64,000 nucleotides of DNA from Elmis aenea (lineage: Eukaryota; Arthropoda; Insecta; Coleoptera; Elmidae). The first letter of the stretch is position 1, and each line of letters opens with the position of its first letter. The notes under the pieces are model-generated. The model did not search any database and was not told where the DNA came from. It worked only from the letters and a program-made list of their open reading frames with translations. A program made the translations under genes and the position numbers. The stretch is from positions 56,985,415 through 57,049,414 of the forward strand of contig OX393578.1 in assembly GCA_947652605.1 (NCBI GenBank), written 5' to 3'. Shown in pieces: positions 1-64,000 of the stretch.

Positions 1-228
1 ACTCTTAGCAACGGACGAAAAAGTAACTTTTACGGCCGTTGCTAAGGAGAGGGCCGGTAATGCAGTACATACACCGTCATCTGTCAGTGACAGAATGTCA
101 CGTAGTTTCTAACCTATAATTTTGAAGATTACTAAAAATTTTAATTGTTTTTAATTCGATCGCACAAAAAATGTAATATGCACCTCGGCCAAAACGTACT
201 TTTTCGGCCTTGCTACATAAATAACTAT
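1..228. repeat. Hairpin-ended MITE-like element, cut by window start
   Basis: Positions 4-46 form a near-perfect palindrome with CTTAGCAACGG / CCGTTGCTAAG arms around an AAAAGTAACTTTT core. A second hairpin-like segment with CGGCC and a GTACTTTTT core lies at about 185-220. The same ~225 bp unit recurs in inverted orientation at 35873-36094 with few differences. No coding potential is seen. Two hairpins at the ends of a short non-coding repeat suggest a MITE or foldback element; the superfamily is unknown. Confidence 0.7.
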
Positions 229-1715
229 TTTTTTTAACACAACTTCGAACCACTAAAACTCGTTTTTTTCAAATAGGTACAAACAAGACAACGTAATTAT
301 ATGAGTTTATTAGCCCAAAAGTCGTTAAAATCGTAGGTATTATGATCGTAGAAAAAGTAAGCTACACAACACGAGTTTTAAAGCAATTACGTCCTCGTGA
401 AAATACGCACTCGCCGCTACGCGGCTCCGTGCGCAACTTTTCCATTCGGGCGTAATAATAATTCTTACAACTCCTATTATGTAATACACTATTAGATGTT
501 TATATTCGTTATTATGTTGTTGCTTTACGAGACCAGTTTCGCTACTTGTCGTCACTTCATCAGCGATATTTTTTTATGTTATCAAAGAAAATCGGGTTTT
601 TATAGGTGCTAAATATAACACAACTCTTTGAATGCCGTATTTCAAACTGTTTTATAAATGTTGCTGCACTTTACAGGAGGTAAACTTGTCTATCTAATTG
701 AAGACCTAAATAAATCACAGCTCACCGTGTGCATTAATCATCACTGGATTTTCTGTCTGTTTTGTATAGCAACTTAAAGCTTGCGGGATGCAGGGCACAT
801 GTGGTGCTAGTGTTGTGCTACTATCTCAAAAGTTGAGGAATTATGTTGTTGGGCGCATAGTGCATTGCGAAAATTTATGCTCGATCATCATAGAGCATGA
901 TGCTTTACATCTTAGCACGTGCATGGCTTGTATGCATTTTTTTTTAAGGTGAACATGCAATCACATTAAAAATTTACAAGTTGTTGGTGTGGCATGTAAA
1001 GCGGAACTAACTGTAATTGTTGTGTTATAATTATTAGTTAGGGTCTCTCTAATGAGCGTACGAAGTCCTGAGCCAATTTTTCTTTTGGTCCCAAAACTGG
1101 TCTGCACATTTTTTATTATTTAACTAAATTCCCTCTCCCTTTATGTAACATAGCATGGTTAAAGGATAACTGTTAGGTACTTATAAATAACTTTGTTTGT
1201 TTTTTTTGCCAAAAATGATAAGCCCAAACTTTTGTTTCCAAACGTTACCCACCTCTATAAAATTTATGTTCCATAATTAAAACCTCCAACGTTAACTATT
1301 TGTGTAATTAGTGACAGCCCCGAAATTATTTATAAATTCTGTGATCATTCAATATTAAACAAGCTCTGATAAAAACTGTACATGTAGTTTTATAACGAAA
1401 CGGGCACATAATTTACCTTCTCTGTGAAGTTTGAATTCCGTAGTCGCTTTTAAACGGTACACGTAACGTATTTCAGTAAATCTAGTAAATAAATATGTCA
1501 ATCGTGGTATGTTGATCACATACATCCACTTAGCTAACTGCTACACTAATTTTAAAGCCATCAAAGTGAATTTATAACATGCATAGATGCAGGAGAGTTT
1601 CGTTTTAGGAAAAATCATATAATTTGTTCAATAAAGGTTGTAATAAGTTTTAAGGAATAATGTTTTATTTATAATAATAAACTTAAAGTAGTGCTATCTT
1701 GATTAAATTATTTGA
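229..1715. other. AT-rich DNA without recognisable gene
   Basis: No ORF or element is supported. A GC-richer patch at about 385-460, containing CTCGCCGCTACGCGGCTCCG, stands out and is probably part of an unidentified dispersed repeat. The minus-strand frame open through it (340-555) has no recognisable domain. Confidence 0.5.
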
Positions 1716-1790
1716 ATGATCCTTTTGTTTATTTTATTTAGTCCTTCTACTGTTAAGTTTAGGACTGTTGAGTTGTATTGTATTTTTCGG
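1716..1790 (-). pseudogene. LINE 3' end fragment
   Basis: Read on the minus strand, this matches the last ~70 bp of the LINE that ends at 45160: AATTCAACAGTC-type sequence, then an AT-rich tail with TAAATAAA. The same 3' end also occurs at about 32340-32420 (minus). It stops where the 16-bp minisatellite begins. Only the terminal segment is left and it has no function. Confidence 0.5.
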
Positions 1791-2092
1791 GTGCCGGACG
1801 AATTCCCGACTGCCAACTTCCCGACAGCCTTCTTCCCGACAGTCAAATTCCCGACATACAAACTTCCCGACAGTCAAACTTCCCGAAACCGACTTCCCGA
1901 CTGACTAACTTCCCGACAGACTAAATTCCCGACAGACTAAATTCCCGACAGACTAAATTCCCGACAGACTAAATTCCCGACAGACTAAATTCCCGACAGA
2001 CTAAATTCCCGACAGACTAAATTCCCGACAGACTAAATTCCCGACAGACGAACTTTCCGACATTCCAACTTCCCTACAGCCCAAAATCTGGG
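1791..2092. repeat. 16-bp minisatellite array A
   Basis: About 19 tandem units of 15-16 bp with consensus AAATTCCCGACAGACT. Eight units between 1923 and 2050 are identical, and units toward both edges are increasingly diverged. This fits homogenisation from the centre. The unit length is not a multiple of three, so the open frame over part of it (1716-1904) is not a gene. It abuts a LINE 3' fragment. Two other arrays of similar period (29379-29548 and the arms of 58093-60312) occur in the window. Confidence 0.9.
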
Positions 2093-2203
2093 AAAACTAA
2101 AATGAATTTGATATTGTACGAACAAATAAATATAATATTTGCACTATAACAACAACATAACAGTTGGGGTTACTACCTACCTACAATTATAATCCGTTTG
2201 TCA

Positions 2204-2345
2204 AAGGTAAGCAAAAAATTAACAGTAACAGTTACAGTATTATTTAGCCCCTAACGTAAGGGATTATAATAAAAGGTTGGTAACAGGTAAACAAATAATT
2301 AACAGTAACAGTATTAGTTAGCCCCTAACGGGAAAAATTATACTA
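2204..2345. repeat. Short tandem duplication before MULE pseudogene
   Basis: Two diverged copies of a ~60-65 bp segment, starting near 2204 and 2286, share ATTAACAGTAACAGT and TTAGCCCCTAACG. They lie directly upstream of the transposase pseudogene and may be subterminal sequence of that element. No promoter motif is assignable. Confidence 0.6.
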
Positions 2346-2381
2346 TAAAGGCATATAAAACTCATCAGTTAACTTGTGAAA

Positions 2382-3200
2382 ATGAGTGAAATTTGTGAAA
2401 TTATTCCATCTCAAAGAGGAAACAACAAAATCAATGTTCATGGATATTTGATGGTGAAAGACAAAAATCGCGAGGACATTTATTACTGGTGCTGTGAAAG
2501 AAGAAAATCAGAAAATTGTAAAGGCAGAGCAACGACCAAATATTTGAATGGACAGCATCATCTTCAGAAGTTTGTGGATCATAATCACGCTCCAGAAGCA
2601 GGTGCTGCGTTTGTTGCTAAAATTGTTGGGCAAATCAAGGTACACGCAAAACAAACAAAAAATCTGCCATGTCAGATTATTCAGAGTAACACCGTTGTCG
2701 CTCCTCCACTGATTCAGCCGTACATGCCATCAAAATATGCTCTTCGCAAGGTAATAAAACGAGTACGACAAACAGACAGACCATCCGAACCACAGTCGCT
2801 GGATGAAATTAATATTCCACTTTCTTTACGTAAAACCTTAAATGGAGAACTATTTCTTATTAGAGACTCTTCAGTGGGAGAAGATAGAATAATGGTTTTT
2901 ACAACAAAATTAAATGTTCAACATTTATCAAAGGCCAAGTATTGGATTATGGACGGTACGTTTAAAACTGCACCCACAATTTTTTATCAGCTTTATACGA
3001 TACATGCACCCGTTGGTTCTGAAAATTGCCGATGTCTACCCCTAGTTTACGTATTAATGACCAGCAAGAGCGAAGAAAATTACAAACGTGTGTTTCAAGA
3101 CTTAATTGATTTCGGTGAATAAAATGAAATAGAACTAAAGCCACAGACTATACTAACTGATCTGGAACTGGCTGCAATTAACGCTTCTAAAAGTATTTTT
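2382..3200 (+). pseudogene. FLYWCH zinc finger / MULE transposase, truncated
   Basis: Mutator-like (MULE) transposase remnant. An N-terminal FLYWCH-type zinc finger spans roughly residues 10-70: SQRGNNK and GYLMVKD, then a WCC..RR...CKGR block, closing with DHNHAP. Around residues 185-245 is the start of a MULE DDE domain, with WIMDGTFKTAP (first catalytic Asp) and LPLVYVLM. An in-frame TAA at 3119-3121 breaks the protein. The same frame then reads on with ILTDLELAAINASKSIFP, which fits the family's second acidic block, until a LINE on the minus strand interrupts at about 3200. ATG 2382 is the first good start. FLYWCH-MULE proteins bind DNA and cut and paste transposons; this copy cannot be active. 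Confidence 0.88.
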
Positions 3201-3712
3201 CCCATGTTTTTCTCTCTTGTGCTAGATTTTTTATGTCTTTCCATTTGATTTCTATCCGCTGCTGGTTTTTTAACTTCATCTTGACAGGTTTTTCTCGGTC
3301 TGCCTCTTTTGTTTTTTCCCTGTGCTCTGGCTTCATAGGCTTTTCTGGTTAACCTTTCTTCTTTCAACCGATAAATTTGACCCAACGATCCCAGCTGTCT
3401 TTCTTGTATTTTTGTTTAGACTGCTTTTATCTTCAATTGTTCTTTATATGCTTTGTTTCTGATTCTATCTTTTTTGGTTTTTCCTTGGATTTTTTTTAGA
3501 AATCCCTTTTCTGTTGCATCTACACGGCTACTGTTAATATTAGTGAGTGTCCACGTTTCACTTCCGTATAAAAGTGCCGGAGTTACTATCTTTCTGACCA
3601 CTTCCACTTTTGTTCGTTTTAGGACTTTTCTTTTCCAAAAAATGTTGTTCCTAAACTGTTTAATATTTCTTCCCACATTTCCTGTCCTTTCGCTTATTTC
3701 CTTGTTTATTAA
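3200..3712 (-). pseudogene. LINE ORF2 C-terminal fragment
   Basis: The minus strand encodes the end of an endonuclease/reverse-transcriptase ORF2. LLYGSETWTLTN is the usual motif after the RT domain, then FLKKIQGKTKKDRIRN in one frame, then YRLKEERLTRKAYEAR and KRGRPRKTCQDE in another. A frameshift separates the two frames. It is collinear with 44605-45110 of the LINE at 43600-45160, so the two belong to one family (RTE-like or related; clade not certain). Its insertion truncates the MULE pseudogene. Confidence 0.85.
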
Positions 3713-4606
3713 GGTTATTTAAAAATCAAGCCATGTTGACATCAAAAGAGTAGTGGCAGGAGTGGCTATCTTCACAGGCGAGCCAATTTTATGGAGAGGT
3801 TAGCCATGCCTAAAGCTTTGTTCCTCGTAGATAGTAGCCCAGTAATATCAATATTGACAGGATATTAAATAGTAATTGAATAAATTGAAACACATTAAGA
3901 TTGTGGTAGTGAAAGACAGTGGAATGCAAATATTATAAATTGGAAAGTTTTTTTTTTATGCAAGTATATTGCAATAACTGTAAACGAATACACTAATAAA
4001 CAGATGTGGTACTCTGGATGCCATAATATTATAAACTGCTTTCATATACGTAGTAAATCAGTCTAGGTACAAGATTACAATTGAAATTGTTTTCGACGTA
4101 ACATATTACATCAGAACAATAAGAATTCTGCACAGAATTGCGTATGTATTTAACGGTAAATTGGAAATGTTTTGGGTTGCGTTTATCTGATGTAGTAGAA
4201 TGCGTTTGTTAAACAAAGCGTTTATGATGCCAAACGAATTAAGTACAGTAATTTATGGTATTTATAACATTTTTGGAGAAATACCTCAATTACAAGCACA
4301 AAATCCGTGGCGGTCTACTAAGTTAATTAGAAGAAAAAGAAAGTTTTTTGTGGCTAATGTAGGTGATATATGAAGTTCAGATTATTGTTGTTTTAAATAT
4401 GAGCAGAACATATGAGTTTTTATCTCGGTTTTAGCTATGTATATTCTTCTGAAAAGGTTTTGAACATCTTGCAACTTTGTGCTAGAGGAATTTAACATTT
4501 TGGTCGTAATTATGATCCTTTTTTCCTGTTTTTTATATGAATTATAGGTTTGTGTAGTATAAAAATCGATGTTGTCTGGTTTTTAAACAGGTCTTTTATT
4601 GTAATT
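3713..4606. other. No recognisable feature
   Basis: AT-rich sequence with no supported ORF, repeat partner or element end. The rest of the MULE transposase was looked for after the LINE insertion and not found. Confidence 0.5.
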
Positions 4607-5940
4607 AGTAGAGTAAAGTGCCCTAAGATGCAATATTCGACAATAATATTCACATTTATTCAACAAAATTTTTAAAAACAAATTATAAGAAATTTGTAAT
4701 GAATACGCAACACATTACTCGAATTCTGGTGCGATATTACTGTAGATATTTGTTACATAGCTATTTTTTTTAAATGTTACTACTATTCCATATTAAGCTC
4801 CCGGGGAACCTAATATGGAATACTAGGGGTTCTTAATATGGAATATAGAATAATATAGGAAATATACATTAAAATAAACAACTGCTCATAGATTAATCTT
4901 TTATTTCTTTCTAATTTGCATTATTACTATTAAACCAAACCAAAACTCTATTATTTATGTAAATTAAATTATAATTCAAGTGTCATTCGAACTAAATGTT
5001 ATTAAATTAATATTTATTTATTTTTTACAGGTAGGACAATAGAATTTTTTTTTTGGGTATTTTGCACATTTTTCGTGTGCCCATTTCTGACACTTTTGAC
5101 ACTGAACCCATATTGCTGTACTTAGTGACTATAATCATATTCATTAAAAACACCTGTATGTATTCCATATTAGGCATCAATGTGACATTTCAATAATCGG
5201 TATATGTAAAACATGAAATGGCCCCAATAAAAATTTTGGTCTATTTAACTGAAATGTAAAGGCTCGTGCTGAATAAACATGCAATCAAATATTTTATATC
5301 ATTTACCCTAGCATATAATATTTTGCACTGAAAGATTTAGCCTAAAAACTCAGTAGCACGTCAAAAATATATTTGAATCTGCTATGTAATCTAGTGAATA
5401 TTTTTTAACTATTTTACATTTGGGAATGTGTGATCAATGTACAAATAGGTAAATTTTTCGTCTGCCCATTTCTGACAGTCTGACACTTTTGACACTGAAC
5501 CCATATTGCTGTACTTAGTGACCATAATCATATTCATTAAAAGGCACCTCTATGTATTCCATATTAGGCATCAATGTGACATTTCAAAAATCGGTATATG
5601 TAAAACATGAAAGCGTCCCAATCAAAATTTTGATCTATTTAATTGAAATGTAAAGGCTCATGCTGAATAAACATGCAATCAAATATTTTATATCATTTAC
5701 CCTAGCATATAATATTTTGCACTGAAAGATTTAGCCTAAAAACTCAGTAGCACGTCAAAAATATATTTGAATCTGCTATGTAATCTAGTGAATATTTTTT
5801 AACTATTTTACATTTGGGAATGTGTGATCAATGTACAAATAGGTACATATACTTTTCAACAGATATCGCTTATTTATTGTCATAAAACTGATGTATTCCA
5901 TAATAGGTAACTGTTTCATATTAGGGCACTTTACTCTACT
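4607..5940. mobile_element. Non-autonomous DNA transposon with 20-bp TIRs
   Basis: Perfect 20-bp terminal inverted repeats, AGTAGAGTAAAGTGCCCTAA at the left and its complement ending at 5940, bound a 1334-bp AT-rich element without ORFs. The word TATTCCATATTAGG or close variants recurs subterminally and internally (about 4782, 4830, 5162, 5555, 5893), as expected for transposase binding sites. Flanks GTAATT and TCATAA give no clear target duplication, so the superfamily is unassigned. A ~385-bp internal direct duplication accounts for much of its length. Confidence 0.82.
5069..5847. repeat. Internal ~385-394 bp tandem duplication
   Basis: Copy one (5069-5453) and copy two (5454-5847) are nearly identical head-to-tail units inside the TIR element. 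Both begin TTTTTCG.CTGCCCATTTCTGACA-like and end at GATCAATGTACAAATAGGTA. Small indels, including 8 bp after CCCATTTCTGACA, shift the period from 385 to about 394. The high identity implies a recent duplication or conversion. Confidence 0.9.
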
Positions 5941-6035
5941 TCATAAACTTTTTCAACATCTTTCGTTAGTCAAATTTTACCAACTTCATCAGGGCAAAAA
6001 TTTGGTACAGTACATAAATGTTTATTAAACTTATA

Positions 6036-6654
6036 CCGGGTGTAACTGAGTTCTGGTATATCCACTTTTTTTTTAAATTTTAAATGAATGAAATTTCAAA
6101 CATAAGGTTTTTGTAAAAAAAAAAACTGGATTATTTAAACTTGTACGCTATAATTTCACTTCTGATTTTGCCGAAAATGACCCTAAGTTTTATTATTACA
6201 AATGGACTAGCTTGTATTTTATTATATTTTTGGAAAATGGAAGCAATTTTGGATGCAAATGCACTGGTTTGGTTAAATTTTATAACCTCAAACAATTTTT
6301 AGACTTAAATAATACCATAACTTATATATTTGTTGGAAAGCTGCTTCTTAGACTTACAAAAAATATTAGAAAATCTTATCCTATTAATCGCAGTACCCTG
6401 TCCCTAACTGCAAATAAGTGACATTAGGCTGAGCAGTTGTCATAGCATAATTCCAAGGCAGTACAATTTTGTCAAAACGCGTTTTGTAATTTGCTTAATT
6501 TTCAGTTATTGGAAAACTAAAAATTAATATTGATTACATTTATGGATACAGAATTTTTTCTCTACAAAATCATTTGCATTAGGGGAGATAAAATACCACT
6601 TTTAAAATTGTACCATTGAAATTGCTATGTTGCGTGATCCAAGTCTACACCCTG
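6036..6654. mobile_element. Short CMGGGTGTA-ended TIR element
   Basis: The left end CCGGGTGTAACTGAG and the right end, complement CAGGGTGTAGACTTG, are both flanked by TA. The element is 619 bp without a credible ORF. Related ends, GGGTATAACTGAG and GTACCAGAAC, recur at 49482-49600 and around 52005-52705. TA flanks and CAGGGTG termini are consistent with Tc1/mariner-type non-autonomous elements. Confidence 0.7.
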
Positions 6655-7436
6655 TATATGCCTATTGCCCATACATTCTGTTTCCTTAATTTTGGTCTTA
6701 AGTAGTAATTTTTCTTTTTAATAAGATGAATCACAAACAAATTAAACACCCAACTACACAATTCACATGTGGCAAAATAAGATTTAATCTTGTAATCAAA
6801 TTAATTTTAGCTACTTATTACACTAACAGTATTTTACAACTTTATAGCACTGTCATTTCCTATGTTAATCAAAACAAAAAGAAACAAAACATCCAACAAC
6901 ATATGCGAATTTAGAAGCACAAAAAATGAATATTAAATTGCAATAAACTCACTTAGGCAATCAATTAGATTTAACTTTCATTCATAAACGTTTTCATATG
7001 CTTAACCTCAATTGTTAATATTAACGCTAAGAGGTGAAAGATATCGAATAATAGGGAACAATAAATTACAATTAAATACGTTTAACACCCAGGTAAGAGT
7101 TAGTACTGATGGTTAGTGCATGTTTAATTTCTTTGGAGGTCTGGCTTGTGGCATTCTAAATTAAGCTAACAGAGCTTAGATGTGTGTTACATGTTTAATA
7201 TCAGCTACAGAACGTCAATTATGGGTTTTACTTGTGAAATAACGAATTAAAGACTTGATGAATGTAAAAAAAATATTTCTTTTGATAATAAGTGGTTTAA
7301 GCCAACTGAGTTATGTGGCTGCTTGGGGCGTGCTTTTTATTTTAAAGTTTATGAATGAAATATTTATTAAATTATCATTAAAAACAGCACAAATGTCACG
7401 AACAGATATAATAAAATATATCTTAAACTTTTTATG
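6655..7436. other. No recognisable feature
   Basis: AT-rich, with only short open frames lacking any domain (for example 6726-6914 and 7255-7437). Nothing supports a gene. Confidence 0.5.
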
Positions 7437-8062
7437 AAAAATATTATACCTTGGACGATAGCCAATGCGGATTTAGATCAAACCGTGGTACACAGGACCT
7501 GAGTTTTATGCTGAGACAGATAAGTGAAGTTTATGTTAGCTTTATAGATCTTGAAAAAGCATTTGACAAAATTTAAAAACAACAGATATGGACTAGCTTG
7601 AGAAAAAGGAATGTAAGGACAAAACTGATTAGGGCCATTAAAAGTTTTTATAAAAAATGTAGAAACTACGGAAGATGTAATAATGAGTCTTCAGCGGATT
7701 TCAAAACAACAGAGAGGGTAGCACAGGGATATGCACTCAGTCCGTTGTTATTTTCTGTAGTAATGGATGATGTAATAAAAACATGTAAACAGCACACCAT
7801 ACCCTTTACGCTCGGATTCTGGAAAATATATAGGATAGTATTTAATGAACTGATTTTCGGAGATGATGGGGCGATGCTAGAGGAACTCGAAGGAAATCTA
7901 ACGCTTAAGAAGAAAATCATACACAGGGAACTAAGTAAATACGGTATAAATATAAGCAAAGACAATACCAAAACCCTGGCCAAAAGCGCTGAGGAGATTG
8001 AACATAATCTAAGCCTGGATGGGATACAGCTAGAACAAGTAAAAAGCCATAAAAGTTTTAAC
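7437..8062 (+). pseudogene. LINE reverse transcriptase fragment
   Basis: The RT domain is readable across frames. SQCGFRSNRGTQDLSFMLRQ and VSFIDLEKAFDK (palm motif A) lie at about 7455-7575, then after a stop comes an open frame from 7598. That frame carries RVAQGYALSPLLFSVVMDD (motif B) and LIFGDDGAMLEE, where FGDD replaces the usual YADD catalytic box, followed by a leucine-rich thumb-like stretch ending in LDGIQLEQVKSHKSF. The reading is broken before 7598 and stops after the thumb. It resembles ORF2 of LINEs with a C-terminal WTL-type segment, which resumes at 8375. Inactive. Confidence 0.88.
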
Positions 8063-8344
8063 AATCCAATCCTTATCCTAAACCCTTCCTCTTGTTGGTG
8101 TGGAGATACAGTTAAAAGTTTGATTTCTCCATAGTTCTTTCCAAGCGATTCTTAATAATCTCATTTTTCCTTCATGGTATTAGTTTTTTTGTTACTACCC
8201 ATGATTCACAACCTTATATCAGCTTTGGTTAAACCACTCTTTCTAACAATTCTGTTGCCATCTCTTTTGATTTCTTCCTTGCTTAAAAAAGACGTATTCT
8301 TTATTTAATTATCATAATAAATAAAGAAGTCTGTTAAAGTGTCT
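8063..8344 (-). other. Possible inverted LINE segment
   Basis: This stretch separates the RT fragment from its C-terminal part. Read on the minus strand it gives broken peptide pieces (KEEIKRDGNRIVRKSGL, then MGSNKKTN) that loosely resemble the connection segment of LINE ORF2. That would imply a local inversion, but the similarity is weak. Confidence 0.25.
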
Positions 8345-8374
8345 GAGTCTCCAACTTAAGCTTAGATTGGTAAA

Positions 8375-8690
8375 GTGCTACGATTTTTCGGAGCTTCTGT
8401 ACGAACGGAAGTTACAACGAAAAAACTAAATGCGTTTGAGATATGGACTTACAGACAGATACTTAGAATCCATTGGAAGGACCGTGTCACCAACAAAGAG
8501 ACCCTAAGGAGGTTAAAAGTAAAGGCAGAGGTTGTTAATACTGTTAAAAGGAGAAAGCTGGAGTACTTGGGTCACATTATGAGACATCCAGAGAAGTACG
8601 GACTGTTGCAACTGATTCTTCAGGGGAAGATAGATGGCAAGAACGGTCCGGGACGGAGAAAGATTTCGTGGTTAAAGAATCCGACCAGGG
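8375..8690 (+). pseudogene. LINE ORF2 C-terminal fragment
   Basis: The encoded peptide has the C-terminal pattern common in insect LINE ORF2 proteins: KLNAFEIWTYRQILRIHWKD, then VTNKETLRRL, RRKLEYLGHIMRHP and GPGRRKISWLKN. It fits the missing 3' part of the RT fragment at 7437-8062. It runs without a stop into the GGA and GAAGACGAA arrays, so the conceptual protein gains a Gly-rich then Asp/Glu-rich tail. That tail is repeat sequence rather than a domain. Confidence 0.85.
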
Positions 8691-8968
8691 AAGGAGGAGG
8701 AGGGGGAGGAGGAGGAGGAGGGGGAGGAGGAGGAGGAGGAGAAGGAGGAGGAGGAGGAGGAGAAGACGAAGAAGACGAAGAAGACGAAGAAGACGAAGAA
8801 GACGAAGAAGACGAAGAAGACGAAGAAGACGAAGAAGACGAAGAAGACGAAGAAGACGAAGAAGACGAAGAAGACGAAGAAGACGAAGAAGACGAAGAAG
8901 ACGAAGAAGACGAAGAAAACGAAGAAGACGAAGAAGACGAAGAAGACGAAGAAGACGAAGAAGAATAA
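8690..8968. repeat. (GGA)n followed by (GAAGACGAA)n array
   Basis: About 70 bp of GGA-rich repeat passes at 8760 into roughly 22 copies of the 9-mer GAAGACGAA, with a single GAAAACGAA-type variant near 8915, ending AATAAATAAACC. The strand is purine-only except for one C per unit. It sits at the 3' end of the LINE ORF and may have grown from the element's 3' tail. The Arg-rich frame through it is a repeat artefact. Confidence 0.95.
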
Positions 8969-9689
8969 ATAAACCTTATAGAGATTTAAAGTCAGTATGA
9001 CGAAAAACTTTCCACATTGGATTGTATCAAAGATTCAACTGACTTTAATTTCATCTTCCGAGGGAAGTTTTCTTTTTGTAATGTTTTAACAGGGGCTTAA
9101 GCTTGTGGTTCTTGTGCGAATCGTTTCTTTTTTTCCACTTATTTCAAGCCTCGGGTAGATAAAATAAATTGGCCGCTTTATAGATTTTTTTGTTTAATAT
9201 CACGTACTTTTGAAAATTTTATTTTGTAAAATTTGGCTTTGCGCGGAGGTTTCGCTACCTGTAATTTATTGTTGAGCGCTATTATTATTTTGCCACAAGT
9301 TTAACACTCGAAAGCTTTTAGCACGCTTTAAAAATCTTCCCTAATTTCTTCAACCAACAAAAATTCTCTCACACCTGCCAATGCGTGATAATAAAAATGA
9401 CTCAACTTAAGAATTGTTGAATAATAATACAACTTTGTGTGTTATTTTAGCCTCGTGCTGCATTTTCCCATTGTTCAGAGCCGTCCGGCTGGCTCGCGAA
9501 ACGCAAATTTGCATTAAATCGGCAACTGTTTAATTTTTTTGGGGTACTAATAATATGATCCGAGGTCTATGTACTGAGAAGAGACAGATTAAACATCATT
9601 AACATAATTATACGTCGATCCGTGTAAGTGGTAGTCTGTGCTTCTTAAGGAAACTTTTAGCATTGTTGGTTACCGCTGATGTGACAGCG
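8969..9689. other. No gene; GC rises toward 9480
   Basis: Nothing is recognisable up to about 9470. From 9475 the sequence is less AT-rich (CCGTCCGGCTGGCTCGCG) and contains the palindromic word GCAAATTTGC, which suits the upstream regulatory region of the exon at 9801. Confidence 0.4.
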
Positions 9690-9800
9690 GTTATATGTAG
9701 AAGAGGTGTCCAATATAGGCCAGTCGGTGTACATCGCTTGCTCGCTGCACTTAAGCAGTAGTGCCCGTTCTAAGTACCTTAAGACACTAGCTTAGTGATC
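9690..9800 (+). promoter_or_regulatory. Putative promoter and 5' UTR
   Basis: The ~110 bp before the exon start are markedly less AT-rich than the surroundings. They contain GGCCAGTCGGTG near 9719, close to the arthropod initiator core CAGT, with TCGCTTGCTCGCTGC downstream of it. An in-frame TAA at 9780-9782 lies before the ATG. This is inference from composition and the initiator-like word only. Confidence 0.35.
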
Positions 9801-9849
9801 ATGGACCGGCTCTTGTGTGCTTTCGTGATTATATCTACCATTGTACCAG
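9801..9849 (+). CDS. First coding exon with signal peptide (partial gene)
   Basis: ATG at 9801 has a good eukaryotic context (A at -3, G at +4), and an in-frame stop at 9780 rules out an earlier start. The exon encodes MDRLLCAFVIISTIVP plus the first base of a Gly codon, then a CAG|GTAGGC donor at 9849/9850. One basic residue followed by a 12-residue hydrophobic core is a typical secretory signal peptide. A phase-1 intron right after it is common in genes for secreted or cell-surface proteins with Ig-like or similar modules. Without splicing the frame stops after about 42 codons. No second exon could be identified, so the protein family is unknown. Confidence 0.55.
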
Positions 9850-11781
9850 GTAGGCAAAGTTTAAATTATATTTCCCTATACCTTATCACGTTGAATTATA
9901 ATATAAGGTGTTTAACGTTAATTTAATATTGTTAGAATTACCACCAATTGGAACTTAAGCATTTTGGTGGATGCGGCACATCACGGGGTGCTATTTTTTT
10001 TCTTCGAAAATTTCAAAAGTTGAAGAGTTAGTCACGAAATGATAAAATTGTTTAGAATGATTATTTAAAAAAAAATAAAATCCAGTAAAAAAAAATTTCT
10101 TAGACTACTTTTGAGACGCCTCTCTCCGTTAATGGATTATTTTTTTAAAATTATTTGTCCATAAAAACTTGTAGCAATGATCATCTTTAGCGAAGAACTT
10201 GATCTTAAACTACTTTGATAAATTGAAACGAATTTATTTATTAATTATAGAATGTCTTAATTTCAAATTACCTTTGACTACGTTAACACGAGAATTTTGT
10301 GTTTCAAATTTTTTATTGCTGCCCCAACAACTCATTTATTTTAAGATCTTGTTTTGATTTAACACTGTACGTTCCTCAAAATCTATAAAATATTTTTTGT
10401 CATAAGTTCTCTTCTCTAGTGATGATTTATTTATTTGGTTTGATTTAGTGCATACATTGATGGAGTAACCATTAAAGTTTGCTTTTAGTTATTAACCTAA
10501 ACATAATCGGGGAGTTATTCATAAATACATATGCTTATGAATGTTTGTGTTTTTTTTTGTGGAGTTTTAAAAATTTTAATCAGACTATTTTTTCTTGCTT
10601 TTAGTATTATTATTCACTTTTTATTTTGCCTTTATTGTATTCTGTACACTCGCGCGCGAACCGACTGATTAATGAAGTCGCCAATTACTGTGCTATTGTG
10701 GAAAAAATCTTTGTTTATTTACAATAGTGCAGTATGTTCATGCTAATTAATTAATTTCGCTCCCTTCCAGTTAATTGGCTTTTTCTGTTATTAAACTCGA
10801 ATGCGTTAAGAAATTGGCTTATGGAGGCTAATTCAGTACCTGAGGTAGTAAAAAATTATTGTATCTTTGTATAAAATCCTTCGGAAAAAGTTGAAGAATT
10901 TTTTAGCTCAGAATGTTGTAGCTGTAGATGTGAAGAAATTTTTCTGTCAAACAACTTATGGCAAACCTAGTTTATATGTTCAGGAATACGTTAATAATCA
11001 TCATTAAACTATTTCATCAAGATTTTAGCCAAGTCTCCCAACTGCAATACGGTTTTGTTTGTACTTAACTCATGGTAATTTTCTTGTTAGTTGGCTTTAG
11101 TTAATCTACAAAAATTATCGACGTAAAAGTGCGTTTATGTTAGTGGTGAATAAGCGAGGAACTTTGTGGGGATCCTTAATAGGTATCCGTAAGCGGAAAC
11201 TGTGGGTGGATTCCTGCTAGTTTAGCATGTAACCAGATCAATAAAAATGATAGCTGGATTGTTCTTGAGCACTTTGCATCTAATATAATGTTTGTACTAA
11301 TAAAATTAAGTGATTGTGTCGACATACTGGAGTTATTAGGATTTTTTATGACCGCCTTTGGCTTTATCGTTATAAAAATGCAGTTTGTTGTCTTATCATA
11401 GAATCGGTATAAAGACGACGTTATAGTTTTTTGGATTTTTGTGCGCAAATTGTAGGGAAAATATTTTTTAAACACAACATCATGTAATATAAATATATTT
11501 ACTTTAAAATCAAAAGATTAAGGTTGTCTTGTAGAAATGTTAATGTTTGACCAGTTTCAAGAGGTGTCTTCATTTATTAATTTGCCTTTGATTAATAACA
11601 ATCTAAGCATTTATCAAAAAATAAAATATTAATACGTCCCATGTTGGTAGTGATTGTAACGTGATTATTATCCCAAACTTGATTCCTTATGATTTAATAA
11701 CACTTATGGAAGGCAAACAATAGCTGTCTATTTTTAATTTTTTAGATTAAACCTTTAAAGAGTACTTATTTATGATTTTAT
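9850..11781. other. Putative start of long first intron
   Basis: AT-rich with homopolymer runs. No ORF with a recognisable domain; the 99-codon minus-strand frame at 11176-11475 shows nothing familiar. If the exon at 9801-9849 is real, this is intronic. Confidence 0.4.
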
Positions 11782-13231
11782 ATACGCACTAGTGATTACA
11801 ATACCGGTATACCGGTATACCGAATACCGGTATAACGTGCCATTTTACAATACCGAAATACCGTCTCATTTGATGGTCTAATACCGGTATTCGGTATTAA
11901 TATTATTTTTTTAAAATTTGATTTTTATTATTTTATAATTGAAGACCTTGGTGCAAGAAGGGGATATGTGCAAAAATGTAAAAAAAAAAAACTTGTACAG
12001 AAATGGGTTTTAAAATATGCGCTTTTCATATGGTGCAAATGTGGGATAAGTAGGGCTTATAGAAATTATTTTTCTAAGCCCTACTTATTCCACATTTGCA
12101 CCATATGAAAAGCGCAAATTTTAAAATCCATTTCTGTACAAGTCTAATTTTTTTACTTTTTTGCACATATCCCCTTCTTGCACCAAGGTCTTCAATTGCA
12201 GTCTGCCATAAATAAAAAAATAGCAATAAATGCAAAACACAAAATTGTGCCACAAAATAATGTATTTAAGTTAATTAAAAGAGAGATGATATTATTAGAA
12301 GACGATGGAATATTGCAACATTGGAATATTTGTTGTCATTTCCAAGGCTTACTATTAAAAAATGTTGCAATTTCTCTTAACTTTATCAAAAATTCTTAAT
12401 AACTCGAAAATTATTGCAGATAGGTATAGGAAACGCTAAAAAAAATTGATGTAGAATATACTTTTGAATTAGAAAATGAAAAAAAATAATTGGGCATTGT
12501 ATTTGAAAAAAACGAGTTTTATTGGTCTGAAATTGTATTAAAAGAAAATTAAATTTTGGACACCCTGTAAGTAATGCATCGATTGCAAAAATTCTTCTAT
12601 GCATAGTCTAAATTTAAGCGTTTTCTCCTCAAAAATGGCAGCGATAGATAATATTAAGCATCACGATGAAAATCAAAAAATTTCAAAAAAGTCCAAAAAT
12701 CTAAAAAACGACTGCACTTAGGTATAGGATATGCTATTAATAGTCCCTCTAAAATAACGTGTTAAATCCAAAAATGCAATAAAAAATAGACCATTGTATT
12801 TGAAATAAGAAAGTAGACGTCAACTTCCGGTATTTCCGAAGGGGTCGCCATCTTGAAAATATTTTCATTAAACAGCTCAGATGCCATTATGGTCATAACC
12901 AAAATTTCAGATCAATACCCTTTTTCATTCTTCATATATTTTTAATGCCCGGTCCCAATCAATTACCCTATATATCTTCAGTTTTTTGTGTCCATATTTT
13001 TTTACAGATTATGTAATTTTTTAAGTTTCTTTATTTTATGTAAATTTGTGTTTTGACATTATACTTACAATATTAACATATGTGTAAAATGCATATATTG
13101 TATTTTCAAAATTAATACTTTTTTTAAAAAAGCAATACCGGTATTAATACCGGTATACCGGTATTACTTGCGAATAAATACCGAATACCGGTATTGAATT
13201 TTGGTCCGGTATTGCAATCACTAATACGCAC
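11782..13231. mobile_element. Non-autonomous hAT element with 8-bp TSD
   Basis: ATACGCAC is duplicated exactly at 11782-11789 and 13224-13231. The 1434-bp element between them has TIRs TAGTGATTRCAATACCGG. Its ends are packed with the palindromic word ATACCGGTAT or parts of it (left about 11800-11905, right about 13135-13210), as in hAT elements with subterminal transposase sites. No transposase remains. The interior holds a 258-bp hairpin and a ~120-bp segment (about 12340-12460) that recurs at 39771-39903. The 8-bp duplication and TIR form support hAT. Confidence 0.93.
11939..12196. repeat. Nested 258-bp near-perfect palindrome
   Basis: Left arm (11939-12060) and right arm (12072-12196) are inverted copies ending in TTGAAGACCTTGGTGCAAG / CTTGCACCAAGGTCTTCAA. 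They are separated by about 11 bases (AAATTATTTTT) and differ by only a few mismatches and indels. It could be a foldback MITE captured inside the hAT element. The plus-strand frame at 12178-12399 overlapping its right end is not a gene. Confidence 0.92.
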
Positions 13232-13438
13232 CCAAAATGTAGTGGTATAAGAAGTTATCCATTTTTAAAATTTAGTTCGTAATCTAGCATTAAAATCACT
13301 TTTGTTTAGTTGCTATGACAAAGTGTGCTAAAATTATATTGACTTAGAACATAGTAAGAATTTATGGTAGACTTGTTAGGAGTAATTAGTACAATTTTTA
13401 CCACTTTAAGGTCAAATTTCGATAAAGAAAATTGCATA

Positions 13439-14040
13439 TACAGGGTGTTCCAAATTTGAGGAGGGGATCTTGCTTATTTTAAGAGTTACAAAATGGCTTA
13501 AATGCTTAAATCATAGCAGAACAAGAATTCAAATATAGGATTATGACAACTATTTTATCTGGGGAAAACTAAAAAATATATTTTCGATTTTTGCTTGATT
13601 TCCTTTTCAATTTTTATAGTAGGCATAACATAAATGGTGTGAAAAACTTCTTGAATAAGTTCAACATCTAAATTTTTTTCTTTGTCGTCCATTTTGGCCA
13701 AATTAGATGTTTATCTTAAATGCAAATACTTTTATGTAAAAGTATGTAGGTATGTATTACTCCATATGCCATATTTTCCGTTTGTATTTGTAAATAGTCG
13801 TTAAAATTACCTTCTTGATGGCAATTCAACGAAACTCGAGCCAGTTTTATAACCATTCATGATGATAAACATAAATTGTACCTCAAGTTGAGCTGTCGGC
13901 GTTGCGGAATGAGCAAGTGCAACGGTTTTTTCTGTTGTTTTATTGCCTGTTACTTTAAATTGTGCTCCGTTTTTAGTGAAAAAAAAACGCTTAAAATTAT
14001 GATAGGAACAATTAAATGCATACATGTTCTGCACTGTACA
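13439..14040. mobile_element. One-ended CAGGGTGTTCC element fragment
   Basis: TA-CAGGGTGTTCCAAATTTG starts at 13442, followed by GGGGATCTTGCTTATTTTAAGAGTTACA, the internal order seen in the palindromic families at 20020 and 26695. No matching right end is visible, so it is truncated. The right limit is approximate. Confidence 0.55.
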
Positions 14041-16014
14041 GTTAAAGAGTTGTAGAAAAAAAAAACACGTTTTTTGTGTGAACTCGTTATGCGTTCTACT
14101 AGAAAGTGATAATTAGTTTTTTAAGTTTTCTGACTCACCAGGAATTTATCATAATTAAATTACAATAATCTGTTGCATATCAAAATGTAAAACATTTAGT
14201 TCTGACAGAAATTTTTGTGTAATATTTTAGTTAGGTATGTAAATGTTGATCTAAAATATAGTCACAATTTTCTAAATGAGCCAAGTTTTTTGGAAATGAC
14301 ATAAGTCAATTTTATGTTATTTTAAAATGTTAAATGTTTTGAATTTTAATGTGGTTAAAAATGTTTCTGCTAACTGAAGACAAATTTCACTTGTATTTGT
14401 TATCTTGATTGCATATATTTTTCTCGGGATGCATAATTTTGCAAAAACTTTAACGAATCTACACTTGTCATTACTGTAAAGTGGCTTAAGCCACTTTCAA
14501 AATTATTAATTTATAAAAACTACGGACTTATGTTGATTTTTTCTGATGTATTTTATTGAAATGATGTTTGATAAGACAGTAATTTAGAAAAGTTGATGAG
14601 TTAATTAAGTAATATATGTAATTTATATATTGTATTTTGATTATCATTAATTTTTATTAAATACTTAAGCAATAACTAAATTCATGAGTACATTTTGAAA
14701 ATTAGTGTAAGTATTTAATATAAAGAATTTCATATAAAACTTAATCTATGTATTGAATCATTGTCATTAACTGGAACGAAGAAATCTATTCAACTTTGTT
14801 TTAAATTTTTAAAATAACTCTGGTAAATTGAAGAAACAGAGAAAAGCAAATCCATCGTTATGCATTTTAAAAATAATTGTATTTGCACTTCTGTTTAACA
14901 ATAACATTTCCATTAACGAAAATAGCAATGGTTTTGAAATAAATTACACGTAAAATGTTGAGAGATAAAAATACCATACATTTTTGTAAACTTAAACAGT
15001 TCCAAGTTATTTTTTGCTTCTAAAATAAACGCCTAAAATAATAATATGTATAGAAAATGGTAGATGAACTGTGGTTATAATTTTTATTTAAACATGTTCA
15101 AAAGTAATACAGCTACTTGTACATTTAGTTGCAGGAATGCAGGAATACTGTCTAGCTTAAAAAATTAATTGTAACTGTGTAACTTTATGGGAACTTAATA
15201 AAATAAAATTTGTACCTTTAATCAAGAACTAGAATGTTTTAAGTACACTTTTAATTTTTTTGAAACCAAAATATACACATGCCTTTATAAAACAATAAAA
15301 AATCAAATTAAACCAATTTTGCACATTATTTTTTGTGAATGTATAAAATCTGAAATTGTTTATGTAAAACTAAAAATTCAATTCATATAACGGCATATTT
15401 TTTTCTTCACTACAAGCGTAAATTATTTCATATTTGTAAAATAAATAATGCATTGTTTAGTAAAGTGTTTAGCAGAATGATTCCAAGAGATGGTCTTATC
15501 GTACCACCTAGATCTTTGTGCCAGATATTTTCGCTGAAGATTTTAGAATAAGATTGCTATAATCTTTTTCGTGCGCATTATAAGCAATTAATATTAAAAG
15601 AATTCAAAATTGGTTAAAATAAGAACATACATATAGCTGTTAAATCTGCTACACTAGTAAGTGTATAAACAAAAAAATTCAAATTAATTAATACAGACTC
15701 TAATTTTAATGTGTTGTTAATTTTTAGGTGTTGTCTGAAGATATTTACATTTCCATTTAATCTTTTAACAGTTTTTTTTTGTAATACTTTTAGCATGTTT
15801 TATTTTTAATTGTTAATTATTGAACAACATTTAAGGGTAACATTACTTTATGTACGATATGTGGGCTAAGATAATAATTTACATAAAACTTTTGCTGTTT
15901 AAAATTTTCAAAAGTAATTTTTTTAGTGCAATTAGAATTTATGCCATCTGTGATGCAGTTCATAAGCAATGAGAAGCATATAATGATCCATGATAGGCGA
16001 TGCGTCTGCTACTA
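14041..16014. other. AT-rich DNA with one dispersed repeat
   Basis: No gene is seen. The segment at about 14757-15010 shares TTTGCACTTCTGTTTAACAAT and GATAAAAATACCATACATTT with 48180-48390, and AGTGGCTTAAGCCACTTT near 14480 also has a counterpart there. The rest shows nothing recognisable. Confidence 0.5.
14757..15010 (+). repeat. Dispersed repeat, copy 1
   Basis: Collinear with 48180-48390 in the same orientation: AAAATAACT.TGGTAAATTGA, AACTGTATTTGCACTTCTG-like sequence and the GATAAAAATACCATACATTTTTGTAA word all match, with indels. It is non-coding and the element type is unknown. Confidence 0.7.
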
Positions 16015-16016
16015 TA

Positions 16017-17058
16017 CAGGGTTTTATAAGTATTGCAAAAAAATTCATGAGGTGATTCCTTATCGAAAGTTAAGGGGGTCTTTTATATAAAAATGTTTCC
16101 TTAGACGTCTTTTTTTGGAGTTACACTCCCTAAAGGGGAGCGGTAAAATTAGGTTTTTATTTTAAATAAAATTTGGATAAATGTAGGAGAATAATATTTG
16201 GTAGATGTTTTGTATTTATTAAAAGGTTTCCCATAGTAATATTGTCAATCATCTCCCACCTTCACAGGGGGCTGAAAATTGCGACCCGTGTTGGTTTTTT
16301 GATCAGAACTTTTAAGTGGGTTTAAATTTTGCAATTTAAAATGTTTCTTAAAAGCTTGATTTATTTAGAAACTTTCTTTAATCTTTAGTTTCCTCGTGAA
16401 ACCTATAGTTTTTGAGTAAAAAATAAAATAAGTAAACATGCATCATTTAATATTCCAATATAAAACGATTCATTTTGGTGGTTACCACGGTGTGTTTATG
16501 TTCATAACGGATAGAATTGACAAATGTTATTCATTTTGATGTTTACGCGGCGAAAACGCGACAACGCCCGTCAATTCTATCCAATATGAACATAAACAAA
16601 CCGTGGTAACCACCAAAATGAATCGTTTTGCATTGGAATATTTAATGATGCATGTTTACTTATTTTATTTTTTACTCAAAAACGGTAGTTGTCCCGAGAA
16701 AAACTAAAGATTAAAGAAAGTTTCTAAATAAATAGGGCTTACATTAAATTTCATTAAAAAATTTTAACCTATTAAAAAATTCTGATTAAAAAACCAATAG
16801 GGGTTGCACTTTTTAGCCCCCTGTGAAGGTGGAAAATGATTGAAAATTTAACTATTGGAAAGCTTTTAATAAGTATAAAACATCTACCAAATATCCTACA
16901 TATACCCCATTTTAGAAATGAAAAAAATACCTAATTTTCTTTAGGGGGGTGTAACTCCGAAAGGAGGCGTCTAAGGAAAAAAATTTGTATAAAAATCCCC
17001 TTAATTTCTGATAAAGAACAACCTGATGAATTTTTTGCAATACTTAAGAAACACCCTG
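16017..17058. mobile_element. Palindromic CAGGG element, family P1
   Basis: A 1042-bp near-palindrome. The left end TA-CAGGGTTTTATAAGTATTGC mirrors the right end GCAATACTTAAGAAACACCCTG. The arms of ~510 bp stay alignable almost to the centre near 16540, and include CACCTTCACAGGGGGCT and AAATAAGTAAACATGCATCATT with their complements. No ORF is present. The flank is TA on the left and TG on the right. A shorter family copy lies at 47105-47963. Ends and TA flank are consistent with a non-autonomous Tc1/mariner-type element. Confidence 0.88.
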
Positions 17059-18029
17059 TGCACAGTTTGATTCAAGTGTAACCAAAAATGTGTTTTGGAA
17101 AAATGAAATCTCTACTTAATTTCCAAAATTAAAAGTGAATTGATTAGCATGTAAAGTACAAGGTGTAACGAACTATTTCATGGATTTTAATTTAGCAAAA
17201 AATTAATTACAGTTTAATTGACTTCGCAGTTCTTCAGGTTAGACAGATCTCTCCATATGTAATTTACTGGTATCTCTCTCGTCTGTTATAAAATTGGTTT
17301 CATTTTTCAGATCAACAAATGACAGACGCTCCATTTTTTCGAGCAAATGAAAGCAAAACATCTAATTAATAAGATTGTCAGTAACTGTTCTTAATAAACT
17401 GAAACGCGCACAAAAAATGACCGACATTTTTGCTGTTGACCATCTCACTAGCAGGAAACAGTTTTGTGGTCGTAAGAAGTAAAGATTCCACAGACACTTG
17501 AGTGATTCCCAAAGCCACGGTTCACGATTAGATCACTAAACGCAGATACATCAACACTGTTTTACAGTTGCGTGAAAAATTAGTAATTTCAATCATTTAC
17601 CAACTTGCCGATGCATGAATACTTTAAGAGATACAATTAAATTTAGTATTCCCGCTAACGTAGCATGATTTGCAAACTCAGAACTTATTTTCCGAATGTT
17701 GAAATTAAGGACTAACATTTTTTTTGACAATAACTTTTCCACAATTTTGAATAAAACCTCAACATTAATTAATTACGTTGTACGTACTACCTAACTAAAT
17801 AGAGTTGATAATAATATAAGTAGGATTAATTTAATTATAACTAATTTTTTAACAGGAGGATTGCATTGACATTGTTGATAAGAGAAGATTAAAAATATAA
17901 TGTCAAATAAACAAACTTGCCTTGAATGTCAGTAAGCGCTGTAGAATTTATTTTACACTAAACAAAAATATAATCCTACATAACTATTCTTTGAATAATT
18001 CAACTCTCATGAATACCTACCACAGTGGT
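17059..18029. other. No recognisable feature
   Basis: AT-rich, without ORFs of note or repeat partners that I can see. Confidence 0.5.
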
Positions 18030-18125
18030 AAAAGATTTAGGAATTCTATAAGACCCTAAATTTCTTTTTGCTAAACATATCGAGTACATTAAAAATAAAT
18101 CTCTTAAAATGCTTGGTTTACTTCG
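18030..18125 (+). pseudogene. LINE RT 3' fragment (Jockey/CR1-like)
   Basis: The plus strand reads FAKHIEYIKNKSLKMLGLLR, the segment just after the RT thumb in Jockey/CR1-type LINEs (D.KL.F..HI..I..KS.KMLG). The copy at 30661-31340 continues where this one stops. Here the LINE is cut by hAT sequence at about 18126, and its 3' end resumes at 18844. Confidence 0.75.
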
Positions 18126-18843
18126 AAAAGGACTACCTAATGTAAAAGAAGATTTATTGGATGATGTGTTGCTAGTAGGATTTAACGGAATGTGAAAATG
18201 TATATTGTATGGTATGTACAAACTATAAAGTTAAAGTATATTTCAAGTTACCTAATATAAGTATTTTTTAATATCTTTTTTATTTATAACATTTACTAAA
18301 TTATCTACTTGAATTCATTCTTTTGTCTTTTTAAATAATTACAGCAGCATCTTATTTACTTCAAATGCACAGATTTTTAGTACTAAAACAAATTGAAAAC
18401 AGCACTTGCTATATTTTCATATTTTTAGATAAAGATCGTGTGTCTAATTTAACCTAATCACGTTGTGTTTTTGCACCTTACGGGTGTTAAACTTAATAAA
18501 ATGGTTAAATGTTAATGTGTTTAACGATTTGGTAAATTTAATATGGCGATGGTTAGCCAGTCTAAAATATGCTGTCCGTGAGCATCAAACCCCATCGTCA
18601 TCGTATATATTTTAGTTGAGACGCAAATATTGTTATCGTATTTATAGAGGGTTGTGGTGACTAGAAAAAAAAATGATTTTTTGACGACAAAAAAAAAATT
18701 GTTGAACCGGTTTTAACAGTTATTATTTCGGTTCACGAAAACGAAAAAAGATTTTTTTCGGTTAGAACGAAAACGATAGGTATAGGTATTTCGTTTTCGT
18801 TCCGAACAGAAACGAACGGAATTTTTTTCGTTTTTAGTCCCTG
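18126..18843 (-). mobile_element. hAT fragment, inverted copy of the 37366 element
   Basis: Matches, in inverted orientation, the first ~720 bp of the hAT element at 37366-38555, ending in the same AGTCCCTG terminus. It includes runs of TTCGTTTTCGTT words and AACCGGTTTTAACAG. Only one terminus is present and the other side joins LINE sequence, so it is a partial copy lying within a LINE. No transposase. Confidence 0.82.
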
Positions 18844-18965
18844 CTCTAAAGTAATCCCATTTTAACTCGATTATTTACTCAACTATATATGTATATTAAT
18901 AATAAAAACGAGAACATAATTTGGGCTCGGCCTGTTTTGTTCTGTTCTGTGTTAATAAATAAATA
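18844..18965 (+). pseudogene. LINE 3' UTR fragment
   Basis: CTCTAAAGTAATC, then TATATTAATAATAAAAACGAGA and TTTGGGCTCGGCC, ending in TAAATAAATAAA, matches the 3' end of the LINE at 31225-31345. It is the tail of the LINE interrupted by the hAT fragment. Confidence 0.75.
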
Positions 18966-19539
18966 AATTACTAAGCGTAAATTCATAATGCAGGTGACTC
19001 TAATTGCCCCGAGTCGTTTTCATTTCGCTAAATTTCCTTGCAATGGTATACTTTGCACTTAAATATGTTTGCGTTTCGAATTACATATTATTTATGTTAT
19101 GTGAGAATTGATTGGTAACACATATAATGCAATTATGAATACATGTTACAGGTACTTGCAATTTTGCTAATTACATAACAACATACTACAAACTCGACCA
19201 CCTTTGAAGACAACCGCAAACTACGTCTGCCTCAGGGTGTTTAACTTACAATAAGTCATACGTTTAATGTGCTCTTGTTAACGATAATTTTAATCTCATT
19301 TTTACTCGTATCCAGACGATTGCAGTGTTATAGTATTCATTATTAAAGATTAATTAATGCAATATGCAAGTTGGGTAATAACTTCATGTACCACGACCGT
19401 GTTTAGTGGTTTAATTGCCCAATTATTTGTTTTATGCATTCTTAATTTTTAAACATCGAAGTAAGTTAGCGTTTGATTTAGAGTCGCGATTTTACAAGTA
19501 ACCTGTAATTAGCAATTAAAAAGGCTAGAATGATAATTT
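18966..19539. other. No recognisable feature
   Basis: AT-rich, no ORF or element end seen. Confidence 0.5.
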
Positions 19540-19893
19540 TTGCTTAATAAAAGCGTTTAATGTTGGTGTCACTCGTTACAATTTTTTTTAGAAACTGGCA
19601 AGTCGGTAATAAATTCCCGAAACGTCGCATGAAAAATATATTTAGAGATTCTGATTCCTTGCAAAAAGTGGCCATGAAAAAGTTGTTACAGAAATGAAAT
19701 TCGACATCAAATGCAAAAGTTACGGGCAAAAAACAAAAATCCACTTTTTTACTTTTTTCCCTATATCTCAAAAACTAAAGTTCTATTTGCTTCAAATTAT
19801 TAAGCACCTGAATATACAACTTTGCCCTAAATTAACCGAAGTCGTAACTCTTACGAGATCCCCATAGTGGCCCTCGAAAAACGAGAACCCTGT
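19540..19893. mobile_element. One-ended CAGGGTTCTCG element half
   Basis: The right end reads GGCCCTCGAAAAACGAGAACCCTG-TA, preceded by CTTACGAGATCCCCATAGTGG, a word order shared with the palindrome at 60435-61116. A left end is not found. The 75-codon minus-strand frame inside (19544-19771) has no domain. The left limit is approximate. Confidence 0.55.
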
Positions 19894-19896
19894 ATA

Positions 19897-21710
19897 GCAT
19901 CGGCCTGTAGTATTTTATCTAAAGACTTAAAAACATATTCATAAATGATACCAAATTATTCTCAACTGAACGACGTGGTGTGAAACTATATTGTTGACTG
20001 GAGATATAAGGTTGATATACAGGGTGTCCCAGATTACATTTCCAGCATGGGGATCTCGCTTATTATAAGAGATACAGGTTTGCTTAAATTAGATGAATTG
20101 TTCCTTGGTATGAGAGAAGGCACAATCAATTTTTAAAAGTACAAAATTCCTCGTACTTCAGATGTTATAGCAAAAAATATGAAAATGTCCAATTTCTTTT
20201 TTCTCTCATAACTTTTTTGTCGTAATCATTAGAACAATTTTATTTGTACTTTCTTAAGGCACTTTTTAATGGAGAATGTAACTGTTATTTTAGATTATTT
20301 TTAACACCTACCATTTTCGAGATATTACCCCTAACTTCATTTTTTCTTATGGCCCGCGAAGTTGGCTATGGAATAGTTGAATGTGCTTTTTTTTCCTCTT
20401 TACAATGAGATATTACTTGCTACATTTATTTTTATAAATAAGTCACAAAATCAAGAAAAATCGTATTTTACCTATCACTTATCAAGCTATCTATAATAAT
20501 AAAAACAAAAAACAACTAATTATGTGTCAAATGACACTTACCATTTGTCTGCGGTATCATTTATTAGAATTTTATAGTATTGTTGTATAATTCGATAGTC
20601 TTTGTAGCAAATTTGTTATGAGCACATTTACAACTAATTAAAAATTGTATATGTTGAAATGCCACATTATTTACAATAGAAACTGTGTAAAATAAATAAT
20701 TCTAATTAATTATTGATTTGTTTTGGATTTTTGGTTGGTTTGTCGAAAAAACCATATACTTTTAAATTTATTTCCAAATTTTTGTAATTACGCATCCTTC
20801 GTTGCCTTTTCTCGGGATATAGCTCTAATTACATTCGCTCAGCTTCTTCACAGTTTTTATGGCAAAGAATGTAGCATCTCAACATGTCAAATTAATCGCT
20901 ATTTTTAAATGTTGCTATCATTATAACAATTACTACAAAGACTCTCAAATTACACAACAATACTATTAAATTCTCATAAATGATACCGCAGACAAATAGT
21001 AACTGTTATTTGACACTTAATTAGTTGTTTTTTGTTTTTATTTTCATAGATAACTTGATAAGTGTTGGGTAAAATACGATTTTACTTGATTTTGTAACTT
21101 ATTTATAAAAATAAATGTAGCAAGTAATATCTCATTGTAAAGAGGAAAAAAAAGCACATTCAACTATTCCATAGCCAACTTCGCGGGCCATAAGAAAAAA
21201 TAAAGTTAGGGGTAATATCTCAAAAATGGTAGGTGTTAAAAATAATCTAAAATAACAGTTACATTCTCCATTAAAAAGTGCCTTTTATAAAGTACAAATA
21301 AAATTGTTCTAATGATTAAGACAAAAAAGTTATGAGAGAAAAAAGAAATTGGACATTTTCATATTTTTTGCTATAACATCTGAAGCACGAGAAATTTTGT
21401 ACTTTTAAAAATTGGTTGTAGCTCCTCTAATACTAAGGAATAATTCATCTAATTTAAACAAACCTGTATCTCTTATAATAAGCGAGATCCCCATGCTGGA
21501 AATGTAATCTGGGACACCCTGTATAGCAAAAATTTTATCATATATCACAGATTTAAATAGCTTTGCTGTGCAGCAGAGGATAGAAACAGGTCTATAGTTT
21601 CTGCTCGAGTCTTGTCTCCGGATTTAAAGTTTGGAAAAGGCGAGCTTGTTTAAAGGGAATCGGTACTCTGACAACCATTTGTTAAAAAGTATAGTGATTG
21701 GCTTTGCTAA
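19897..21710 (-). pseudogene. LINE RT fragment split by a palindromic element
   Basis: On the minus strand, 21710-21524 reads PIITKPITILFNKWLSEYRFP and, further on, RNYRPVSILCCTAKLFKSVI, the RT finger motif (NYRPISIL...K.FE). The text resumes at 20017-19897 with SSQQYSFTPRRSVENNLVSF (Q.GF...RSV.TNL). The 1.5-kb palindrome at 20020-21521 lies exactly between them, flanked by TA. Removing it brings consecutive RT motifs together, although one frameshift remains. Jockey-like by motif wording. A further element cuts it at 19893. Confidence 0.82.
20020..21521. mobile_element. Palindromic CAGGGTGTCC element, family P2
   Basis: A 1502-bp near-palindrome with perfect outer words CAGGGTGTCCCAGATTACAT and complement, and TA on both sides. 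The arms of ~590 bp share AGCATGGGGATCTCGCTTAT, CCGCGAAGTTGGCTATGG and CAAATGACACTTA-type words with their complements. The unmatched centre lies at about 20600-20940 and holds only a 61-codon frame without a domain. It is inserted in a LINE RT, which proves it moved. A diverged half copy is at 26695-26975. Confidence 0.93.
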
Positions 21711-22994
21711 TGATGAGGAACAGTAACGTAAAATGTTTTTGTAGTGTTAGTATTAAATTTATTTATTTAAAACAAAGTAAAAAAACAGATTTAAAATTAG
21801 ATCAGAACGCTGCATTTTTTATCTAACCAATTCTCTAGTGAATATCGAGACGAAATATCATGGAGCAGATCGTTTTTTTGTCAGGTTTTTAGTGCATAGA
21901 GCAGCCTAATCGTTGCATAAAGAAGATAATTATGTCAGACTGGCGTCCTAAATTCAAAAATCGTGACTAGCATTAATCCAACGTCCCAAAAACGCGAGTT
22001 CAAAGTTTTTTCAACCCGACGAACTCAGTTAATAAATCGAATAAGCGGTTTTAAATGTAATTAATAAGTCGAATGCCTTAATTTCATTCTTCGGGTGTCT
22101 TAAACGTAGTATTTTTAGCCGTTTAGGTAGGTCATTACTTTCTTTTTATTGGTTATAGAATACCTGACCTTTCTAGGTCAGTGTAGTGTAATCGTGAAGG
22201 CTGGGTCTAGCTATCTGCTTATTTTAATTACGTTATTTTATTAAACCACAAGATTAGCAGATGATGGTTAATTTACATCATTAGGAAGATTTTTATTTAA
22301 TTGGAGCCATAAATCAGGGTAGGAGAAAGTTATTTGTAAATATCTGGTTTGCAGTTTAACGCATTTGATTGACATACATGACTTTTCAATAAAAATTACG
22401 AAAAAGTTTTGCAGTTAATGTACCAAAAAAAATTGTCTTACTTTTAAAAACAAAGTTTTCTACGGATTGTAACACCTAGAGGCTTATATTTTTACTTTAC
22501 AGTACATTGTAGCAAATATCACGTTTTACCAGGCGTATGCATGACCAAAGACAGCAATCCTAATCTGATATTAAAACGTATTTATGCATTTGATCCTGTT
22601 ATACGCGCGAACAGCTTTTATTTTTCTCGCACAGCGAATGATCGAAAGTACGGAGGTGTTATCTTGCCTTATTAGACGTGCAACGAACGTCTCGCGAACC
22701 GGAAACGTGAATAATACATAGCCAACGCTAAACAATTACCAAGAACAATAACTATCAACTTATAACACTAACATACATAAATAAACAATCTACATACAGA
22801 CTAAACGAACCAAATCGTGCCTAACGAAGAGGTATGCAAACATATTAATCACGAATTGGTCATAAAACAAATTTTAAAAATTACAATTATTAAAGGAAAC
22901 TTGACCTCATCACCTACTTTGATCGTTCTATACAATTTTCGTCAAGCAATCATGACTTGTGTCGAAACCTGTAAACTCTAGATTAGTTTCTTGC
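21711..22994. other. No gene; one composition-distinct patch
   Basis: Nothing coding is recognised. The patch at about 22540-22860 is less AT-rich, contains TTATACGCGCGAAC and CGTCTCGCGAACCGGAAACG, and has no repeat partner in the window. It could be conserved non-coding DNA, which the sequence alone cannot show. Confidence 0.4.
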
Positions 22995-22995
22995 T

Positions 22996-23160
22996 GAGAT
23001 AATGTACAGGATGGTCCAAATTTAGAGGAAATGCAGAACATAAACAATTGTGAAACGTTTTGGTTCACTTCTTGAATGGATTTAAAGGCAAAGACTGCCA
23101 AAAAAACTTAAGTTGTATTTTGAAAACGGATATATACACTTAGTTTTTATTTATACTAGC
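22996..23160. mobile_element. CAGGATGGTCC element fragment
   Basis: TA-CAGGATGGTCCAAATTTAG resembles the CAGGGTGGTCCAAATTCGA end of the palindromes at 49602 and 50799. Only one end is present. Confidence 0.4.
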
Positions 23161-24729
23161 AAAGAGGTAGAGGTATTGTAGTGTTTGTACACTAAAGGCG
23201 ATTCCCACGCGCATACGCAGGGTTAATCCACTGTGATTGGTTCTTGTTATGGGGTATTGCAAGAAGCTTGGCGCTTGCAAGGTCACACCACACGGCTTGC
23301 AACGCAATTCCACTACTTTACTTATGTGATCGCTAGCATTTGATATTCGTATACTTAACTTTGCTTACGCTACAATACAATACAATACTTTTCTATGTGA
23401 ACGCAGCTTTACACTCTGAATACGATAGCACGCACTTCCTTCTTAGCTCGGTCGACCAAGCTTAGCGCTCTTGGGGGTTTATTTTGGGTCCAATTCCGCC
23501 CGACATCACAATAACTAAATACCAACATTCACTTAGCCTGATGCGTTTGAAAATAATTTAGCAAAAGTACAGAATGTGACAATATTGCTACAGATGAAGA
23601 ACCTAGAGTCTAAAAATCAATTTAGCAGTTCTACAAAAGGTCTTTAGAGAATTTTAATAAAATTGTTAGGAGCTGTTATCAGCTATTTATGATTTCCTGG
23701 AAGTACAGAAAACAATTTATCGTTTTTTTATTGATTAGTAAGCTCTTGGACTGAAATGGAATCCAAAATAACAATAAATATATAAAACAAAAGTTAAGAA
23801 TAGGTTGACTAATTAAATTTTTAAAGTAAACCAATACACACAATTTTTTCGCGCTTTTAACATTTATGGATCACGACATAATAAATTTAAAGGAGTGTTT
23901 TTGCAAAACTATAGTAGCTTATTGTTGCTAAGACTACCTGTTAAAATTATTTTCAAAAATTAATAAATAAGTTATTATATTTGAGAAACCATTTTTTTGT
24001 TTAAACTATCTAAAAAGAGAGCGTTGGGACTATCCATTTCTTTTTAAATTTTTTAACTAAACGAATTTTACGTAACGAAAATTAATTTCAAAAAAAAACT
24101 AATGAAAAATATCTAGGATTTGTTTAGCTTTAAACTTGTTAAGCCTTTTTTAATGTATAATATGCAGACTAGTAGTGAACCAAGATAATTTTGTCAGGTA
24201 GAAATCATAGCCCAGCTTTCATAACGTCTAGCGGATTATGAGGGATTTGCATGTTGTAGTACATTAAAAAGTCTTTTTAAACATGAAAAAAAAAAACACT
24301 TCAGCAAAGTAAGATTTCTTGGTAATATAGACGTCAGTCAAACAACGCTTGAAAGCGAGATTATAAAAGCTATTAATTATAATGAAATTATATCCCTCTT
24401 CTTATTGTTATCATCTTTTGATGTGCATTATTATAGTCAGTAATCTTTGTAATGGCTTAAAATACATTAACCCCAGCTGAATAGAGTTTTTAAGGCTTGC
24501 CAACTTCGTGTGATAGCAAAAACTGTTTTAACTTGAATTTATCAGTATATTTTCTTCCTAATAACATAAATATTCAAAGAGAACTACTCCAATTTAAGTG
24601 CTTGTAGTATAACATGTTAGCCGCACTATAACAATTTAAAATTATGATCCAGAAACTCTAATATGAACTTCTGTGACATAGGCTGCACTGTTGTGGAAGT
24701 TTACTTATTACTCTTATATTTATTGTTGT
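23161..24729. other. No gene; GC-richer patch at start
   Basis: 23190-23500 is less AT-rich and may be a degraded repeat (CACTAAAGGCGATTCCCACGC near its left, GTGAACGCAGC toward its right), but no clear inverted ends can be paired. The rest is plain AT-rich sequence. Confidence 0.4.
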
Positions 24730-24960
24730 TAATTATGGCTCGTGATCGTCTTTGTAATGTGGTTGGACCCTCAAACGTTGTTTTACGTAGTGCACAGGTC
24801 TAGAGCAATCATTACACAGTAAGAAACAAATAAAAGACAACAATTCTAACAACAAACTCCTTTATTTTTCGACCGGCTGTACATTTCTCGGTGGTTGATT
24901 CTTAACTACCCCAGCGCAACCGTCCCAAGATTTTAGGTTCCCTTTTGCTAGCCCTTTTTT
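24730..24960 (-). mobile_element. Possible LTR-like fragment
   Basis: Read on the minus strand, a CG-containing block (GAATCAACCACCGAG, GCCGGTCG) is followed by AAAAATAAAG and a G/T-rich stretch (GAGTTTGTTGTTAGAATTGTTG), an order seen around LTR polyadenylation sites. No TG...CA boundaries, second LTR or primer-binding site can be defined, so this is tentative. Confidence 0.25.
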
Positions 24961-26692
24961 ATTGTAGTTGCATTTTTGTCATTCTTTCCTATAAACACAT
25001 ATTTGTACGAGTAGTTTGTTCTACTTATGATGTACAACTTTATCAAAAAATCGTTTGTTGATTGACGAAACCCAAATGCTGGCGTTGTAGGACCAAAGTT
25101 ATGACCGTAATATTTTAACGTTAATGTGTTTTTACTAAAGTTCTCATAACTTGGCCCTTTTGAAGTGTTACATGTTTTAGTAACTGATGCATCAGCATTT
25201 GTTGCAATGTTATTCCTTTAAAATTAAATGATATAACATTGAAGTAAAATAAAATAATTGATCTTAGACAGGGTGTCATATTTCATTAAATATTACTCAT
25301 CTTTTTATTGAAAAACATCCTGTAGAAATGCTACAACAGCTTCAAGACTCTCGTCTCTTTGTCAGAACCAATCTTATACGATAAGTTTGCTACCGAAGAG
25401 AAGACGGGAGACTGGTCTAGCATTTTTACAAGACGTTATCTGTAGAAATTTTTAAATTATGTACCTTATTTATTTTTATCTGATACAGGCATAAAACAAT
25501 GTATTTAGGCATGAAAGCGACGCATAATTCAATAAACAGAAATCACTTTCAGTTAAAACTACTGTTACACATTTTAACCACAGAAATTTAAACGAAATCT
25601 CGAAACATTTAGCCACAAATAACGTGTGCTGATTTCTGAAATATTCCCAAGCGATAATGTTCAACTTATTTGTTACTGTTATACAAATTACATTCTCAAC
25701 CTCTTTATTTAATGTCTAAAGTAATATTCAAATATTAATACAATCTTTGCCCGTTTCCGTACTGAAAAGACAAACAAAACCTCTAAAAGTAACGTAACGT
25801 GTTAATGTATGCTGATCTCAGACAATAAATAAGTAACATACATTTGCTTTAATGACTGTAAATGACAGTTATTATTTAAATTACAATAGATTACTTAATA
25901 TGCGCTTCTAAATAAATCTTGCAAGTAAGAATAAATCTACAACTGTACAATTAAATGCGCAACTAAATCGCAGGGCAACAAATTAATTGTGTACAAAATT
26001 TAGGAGGTTTGTGCTAAATTTATTCCAATTAACTTTTGATGCACGTATTAACTGTCTTCATAGCGTATCATATGACACAAAGAAGAGTAAATTAGTTGTC
26101 AGGGTTTTCTTAAGGTACAGCGTAACATTTTGGTTGATTTCGTAAATTTTGTGTGCGCTACCGTTAAAAATCTAAAGTTACAAGGTCAGGCGAACAGGGA
26201 GAAATGAATCGTAACCGGAAATTTTGTTGATATCTTTGCAAATACACTTTTGCTTCACATTATAAACGTTTTGGGTGAACATTTTTATTGTTTGAAGTAG
26301 AATCCATATAAAGAACGCAATTAGAATCGTATCCAACACAATCTCTTATTGTTGAGTTGCGTGTCGATCAAACAAATACACACACAACGTAAATTTGCAT
26401 ATAATAAAATAGCTTCCATTTTATTCTTCCTAGTTGTTCCGAGCACTCTAGATTGTCAAAGGCTCATTTATTAATGTACTGCTATAACTGCAAATTAAAG
26501 CAAATGCAACTGGAATAATCCGAATATTGCATTATAGGAGGTTTTGTATTTCTTTTTCCGTTATGGTTAACTAGGCATCGATAACAGTTAACTGTGAGAC
26601 AATATATTATTAAAAATATAATACAGTCTGCTTTGCAGTAGCATGTGCTAAGCAGTTTATTCAAAGAACTATATTGTGAAATAATCTTCTAT
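24961..26692. other. No gene; tiny TIR remnant
   Basis: The only structure noticed is an eroded ~60-bp fragment at about 25268-25325 with CAGGGTGTCAT at one end and ACATCCTG at the other, probably a collapsed CAGGG-type element. The short minus-strand frames here have no domain. Confidence 0.4.
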
Positions 26693-26694
26693 AC

Positions 26695-26975
26695 AGGGTG
26701 TGCCAGATTACATTTACAGTATGGGGATCTTGCTTATTACAAAAGATGCAAGTTTGTTTAAATTGGATGAATTATTTTCAAGTGTGAGAGGAGCTACAAT
26801 AAATTTTTAAAGGTACAAAATTTCTCGTACTTCAGATGTTATAGCAAAAAAATATAAAAGTGTTGAATTGTTTTTTCTCTCATAACTTTTTTATTTTATT
26901 CATTAGATCAATTTTATTAGAACTTTCTGAAAGAACTTTTAATGAATAATGTAACTGTTATTTATAATATTTTTT
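26695..26975. mobile_element. Half copy of palindromic family P2
   Basis: Starts TA-CAGGGTGTGCCAGATTACAT and follows the left arm of the element at 20020 (TATGGGGATCTTGCTTATTA, TTCTCGTACTTCAGATGTTAT, TAATGTAACTGTTATTT) for about 280 bp, then stops. The opposite arm is missing. Confidence 0.8.
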
Positions 26976-26979
26976 TATG

Positions 26980-27225
26980 TTTAGGCTGATTAATAAAAGC
27001 ATAGCTATATTATGTATTATGTATATGTCTGAGGATAGATTTGTATGATAAAATTAATTAATTGATTTTTTCTTAATGCACTTATTTATAGTATAATGTT
27101 ACATATGTTATTACGTATGTTATATTATATATATTATTGTATATCGCCCTATGATTGGGGTTTACCCCTGTTGGGTGTGATTTAATAAATAAATAAATAA
27201 ATAAATAAATAAAATAAATAAGCAG
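26980..27225 (+). repeat. LINE-type 3' end with (AAAT)n tail
   Basis: ATCGCCCTATGATTGGGGTT and TACCCCTGTTGGGTGTGATT are followed by a TAAATAAATAAA array (27183-27220). This is the arrangement of a non-LTR element 3' UTR ending in a tetranucleotide repeat. No coding part remains and the left limit is approximate. Confidence 0.6.
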
Positions 27226-28699
27226 GCGTTTAATTTGCAAAGCATCACTATAATCCAAACTACACAGGCACGTGCAGAATTCTTATTTTCATATCAAATA
27301 ATAAATCTACCGATCACCTATCTTACATTAACTTTACTGAATTGGTCTGTCAAGGACATATTGTTTTGAATTGAACTCTAAAAGCCGCTTTGCTATTTGA
27401 AGTTCAATATTCTCTGAAAGGATTATTCACATTTGTTTTGTATAATGCATTGTATTCAAACTTTTTTTTTTAATTATCGAAGGTGTTTGACCACACCTGA
27501 TACACGTTACTTGCAAACAATAACTTTATCAGAATTATAACAAGAGTTGATTACATTTTTTACTGCTTGTAATTTTAAACAGTTTTGTATAGATATTGAT
27601 CTAAAAGAATTGTCATCTGTAGACTACACATAGGTACAATAATTAATAACCAATGAAATGGTTAGTGTTGTAGTGACTGTAGCTAAATAAATTATTCTGT
27701 TTTGAAAGAAAGTTAAAATCATGTAAAAAATCTTATTGGTTTGGTATTATGATAAACTGCAACAATACAAACTTATTCATTTACTATAATACAATTATAC
27801 ACATTTAAAATAAAACCAGTTGTATATATATTAGATGATTAAGTTAACCAGCAATAACTTGGGTCTATATTGGATTTAAACGTTTATTTTGTTCATTCAT
27901 CGATTCTTGAAAATAAATCACAAAAAAAACAGCTGTTATCTTTAAGCATCATATACTTAAGCGGTGTAAAAATGTATTTTAAAATGTTAGTTTACAGTTT
28001 TTAGATCTTAATCCAATAATCTTGGCTAACAAGTTAAAAATTAATTAACCCTGCAACCAATAAAATAACAATAAACATTAACAACTTGTTGGTGTAATAA
28101 AATAACGGTCGAAACTAGTTGACCTTTTATTGTTAGCTACGATTTTGAATAAAGCTGTCTTCTTAGTATTCAATTGACCAATCCTAATTAAAAATTAGAC
28201 TTGTTGAACGGGTTTAGTTAAAATAATATGTTTTTAAAAGTGTTAGTTTACAAATTTTGACTTTACCATGTAGTGTAATACAAAACGATTTTATCAGATA
28301 ACCTATAGATCTCATTATAAATTATCGGATAAACTGCAGCATTTTAAAACGAAGCTGTAACGGTATTTTATAAATTAATTATTGCAGCACGATCATTTAT
28401 TTTACGAAATAACTTAGAGAATACACTGCTCATAAGTTTCCAGTTTACTGCTATGTATATTCCTGATAGACAGATATTTGTAAAAGAAATTACGGAATGT
28501 GACACACGAATTTGAAATAGCCCAATTCTCACTTAATATAGTGACGTGAATTTTATTAATAATGGTTTAGTTTTCTTGTCATTATTTAAGCTGTCAGTTA
28601 ATTAAAACGTAACTGGTACGCAATATTAAATTAGTATAATTTAAATAATGTTACTATACTGTCTTAGACTAATAAGTAACTGAGTTGTATTCCTATTAT
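27226..28699. other. No recognisable feature
   Basis: AT-rich with no domain-bearing ORF and no repeat partner noticed. Confidence 0.5.
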
Positions 28700-29870
28700 A
28701 ATATTAAATAATTTAAGATCTTAAGAGCCACCCATTGATGTCTACTAGCTGTTATAATCTTAAGGACACTCTATTCTCGTGCACTAACACAACACTGACT
28801 GCTTTTTTCCCACTGTCATATTACACCAACTCAAAGGGTTTTTCCTCTTGAGTCTTCTTGCTATGTTCGTGTTATCAAGAAATTGGATAGCTTTGGTATT
28901 CACATGCTGCAGTAGTCTTCCTTCGTGGCTTCTCGCAAATTTCTAGATTTCGCTGTCCACAAACTCCACTCCAACGTCCCTAGGGATATAGTAATTTGCA
29001 ATGTACCAGGATGCATCTACATAGTTTGTTTCGAAAAGTTTGGATTATTATAATGTTGCTTCTTTGGGCACAACCCCAGAGCTGTAAACCAAACGACTAG
29101 ACTGCTTTTAATATCTGCTTGTACAGTAGAAGCTTATTATGCACTGTCAGAGGGAAGTGTTTTCCTAATAGGTCATACATTTTTCGATATCTAATACCTA
29201 ACTCTTATATTTTCTCACTGACATGAGTTTTCCAACGAAGTTTATTGTCAAGTGTTAGGCTAAGGTGTTTTTTATCTTCCACTGTACAATATGTTAGATA
29301 AAATATAAAACGAAGTGTTCTGTAATTATATTACACTTGGGCTATTGTAATATAGAGGGCAGCAAAAATTCTTAATTTCTAAATTCCAGATTTGAGCTTT
29401 CCAGCGATGAACGATTCCCGTGTTGCGTTGTTCCATCGTTGCATGATTCCTGCGTTGAGTGATTCCAGCGTTGAAAGATTCGAGATTTGAATGATTCTAC
29501 CGGTGCATTTTCCAGATTTGAACAATTTCATATTTGAATGTTCCAGATATTATTGGTTTACCTTCATCTATGTGTTTGTTGATGAAGTAAATACCAATTG
29601 ACTTGGTTTCGTAAAGTTTTATTCCCCTCATTTTTGTCCAGCTTCAAAATTTACTGATGGCTGCTTGCAGCTCGTCTGCTGTTTCTTCGTTGCGTTTGCT
29701 AATAGCCAGGATGGCAGTTTCATTGTAAAAGTAGCTACTGTGAAGTTTTCTAGTTTTGGAAGAGTAGGTAGAGAACTGGACCCAAAACACTACCCTGTGG
29801 CACCCCAGCATTGTTTAATAAAACAAATTAAACCGTTAGACAAAAACGACCAGAAAACAGCAGTATACAA
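28700..29870 (-). pseudogene. Jockey-like LINE RT fragment
   Basis: The minus strand encodes NAGVPQGSVLGPVLYLL at about 29812-29765, the RT motif B region of Jockey/CR1-type elements. After several frame changes come SKRNEETADELQAAISKF, a KNEGNKT segment, and ARRLKRKNPLSW near the ORF end (about 28820). The part between about 29379 and 29548 is replaced by a minisatellite, with flanking LINE sequence on both sides. Many stops and frameshifts make it inactive. The plus-strand 102-codon frame at 29665-29973 is its antisense. Confidence 0.82.
29379..29548. repeat. Degenerate 15-16 bp minisatellite array B
   Basis: About ten units of 15-16 bp with consensus close to CGTTGAATGATTCCAG (minus-strand form TGGAATCATTCAA). 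All units are diverged. It interrupts the RT reading of the surrounding LINE. The first unit (CTAAATTCCAGA) resembles the edge of an array A unit (CTAAATTCCCGACAGA). Confidence 0.85.
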
Positions 29871-30660
29871 GCTTAGCTTTTACCTTAACTTAACGTTAAA
29901 GCAGATTTCAAATTGTTGTATGTGTAATCCAATCCAAACTCGAAGTAAAATAATAATTTTCTTTTGTTTCTGAATGAAATAAAATACAAACCAAATACGC
30001 GAAGAAATCTCCAAAAGACGTGAAACAGAAAACGCTATTTGATCAAGTATTTCAACCGTCAACGGACAGTTATTAAATATCTTATTTATTTACTCTCTTT
30101 CTGGTGTTTGAGTTGCTTTTCATGGCTCTCCTTTCAACGAGCTGCACGCTTAGGTAATAACTTGTCATTCGTTGTACGTGAAAATATTTGCTCTCGGGCT
30201 AGTAAACGTAAACATAAATATATTATTCACTATAGCTGACTATGCTTGTTTACCGGCAGAACGTAAACAAATTTTCAGGTTTTGAAACGTGCCTTAATTT
30301 AAAAATAACTTAAATTTTTTGATAAATTACTTTGTTGCACGATTTTTTTAATCTAAAAACATCCTTTTATGTTTTAAGTGACATTAATAAATGATTCCTA
30401 ACAGATCTCCTTGACAGTTTTACCGTTAAACCATTATGCAGCACTTAAAATCTTGAGTAGTACGGTGCACTAAGTAAATCTTTAAGAAATAGGTAAATAT
30501 GGTAATGTCGTGACACAGAAAATGTGTTTGTATTGAGAAATGTGTCGAAGTATGCGATGGAACAACTAAACTCAAGTGCTGACAAAATACGTTATTGCTT
30601 TGTTTTAAACAGCAACATAAAATGAGTTTAAAATTCTTATAAAATAAATTAAATTATTTT
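29871..30660. other. No recognisable feature
   Basis: Short frames only (30039-30239 and others), without domains. No element ends noticed. Confidence 0.45.
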
Positions 30661-31345
30661 GCTATTCAATTTTCACCCAAAGTAGTGAAAACATATCGAA
30701 TATGTTTTAAAAAAAACTCCTAAAATGCTTGGTTTTATCATATGCTCCTCAAAACATTTCAGTAAGGTTAATGAAATTAGAACACTGTATTATTCATATG
30801 TTAACAGCACTTCAAATTTTGCCTCTATCATATGGAATCCACAAGATCACACCCTAGCGTAGGGAATTCAAAAGAAATTTATATCATTTTTGCACCAAAA
30901 AAAAACGCAAACTTCCCGAGAAACCATATGAGAGACATTGTAAGGATCAAAACATGCTCTTCTTAAAATCTCATAGAACACTTAGTGAGATAATATTTCT
31001 TTACATAATTATTAACAGCAAAATAGATTGTCCTAATACTTTTTCATTAATAAACTTAAAACGTACCGAGATTAGGTCTACGACACCATTTTCTCTTTTA
31101 TCTAACACCTTGTAGCACAAACGCCTTTTTTAACTCGCCAATCAACAGAATTCTTTACGCCTATAATCAAACATTCATAAATATTTATCTATATAATAAG
31201 TCTATCATTTCATTCATTTAAACATTGCTCTAAAGTAATCATATTCTCTCGATCATCTACTCTACTATCTGTGTATATTAATAATAAAAACGAGAACATA
31301 CTTTGGGCTTGGCGCGTTTTGTTATGTTCTGTGTAAATATATAAA
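30661..31345 (+). pseudogene. LINE RT C-terminus and 3' UTR (Jockey/CR1-like)
   Basis: The plus strand reads KMLGFIICSSKHFSKVNEI, RTLYYSYVNSTSNFASIIWN and further pieces ending near RSTTPFSLLSN, the C-terminal region of a Jockey/CR1-type ORF2 (LY.SYVRS.LEY.S.IW.P). Several stops break it. The 3' UTR follows, with AATAATAAAAACGAGAACAT and a TAAATAAATA end at 31345, matching 18844-18965. Same family as 18030-18125. Confidence 0.8.
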
Positions 31346-31639
31346 TAAATACACTCAATTAAAGTGCCTAAAAATCCTAACATTATTACTTTATAATAGT
31401 AATACAGTTCGTTCTGTGATAAATGTGCATTGTTTTGAGGTACTTAGCAACTTTTAACGCTTAAATAGTTCAAGTTGATCTTGTTCCTGAGCCATATCTT
31501 TGAATTATCTTCTCTTTGTTCTGCATCACTGCTTCAATAGATACAGTTAATGACGGTAATTCATGAGTAGAAACGTTCTAAATCAATAAATTATTTACCT
31601 TAATTAATAATATTAGACAGCAATATATAAATTGGACGA

Positions 31640-33180
31640 TAATTTAAAAAGGGAACTAGATAAATGAAACATAAAGCAAGACTATAAACTGATAGCCATT
31701 CCAACCAGGCGCAGAAAGGAAATAAACAATAGAATAACCTAACTGGGAACACAGAGAAGAAAAACATTTAAGACAATCAAGTAATTGGCGTAAAACAGAT
31801 CTAATAATAAAAGGAATAAGAAAATTGACAAAATACGGAAGAAAAATAAATGGAAAAGTAAAATAACTAGTTTGGAAGAGACAATGTTAAATTACCCCAA
31901 CTAATCCTAAACAAAGCGCTGAACGAGTACAGAAAAGATAAGAAAAACAATGGAAAAGTAGAAGAAATAAAATAATTGACATAATACAGAAGAACAACGA
32001 TTGGAAAAGTAAAATAGCTAGTTTAGAAAAGGTAATCTCAAATTTCGCCAACTGATCTTAAACAAAGCGCTGAACTGGTACAAAATGGGTAAGAAAAGCA
32101 ATGGGAAAATTAATGTAAAACCTGACGGACAACAGATAGGTAAGACAATCAATGGTAAAAACAACTTAAACAGCGAGGCAAAAACCATTGAAAGAAATTT
32201 AAAAAAAAACTGCTGCAAGACAGACACAAACAATCATGAGAAATGTGGAAATCTTGGCCAAGAATGTGAAGAAAAATTGAAGGATAGCGTTAAACAGAAA
32301 GAAAAAACAATTGGAGAAGCGAAATAATAAAACAGAAATTAAGCAACTTTTTATTTTATTTCTTTAGTCATGGGTCTTTCTATTATTAGGTGCAGGACTG
32401 TTGAATTGTGTTGTGCTCACTTTTTTCCATGATCGCTTCTTCTTCTTTCTCTTTTATGCATCTGGTATTCCAAGTACGTATTCCTATTTTGTCTTGCTTA
32501 TCTCTATTTTTATCATTTTTAATATATCGTGCTTTGATTGCTATCTGTTTTTCCTTATTCATGTCCGTTTTCGTGCAATTTTTTCCGTAACTTGTTTTCC
32601 GTTCTTAGTTTTTTGGGTCTGTTTTTTGCTTTAGCTCCTCTTTCTCTTTATTCCATAGCCAGATGTTATTATTTACGATTCGTTTTAGACAAGCAACTCT
32701 GACTTTTTTGCCCGGTTTTTCTATTTCTTTTTCTGCCTCTTTTCAGAGTTTTTTTGGTATTTCTCTTTCTTTTACTGTTAGGTCATTGTCTATGAGAATT
32801 TTTAAAGACCTAATAAGATATAGAGGAAAAAATGTAAGAAATGAAAAAGCTTGCCCAAAACACAAAAGAAAAATAAAAATTGAATAATTGACGAGGGAAA
32901 CAGACACAAAAGAAGTTAAAGAATTGACACATGTTACAAAGCATAACCACAGAAGGGTATAAAAAAACTGGTAAAAACTACAGAGGTTAAACAACGAAAC
33001 AATAAAACAAATGACGTAAGCTGGACAAAAAACATTCGAAAAAAAAATGGAACGAAATAGAGAACAAAAAAAAACAATGGAAAAGTTGGGTGGGTTCCAT
33101 GTAACGATGTTAAACATAATGAAACAGCAAAATAGAAGAACCAGCAAAACGTTACGACTAAAATATGTTCTGCGAACATC
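31640..33180 (+). repeat. Purine-skewed repeat-bearing region
   Basis: Except for the LINE insert at 32335-32815, the plus strand is strikingly A/G-rich and repeatedly carries ACAATGGAAAAGT-like words. A ~151-bp tandem duplication (units starting near 31824 and 31975) shares AAGTAAAATARCTAGTTT and AACAAAGCGCTGAAC. A Lys/Asn-rich frame at 32085-32327 is the longest open one and has no recognisable domain. It may be a decayed retroelement interior or simply a low-complexity expansion. Confidence 0.5.
32335..32815 (-). pseudogene. Internally deleted LINE (ORF1 end joined to 3' end)
   Basis: On the minus strand, LKILIDNDLTVKEREIPKKL followed by GKKVRVA and WLWNKEKEEL in another frame matches the C-terminus of LINE ORF1 proteins (DDLT..ER.IQ, GK.V.VGY). 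Next comes KIGIRTWNTRC, like the start of an endonuclease domain (LRI.TWNVR). It then passes to HNTIQQSCT and a 3' end shared with 45090-45160. Most of ORF2 is missing, so this is a deletion derivative. Same family as 43600-45160 by its 3' end. Confidence 0.68.
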
Positions 33181-33766
33181 TAGTTAGCTATTTTCTAGGA
33201 AAAACTACGACGGAATCAAATCTGCGCATTCAAATAAACAATTTCATTTCAATCCTAATCTAGATAAACTTCTAAATTCTAAAATGTGCGTAAAAGCAGC
33301 GAGGAGCGAACGTCAACCGAAAGTAAATTTAAATATGTAGGCAGGCCAATAAGAGCAGCTCCCACCACTACACAAACCAAGCGCATTTAACCTACTGTAA
33401 CGTATTATATTAGTTATATAACTGTAATTGAGTTCATGAACTTGAACTGATCAACTTTTTCCGCAAACAGAAATTGATTGTGAAAGTTGTTCAAAGCGTG
33501 CCGTGATTGTTACAACGGTCAATAATTGTAATTGCAAGGTTGGTGCGTACTTGGTTGTGTTTGTTTAACACATATTCAACAACGTCAAACAATGCAAAAC
33601 GATTCTTTGACGCAAGTTCTTCCGAGTCTCCAGATTCTTTTGTAACTCTTACATACTTTTATCGATGTAAGTAAAGTAGAATGAACACATACCTCAAGTA
33701 GCTGCATCTACGATTGTGCAAGGATTACATGCCCAATTAGTGACAAATTTTGCACAAATAATAATA
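33181..33766. other. No recognisable feature
   Basis: Moderately AT-rich, without ORFs or repeat ends. Confidence 0.45.
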
Positions 33767-33768
33767 TA

Positions 33769-34655
33769 CAGCGTGTTCCCGTTATTGGTGCAAATATTTA
33801 GAGTGGTGATAGAGGATCTTTGTCTAAGTAAAAAATACAAGTAAAACTTTTCCCTAAAATCGAATGCCAAGCAGATATCAACCCTTACTTGATTTTGTTA
33901 CACTTCTGTATTTAAAAGGCTCTGTCGCCGAAAACATCTATTTTATCGTAAAAAGCCTACACGCTTTTTAATAGAACATAACATTTTCTACAATACTGGT
34001 TATAATTACTTTTTGTCTACAGGCAATGGTTTAAAAGCTAAAAAGCAGTTTGTACAAAAAAAAAAATTAAAAATGTAAAAACTTTGCAACCGCTGTATCT
34101 TTAAAACGAAAGGTTGCACAAAAAACAAATGGCTTATTCCGAATAGCAAATTCTATGGGCTACAACTTTGGTTTTGTAAAAATTTTCGAAAAATCAAACC
34201 GAGTTTCCGGAAAAGCTGCAAATAAGGAACAGAGTGAAAAAACAATCCGAGAAATAATGTTTTGTATTTAAAAATGGCATAGCATCGACACTATTGTATT
34301 GTGTATAATCGTCATAATTTTCAAGAGTTTCTATGAAGTAAAACCTGCAACTAGGGAGGTTAAGGAAGAGAATAAGAATTGCTGTTCAAAAAGTTAACGA
34401 AAGTGAAAAAAAATGATAAAAATTAATTTTGTAGGAAAATGCATTGCTCCATTAAAAAGCTTCAAGGTTTTTTACAATAAAATTAATATTTTCGGCGACA
34501 CGGCCTTTTACATGCAGAGTTGTAAAAAAAATCAAGTAAGCGTTGATATCTGCTTGACATTTGATTTTAGGAAAAAGATTTACTTGTATTTTCTTCTTAG
34601 AAAAAGGTCCTATATCACCACTTAAAATATTTGCGGTGATAACGGGGACACCTTG
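33769..34655. mobile_element. Palindromic element, family P3, short copy
   Basis: TA-CAGCGTGTTCCCGTTATTGG at the left and complement GATAACGGGGACACCTTG-TA at the right. The arms of ~250-300 bp share GTGGTGATAGAGGA, AGATATCAACNCTTACTTGAT and TCGCCGAAAA words with the larger copies at 41126 and 58500. The central segment is shortened and partly unpaired. No ORF function. Confidence 0.85.
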
Positions 34656-35872
34656 TATAAACCAGGAATTGCTAACCTTCTTTAAGTATCGACCCCTTAC
34701 AAAAAAAATCTCCTAACCCCTTTTTTTAGTTTTCAACATACAATTTTTGGTCTTTTTATTACAAGTGACTAAAAATAGGTGGATCTTATTAAACTTACTT
34801 GTTTTTGGGTATAATTCTTATGTTTAAAAAACAGCATATTTATCGCGGTCCGCCTACAAATCTATTTATGTCGGATTAAGGCTTTGAAGAAATATGTTTT
34901 TGACATAGGAATGTAGAAAATGTGAACGACTTTGTTGCAAAATTAACATACACGATTTAGCATAATCCCTTAACCAATTTGGGAAGGTTTAAGTAATATA
35001 TATTCATAAAACTGGAACAACATTTATCTGATTTAGTGTTATTGAAGAGTCAATATAGCTATTTTATTAAATAATGCTTGAGCTCGATTTTGAAATCCGT
35101 CTTTACTTGAATCGATGAATAGTGTTGATTCTTTTGTATAAAACATTGTTTATATTGCTTTAAAATAAAACAAATAACGTGAAGGGTTGTTATATTTATG
35201 CTTTTATTTATGTTTTTACAAAACGCCATTGTGTGTATTCAAAAATATAAATTTGTTAAAAATCGTTTAAGCAAACCGATTTTTTTGAATTTATTTAAAT
35301 TTTTCGAAAATTTTATAACATTTTTTTTCCATAATCCCGATCAAAAGTTTGTCAATCGTTTTATTTAAACTAAATTTACTATTAAGTTCACAAATGTCAC
35401 AGCTATCTACAAAATAGTAACTCTCAATTTTGTTCTTTATAGCTAGGTAGATTATTTATATTTGCCCTAGTATCAATTAAAATCGAAAAACCTGTAAACA
35501 AAAAATAATCTACTGTTATACTCTGTTTAAATATATTACATTGTAGTGAATATAGTTTTTTAAACGTAGGCGAAGTTACTAGTAAATGAGCTATGCTATT
35601 GTGAAGGATCACGATAGCATTAAATTTTATTGCAAATAATAGATTATATAAGAAAAGAAAAACATCAATTCCACAGCGGGAGTTGATTTTGCTGCTAGTA
35701 CTTATTGTAATTTATTCGTTGTGTCTACAATATATCTTAGCCCGAGGTTTTGTTGGACTAAGATGTGTACTCAACCAAAAACACGTTATTGGAACAAATT
35801 ACTTGGAAGATGACAAAACCTGCAGCTGATTAAGATTGCAACGAAAAACTGTTCTGGAATAATTGCTAAAAT
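34656..35872. other. No recognisable feature
   Basis: AT-rich. The short minus-strand frame at 35424-35612 has no domain. Nothing else is supported. Confidence 0.5.
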
Positions 35873-36158
35873 AGTTATTTATGTATCAAGGCCAAAAAGT
35901 ACGTTTTGGCCGAGGTGCATAATACATTTTTTGTGCGATCGAATTAAAAACAATTTAAATTTTTAGTAATTTTCAAAATTATAGGTTAGAAACTACGTGA
36001 CATTCTGTCACTGACAGATGACGGCGTATGTACTGCATTGCCGGCCCTCTCCTTAGCAACGGCCGTAAAAGTTACTTTTTCGGCCGTTGCTAAGGGTAAC
36101 GGCCTGAAAAGTAACTTTTACGACCGTTGCTAAGGATAGGGCCGGTAATGCAGTACTT
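35873..36158. repeat. Inverted copy of the window-start MITE
   Basis: The reverse complement of positions 1-228 with few differences. It ends in the 43-bp palindrome at 36052-36094, whose 14-bp arms CTTAGCAACGGCCG are perfect. A further diverged hairpin (about 36097-36136) and a second GGGCCGGTAATGCAGTAC follow, so the end has been partly duplicated. Confidence 0.85.
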
Positions 36159-37200
36159 TATGGTTGCTAACGCGTCCGTCAAACAGCTGTTTCTAGTACG
36201 ATCGCACAAAAAGATATTTAAGTTTCCCAAGACAATTGTTTTTTGCTGAAGCATTAATCTGCGTAGGTACTCAATAGAATGCTTAATTTATTAAACTAAA
36301 ATTTGCTTTATTTAGCATGTGTGCAGTATTAAAAATCGTTTAAACTACAACCGATTGCCGGTGTTTTGCAAATAATAAATTCTGTGGCGGTGGAGTTCAA
36401 CCAACCTAAGAGTTTTTTGCATCTTAATTTGTCGACATTCGGTTAGTGTCCTGCACGCGGTCGGCCTTGCTTTATACAATAACTTTTGTGAATGAAACTC
36501 AACGATATGCTTAAATAATATTTGTATACTGCTATTAAGGCGTGAACAATTTCTCTTACATCTTTTTGTCTGGCTTAAAATTCATATTTGGTTATCAGTA
36601 TAACGAAATTGAACAACCAGAAAAAGTAAATGAAACTATTAGCTTTGCCATTGTTAGGTTTGCGGGTTTAGGATTTGGAAAAACGCGAGGAATTTTTATT
36701 AAATCTATCGAATCAAAAATCCTGACACAACTGATTGCTTGGCAATTAATTGAAACTAGATATCGTCTGGGTTTTGAATTAAGATTTTATCTAATAAACT
36801 AGTGACATCTTTTAAACTTTTCAGGTCAATAAACTTCCCAAAAATGTTTACATAATTAATTATGGTATACGTTTCATTTTCTCACGGTAGAATTACGGGG
36901 GCTTTTAAAATAATTACAAGTATAGCAATTTATGCGTAATTCGAGTAATTAATTGCAAATAATAATAATTCATTAATGTGGTTGCTGGTTTACGAGTAGT
37001 TGCCAGGAGGAAATTACTCAATCAATAGCGTCTAGCCTAAAACTGAATTTCCAGTGCAGTAAATAGCGTCTGAGTCACTTCCTTCGACTAACGCAAACCT
37101 ATCTCAAGGATTATAAACATGAAGTTTACAGTCTTGCAGCCTTACTTACTTACGTCTAACGGCTGGCAAACGCTTCGTGAAAGATTTAAAATTGTATTCG
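36159..37200. other. No supported gene
   Basis: The 86-codon plus frame at 36542-36802 was examined; it has no recognisable motif and its codon use is as AT-rich as the surrounding DNA. Nothing else is noted. Confidence 0.45.
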
Positions 37201-39276
37201 CCGTAGAACAGTGTTCCTCAAACTCTGCGGACCCGATTGTAAATAAGAAACTGACAGAGGACCGCAATGAATTTTGTAGAAAATTTCCTTCACCTGTCAA
37301 ATTTGCATTTTCAACCAATCAGTAATCTTAAACCTTCCAGAGACTACCAATAAGAGCATTATTAGCAGGGACTAAAAACGAAAAAAATTCCGTTCGTTTC
37401 TGTTCGGAACGAAAACGAAATATATCGTTTTCGTTCTTTTCGTTCTAACCGAAAAAAATCTTTTTTCGTTTTCGTGAACCGAAATAATAACGGTTAAAAC
37501 CGGTTTTACAATTTTTTTTTGTCGTCAAAAAAATCAATTTTTTTTCTAGTCATCACAACCCTCTATAAATACGATAACAATATTTGCGTCTCAGCTAAAA
37601 TATAAACGAAGACGATGGGGTTCGATGTTAACGGACAGCATATTTTAGACTGGCGAACCATTGCCATATTAAATTTACCAAATTGTTAAACACAATAACA
37701 TTTAACCATTTTATTAAGTTTAACACCCGTAAGGTGCAAAAACACAACGTGGTTAGGTTAAATTAGACACACGATCTTTATCTAAAAATATAAAAATAGA
37801 GCAAGTGCTATTTTAAATTTGTTTTAGTACTAAAAATCTATGCATTTAAATTAAATAAGATCCTGCTGTAATTATTTAAAAAGACAAAATAATGAATTCA
37901 AGTGGATAATTTACTAAATGTTATAAATAAAAAAGATATTTAAAAAAAAAACTTATATTAACTTGAAATATACTTTAACTTTATAGTTTGTACATACCAT
38001 ACAATATACATTTTCACATTCCGTTAAATCTTACTAGCAACACATCTTCCAATAAATCTTCCTTTACATTTGTCCTTTTCGAACTAAGAATAAATTTTAC
38101 TATTATTATGTCTAAACGCAAATAAAACATACACATTGATAATATATATCCAATCAAGTGTATATTCTATATTGATGATCTAAAAATTAGAAATAGAGAA
38201 TATCTGTACGGTTAATTGTGTTACACGAAATTGCAAGTATAAACAATAAAGTTGTTAATACATATTCACGTAATTATATGGAGAAAAGTGAAGCTCACTT
38301 ATTTTAGGTGAGATTTTTTACTGCTCGTGGAGTCTTCCCAACACAGAAGATAAATTCGCGTTTGTGTTTAACAAATAAAATTGAAATAGCGACAAAACCG
38401 GTTAAAACCGGTAAAACCGGTTTTGGAAAATATTTATTTCGTTGTCATTCTTGAACGAAAAATAATAATTTCGTTTTCGGTTTCGTTTTCGTTCTTAAAA
38501 AAAATTCGGTTAATTTCGTTTAACGATTTCGTTTTCGTTCCGTTCTCAGTCCCTAATTATTAGACGGTAATAATTTTACATTCCTCTGTCAGATGTTGAT
38601 CCTCCTGTCAAATTTGCGTTTTCTACCAATACTTAACAAAATCAGATTTCCTTTAAACGGCCAATAAACATAATCATACACTGATAATTTACTTTTCGCG
38701 ATTAACAGATTTTCATGCGTTTATTGGTCGTTTCTAAGAAATCTGAGTTTGTGATTGGTCGTAAATATAAATTTGGAGAGGGAGTCAAATATTTTGGTCT
38801 TGATAATTTTTTGACGAATTTCGGCGACCAGTAGCGTTACTTTAATATAGATTAAACCACACCCCTGATGCGCTACTCTGACAGTACTTGTAAAATTTGA
38901 CAAAGCATACATTTAATTTGACAGGTAGATTAGGTGAAGGAAATTTTCTGACAAAATATAACTCGTGCATTGCAAATAATCTATAATTTTTGACAAATCC
39001 TCACTCATGCAAATTAAATCAGAAAAAATCACTCGTGAACTTCGTGCACTCGTGTTTTTTTCAGCTCAAATTACATTCGGGTTTATTTACCAAAAATTAT
39101 CGAAAATTTTCAATGTTCTTGTGATATTACCACTGACAATATTTTTGTTTTTAATTTAACGTGACAAATAAATTTGGATGATTTCGAACATTATAGTGGT
39201 TTGGGGGACCCCTTTAGAAGGATTCAGGGAACCCCAGGCGTCCGCGGACCACATTTTGAGAAACACTGCCTTAGTA
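37201..39276. mobile_element. hAT element with classic CAGTGTTYCTCAAA ends
   Basis: The left end, CAGTGTTCCTCAAACTCTGC at 37209, and the right end, complement CAGTGTTTCTCAAAATGTGG ending at 39268, have the widespread hAT form with a CCGCGGAC-type word inside. Flanks CCGTAGAA (37201-37208) and CCTTAGTA (39269-39276) agree at 6 of 8 positions, fitting an old 8-bp duplication. Without the nested element at 37366-38555 it is about 860 bp and non-coding. Words such as CTGTCAAATTTGCRTTTTC occur on both sides of the nested insert. Confidence 0.87.
37358..38563. mobile_element. Nested hAT element with perfect 8-bp TSD
   Basis: ATTATTAG is duplicated at 37358-37365 and 38556-38563. The element (37366-38555, 1190 bp) starts CAGGGACTAAAAACG and ends CGTTCTCAGTCCCTA. 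Both subterminal zones are full of ACGAAAACGA-type words and AAAACCGGTT repeats. No transposase is encoded. An inverted partial copy lies at 18126-18843. It sits inside the hAT element at 37209-39268 and is therefore younger. Confidence 0.95.
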
Positions 39277-41063
39277 CGTCGATTCCCTTTAAGCATGGTA
39301 TGTCATTAGCTGAAGAAAATTATGAATGTAGTTTAATTTAACGTCTGGTGGTAGATTTTTGGTGCTCTTAGACACAACGGTCATCAATCTCATGTTTTTT
39401 AATTACCCGCGAAATAATGGGTTTAAAATTATTGTTTAACAGCTTAACGAATTTTTAAGTTCACAGTTTTTTCGGTCTGGTGGCAAATGCAACAGTTCAC
39501 AAACCTTTCATTACTTATTCCTCTTTTTAATTTAAATTTAATTATGTAGTTCGTTGTGTGTTTTGCTGATTAATTTCGTTGAGTTAATAAACTTAAGTTT
39601 ATTGTTATGTAGGTAAGGAATTCCAAGCCCTGTAACATTTTATCTCTTCTTTTACTTAATCGAGTCTTCTAAAGTTTAAAGTATCCGTGTTTGGATACTT
39701 TTGATCTTCCATTTTCATGGATACTTCAGACAAACGCGATAACAGTGGTTGACAGTTATTATTATTGGCATTTGTTGCCGTTTCTAAGGTTTACTATTTA
39801 AAAATGTTACAATTTTCTCTTAACTTCATCAAAAATTCTTAGTAACTCGAAAATGATTGCAGATAGGTATAGGAAATGCTGATACAGATTGATGCAGAAT
39901 GTATTAAAGGCAATATTATTTATATTTATAAACTATTATTACTAATCTTGGGGTCAATGTTATTTCTGCTACACTGCAAATTTACTTAACAAAAACGCAA
40001 AGCTAACTGTTCTACCGCCCTCAAGAATCTGCTCACAAAAACCTTGTTTTACCATCGATAAGCTTAAAGGATAATTTTCATGAGAGAATAAATTAACACG
40101 ATAACAAGAAAAAATTCGCCTGTTGGCATTTTTTCCACCAGTATTTTCGCCGGTATATTAATACGTTAGGTTTTATCTTGACAGGGATTTCAGCCAAAAC
40201 TACTTATTCATGACTCTGCATACAACTTAATTCTGCCGCTCTGTAATGGACTTTGCATGTTAATCCATAACAAAGAGTTTAAAAACTTTAGGGTTAAATA
40301 ATAACATACCTAGATACAATAAACTAGTCACACAATATATCAGAAAAAAGTGATGAGAAGGATTAAAAAGATCAAAGCCCTGATTTTAAGTGTGTATTAG
40401 GGATCTGCAAATATTTACTTATAACACCTTCTAATAAAATTCTTTTTTTCTTCTGTGTCATCGAGTTCTAAGCACATAAACACGAAACATACCGCTTGAA
40501 GTACGAAGTAATACTGCCACTAAGTTAATCCTATAGACGTCATCACTGGCCGTATAGATTATACAAACAGGTTCGTCTTAAAATATTGTTTATTAAGAAT
40601 GAATTATATAAGTGACCTGTTATATAAATATATGTGAGAAATCTACAGATCAAGAGGCAAGAGTCTCAAAACTAGTATAAAAAAATTGATCCGGTGCTTA
40701 AATATAGCCAATAGAAGGGCGGATCCGATGACGAGTATAAAGCGCTATTTAAATTTATTTGATACCTGTATTATCCACGGCAGTCCGGGAATGGTCCTTC
40801 GAATTGGTCATACTTGCGATTGCGTTGGTTATGAGACGGTGTAAAAAAAAATCGTTATTTTTCGATGCACGCATCCTTTGCGAGTAGGCCTGTGCAATGT
40901 TTTTGAAATTGTCTTTAACGGTTCCGAAGAAGCGTTCGAAAAACAATAACCCCGTAAAATACGGAGTGTGCTGGGAGGAATAAACATTTCAGTCCACAAA
41001 AAAATTCGTGACTTCGTTATTTTTCTTACAAATAATCCAACTGATTTTTTATTTAAACCTATA
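39277..41063. other. No gene; two dispersed repeat pieces
   Basis: 39771-39903 matches 12340-12460 inside the hAT element at 11790 (TTCTCTTAACTTCATCAAAA, TTGCAGATAGGTATAGGAAA). 40855-40945 resembles the arm of the palindrome at 61833-62501 (GATGCACGCATCCTTTG, TTTAACGGTTCCG). No coding function is seen; the minus-strand frame at 40755-40946 overlaps that repeat. Confidence 0.6.
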
Positions 41064-41119
41064 CAGGGTGTGTTTAATAGCTAAGGCCCTACAGTGTCTT
41101 ATCTATTTGACGCACCCCG
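41064..41119. mobile_element. 56-bp collapsed CAGGG element
   Basis: TA-CAGGGTGTGTTTAATAG runs to GACGCACCCCG-TA in only 56 bp, directly next to the larger palindrome at 41126. It probably represents two ends joined by deletion. Confidence 0.55.
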
Positions 41120-41125
41120 TATATA

Positions 41126-42781
41126 CAGGGTGTCCCCGTTATCACCGCGAATATTTTAAGTGGTGATAGAGGACCCTTTTCTAAGAAAAAAATTCAAGTA
41201 AAATTTTTTCCTAAAATCAAATGCTAAGCTGATATCAACACTTACTTGATTTTTTTACACTTCTGCATTTATAAGACTCTGTCGCCGAAAATATCAATTT
41301 TATCGTAAAATACCTCAAAGCTTTTTAATAGAGCATGAAGTTTTCTACAAAATTAGTTCTATTTATTTTTTGTCTACAGGCAATGGTTTGAGTGTTATAA
41401 AGCAGTTTGTACAAAAAAATGTAAAATATTTACAAAATTTAATTGTTTCTTAAACTTTGCAACCGCTGTATCTTTAAAACGAAAGGTTGTACAAAAAAAC
41501 CGACGGCCTATTCCGGATAGCAAATTTTATGGGCTACAACTTTGGTCGAGTGAACTTTTTTGAAAATCAAACCGATTTTCCGGAAAAGCTGAAAATAAGG
41601 AATAGAGTGCAAAAACAAAATTTCCTACAAATATTGTTTTGTATTTAAAAATGCTTTTAAAGAGAGTGCGATTACGTGATTGAAAATGATGGAGTTCATT
41701 TTGAACACTTATTGAAGTAATTTTGTGGTTACATGTTAATTTTATTGCGTCCAGATGGATTTGCATTGTTTTGCATTTTATCGTTTTCGAAAAACAAAAA
41801 CTACTGGTAATTATGATATTTTGTATTTAAAAATGCTATAGCATCGGCAACATTCATAAAATTATGTATCTCATCAGTTTCAAAGCTTTTTATGAAATTT
41901 TAAATTCTTCAGAAACCAGCTAACGAACAAAAAACTGTTAAATTGCATATAAATAAGTTATGTTGATTTTTAAAAACGCCGCATCTTTTTAACGAAACGT
42001 CGTAGAGCAAAACGAATGCCTATTGCGGATAAGGCATTTAACGGACTACAACTTCGATAAATATGTTGTTCAATAAAACTAAATGTATCAGAAATATTTA
42101 TAACAGTGAAAAAGGTGAAAAAAAAACGATAAAATGCAAAACAATGCAAATCCATCTGGACGCAATAAAATTAACATGTAACCACAAAATTACTTCAATA
42201 AGTGTTCAAAATGACTTCCATCATTTTCAATCACGTAATCGCACTCTCTTTAAAAGCATTTTTAAATACAAAACAATGTTTGTAGGAAATTTTGTTTTTG
42301 CACTCTATTCCTTATTTTCAGCTTTTCCGGAAAATCGGTTTGATTTTCAAAAAAGTTCACTAAACCAAAGTTGTAGCCCATAAAATTTGCTATCCGGAAT
42401 GGGCCGTCGGTTTTTTTGTACAACCTTTCGTTTTAAAGATACAGCGGTTGCAAAGTTTAAGAAACAATTAAATTTTGTAAATATTTTACATTTTTTGTAC
42501 AAACTGCTTTATAACTCTCAAACCATTGCCTGTAGACAAAAAATAAATAGAACTAATTTTGTAGAGAATTTTATGCTCTGTTAAAAAGCTTGAAGGTATT
42601 TTACGATAAAATTAATATTTTCGGCTAGAGTCTTATAAATGCAGAAGTGTAAAAAAATCAAGTAAGTGTTGATATCAGCTTGGCATTTGATTTTAGGAAA
42701 AAATTTTACTTGAATTTTTTTCTTAGAAAAGGGTCCTCTATCACCACTTAAAATATTCGCGGTGATAACGGGGACACCCTG
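41126..42781. mobile_element. Palindromic element, family P3, with fossil transposase ends
   Basis: A 1656-bp near-palindrome, TA-CAGGGTGTCCCCGTTATCAC to complement, TA on the right. The arms are ~700 bp or more. In the left arm at 41661-41720 (+) and mirrored in the right arm, codons read RECDYVIENDGVHFEHLLK then stop. This fits the C-terminus common in insect Tc1/mariner-type transposases (...NGGHFEHLL-stop). Upstream codons VLYLKMLLKRV are one frame off. So the arms probably derive from the 3' end of an autonomous element. The 79-codon frames open on the opposite strand of both arms are shadows of it. Confidence 0.9.
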
Positions 42782-43599
42782 TATTTAATTAAATACGTTT
42801 TAGGCAACACAGTTTTGTTTAAGTACACTAAATGTAAGTAATATTTCGAGCCGTGCTGGTTAATGCGTGCATAATTTACGAAAACAAAAGGCGCCCAGCA
42901 AATACAGTAGACACAAACGCTGTTTTCGGAGATTCAATAAGACGTGTACACAATAAGACGAAACGGCGCGGTACTTGATTACAAGGAACCGGCAATTTAG
43001 GTTCTGCCGCCAGGTAAAAAGCAGGTTTTAAATCGACGAGTACCAAGCTGCCGGAATATTTACTTAAAGAGTAAATGACCAATATCGTGTTTTGTTCGAG
43101 TTGTTATAATAAATGAGCCGAGATGTTGCGCTTACGTTTGGTGGAGAGATCAGCTGCGTGCAACGGAATCAGCGATGTATAGCGATACATGTAGCTATGT
43201 TAACAACATCGACAGTCACCTGCAAAAATTACAATCTCGGTGCTATCTAGATTGATATAATCAAAATGAATACGACTTTACTTAAGCGCTTAATTGTCAG
43301 CAAGATTATTGCAAAAAACTTTTGGTATTGGGTTGGACAGAAAGTGTAAATAGATTTTAAAAGATTAGAGCAAATCAAACATGAAAAATGCCTATCTGAA
43401 CTAAGGTATCTTTGGTCAATAAAAAAGTTCCTTGCAAGATATATTTAAATTGTTGGTAAACATTAAAAAAAAAATAATAATAACATAATTTAGAAATAAG
43501 ACAACTGAAAAACAACTAAATATACACAAAATCCATACAAGGCATCCAATAACATTTAAAAAATAACATTTTGTAAGTAACTCCACAGATATATCTCTT
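42782..43599. other. No gene recognised; less AT-rich patch
   Basis: 42885-43240 is noticeably less AT-rich (ACGAAACGGCGCGGTAC, TTCTGCCGCCAGGTAAAA) and has no partner in the window. The 68-codon minus frame within it (42876-43082) has no recognisable domain. It could be conserved non-coding DNA or an unidentified exon. Confidence 0.35.
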
Positions 43600-45160
43600 G
43601 ATTAAAGCCTTTAATAGATTGCCAAGAAAAAAGATTTGGAAGATATTAAGAAAAGTAAGGTGAGTGAAGGATTAATAGCGGCAATTAAGAATTATAAAGT
43701 TGGTATTACACCAGAAATGATTAAATGCATGGAGGAATAAGAAAAGGAAGCGCTAAGGGCTCTCCTGAACGAAGTAATAAAATCAAGAAAAGTACCAAGA
43801 GATTGGAACATTCGATTAATCCTACCATTATACAAGAAATGGGACAAAAGGGAGTGTTCTAACTATAGATAGAGTAATAACATTAATGAGTGTACCAGAG
43901 AAAATACAGGCAGGAGAAATGGAAGGCAGATTAAAAGAAAAACTAGAAACTCACTACAAGAATCCCAATACGGTTTCAGAAGAGGAAGGAGTACAAAGAC
44001 CCAGTCTTTATACTGAGACAAACAATAGAAAAGAGCTTAATAAAAAACAAGGAAATACATTTATTTTATAGACTTGGAGAAAGCATTCAATAATATCAAA
44101 AGAAAAGACGTATAATGGCCTAAGAAGGAAGGGAGTAGAAATAGAAACAATCGACATAATAAAAGAGATGTAACAGTAAATATTGTAAGAACACAAAATG
44201 AAGAATTGGAACAGTTTGAAACAAAAGAGGGCTTAAAACAAGCGATGCGTGCTCAGTCCATTATTATTCTCAATAGTCATAGATGGGGTAATTAAAGAAG
44301 TAAAACAAAAAATGAGAGCGTTTCACCTAGGTAACTCGAAAATGGAAATAATAAACATAACGGAGCTAATGGTCGCAGACGACATGGTCTTAGTCGCGGA
44401 AACAGAAGAAAATCTGCAACATAATACAGACAACCTAAACCAGGAATTGGAAAAAATTAATTTGAAAAAAAATACAGAAAAACTAAAACTATGATCGTTA
44501 CAACAGAGAACAAAGGGCATAACTCACTTTAAATGGGCTTAGGTTGTAACAGATAGAAAGCTTTAAATATTTAGGAGTGATCATAGAGAAAAATGGAGCA
44601 ATAGACAAGGAAATAAGCGAAAGGACAGGAAGTGTGGGAAGATTATTAAACAGTTTAAGAACAAAATTTTTTGGAACTAAAGAAGTCCCAAAACGAACAA
44701 AAGGTCAAAAAGGTTGTAACTCCGGCACTTTTATACCGAAGTGAAACGTGGACACTCACAAAAAACAAAAATAGTAGCCGGGTGAATCTAGCAGAAATTG
44801 GCTTTTTAAGAAAAACCCAAAGGAAAAACCCAGAAAGATAGAACCAGAAATGAAAAATATAGAAAACAATTATAGATAAAATCAGTTGAAACAAAAATAC
44901 AAGAAAGATATCTGGGATGGTTGAGTCACATTTATAGGATGAAAGAAGAAAGGTTAGCCGGAAAAGCCTATGAAGCAAGATCACAGGGAAAAAACAAAGA
45001 GGTAGACCGAGAAAAACCTGCCAAGGAGTTGAAAAAGCAGCAACGGATAGAAACATCAAATGGAAAGACATCAAAAAGCACAAGACAGAAAAACACGAAA
45101 AAAGTCAGCACAGTACAATTCAACAGTCGTACACCTAAAAGGACTCATGATTAAATAAAT
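43600..45160 (+). pseudogene. Rearranged LINE ORF2 pseudogene
   Basis: Pieces of one endonuclease/RT ORF2. 43600-43695 reads LKAFNRLPRKKIWKILRK, which is RT palm sequence and therefore out of order. From 43696 the order is normal: ITPEMIKCMEE, KVPRDWNIRLILPLYKKWD, SVPEKIQAGEMEGRLKEKL, a GF.RGRSTKTQSLY-like stretch, ALSPLLFS-type motif B at 44249, then MVADDMVLVAETEENLQ with the VADD catalytic box. LYRSETWT-like and YRMKEERLAGKAYEARSQ segments lead to a 3' end at about 45160. Many stops and frameshifts. Family member at 3200-3712 and, by the 3' end, 32335-32815 and 1716-1790. Confidence 0.88.
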
Positions 45161-45227
45161 AAAAAAAGTAGTAGAAATTATGTGCGAAACCATGACAGCA
45201 GGAATTTAAAACAACAGTCGAACTAAA

Positions 45228-45398
45228 CATGGGCGTCCGCAAAAAAAAAATCCATGGGGGCAAAAGCATAGAGAAAAATAAGATAATATATAAATTATAA
45301 TTTAATTTTTATCGTTTGTTTTTACAAGTACTAGGTACTTTTTACTCGATCCCAGGGAGGGGCAAGTGCCCCGTTTGTCCCCCCTGCAGACGCCCATG
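45228..45398. mobile_element. 171-bp MITE with CATGGGCGTCYGCA ends
   Basis: TIRs CATGGGCGTCCGCA and complement of CATGGGCGTCTGCA. Inside, CCATGGGGGCAAAAG and GGGGCAAGTGCCCC flank an AT-rich core. Flanks GAACTAAA and GTACTTAC agree at 5 of 8 positions, so an eroded 8-bp hAT-type duplication is possible but not proven. Confidence 0.72.
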
Positions 45399-47102
45399 GT
45401 ACTTACACAGGAGGGCACTTTAAGTCCACTCCTTTTTTTTTGTTTCTAATGGATTAAAAATAACAAAGGTGTGCAAAATTAAAAAATATGGCCTTATTCA
45501 ACAGCTTATTAATGCAAAAGAGGCATTCCTAATAGCTTCAATTCGGTAATAGTTAAGTAAAAATCTCACAAAAACTATTTTGACGCAATTTAAATCACAA
45601 GATACACATAATTAAATTGTGTGTTACCTATTAATCTTTTTAACTACTGCATTTAATTTTTTATTACCCTGCACCTAGTGTACGCAGGTCATTGAATAGA
45701 ACTGGGTGTGTACAAGCTTACTATAAATACAAAGATTAACTTGCTAAACAACAAATGACCTGCCGACCTCCTTTAAGTTATGACAAGAAATTAATTTTCT
45801 TGTATAATTCCATATTCTACTGCTCCTGGAAACGGAAGCAATACACCATTATAACGCACAGACATGAGTTAATAAATGAATATGTAGTGAGAAGCGAGTC
45901 TGGGGAATTTTTTCCTTATGTGTTATGCAGTTACACAGAAGAAGCTAAGGAATTTTTTGTTATTGTTTGGTTGTTTTAGTATGCTGTAATTCTCAACAAT
46001 AAATAAAATATTTGCAGAATATTTCTGGCTGCTGATCTGTTACAGAGCTTCAATAATACTTGAAAATTTAGTATAGTTAGTTAAGTATAAACGTTTTTTG
46101 AGTATCAAAGTTGTGCTTTATGTAACTTGTGCTAATTTTAGAAAATCAATTTAAAAAAAAAACAATTCCACTTTTAAGTAAATTAATGTTATCGAAACTT
46201 TTAATTTTCTAAACTTATTGCATGAACATATTAAGTATTTTTAAATTCCATTGTTGTTTTTTGATTGAGAGTTGTTTTGTGGAAATGCTAAACCACTTTA
46301 GGGAATTTCATCTCTTTGTCAGTGAATGGGATTGCCATTGTCTAAGAGACGATAGTCTTAAAAGTAGACTAGTATTTCTACAAAAGATCTTTAATATTAA
46401 AATTTATATTGATTTTAAATAAACTGGTTGTTTAATATTCTTAAAGTACCTATTAAAAGTTTTGATAACATTGAAATATCTTAAAGTCTGGCTATTTTTA
46501 AAGAATGTAGGAGCTCTAGAAGAAACAATATACTGAGTAATTGAATTGCTTTAAGTATTCATGCAATATACGATTTACCAAAAGCCTTAAAACTTTTGGC
46601 CAAATTTTGGACTGTTTTACAAAAGATTGGTGCATAATATAAGTTTTAGAATGTTGCCATATATTATTGGTAAATTAACATAAAAAATTCATTTTGCTTT
46701 AGTCTTTTAGCTTGTAACTGCATTTATTAATCCATAATTTTCTGGTCCTTCGCTTATTTTTTGCGTTCTTTATTGTTATTTGTTTTTATCATTATTGGCG
46801 AAAGATAGTTTTGCCTTAGGATTCACTCTGCAAAGTAAACATAAAAAAAGCTGTTTTATTGCAAGTTGTTTAAAATTTATGTACCTATGGGTTTATAATT
46901 CAGTTGAGTGTAATACAATTCTTTCGGAGTTTATACAGCTGCCACAAAGAATAAAAGGTATATTTGTTTGCACTTGTTATATTTACTCAAGCTTATAATT
47001 TTGCATGCCCATAATTTGTGTTACTTACTGTTCAAAGTTGGATCTGCAAATTTTATTTAAAAGATAAAAATTAAATATTAAAATCAACCTAAGTTTTTTT
47101 TA
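45399..47102. other. No supported gene
   Basis: Several 60-75 codon plus-strand frames (45755-45979, 46222-46422, 46780-46998) were read; none shows a domain and none has splice or promoter context. AT-rich, otherwise featureless. Confidence 0.45.
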
Positions 47103-47104
47103 TA

Positions 47105-47963
47105 CAGGGTGTTTCTTAAATATTGCGGGAAAAAAATTAAGGTTATTTCTTATTTTATTATTAAGGGAGGTCTTGCATATAAGGATTTTTCCTTGGACGT
47201 CTCCTTTTGGAGCTACACCCTTCTAAACAGTAGCGATAAAATTAGGTTTTTATTTAATTTTTCAACTTTGGATAAATGTAATAATGATATTAGGTAATGT
47301 TTCATACTTATTTAAAGGTTTCCCAAAGGAATATTTTGAATCACCTCCCACCTTTACAGGGGGCTAAATAGTACGACCCCTGTTGGTTATTTTATCAGAA
47401 CTTTTTGGTGGGTTAAAATTTTACAATTAAAAGATTGGTTTTTGAAAGGTTGATTTATTTAGAGACTTTTTTATTCTTTAGTTTTTCTCGTAAAACCTTG
47501 AGCAAAAAATAAAATAAGTAAACATGCACCATTAAAAAATATCCCAATATAAAACGAATCATTTTTTCTCAAGAACTGTAGGTTTTACGAGAAAAACTAT
47601 GGAATATATAAATCGAGCTCTCAAACAAATATTTTTAATTGCAAAATTTTAACCCCTCAAACAGTTCTGATAACATAACCAACAGGGGTCGCACTATTTA
47701 GCCCCCTGTGAAGATGGGAAGTGATTGAAAATATTACCATGGAAAACCTTTTAATAAGTATAAAACATCTGCCAAATATCATCCTCCTACATTCATTCAA
47801 ATTTGAGCAATAAAATAAAAACCTAATTTTATTGCTTCTCTTTGGGGGGGTGTAACTCCGAAAGGAGACATCCAAGGAAAAATTGTTGTATGAAAGACCT
47901 CCCTTAATTTTTGATAAGGAATCACTTTCCAAATGTTTTTGCAATATTTAAGAAACACACTTG
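47105..47963. mobile_element. Palindromic CAGGG element, family P1, shorter copy
   Basis: TA-CAGGGTGTTTCTTAAATATTGC to GCAATATTTAAGAAACACACTTG-TA, 859 bp. The arms share GGTGGGTTAAAATTTTACAA, CTCCCACCTTTACAGGGGGC and GACGTCTCCTTTTGGAG words with 16017-17058. The centre is shortened. The right terminus is slightly mutated (ACACTTG for ACCCTG). Confidence 0.87.
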
Positions 47964-48179
47964 TATAGGGCGGCGCTTTTCCGTTAGGTTCTTCAAAAGT
48001 GTAACTTTGTTATAAGAGACCCGTTGTTGGACTAAATCACGAAATAAATTAATACTTGTCAAAATAATTATCAAGTATTGGCAACTTCCTAAGAAAACTA
48101 AAAAAAAGTGGCAAAAATTTGGTGCTGTCCTAGTTAAAATTAGAGTATAGAAGTGATTTTTGGACATTTCATTTTGTTT

Positions 48180-48390
48180 TAAACCTAAAAATAACTGTGG
48201 TAAATTGAGGGTATATAGGGAAGCAAATTCATTAAAATGCCACTTTAAAATAACTGTATTTGCACTTCTGTTTAACAATTAAAAAAAAAACATTCTCCCT
48301 AAAATGTTTTAAGATAAAAATACCATACATTTTTGTAATCGCAAAGTTTTTTTTTCATTTTTCGATAAAAGTGACCTAAGCCACTTTAAA
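48180..48390 (+). repeat. Dispersed repeat, copy 2
   Basis: Counterpart of 14757-15010 in the same orientation. It also carries GTGACCTAAGCCACTTTAAA near its right end, resembling AGTGGCTTAAGCCACTTT at about 14480. The 118-codon minus-strand frame (47922-48278) spans this repeat and the end of the palindrome and is not a gene. Confidence 0.7.
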
Positions 48391-49481
48391 AATAAAAGGA
48401 TTAATAATCACACTGTATATGTTATAGATTACGACATGCAAAAATCAAAATTTAATAATCATATTATTGATGAGAAATTTAAAAAAATGTTAGCAACAAG
48501 GTTGTGTGTTTTTTTTAAATTTATTTTATTTTTTATCAACAATTAAGTATTTTTTGTGCTAGAGGATGAACATTGTTAAATGCTTTGCTTGTATTAAAAA
48601 TACTTACCTAAGCAAAATCGTGTTGGCTTTATGGGAAGTGGGGAGTAATTTTCTGATATTAAATTACCTCTGATAATTATCATAGTTCAAAACAAGTTTA
48701 ACAAACGTTAGCTATATTTATTTTGTTATAACAACATAATTGTTAAGTAATTTGAACAGATGTTAAAAGTTTTTCTGTCGTTCCCAAAATAAATATTCAA
48801 GTTTCTATGCCGAACTGACATCCGGGTTATGTTTCACATGTAATAAGTACATATCCGATTATATTAACAGGGATAAATTGATTTTTGATGTCTGGATTGT
48901 TTGATGTTCGTGCTGTCGGCGGCATTTGTTAAATGCCTGGACCCTTGCAGCTGTTTTTTAAGTGGATAAAAACGTTTATAAACGTATTATCAGCTCACAC
49001 TAAATTACGGTAATATATAAAGCGCTGATTTCTGCGTACACTTAAAATATTTTACTGGAAATATTCTGTAATAGCCAAGAAGTACAGTCAATGATCTTAA
49101 CGTGGTAAATTATAAATTGCCGAATTTGTAATCGGTAGATTATTGCCCTTTTACGACTAGATTTTTTTGGTGTTATTGGCCAATACTGGTTTTTAGCTTT
49201 GTTCAAAATAGGTTATTTCTGTAAAAATGCCAAGGTACAATAATATTTTACAGAATGAACTTAAGTTAATGATATTGTAAAATTACTATACCTACTTATT
49301 ATATTCCAATTAAAAGAAATATGATAGAAATATACATAACTTTATTATAAACAAACTTATATAAAATCAGTTATCTTTTTTCTTCAAAAGATCTATCTTC
49401 GAAACAAAAAACGAGTTTCAAAATTCTTGTCTCTTCATGAGTTACTTATTTATGTCATTAAATGAATTATTTAATCAATTG
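48391..49481. other. No gene; one unique less AT-rich stretch
   Basis: 48800-49040 is richer in GC, with CTGTCGGCGGCATTTG and GACCCTTGCAGCTG, and has no partner in the window. A regulatory or conserved function is possible but not shown. Confidence 0.4.
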
Positions 49482-49601
49482 TATATTGGGTATAACTGAG
49501 TTTTGGTACGCCCCCTTTTTTCTTTTTTAGTTTTGGTTTAAGATAAATGAAATTTTCGACAGACGATATGTTTAGAAAACCGCATTATTTGAACATATGT
49601 A

Positions 49602-50796
49602 CAGGGTGGTCCAAATTCGATGGGATTGCATGGGTATCTCGGTTAATATTTAAGATAGAGAAACGGTTAAATTACCAAAAATGTGCAGTTTTTTGAGACA
49701 AACTCAGAACCGTTTTCAAAAATATTCTATCATTTCCGGTTTTCGAGTTATCAAATAAAAAGTGTTTTTTTGTCATATAAATAATGTGTCATATCTCCGT
49801 TATTGTTGTAAATATCAAAAATATTTATTAAGATTATTTTTGGATATTTTTATGTTTAATTTGATTATACTAAAAAAAAAAATTTTACGCTCGCCGTTAA
49901 AAAGTTATGACACAAACTTACCTTTTTTTAAATGGAAACGATAGTTGGCTATGACCTATTTAATTTCGTAATTTTTTTCTCATTCCAAATATATAAGAGT
50001 CGATGTATTTATTTTTAATAATACGCAAGTTATGAAGGTTTGTTAGGTTTTTTTTAAAGAAAATCATAGTAGGCTATGAAAACAAAAACCAGACAAGGTG
50101 TAAAACCTTACAAAACTCATGTGGTACAAGTTACCAAGGTTTTTTAATTTGTTGTGGAGATAAACATTGCAAATATTTGAAAATAAGAAAACAACGATGT
50201 AGTCGGTATCAGCAGTAATGTAGGATATTGTTGTTTATCTTATGTTCAAAAAATTTCGTATTTATCTCAATAACAATTTAAAAAACCTTGGTAACTTGTA
50301 CCACATGAGTTTTATAAGGTTTTACACTTTGTTTATTTTTTGTTTTCACAGCCTACTATGATTTTCTTAAAAAAAAAACTAAAAAACCTTCATAACTTGC
50401 GTATTGGTGAAAATAAATACATCAACCCTTATATATTTGAAATGAGAAAAAAATGAGGAATTTAAATAGGTCATAGCCAACTATTGTTTCTATTTAAAAA
50501 AAGGTAAGTTTGTGTCATAACTTTTTAACATAAACTTTTTAAACATAAAAATATCCAAAAATAATCTTAATAAATATTTTTGATATTTACAACAATAACG
50601 GAGATATGACACATTATTAATATGACAAAAAAACACTTTTTATTCGATAACTCGAAAACCGGAAATGATAGAATATTTTTGAAAACGGTTCTGAGTTTGT
50701 CTCAAAAAACTGCACATTTTTGGTAATTTAACCGTTTCTCTATCTTAAATATTAACCGAGATACCCATGCAATCCCATCGAATTTGGACCACCATG
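49602..50796. mobile_element. Palindromic CAGGGTGGTCC element, family P4
   Basis: A 1195-bp near-palindrome, CAGGGTGGTCCAAATTCGAT to ATCGAATTTGGACCACCATG. The arms of ~590 bp include AACGGTTAAATTACCAAAAA and CTATCATTTCCGGTTTTCGA with complements. TA is on both sides. The centre is at about 50190-50215. No domain-bearing ORF. Confidence 0.9.
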
Positions 50797-50798
50797 TA

Positions 50799-51442
50799 CA
50801 GCGTGGTCTAAATTCGATGGTTTTGCATGGGTATGTTGCTTAATAGTCAAGAGAGAAACGCTTAAATTACCAAAAATATGCAGTTTTTTGAGACAAACTC
50901 AGAACAGTTCTCAAATATATTCTATCATTTCCGGTTTTTCTAGTTTTTTTTTTTTTGTTTACACAGCCTATATTTTGTTTTCAATGTTTAAAAATATTTA
51001 AAAATCCTTGTAACTTGCGTATTATTAAAATTAAATACATCAAACCTTATATATTTGGAATGGGAAAAAAATAAGGAATTTAAATAAGTCATAGCCAACT
51101 AATGCTTTCATTTAAAAAAAGGTAAGTATGTGTCGTAACTTTTTAACGGCGACTGTAAAATTTGTTTTTCCACTATCAAAATTTAGCTACATAAAAATAT
51201 CTAATAATACTCTTCTTAAACTTTTTCGATATTTAAAACAATAAGGGAGATGTGACACATTATAAATATGACAAAAAAAAAATTTTTCTTCAATAACTAA
51301 AAAACCGAAAATGATAGAATATTTTTGAAAACAGTACTGAGTTTTCTTCAAAAAACTGCATATTTTTGGTAATTTAACCGTTTCTCTGCCTTAAGTACTA
51401 AGCGAGATACCCATGTAATCCCATCAAATTTGGACCACCCTG
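50799..51442. mobile_element. Second P4 palindrome, head-to-tail
   Basis: A 644-bp copy starting CAGCGTGGTCTAAATTCGAT and ending TTTGGACCACCCTG-TA, sharing the TA at 50797-50798 with the first P4 copy. The arms are shorter and the two strands less alike. Adjacent copies at one TA suggest insertion of one next to the other. Confidence 0.82.
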
Positions 51443-52002
51443 TACACTATTATTTTACTTCCGGTTTAGCCGGAAATGATCCTTACTTTGTTATTTCAAA
51501 TGTAACTTCCTGTATATTTATGGAAAGAGAGAGTAATTGTGGATACAGCTGCGCTATTTTAACCTCAAATAATATAACATTTTAAGTAGATAAAGCAGCC
51601 TTCCAACACAATTAAAAGTTATTTGTCTTGTTAAATTCGTCAAAAAGTACTCTATTTTAATACGCATGTAGGTGCCACTACCGTTCCATTTCAAAAAATT
51701 TACGTTCTGTCAAAAAACCGATTTTGCAACTTTCAAATCCGATTATAGTATCCTTAATGCTAATTAAAACGTTTTTCGGGCATTTGTTGACACAATGAAA
51801 ATCAATTATGCAGGTCACAGCCCACTAAAGAAAAAATGTTTCGTCAAAAAATTATATGAGATTATAACAATTAACGAAAGTGGTACAGCTATGTCCAAAA
51901 TTGCTTCGTCTTTCCAAATATGTGAAAATATACAGGGTGTTCCATTTGAAATAACAAAGTAAGAGTCGTTTTCAGCGAAACAGGAAGTTAAATAATAGTG
52001 TA
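51443..52002. repeat. Inverted arms with element ends facing inward
   Basis: ACACTATTATTTTACTTCC (from 51445) and GGAAGTTAAATAATAGTGT (to 52001) are inverted. Both continue through TTTGTTATTTCAAATG and complement toward a CCTGTA-type end (about 51514) and a TA-CAGGGTGTTCC start (51933). The element termini thus face each other across ~415 bp of other sequence, the reverse of the usual TIR layout. Confidence 0.65.
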
Positions 52003-52146
52003 CATAATTATATTCAAATAATCCAGTTTTTTACAGTTATGGTATGTCCAAAATTTCATTGATCTATACTCAAAACTAAAACGAAGGTTTTTCTGGTTTA
52101 AACAGGTTTATTCACTTAAAGAAAGTTAATTTTCTTTAATAAAATA

Positions 52147-52188
52147 TCCTACATGTTTCGCCGAACACTTTTATCGGCATCCTCAGGG
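52147..52188 (-). ncRNA. Hammerhead ribozyme-like motif, inverted copy
   Basis: The minus-strand sequence has the same CTGAGGA, GCCGA/TCGGC stem and CGAAACATGTAGG as the plus-strand copy at 52510-52552. It lies in the opposite arm of the same element, so transcripts of either strand would carry one motif. Confidence 0.6.
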
Positions 52189-52401
52189 CTTGTGTTCCTC
52201 AGTTTTGGCTAATCTTGTTTGTTCTTTGATGATTTTCTTGAGTTGTTCAGTGATGTTGTTTCCATATTGACGTTGAATTTCTTTGAAAAACCTGTTTAAA
52301 CCAGAAAAACCTTCGTTTTAATTTTATCTAATCAAGAAAAACAGGAGAAACCAATTTAATCAATCAATCTCAACTGGTTAAAGTAAACTAAATCAACTTC
52401 A

Positions 52402-52515
52402 ATGTCATTTTTCAAAGAAATTCAACGTCAATATGGAAACAACATCACTGAACAACTCAAGAAAATCATCAAAGAACAAACAAGATTAGCCAAAACTGAA
52501 GAACACAAGCCCTGA
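52402..52515 (+). CDS. 37-codon ORF of the Penelope-like arm
   Basis: ATG at 52402 opens a frame starting MSFFKEIQRQYGNNI and ending KTEEHKP, with its TGA inside the hammerhead core. An inverted, almost identical copy on the minus strand at about 52185-52295 reads the same but lacks a visible start. It may be the N-terminal leftover of the element's polyprotein. Alternatively it is simply a frame that happens to be open. Confidence 0.35.
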   Translation: MSFFKEIQRQYGNNITEQLKKIIKEQTRLAKTEEHKP

Positions 52516-52552
52516 GGATGCCGATAAAAGTGTTCGGCGAAACATGTAGGAT
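52510..52552 (+). ncRNA. Hammerhead ribozyme-like motif
   Basis: Read as RNA: CUGAGGA core (52512-52518), stem II GCCGA...UCGGC closed by a ~9-nt loop, then GAAAC and AUGUA. C-U-G-A-N-G-A plus G-A-A-A are the conserved hammerhead core. A-C/G-U can form a two-pair stem III around AU, leaving GUA as a cleavage triplet. Stem I is short (CC/GG). This short-stem form is typical of motifs in Penelope-like elements. Activity is not shown. Confidence 0.6.
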
Positions 52553-52705
52553 ATTTTATTAAAGAAAATTAACTTTCATTAAGTGAATAAACCTGTTTAA
52601 ACCAGAAAAACCTTCGTTTTAATTTTATCTAATCAAGAAAAACAGGAGAAACCAATTTCATATACTCAAAACTAAAGAGAGAAAAAAAGAGGCTGTACCA
52701 GAACT

Positions 52706-54060
52706 TTTTTTTTTTTTTTATTAACTTAGATTCATTTAAAATGAATAATTTTAGTATTTATAATGTTTTATTGGGATTCGCTATTCAGTTTTATTTGTTT
52801 TTTCATAGTTATTTATAAAGTTGTAATTAAAGTGAATATCAACTCTACAGCAAATTACTTTAGTTAAATAATATATGTCACGTAACGAAAGTAAATAAAA
52901 ATAACTTCAATTTCATTCTGTATCCCCAAAATACAACTGATAATTTTTGAATGTATTCCAATATTTGTGATGGCTTCAACTAACACTGACCGATATAAAT
53001 TTCCCGTACGTAACAGAAACACATTTTATAAGTGCAGTCAAAATTAATAGACACCCAAAAATTCGATTTAAAAAAATCGTCTCACCTCCCGGCAATTATC
53101 TTAACAGTACATAGGCCCCATCGTGATAAAAATACGGGGAAACGTGCCACAACACACCATGAAATACGTCATCGTAGCGTAATTGGCACTTTTGGTAAAA
53201 TATTTATTCCTTTGACCTGTTTATCCCGCCGCATTATCTTTCATAATAAATATTATTAAAAGCGTTGCAGCCGAAAGAATCTTCACAATTAATTGCTTAT
53301 CGCCAACTCAACAACGATACGAAATCATAAAGTATATAACGAGATATTAATTTGTTTTGAAAGCCAAAATTTTATAAACATAGTATTTGGGTTGGCTTGA
53401 TACCTATGTGTTACCGTTAGTGTATTTTTTATTTAGTTCAATCAGATAAAATAAAGCTATTTTTAAAAAAGTACAGAATTAAATGCACTCAGATAGTAAT
53501 AGAATACCGTTAGAAAAAATCTTCTTCTATTTCAGCTATGTTCTTCAAACATCCAGTATCGTATTGGTTTAATAACGATCTGATTTATTACCCGACAATA
53601 TTCAATTAATTATTTAATTTTACAATTACCTTAAACGTTCTTGTACGTCATAAGACCCCACATTTAACTTGTTAATGTTATATTGCAGGCATTAGAGAAT
53701 CGTGATTTTATTAAACTGGAAATTAATCAAAACTCTAATGCATATCCTGCCAGTTTAAAACAAGACAGCTGCCCGACCACACGTTGTAACGAATACCATG
53801 ATTAGGCTATAATAAAAAAGTTACTCCGCGAACTGCAATTTTTGTCTGGAAATGTATATTTCGCAATTAAATTTGACGCAGCTAGCTTGCAATATATGGT
53901 TATAAAATATTGGCATGCCTAGCAGCATAAGAGAATATCTTTTTCAAAAACATTTTTAACTTCCATCATCTTGTAAAATATACTATGAAATATTCCGGGA
54001 CAATTTAAAAAAATTGGTTTACTTTACATTTCAGTACGCCCTGTTGGGAGTTAAATAATG
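52706..54060. other. No gene; possibly unique sequence
   Basis: 52990-53280 is less AT-rich and has no repeat partner in the window (AAAAATACGGGGAAACGTGC, TTTATCCCGCCGC). The 75-codon plus frame there (53032-53259) shows no domain. The rest is AT-rich. Confidence 0.4.
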
Positions 54061-55481
54061 ACTATTAGTAAGGTGACCAACTTTCTTACAATAAAAAGGA
54101 GGACACAAATTAAAGAGCAAAAACAAAGTAAATAAATAAAAGACACATTTTATGCATTGCAAACATTATAATATGATAAATGCTTAATAAAAATATTTGC
54201 AACTAACACTAACATGAAATTTTATGCTTACATGCCTATAACTATTTAAAGGAGAACTTCTCCATTGAATGAATATTTTTTAGCAGTGTATTATCTTCTA
54301 ACAATATATTGGAAATATCTGAACAAGAAATGTCTTTCATATTGAATTTTACGGCAAGTGCTGCAGCTAGAGTATCAACATTCAATTACGATTTCTCACT
54401 TGTCCAAATTCATTAGCAATTGAACAAACTCTTTCAACTGCTGCATTAGTTCCAGGGCAGCACATTACAAATTGAACAAGAATAAATAAATTTTCGCATG
54501 GAATATGTCCATTTTTGAAATGGCTGAATATTTCCACCCATCTTTTATCAATTTCAACGTGTTGATTTTCCCATTGTATTAATTTTTCAGAATTTAAATA
54601 TACATTCAGTCTTCTAATTGCTTCAAAGAGACAATTGTCGTCTATTTTATTATCTGGCAATTTTTTAGATAAAAACTCAACACAAGATTCAATAATCTGT
54701 CCAACATACTGGCGATGAAGCCAAAAAACACCATTGAAAACTGTTATTTGAGGTTTGTTTTAGACCATTCTTCGATATATTGAAAACATGTTTGGTAAAA
54801 ATTCTGCACTTCTTTGATAAACTTTTTCGTTATGCCCGGATTTGATTCCTTTAAGTCTGATAATTTTCTTTTAATAATTAAAGGAAGAAATTTTTCTTCA
54901 AATCGAGATTTATATTGAAGGATAAAGTCATTCAAAATAAGGCTAACTTCTGTAGCTGAAATGTGTTCACCTTCAATCTTTTGAATCGTTTTGTGAAAAA
55001 TAGATGCTTGATTATGTACAAAATACATTAATATCTCAGATATTTCATTATTGAAAAACGACTCCAGGATTTTAGGACATTTGTCTAAACTCAAAAAATG
55101 TAAGCGAAGAGGCTCGAATAATTGTAGAACACGCTCTATAGCAGGTGTTTTTTGTATTCAACATTCGCTTCTTCACAAAATTGTTTTAAAGTAGCCACGC
55201 GAACGGTAAAACGACTAAAATACAAATAAATAAATTGTAGTTATTATTAATTCTACATCAATTGGCATGGCACATGACGCCGTGTTGATTGCATTTGACA
55301 AAATATGAACATTACAGCCTATTCCTAGTATTTTCTTTTGGAGATTTACAGATTTTAGTCTTCAAATATCGAAAAGGACAAAAAGGAGGGCAAAAAGGAG
55401 GACACTTTTCAAGGGAGGACAGAAGTGAAAAAAGGAGGACTGTCCTCCCTAAAGGAGGACGGTTGGTCACCTTACTATTAG
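54061..55481. mobile_element. hAT element with perfect 8-bp TSD
   Basis: ACTATTAG is duplicated at 54061-54068 and 55474-55481. Inside are TIRs TAAGGTGACCAAC and GGTTGGTCACCTT. Subterminal GGAGGAC words occur once near the left end and many times at 55376-55460. The 1405-bp body carries the C-terminal half of a hAT transposase on the minus strand. The N-terminal half, including the zinc finger and first catalytic residues, is absent. Confidence 0.95.
54382..55205 (-). pseudogene. hAT transposase, C-terminal half
   Basis: On the minus strand three frames join into one protein. RVATLKQFCEEANVEY is followed, after a 1-base loss in an A-run near 55150, by PAIERVLQLFEPLRLHFLSL and CPKILESFF. After a second shift near 54760 come TVFNGVFWLHRQYVGQ, then NLFILVQFVMCCPGTNAAVE and RVCSIANEFGQVRNRN. 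The last block is the hAT dimerisation domain (...P.SNA..ER.FS...N..RNR). The family is the one often annotated as zinc finger BED or SCAN-domain-like transposase. Two frameshifts and the missing N-terminus make it inactive. Confidence 0.92.
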
Positions 55482-55812
55482 CCATTAATGGTTTTAAATT
55501 ATGACTCACTTATTCAAGAAATAGAAGAAAAAAATGAGCAAATTTAGTACTTGCACTTTTTCCAAAGAAAAATCAATCATTCATAAATCCTTTGGCTTTG
55601 CATTCACTTGTTTCTATCCGCTTGTTTATTTTAGTTTTAATTACTTTATTAAAACCTTAAACAAAAAGTATTTAGACTTCGCTGTAAACTATATTTAAAC
55701 AAATTAATGATAAATTGAAAAGTGCAAAGACTACAGTCCTATATTTTTTATCTGGTCTTTAAGACCAATAAGCAGTTTAATTCTAGCCTAAATTAATAAT
55801 ATTCTAAAAGTT

Positions 55813-56721
55813 TTAATTTTTTCTGTTATTTATCGAATGATGAAAGTAAAAATTTCCCTTTGTTTTGGCAATTTCGCTTTTAAGAGCTTCACTATCGTAA
55901 ACTAACCACGGTAAATAATTGGCAGATACATTTTCAATTAAATTTGTGCGTTTTCTAACATATTTCACATCATAATAGCCCTCATATGAGTTACAGTCAA
56001 TTAAAACCGTAATTTTGTTCGCGTTAAACAGCAGAAACTGATGTTAAACGCTGTAGCATATGTAGTAAATCTAGCATCTACATAACTAGTGAAACGTATG
56101 CGGTTGCAGTTACAGTTTTTATACAATGTTTCGTCAGATCAAGTTCTGAATTGATTCTAGTACACTGCGGTTGAAAGTAGCTGTTAGCACGCTTGTGCTC
56201 CTCATTCCGGTGGTCTGTGCTTCACTCCGCATATCTCATCCGGATCAATTAGCTTTTTATACGGGTCATTGTTCATCGTTTAAAAGGAATACACTTTGTA
56301 TTGTGCAACTGCGAGACTAAGCTGCCGATGTCTGAAATCGAGAGGGCTCGTTCATACAAAATGACTCGAAATTTTTCATTTCGCGTACAATGCATGGGTA
56401 ATTGAAAAGGCTCGCGACCGATTTGAAGTTTATTTTTGGTAAAAAGGTTACAACATTCTTGAAATTGTTAAGGTATTGCACGATTGCACGTCCAAAATAA
56501 TCTAAGAAAATACATCTGCTGCAAATTTGATTAAATAAGTCGGTAGACATATAAATATCTTTAGCTAACTTCAAATCTGTTTTAAAATTTCTGTGAACCC
56601 GATCGATGTAAATTTCTTTATGCGGGCCAAAATTTCGATGAAGTTCACGTCGAGTATTCACAAACAAACACTTATCTTCATAACTTTTTTGAATAATTAC
56701 CAAACGTTCTGCAACCTAACC
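55813..56721 (-). pseudogene. Unidentified broken coding region
   Basis: Three minus-strand open segments read like real protein. The longest, about 56317-56721, has 130 codons without an ATG near its start and includes ELHRNFGPHKEIYIDRVHRN and CIFLDYFGRAIVQYLNNF. 56202-56276 begins MNNDPYKKLIDPDEICG. 55813-56043 includes KITVLIDCNSYEGYYDVKYV and NYLPWLVYDSEALKSE. Stops separate them. I recognise no family. Balanced amino-acid use and charged residues argue against random AT-rich translation. It could be a decayed host gene, a transposon ORF or an integrated foreign gene. Confidence 0.45.
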
Positions 56722-57725
56722 TAACCAAAAAACAAAATGGTTGCTATGACATTTCAAAATAATATCATTCTTATTAAAAACCCCTTTATGATATCAAATA
56801 CGTGCTATCAAATAGCAAAATAAAGTTTGATACCATTAATTTTACAGGGTTTAAACCCCATATTTTGTAATTAATGTGTGTAAATTAATGTTATGGTGTG
56901 TTATAATGCTGAAATCTAATTCTTGTTGATTTTCTATGGTCTTTATAATATAATATCGCTTCCATAAGAATAAAAAGATTAACTTTTTCTTAGTAAACAT
57001 TTGAAAAGTTATCTAGAAACAAACGGAATTGTTCGCATTTTACTAAACTTACAACTTCATTTTTAATAATTTGTCAACTACCTACAGATACTTCATAAAA
57101 AAAATCATGGGTTATTTTTAATAAATATCTATTTAAATATTCATCAGGTTTGGAAAAAGTCTATACATTTTTTGAAATAGATAGTTATAGATAAATAAAT
57201 AATATTGGTACTATGAATTAGACAAAATTCTCAAAACAGGTCTAGAGTTTCTATTAAGAGATTATTCGCCAAAGATAACCGATTTTTTTTAATCTTCTTC
57301 TTTTCCAAACATTTTTTTAAATCATAAATAGTGGTCTATATTTTTTGACACTCTAACACTATACTTAAAGTACTTTAAAATCCTGTATTTAAACACACAT
57401 TATAACTCGAGAACAATCGAAATCTGTTAAATAAGTTACCACGTATTTAAAGCTCTTTATAACTTGTCCAATAATTTATAATAAATTTAATGCTCCTTCA
57501 GTTAAAAATAAATTAGGCATGAGACTGGGAATTTCAAGATGGGACACCCTGTATGTATAACGAGCAGATGACTAATAGCCATAACATGAAATGTTTACAC
57601 AAAATTCTAATTCTCCATTTAAAATGCCATCGCCAAGATAAAAAAACTGATTAGCATTTTATTAGCTTGTGGCGTTAAATAATTAATAATTAGACTTAAT
57701 TAAGGTAAGTGGCACACTTAGGTGA
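56722..57725. other. No gene; TTAGG-like pair and one TIR end
   Basis: CAACCTAACCTAACC at about 56713-56727 is two and a half TTAGG units on the minus strand, too short to be a telomeric array. GGGACACCCTG-TA ends at 57551, a lone right terminus of a CAGGGTGTCC element whose left end was not found. The rest is AT-rich. Confidence 0.5.
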
Positions 57726-57995
57726 AAATTGCTAGTATTCCACGAGTATATTAAACGTGTTCAGATAGTTGTTATAAATCCAAAGATTACTGTAATTCAC
57801 TCGCCATATATTGGAGCAATTCCACGGCTTGTAGGTATGTACTCCCAATTGTATAACGAGTTTGTAGACGATGGTGGTATATTCCAGCAGGAATCATTTG
57901 AAACTGTAATATTAAAACATGAAGAGCTTAAAATACGAAGCGCATTCAGATATAAACAGGACTTTATTCATAAAATATTATTTAACATTGCCTAA
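57726..57995 (+). CDS. Unidentified coding-like ORF, no ATG
   Basis: Opens after a TGA at 57723 and has no ATG until codon 38, so it would need an upstream exon or is a fragment. It reads EYIKRVQIVVINPKITVIHS, PYIGAIPRLVGMYSQLYNEF and VDDGGIFQQESFETVILKHE, ending FNIA-stop. Amino-acid composition is protein-like, with Gly, Pro, Asp and Glu well represented. A GTAAGT word lies at 57704 and AG dinucleotides at 57719 and 57735, but no strong acceptor. Family unknown; possibly related in origin to the broken frames at 55813-56721. Confidence 0.35.
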   Translation, partial: KLLVFHEYIKRVQIVVINPKITVIHSPYIGAIPRLVGMYSQLYNEFVDDGGIFQQESFETVILKHEELKIRSAFRYKQDFIHKILFNIA

Positions 57996-58092
57996 TGAGA
58001 ATTATATTAATTTTTGAAATATTTAGTCCTTGCATTTTGATACACTTGCACCATTGATCAGGAAGCGTTCTAAATCGTTGCTGGAGGTTTGC

Positions 58093-60312
58093 TGAAAATG
58101 GCTCGGAAACAATTACTTGAAAGAAAATTTCTCGAATACAATTGCTCGAGAAATTGTTCCTCGATTGGAAAGTTCCTCGAAAGCCTGCCTAGTTGCTCGA
58201 ATAACAATTTCTCGGAAAGAAAATTGCTCGACATAATAAAATAAGTTACTTTAAAAAAATATATTAAATTTATATAAATACAAAATAATTAAATGTACTA
58301 GAAAAGTTGTTTACATTTGTTTAAACTTAGAAAAATGTATTTAAATTTATTTACAAATACCTTTTGGACACACTGTACAATATTTTCAAATATCTATAGT
58401 GTTTACCTCAACAACAAATGTAAATGTACACTGTACATGTATTTGTAAATAAATTTACACAACAACTGTTCTAGTACATTTAATTAATTTGTATTTATAC
58501 AGGGTGTCCCCGTTATCACCGCAAATATTTTAAGTGGTGATAGAGGACCTTTTTCTAAGAAAAAATTTCAAGTAAATTTTTTTCCTTAAATCAAATGCTA
58601 AGCTGATATCAACACTAACTTGATTTTTTTATACTTCTGCATTTATAAGACTCTGTAGCCAAAAATATCAATTTTATCGTAAAATACCTTTAAGCTTTTT
58701 AATAGAACATGAAATTTTCTACAAAATTAGTTTTATTTATTTTTTGTCGACAGGCAATGGTTTGAGAGTTATAAAGCAGTTTGTACAAAAAAATGTAAAA
58801 AATTTACAAAATTTAATTGTTTCTTAGACTTTGCAACCGCTGTATCTTTAAAACGAAAGGTTGTACAAAAAAACCGACGGCCCATTCCGGATACCAAATT
58901 TTATTCGCTACAATTTTGGTCAAGTGAAATTTTTTGAAAATCTAACCGATTTTCCGGAAAAGCTGAAAATAAGGAATAGAGTGCAAAAACAAAATTTCCT
59001 ACAAATATTGTTTTGTATTTAAAAATGCTTTTAAAGAGAGTGCGATTACGTGATTGAAAATGATGGAGTTCATTTTGAACACTTATTGAAGTAATTTTGT
59101 GGTTACATGTTAATTTTATTGCGTCCAGATGGATTTGCATTGTTTTGCATTTTATCGTTTTCGAAAAACAAAAACTCCCGGTATTATGATATTTTGTATT
59201 TAAAAATGCCATAGCATCGGCAACATTCATAAAATTATGGATCTCATCAGTTTCAAAACTTTTTTGAAATTCTTCAGAAAACCACCCCTTGTCATTTTTT
59301 TTAAGGAGCTAACGAACAAATTTAACAAAAAATTGTAAAATTGCATATAAATAAGTTATGTAAATTTTTAAAAACGCCGCATCTTTTTAACGAAACGTCG
59401 TAGAGCAAAACGGATGCCTATTGCGGATAAGGCATTTAACGGACTACAACTTCGGTAAATATATTGTTCAATAAAACTAAATGTATCATAGAAATGTCTA
59501 TAATAGTGAAAAGGTGAAAAAAAAACGATAAAATGCAAAACAATGCAAATCCATCTGGACGCAATAAAATTAACATGTAATTACAAAATTACTTCAATAA
59601 GTGTTCAAAATGACCTCCATCATTTTCAATCACGTAATCGCACTCTCTTTAAAAGCATTTTTAAATACAAAACAATATTTGTAGGAAATTTGGTTTTTGC
59701 ACTCTATTCCTTATTTTCAGCTTTTCCGGAAAATCGGTTTGATTTTCAAAAAATTTCACTTGACCAAAATTGTAGCCCATAAAATTTGCTATCCGGAATG
59801 GGTCGTCGGTTTTTTTGTACAACCTTTCGTTTTAAAGATACAGCGGTTGCAAAGTCTAAGAAACAATTAAATTTTGTAAATTTTTTACATTTTTTTGTAC
59901 AAACTGCTTTATAACTTTCAAACCATTGCCTGCAGACAAAAAATAAATAGAACTAATTTTGTAAAGAATTTCATGCTCTATTAAAAAGCTTTAAGATATT
60001 TTACGATAAAATTGATATTTTCGGCTACAGAGTCTTAAAAAGGCAGAAGTGTAAAAAAATCAAGTTAGTGTTGATATCAGCTTAGCATTTGATTTTAGGA
60101 AAAAATTTTACTTGAAATGTTTTCTTAGAAAAAGGTCCTCTATCACCACTTAAAATATTCGCGGTGATAACGGGGACACCCTGTATATTAAATTTTTTTT
60201 AAGTAACTTTTATCAATATTTTGAACAATTTTGTTTTCGAGAAATTGTTATTCGAGCAACTAGGCTTTCGAGGAACTTTCCATTCGAAGAACGTTTTCTC
60301 GAGCAATTTTCC
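58093..60312. mobile_element. Foldback element with 15-bp-repeat arms
   Basis: The left arm (58093-58260) is built of ~15-16 bp units around TTGCTCGAA / TTTCTCGAA, with CTCG spaced 14-16 bp apart and one 20-bp gap. The right arm (about 60200-60312) is the inverted version; GAAAGTTCCTCGAAAGCC and TAGTTGCTCGAATAACAATT occur in both. Inside the left arm lies a further palindrome (about 58285-58495; TAATTAAATGTACTAG and complement). A P3 palindrome (58500-60183) is inserted in the middle. Minisatellite-like inverted arms resemble foldback elements. No flanking duplication is evident. Confidence 0.8.
58500..60183. mobile_element. Palindromic element, family P3, full copy
   Basis: A 1684-bp near-palindrome, TA-CAGGGTGTCCCCGTTATCAC to complement and TA. 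It matches 41126-42781 throughout, including the mirrored transposase-like C-terminal codons (GVHFEHLLK-stop) and the antisense frames at 58901-59230 and 59543-59782. It sits inside the foldback element at 58093-60312. Confidence 0.92.
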
Positions 60313-60434
60313 GCACCCCGTGCGGGAAGCAGGCCATCGTTAGCCCTATCCTGGACCGCTATTACTATTACAATATAAATTTAAGGACCCTTTCAAATAA
60401 TTATCAACAAATTAATTAAAAAAATGAATGTTTA

Positions 60435-61116
60435 TAGGGTTCACATAGATGGGGATCTCGTAAACGGTAAGAGCTACAAAGAAGTTTAAATTAGACAAAT
60501 TGTTTCCCTTTCCGAGATCTATTCAGTGATGCTTTAATGTTTTAAAAAAGTTCCATGGCACGCTAGAAAATAAACAAAAATCGTAATGGTTTTTTTTTTT
60601 TAATCCTTAATAACTTGGTTATACTTGATGGTACAAAAATATTTTTTGGGGAAAAATAGTAATCATCGTTTCAGGGTTTAAAACCGCGTCTTCTTTGATA
60701 AGAACCAAGACAGCATATGCGAAACGTCACGTAATCAAAGAAGGCGCGGTTCCAAACCCGGTAATGAAGATTGTAATATAAACAATGGCCGTGAAACCCT
60801 GAAGAATAAAAATGTTGTCGTTTTTTTTACGCACTGTAAAATGAAAACGTTTTTATTTTGCAGTGCGTAAAAAAATCTACAACTTTTCCCCAAAAATATG
60901 TTTGCACCATCCAAGTATAACCGAGTTATTAACGATTTAAAAAAAATGCCGGTTTGATTTTGTTTTATTATCTAGTGTGCCATAGAACTTTTTTAAAACA
61001 TTAAAGCATCACTAAATAGATCTCAGAAAGGGGAACAATTTGTCTGATTTAAACTTCTTTGTAGCTCTTACCGTTTACCAGATCCCAATAGTGGCCCTTC
61101 TATGTGGACCACCCTG
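60435..61116. mobile_element. Palindromic CAGGGTGGTCCACATAG element, family P5
   Basis: The right end is complement of CAGGGTGGTCCACATAGAAG, followed by TA. The left end is eroded (TAGGGTTCACATAG). Arms share GGTAAGAGCTACAAAGAAGT and AGACAAATTGTTTCCC with complements. Two inner hairpins are visible: one at about 60673-60760 (CGCGTCTTCTTTGAT / ATCAAAGAAGGCGCG) and one at about 60820-60868 (ACGCACTGTAAAATGAAAACG and complement). Confidence 0.87.
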
Positions 61117-61345
61117 TATATTGTGGAATAAGTTAGAGTAGGAAGAGATGGAAGTTTTTTAGATTACCTCGTTAGGTAATTATTTCAAAAATTCTACTAC
61201 GATTTAATAATTCTGAACATAAAATAACATGATTAACTTGTTCTCTCTTTAAAAGACTATAAGAGTACCTACTTTTCTACACATTTTTTGAGCAAATACT
61301 CTGATAATAGATTTATAATCAATATTTTCAAATGTTTTTTGTTCA

Positions 61346-61674
61346 ATGTATAAATGTGCTAAATGGGGTCTACAGACCTACCAATTTGTCGGGACAACCG
61401 GCCGACCATTCCGATAAATTGTTGAATGTGTAGTGTTTCACCCGACCAACACGACAGTTGGAACGGTCGGGTGCCAGCTATCCAACAAGCCAACGTCCCC
61501 ACTACATTCCTTTAGATAAGGACTATTAAACCGAAAATTTAACATCAAAATGAATAAAAAGCTATGACGTTTAGCTGTGTTGGTTGGACTGATCGGTAGG
61601 TGTGTAGACAACACCCAACTCGGAGTTCCCGACTGTCGGCCCCGACAAATTGCCTTATGTATAAATGTGCTAAA
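61346..61674. mobile_element. 293-bp insert between 18-bp direct repeats
   Basis: ATGTATAAATGTGCTAAA occurs exactly at 61346-61363 and 61657-61674. The 293-bp insert is GC-richer than its surroundings and has inverted CAATTTGTCGGG-type words near both ends, plus GGTCGGGTG and CCGACTGTCGG inside. An 18-bp duplication is longer than DNA transposons usually make and fits target-primed retrotransposition, but there is no A-tail or tRNA-like head. Type unresolved. Confidence 0.72.
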
Positions 61675-61832
61675 GAGTTAACGTTTTTTTTTGACAATGT
61701 ACCGAAAAGATAATTTATAAATAAGAATTCTTGTCTGTATGTTCACCGAGTTCAAAACAGCTTGAATAACTTTATGATTTGACTGAAACTTTTTGCCTCC
61801 TGATAATTTTATCAGAGGTAAAAAATGTCTTA

Positions 61833-62501
61833 CATGAAAGGTTCACGATATGTTGTCGCTAGAATCTGATCAAGGCTGTGTTTATTGCATCAAGAACATC
61901 AAAACTATAAATGTTTTGCAGAGTTATACGTGCCACTAGCCATTTCCTTCGGAAAAATTGGGAAAGAACTGAAAATATGAGTACCTAATAAAGGTAATTT
62001 TTGCAATCCCCTTGACTATGAAACCGTCAAAGATAAATTCGAAATTCTTCTATTTACCAATGCACGCGTCCTTTGGAAGTAAAAAGGTGCACATTTTTTG
62101 AAAACATCCTAAACGGTTCCGGAGAAAAACGCGAAAAACTAGGCCCTTGTAAAAATTGTTTCCCCTATGTTAAACAACTTCTCAAATCATAGCGCTTTTC
62201 CAAAGGTTTCGTTTTTGACGTTTATTTCCGGAACCGTTTAAGAGTATTTCAAAAAATTTGCACCATTTTACTTGCGATGGATGCGCGCATAGCTAAATAG
62301 AAGAATTTTTATTTTATCTCTAACGTTTTCATGGTCAACGCGATGGCAAAAATTACCTTTATTATTCATCTTTTCCCCAATTTTTCTGAAGAAAATGGCC
62401 CGTGGCACGATAACTCTGCAAAACATTTAGTTTTGATGATCTTGATGCAATAAACACAGCCTTGATCAGATTCTAGCGACAACATATCGTGACCCTCCCT
62501 G
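61833..62501. mobile_element. Palindromic CAGGGAGGGTCACGAT element, family P6
   Basis: Arms of ~300 bp, from ACGATATGTTGTCGCTAGAA at the left to complement at 62473-62492, meet near 62155-62190. The right terminus reads as CAGGGAGGGTCACGATA on the minus strand. The left is eroded to CATGAAAGGTTCACGATA after a TA. Shared inner words include TTTTGCAGAGTTAT and AAACGGTTCCGGA with complements. A piece of the arm recurs at 40855-40945. Confidence 0.83.
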
Positions 62502-63139
62502 GTTAGATTAATTAATTAAGAATTTTAAGTATATACTGTTTTAGATATTGCCCCAATTGACACGGAACACTTTGATGTTTAATAAAAAAATAAACCTGTT
62601 TGTTAGGTTTAACGTTTTTGTCATCACAGCCTCCAATTTCTAAAGTTGCTGGTTAACTAAAATTAACAAACTCAAGTTTGGTATCAGATTCGCAAATCGT
62701 AGACTGCATTACACGGTTTGCAAAGTACATCTCAATCACACAAGTCAATCAAAACCGTTTCTTCTTATATGGAATATATATGCTGGTCATGACTTAAGGA
62801 TCCATTTAGATCAAATGAATCACTGTCCATTTTTTATCGCCACAAAGACATACCAACAACTATCGAATGCTTGGTTAATGGCGTGTGGAATTCTACGAAT
62901 AACTCAATTTTTTTGTTTCCTGTTTTAATTTACAACTCCGCTTGTTAAATATTGTTTGTATACTATCACAGTAGCCTAGTTTCGATATCAAAAGATATCT
63001 TCATACTTTTAGTTTTGATCTGGGTCATACACATCATGATATATTGTGCTTAAAATTGCCAATTAAAGTTTCTCATTGTGTGCATCGGTTAATGTACGTA
63101 TTCTTATAAAGTGGGTTATGCATTTTTTTAAAGGCGAGT
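62502..63139. other. No recognisable feature
   Basis: AT-rich, without ORFs or repeat partners noticed. Confidence 0.45.
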
Positions 63140-63181
63140 TTTGATAAATGTGACGCGTCTGTGTAGGAACGCTACCGTGCG

Positions 63182-63373
63182 ATGGGTCGGATCTGGCCGG
63201 CTGTGTTCTCCGGTGATTCCATTGTCACTACCGCGACGACACCTCTTAGTATCAGGTCGTTCGTTTTTATGTTGTTAACTGGAGAAGTAGGCCTTACGGT
63301 CATCATCTTAGTCCTCTTAATACCTTTCGTATTAGAATTCTCTGCAAGTCGCAGTACAGCCGTGTATTACTAA
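63182..63373 (+). CDS. 63-codon ORF in a GC-richer island, function unknown
   Basis: ATG 63182 begins MGRIWPAVFSGDSIVTTATT and the frame ends SASRSTAVYY-stop at 63373. Residues ~34-52 (VGLTVIILVLLIPFVLEFS when aligned with the codons) could form one membrane helix. The block 63150-63400 is clearly richer in GC than its flanks. The opposite strand is also open over most of it (MMTVRPTSPVNNIKTNDLIL within a longer frame), so the coding strand is uncertain. CTGTGTAG before 63165 could be a splice acceptor, but joining it to the exon at 9849 runs into a stop after ~17 codons. It could be a small membrane protein, an exon of either strand, or a transposon remnant. Confidence 0.4.
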   Translation: MGRIWPAVFSGDSIVTTATTPLSIRSFVFMLLTGEVGLTVIILVLLIPFVLEFSASRSTAVYY

Positions 63374-64000
63374 TTTGGTTCGCGTGAGATCCTTATTGAC
63401 TGTAAACGAACTAAAACCGATTGAAATGGTGCCGACTGACTGCCACTAAATATATTAATTAAAATCTAGATATTGGAGTGCACCTAAATCGTCCATTTGA
63501 ACTTGTCTTGCGGAAGAAAAACAAAAAAACAAAAAAAAAAAAAAACGATTGAATTATTAAGCCGATTCATTCATATATTTAAGTAAGCTTATTTAAAAAT
63601 CATTGATGTTGTTTCAAGGATTTCTTGTCTAAATCAGTTTTAAGACTATTGTCTCTTTATTAGTTGCAGTCTTATTTATTTATTTATGTACACACACTCA
63701 GTTGTCATAGCAACGATTATCGTTGGCAACCTTCTTCTATAAATTATATTGATTTGGACAAATTAATTTCTATTGTTATAACATCGTCTTCCAATTGTTG
63801 TATTAAATTTTGGGTGTCCATGAGTAATCTATTTTTATAACGTGGTTAAGGTGGCCCTGCCGAGGAAATAAAAGTCCAAAAACCGTATGTATTTTTTTCA
63901 AAAAGATGTTTTTTTAAACAAAAAGTGATTTTTAATCGAAACTGTTTCTATTTTCATTCAAAGTTTTGCTATTTCTATAACATATTTGTTATATTTTAAA
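63374..64000. other. No recognisable feature
   Basis: Contains an A-rich run (63519-63546) that could be the tail of a retroposed sequence, but no matching body or duplication is seen. Otherwise AT-rich. Confidence 0.45.

Follow-up and report, generated by a model that had tools for sequence, protein, structure and literature searches.

Palindromic elements of the beetle Elmis aenea as probable derivatives of DD41D Tc1/mariner transposons

We propose that the palindromic elements of families A to E at least, found in a window of 64,000 nucleotides of the Elmis aenea genome (the whole stretch of DNA analysed), are nonautonomous and derive from Tc1/mariner elements of the DD41D type, several of these elements having very long terminal repeats; the probability of this reading, which is drawn from sequence comparison, is put at about 0.85. 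The argument is most direct for family D, whose alignment shows a head-to-head copy of one end of a DD41D parent that takes in the beginning of the transposase gene. For families A, B, C and E, membership is suggested by the end motif and the TA that they have in common with the parent-type elements. The mobility of the palindromes is supported by their TA flanks, an empty site and many dispersed copies.

Self-comparison of each interval recovered inverted arms in all ten elements, at positions near those first given, and bore out the preliminary description of these intervals as inverted duplications. Inverted matches occupy 85-100% of the length in eight of the elements, each named here by its first position (16017, 99%; 20020, 89%; 41126, 89%; 47105, 100%; 49602, 100%; 58500, 85%; 60435, 89%; 61833, 98%), and a lower share in 33769 (55%) and 50799 (47%), compared with a mean of 3% and a maximum of 24% in 200 element-sized control segments taken from the rest of the window. 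Their summed length, 10.82 kb or 17% of the window, agrees with the earlier figure of about 10.8 kb, or a sixth. The term 'near-perfect' is apt for only some of the elements, because identity in the main gapped arm match spans 76-97%. TA is present on both flanks in eight of the ten, as had been claimed for most copies, the exceptions being 16017 (right side) and 61833, and of the CAGGG-type ends attributed to the whole set, both are exact in some copies only.

The matching of DNA yields six families, in agreement with the initial count: A (41126, 58500 and 33769), B (16017 and 47105), C (49602 and 50799) and the single-element families D (20020), E (60435) and F (61833). The arms of family B are about 80% alike in the copy at 16017-17058 and about 76% alike in the TA-flanked copy at 47105-47963, while the palindrome of family E (60435-61116) is TA-flanked. 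The palindrome of family F (61833-62501) has ends like CTWACCAGGGAGGGTCACG, with neither a TA-CAGGGTG end nor a TA pair. The proposition that unrelated families had repeatedly taken one form is not supported as it was put: families A to E are probably related, since they have TA-CAGGGTG-type ends in common, and family F, with its other ends, may be an independent case.

The genome contains Tc1/mariner elements with DD41D transposases (DDE_3 and DUF4817 domains) and with CAGGGTG- or CCGGGTG-type ends at TA. Forty-one residues separate the second and third D in three of three proteins (L083, L086 and L089), and TA stands at both ends of L083, L086, L088, L089 and L093. The terminal repeats measure 643 bp (98.8%) in the 2541-bp element of L083, of which they make up about half, and 595 bp in the 2506-bp element of L089; they are shorter (121 bp) in L086, which together with L088 has TACAGGGTGCTTAAAAAATGGCGG ends. 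The ends around the transposase were other or unclear at 10 of 15 DDE_3 loci and at all eight DDE_1 (pogo) loci; the latter, fetched from among 151 matches, had CAGGGTG-type ends in no case, and pogo was rejected as a parent. The end patterns were also matched in other contig collections, at 5 viral_contigs and 11 genome_contigs loci (L009-L024).

A parent was found for one of the six window families, namely D. Its TA-flanked palindrome (20020-21521) has arms of 668 and 673 bp that are 92% alike, separated by a loop of 161 bp; the left arm corresponds to positions 1-814 of the L089 element, and the remainder to positions 959-1, inverted. At the left end, the first 32 bases of L089 and family D are identical, and the right end differs by one base. 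With the transposase-bearing L089 and L093, the latter being a second D-type parent, family D has ends and subterminal sequence in common (87-93% over the end matches). Both arms reach beyond the 595-bp repeat of L089 and cover the first part of the transposase gene: a remnant of its 5' end, with stop codons, lies on the minus strand in the right arm and loop (20688-20993; residues 6-102, 58% identity, E = 4e-29), and the same 5' end is represented on the plus strand in the left arm (20600-20692; residues 18-50, E = 0.002). Past the repeat, the left arm matches the parental 5' interior with a score of 102 (best of 100 shuffles, 35), and nothing was detectable in its comparison with the parental 3' interior (score 23; best shuffle, 32). 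Since the arms hold the parental 5' gene start past the repeat and no detectable 3' interior, family D is not a simple deletion, and a route of inverted duplication operates; the first transposase codons run in opposite directions in the two arms, which fixes the order of events. We hypothesise that the duplication would have arisen by template switching or fold-back copying in post-excision repair, the junction lying close to positions 814 and 959 of the parent. The parental transposase would then recognise the common ends and move the palindromes by cut-and-paste into TA.

The palindrome of family C at 49602-50796 (TA-flanked, arms 88% alike) is inserted into an L083-like long-repeat Tc1/mariner remnant (49488-52085, in the parts 49488-49603 and 51442-52085), and is adjoined by a second, asymmetric copy at 50799-51442, the central TA being common to both. 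The two copies split the remnant at one TA, and the empty-site comparison for 49602-51442 gives a single TA as the target.

Family A has spread as a ready-made palindrome. Its TA-flanked members in the window lie at 41126-42781 (arms of 662 and 659 bp, 97% alike, loop of 335 bp) and at 58500-60183 (loop of 360 nt; 93.5% identity to the former, loop included), the second being nested between inverted repeats at 58140-58266 and 60186-60308; an asymmetric relative (81-86%) is found at 33769-34655. In the 516-Mb genome the exact 25-base end was counted 912 times and its reversed control not once, and one common loop is present in 25 of 25 full-length copies examined, 20 of which had been selected by exact ends on both sides. 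A listing of 100 ends on C1, out of the 912, contains 29 inward-facing pairs (58 ends) and no outward-facing pair within 5 kb; 14 unpaired ends were fetched, of which nine have an inverted arm, a tenth (L035) belongs to an interrupted palindromic copy and four have no inverted arm. A genome of mostly single-arm copies, or palindromes that were artefacts, would have counted against the preliminary description, and neither is what the places seen show for family A.

Homogenisation has acted between the arms of family A copies, for the most part before these copies were inserted at their present sites. In the 25 copies, arms differ by 4.4% within a copy and by 5.6-5.7% between copies, those within a copy being closer in 23 of 25 (0 of 500 bootstraps reversed). 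Moreover, 39 of the 45 shared variants occur in both arm sets, and the minor allele occupies both arms of one copy in 76 cases, against 27.4 expected. The closer arms within a copy are compatible with arm-to-arm conversion, which would give this pattern. Private changes fall mostly in a single arm (294, as against 14 found in the two arms of the same copy), so that little conversion took place after insertion. Such homogenisation is absent in the seven copies of family B (5.8% within a copy, 4.6% same-side between copies); the 40 genome places scored for 16017, the best of 6727 candidates, all have a both-strand match. A 17-residue C-terminal transposase motif matched family A only weakly (E 0.15-0.39), and L027 (4.3 kb) and L028 (2.0 kb) were ruled out as its parents, having no transposase match.

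Outside family D, the palindromes could be simple internal deletions of long-repeat parents, without inverted duplication, which we regard as quite plausible, if somewhat short of an even chance. The large share of L083 taken up by its repeats points this way: the palindrome L050:7515-8819 is essentially two L083-type repeats (82-83% against those of L083), and L051:8780-9570 retains a C-terminal transposase part (residues 278-325 and 346-375) in the loop between its arms. Deletion-derived MITEs are moreover known from aphids, according to the sections of the account drawn on here (PMC5490172). The arms of family D, with their 5' gene start, argue against it; loss of the interior from a long-repeat parent, as in L050:7515-8819 and L051:8780-9570, is nevertheless a second, simpler route beside the inverted duplication. 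It had also been suggested that the palindromic form itself favours mobility or survival; in that case the arms would repair each other, the ends would stay matched and mobility would be prolonged. We consider such selection unlikely. The homogenised arms of family A are compatible with it, as is the predominance of palindromic copies at the family A places examined on C1, but family B shows no homogenisation, conversion after insertion was slight in family A, and long-repeat inheritance accounts for the form without selection. The parent of family D already has its long terminal repeats, and the repeated palindromic form may therefore be largely inherited, with no special advantage needed. 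It can be imagined, tentatively and with some doubt, that long-repeat DD41D elements have repeatedly become palindromic parasites through one-ended inverted duplication, and that arm conversion in the mobile phase keeps the ends matched; the form would then be self-repairing and not a passive product of deletion.

A role of the palindromes as sources of dsRNA, providing siRNA against their parents or substrates for editing, appears distinctly improbable. A single long hairpin (-769 kcal/mol) is predicted for 49602-50796, the one element tried, in line with the folding anticipated in the preliminary description; in five elements, between 86 and 832 of the 21-mers are matched by an exact complement within that element, and family D and the L089 repeats have identical stretches in common, the longest of 71 bases. 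Between family D and the L089 coding sequence, however, no common run exceeds 17 bases, and no host exon was established by a Pfam scan of 102 of the 225 open frames of the window (at least 50 aa, outside the palindromes), which returned transposon domains and three weak matches (DGKD_4H, 6e-4; TERT_thumb, 3e-3; DUF6751, 5e-3), none of them confirmed. The Rfam scan gave no match at the gathering score. Near-perfect inverted repeats are a well-known hazard for assembly, which would favour regarding the palindromes as an artefact. This reading is extremely hard to credit, because the ends of family A are dispersed in their hundreds and all of its copies examined have the one loop; full-length copies have TA flanks and differing flanking sequence, and an empty site is present for 49602-51442.

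Large palindromic nonautonomous Tc1-Mariner elements, often fully inverted and of 1-2 kb, have been described in the seed beetle Callosobruchus maculatus, where 13 families range from 654 to 2199 bp and the group as a whole represents 5.2% of the genome (PMC10849321). The window elements are comparable to them by that description. By their DD41D motif, the parent-type elements resemble the LTIR (Lsra) DD40/41D clade of aphids and rosa DD41D (PMC5490172, PMC7325037); the LTIR (Lsra) trait of repeats >460 bp in elements >2.3 kb is seen in L083 and L089 and not in L086. Deletion-derived MITEs are common to LTIR (Lsra)/rosa and to the elements here, but in the sections of those accounts drawn on here they are internal deletions, with no one-ended inverted duplication described, whereas family D has one (PMC5490172, PMC7325037). 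Foldback elements likewise have very long inverted repeats and often no coding capacity, a form reported to have independent origins in several lineages through gene loss and repeat elongation (Tetris, PMC4079207; Galileo, PMC2775673). Possible repeat homogenisation is mentioned for Tetris, which is assigned to Mutator and whose target duplications measure 8-10 bp, whereas the target here is TA (PMC4079207). Among the literature matches listed, the exact end motifs led to no transposon paper by title, and titles and abstract openings reported no arm conversion or repair-made inverted duplication for Tc1/mariner elements.

Family D shows one way in which such palindromes arise, through the back-to-back copying of one parental end. 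The C. maculatus palindromes are described, in the portion of the account used here, without parent, origin or arm comparison (PMC10849321), whereas family D can be read back to both a parent and an origin, and family A constitutes a countable case of arm homogenisation. With families A and D together, the question of whether the palindromic form is inherited or favoured becomes testable genome by genome.

When each of the ten intervals was aligned to its own opposite strand, inverted arms were found in all ten, and in eight of them 85-100% of the length lay in inverted matches, against a mean of 3% and a maximum of 24% in 200 size-matched segments elsewhere in the window. The preliminary description of ten near-perfect palindromes is thus borne out as regards the arms but overstates their perfection, two intervals being about half palindromic (33769-34655, 55%; 50799-51442, 47%) and arm identity ranging from 76 to 97%. 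Its statement that most copies are TA-flanked agrees with the presence of TA on both sides of 8/10, and its proposed fold with the single long hairpin predicted for the one element folded, a prediction that follows from the element being a palindrome. With one mismatch or none allowed, the motif TACAGGGTG is found at 35 places in the window, against 5-11 in each of 20 base shuffles. Family C (49602-50796 and 50799-51442) is inserted within a remnant resembling L083, a transposase-bearing element elsewhere in the genome, and when its flanks are joined, the L083 sequence reappears with just one TA.

The window also holds a 261-bp palindrome at 11937-12197 (93% over its full length), a small one at 36030-36156 with a second, partial copy at 1-68, and tiny elements of 60 and 58 bp between facing CAGGGTG-type ends (41062-41121 and 25267-25324). 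The inverted repeat at 52072-52626 (arms of 219 bp, 99% complementary) contains a CTGAGGA...GAAAC stretch, which we take to resemble the hammerhead core of Penelope-like elements; an Rfam search returned no match for it. On the minus strand at 63175-63366, a 64-residue open frame is possibly an exon; it matches DUF6751 weakly (5e-3, short of the cut-off), and no relatives were found in the PDB. Remnants of a FLYWCH/MULE transposase (2373-3119), a reverse transcriptase (7577-8131) and, by a match below cut-off, a hAT transposase (54385-54759) are also present.

Candidate parents were sought by reading the ends of 8 fetched loci out of 151 DDE_1 matches and 15 out of 150 DDE_3 matches. The DDE_1 loci were rejected, CAGGGTG ends flanking the transposase in none of the eight. 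Such ends were present at five of the 15 DDE_3 loci, the other ten having different or unclear ends: L086 and L088 (ends TACAGGGTGCTTAAAAAATGGCGG), L083 (ends TACCGGGTGTAACTGAAATC; repeats of 643 bp, 98.8% alike), L089 (ends TACAGGGTGTCCCAGATTACATTTCCAGCATG; 595-bp repeats that are 97% alike) and L093. The last is another L089-type copy, in which one repeat is interrupted by an insertion and the transposase match falls into two stretches. All three transposases examined combine DDE_3 with a DUF4817 helix-turn-helix domain, and in each the second and third catalytic D are separated by 41 residues. Among solved structures, the L089 protein matches Sleeping Beauty and Mos1 only. An identical DDE_3 score (1.3e-8) recurs at nine places, L083 (G000:C6:11590816) and eight more, where the open frame is 351 residues long in eight cases and 357 in one; the L083-type element was likely active recently. 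At L094:234-1603, a 1.37-kb palindrome with TACAGTGTGTCC ends abuts a related transposase match at the latter's 3' end.

Family D (20020-21521) is, judged by its sequence, an inverted duplication of one end of an L089-type parent. The L089 element measures 2506 bp, with repeats ending at 595 and the gene at 665-1792. In the one D copy read, numbered with the initial T of its TA as position 1, the match to the L089 ends extends over 458-484 bp (87-89%); L089 496-814 corresponds to D 342-675, and L089 959-496, on the opposite strand, to D 682-1164. Translation yields transposase residues 6-102 from the right side (58% identity, E 4e-29) and residues 18-50 from the left arm (E 0.002). Past the repeat, the left arm scores 102 against the parental 5' interior (best of 100 shuffles, 35) and 23, within the shuffle range, against the 3' interior; comparison with L093 gives the same picture. 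Both arms hold the start of the same transposase gene, facing each other around a loop of single-copy gene sequence, an arrangement that a two-end deletion cannot produce and a one-end inverted duplication can. The junction, between L089 positions 814 and 959, includes six bases of unclear origin. We propose that the duplication would have been made by template switching or fold-back copying during gap repair after excision. At 26694-26974, 281 bp match a family D end (84-85%) and adjoin a single TACAGGGTG end.

Loss of the interior from a long-repeat parent also yields such elements, as two palindromes from a 50-kb sample of five other genome places indicate. In that sample, L050 and L051 hold palindromes whose ends are of the TACAGGG or TACCGGG type, and L047 one ordinary element with matching ends (22% palindromic). 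The palindrome at L050:7515-8819 essentially consists of two L083-type repeats (82-83%), and that at L051:8780-9570 (TACAGGG ends) retains, at 9077-9377 and largely between the arms, transposase residues 278-325 and 346-375. The family F palindromes (61833-62501 and L050:5213-5823) have ends near CTWACCAGGGAGGGTCACGAT without the TA pair, and perhaps represent a second superfamily with palindromic members of its own. In family A (41126-42781, 58500-60183 and 33769-34655), a stretch of 17 residues in each arm matches the C-terminal end of these transposases, at positions 337-353 of a 353-position profile. The A pieces, four of 3594 six-frame pieces, rank next after the two from D, with weak scores (E 0.15-0.39) in non-independent copies, so that the relationship is suggestive only.

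Family B (16017-17058 and 47105-47963), queried with the 16017 copy, has 6727 candidate places in the 516-Mb genome; the best 40 all match on both strands, a set biased towards full palindromes because only the best places were scored. The exact 25-base end of family A occurs at 912 places (reversed control, 0). Among the 100 listed, all on C1, there are 29 inward-facing pairs, 23 of them spanning 1.60-1.72 kb, 42 unpaired ends and no outward-facing pairs within 5 kb. Fourteen unpaired ends were fetched: eight have a degenerate partner end, one has inverted arms without a second end, one (L035) is a palindromic copy with an interruption of ~2 kb, and four lack an inverted arm. L027 is a 4.3-kb family A variant with a tandem duplication of ~1.65 kb.

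Family A descends from one palindromic ancestor. The loop of 41126-42781 is common to all 25 full-length copies compared (two from the window, 20 picked for exact ends on both sides, three from the unpaired set), so the palindrome was inherited ready-made and not re-formed in each copy. Had the arms evolved separately since this ancestor, the divergence within a copy should be no smaller than that of the same arm between copies; the observed values are 4.4% and 5.6-5.7%, with the smaller difference within the copy in 23/25 and the sign reversed in none of 500 column bootstraps. At 45 sites the minor allele is present in at least five arms, at 39 of them in both arm sets, and the cases in which a copy carries it in both arms number 76, where 27.4 would be expected. 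Private changes are mostly confined to a single arm (294), while 14 are shared by the two arms within a copy and 56 by arms of different copies. We infer arm-to-arm conversion or recopying, mostly predating the present insertions, conversion being our preferred process. Family B behaves in the opposite way, with 5.8% within a copy against 4.6% for the same side between copies (seven best-scoring copies, the mean leaving out 16017 itself, whose arms differ by 16%), which limits the demonstration of homogenisation to family A.

In the parts of the literature consulted, rosa is classed as DD41D (PMC7325037), and LTIR is an aphid DD40/41D clade with repeats >460 bp and elements >2.3 kb (PMC5490172), a description that L083 and L089 fit in repeat and element length. 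The window palindromes are of the same kind as the large palindromic nonautonomous Tc1-Mariner elements reported from Callosobruchus maculatus (13 families, 654-2199 bp), whose group makes up 5.2% of that genome (PMC10849321). Foldback elements reportedly have independent origins in different lineages, through gene loss and repeat elongation (PMC4079207). As far as our searches go, what is new is the identification of a parent, the derivation of family D from a single end and the comparison between arms. Families A, B, C and E (60435-61116) probably likewise have DD41D parents, and DD41D proteins probably move the palindromes.
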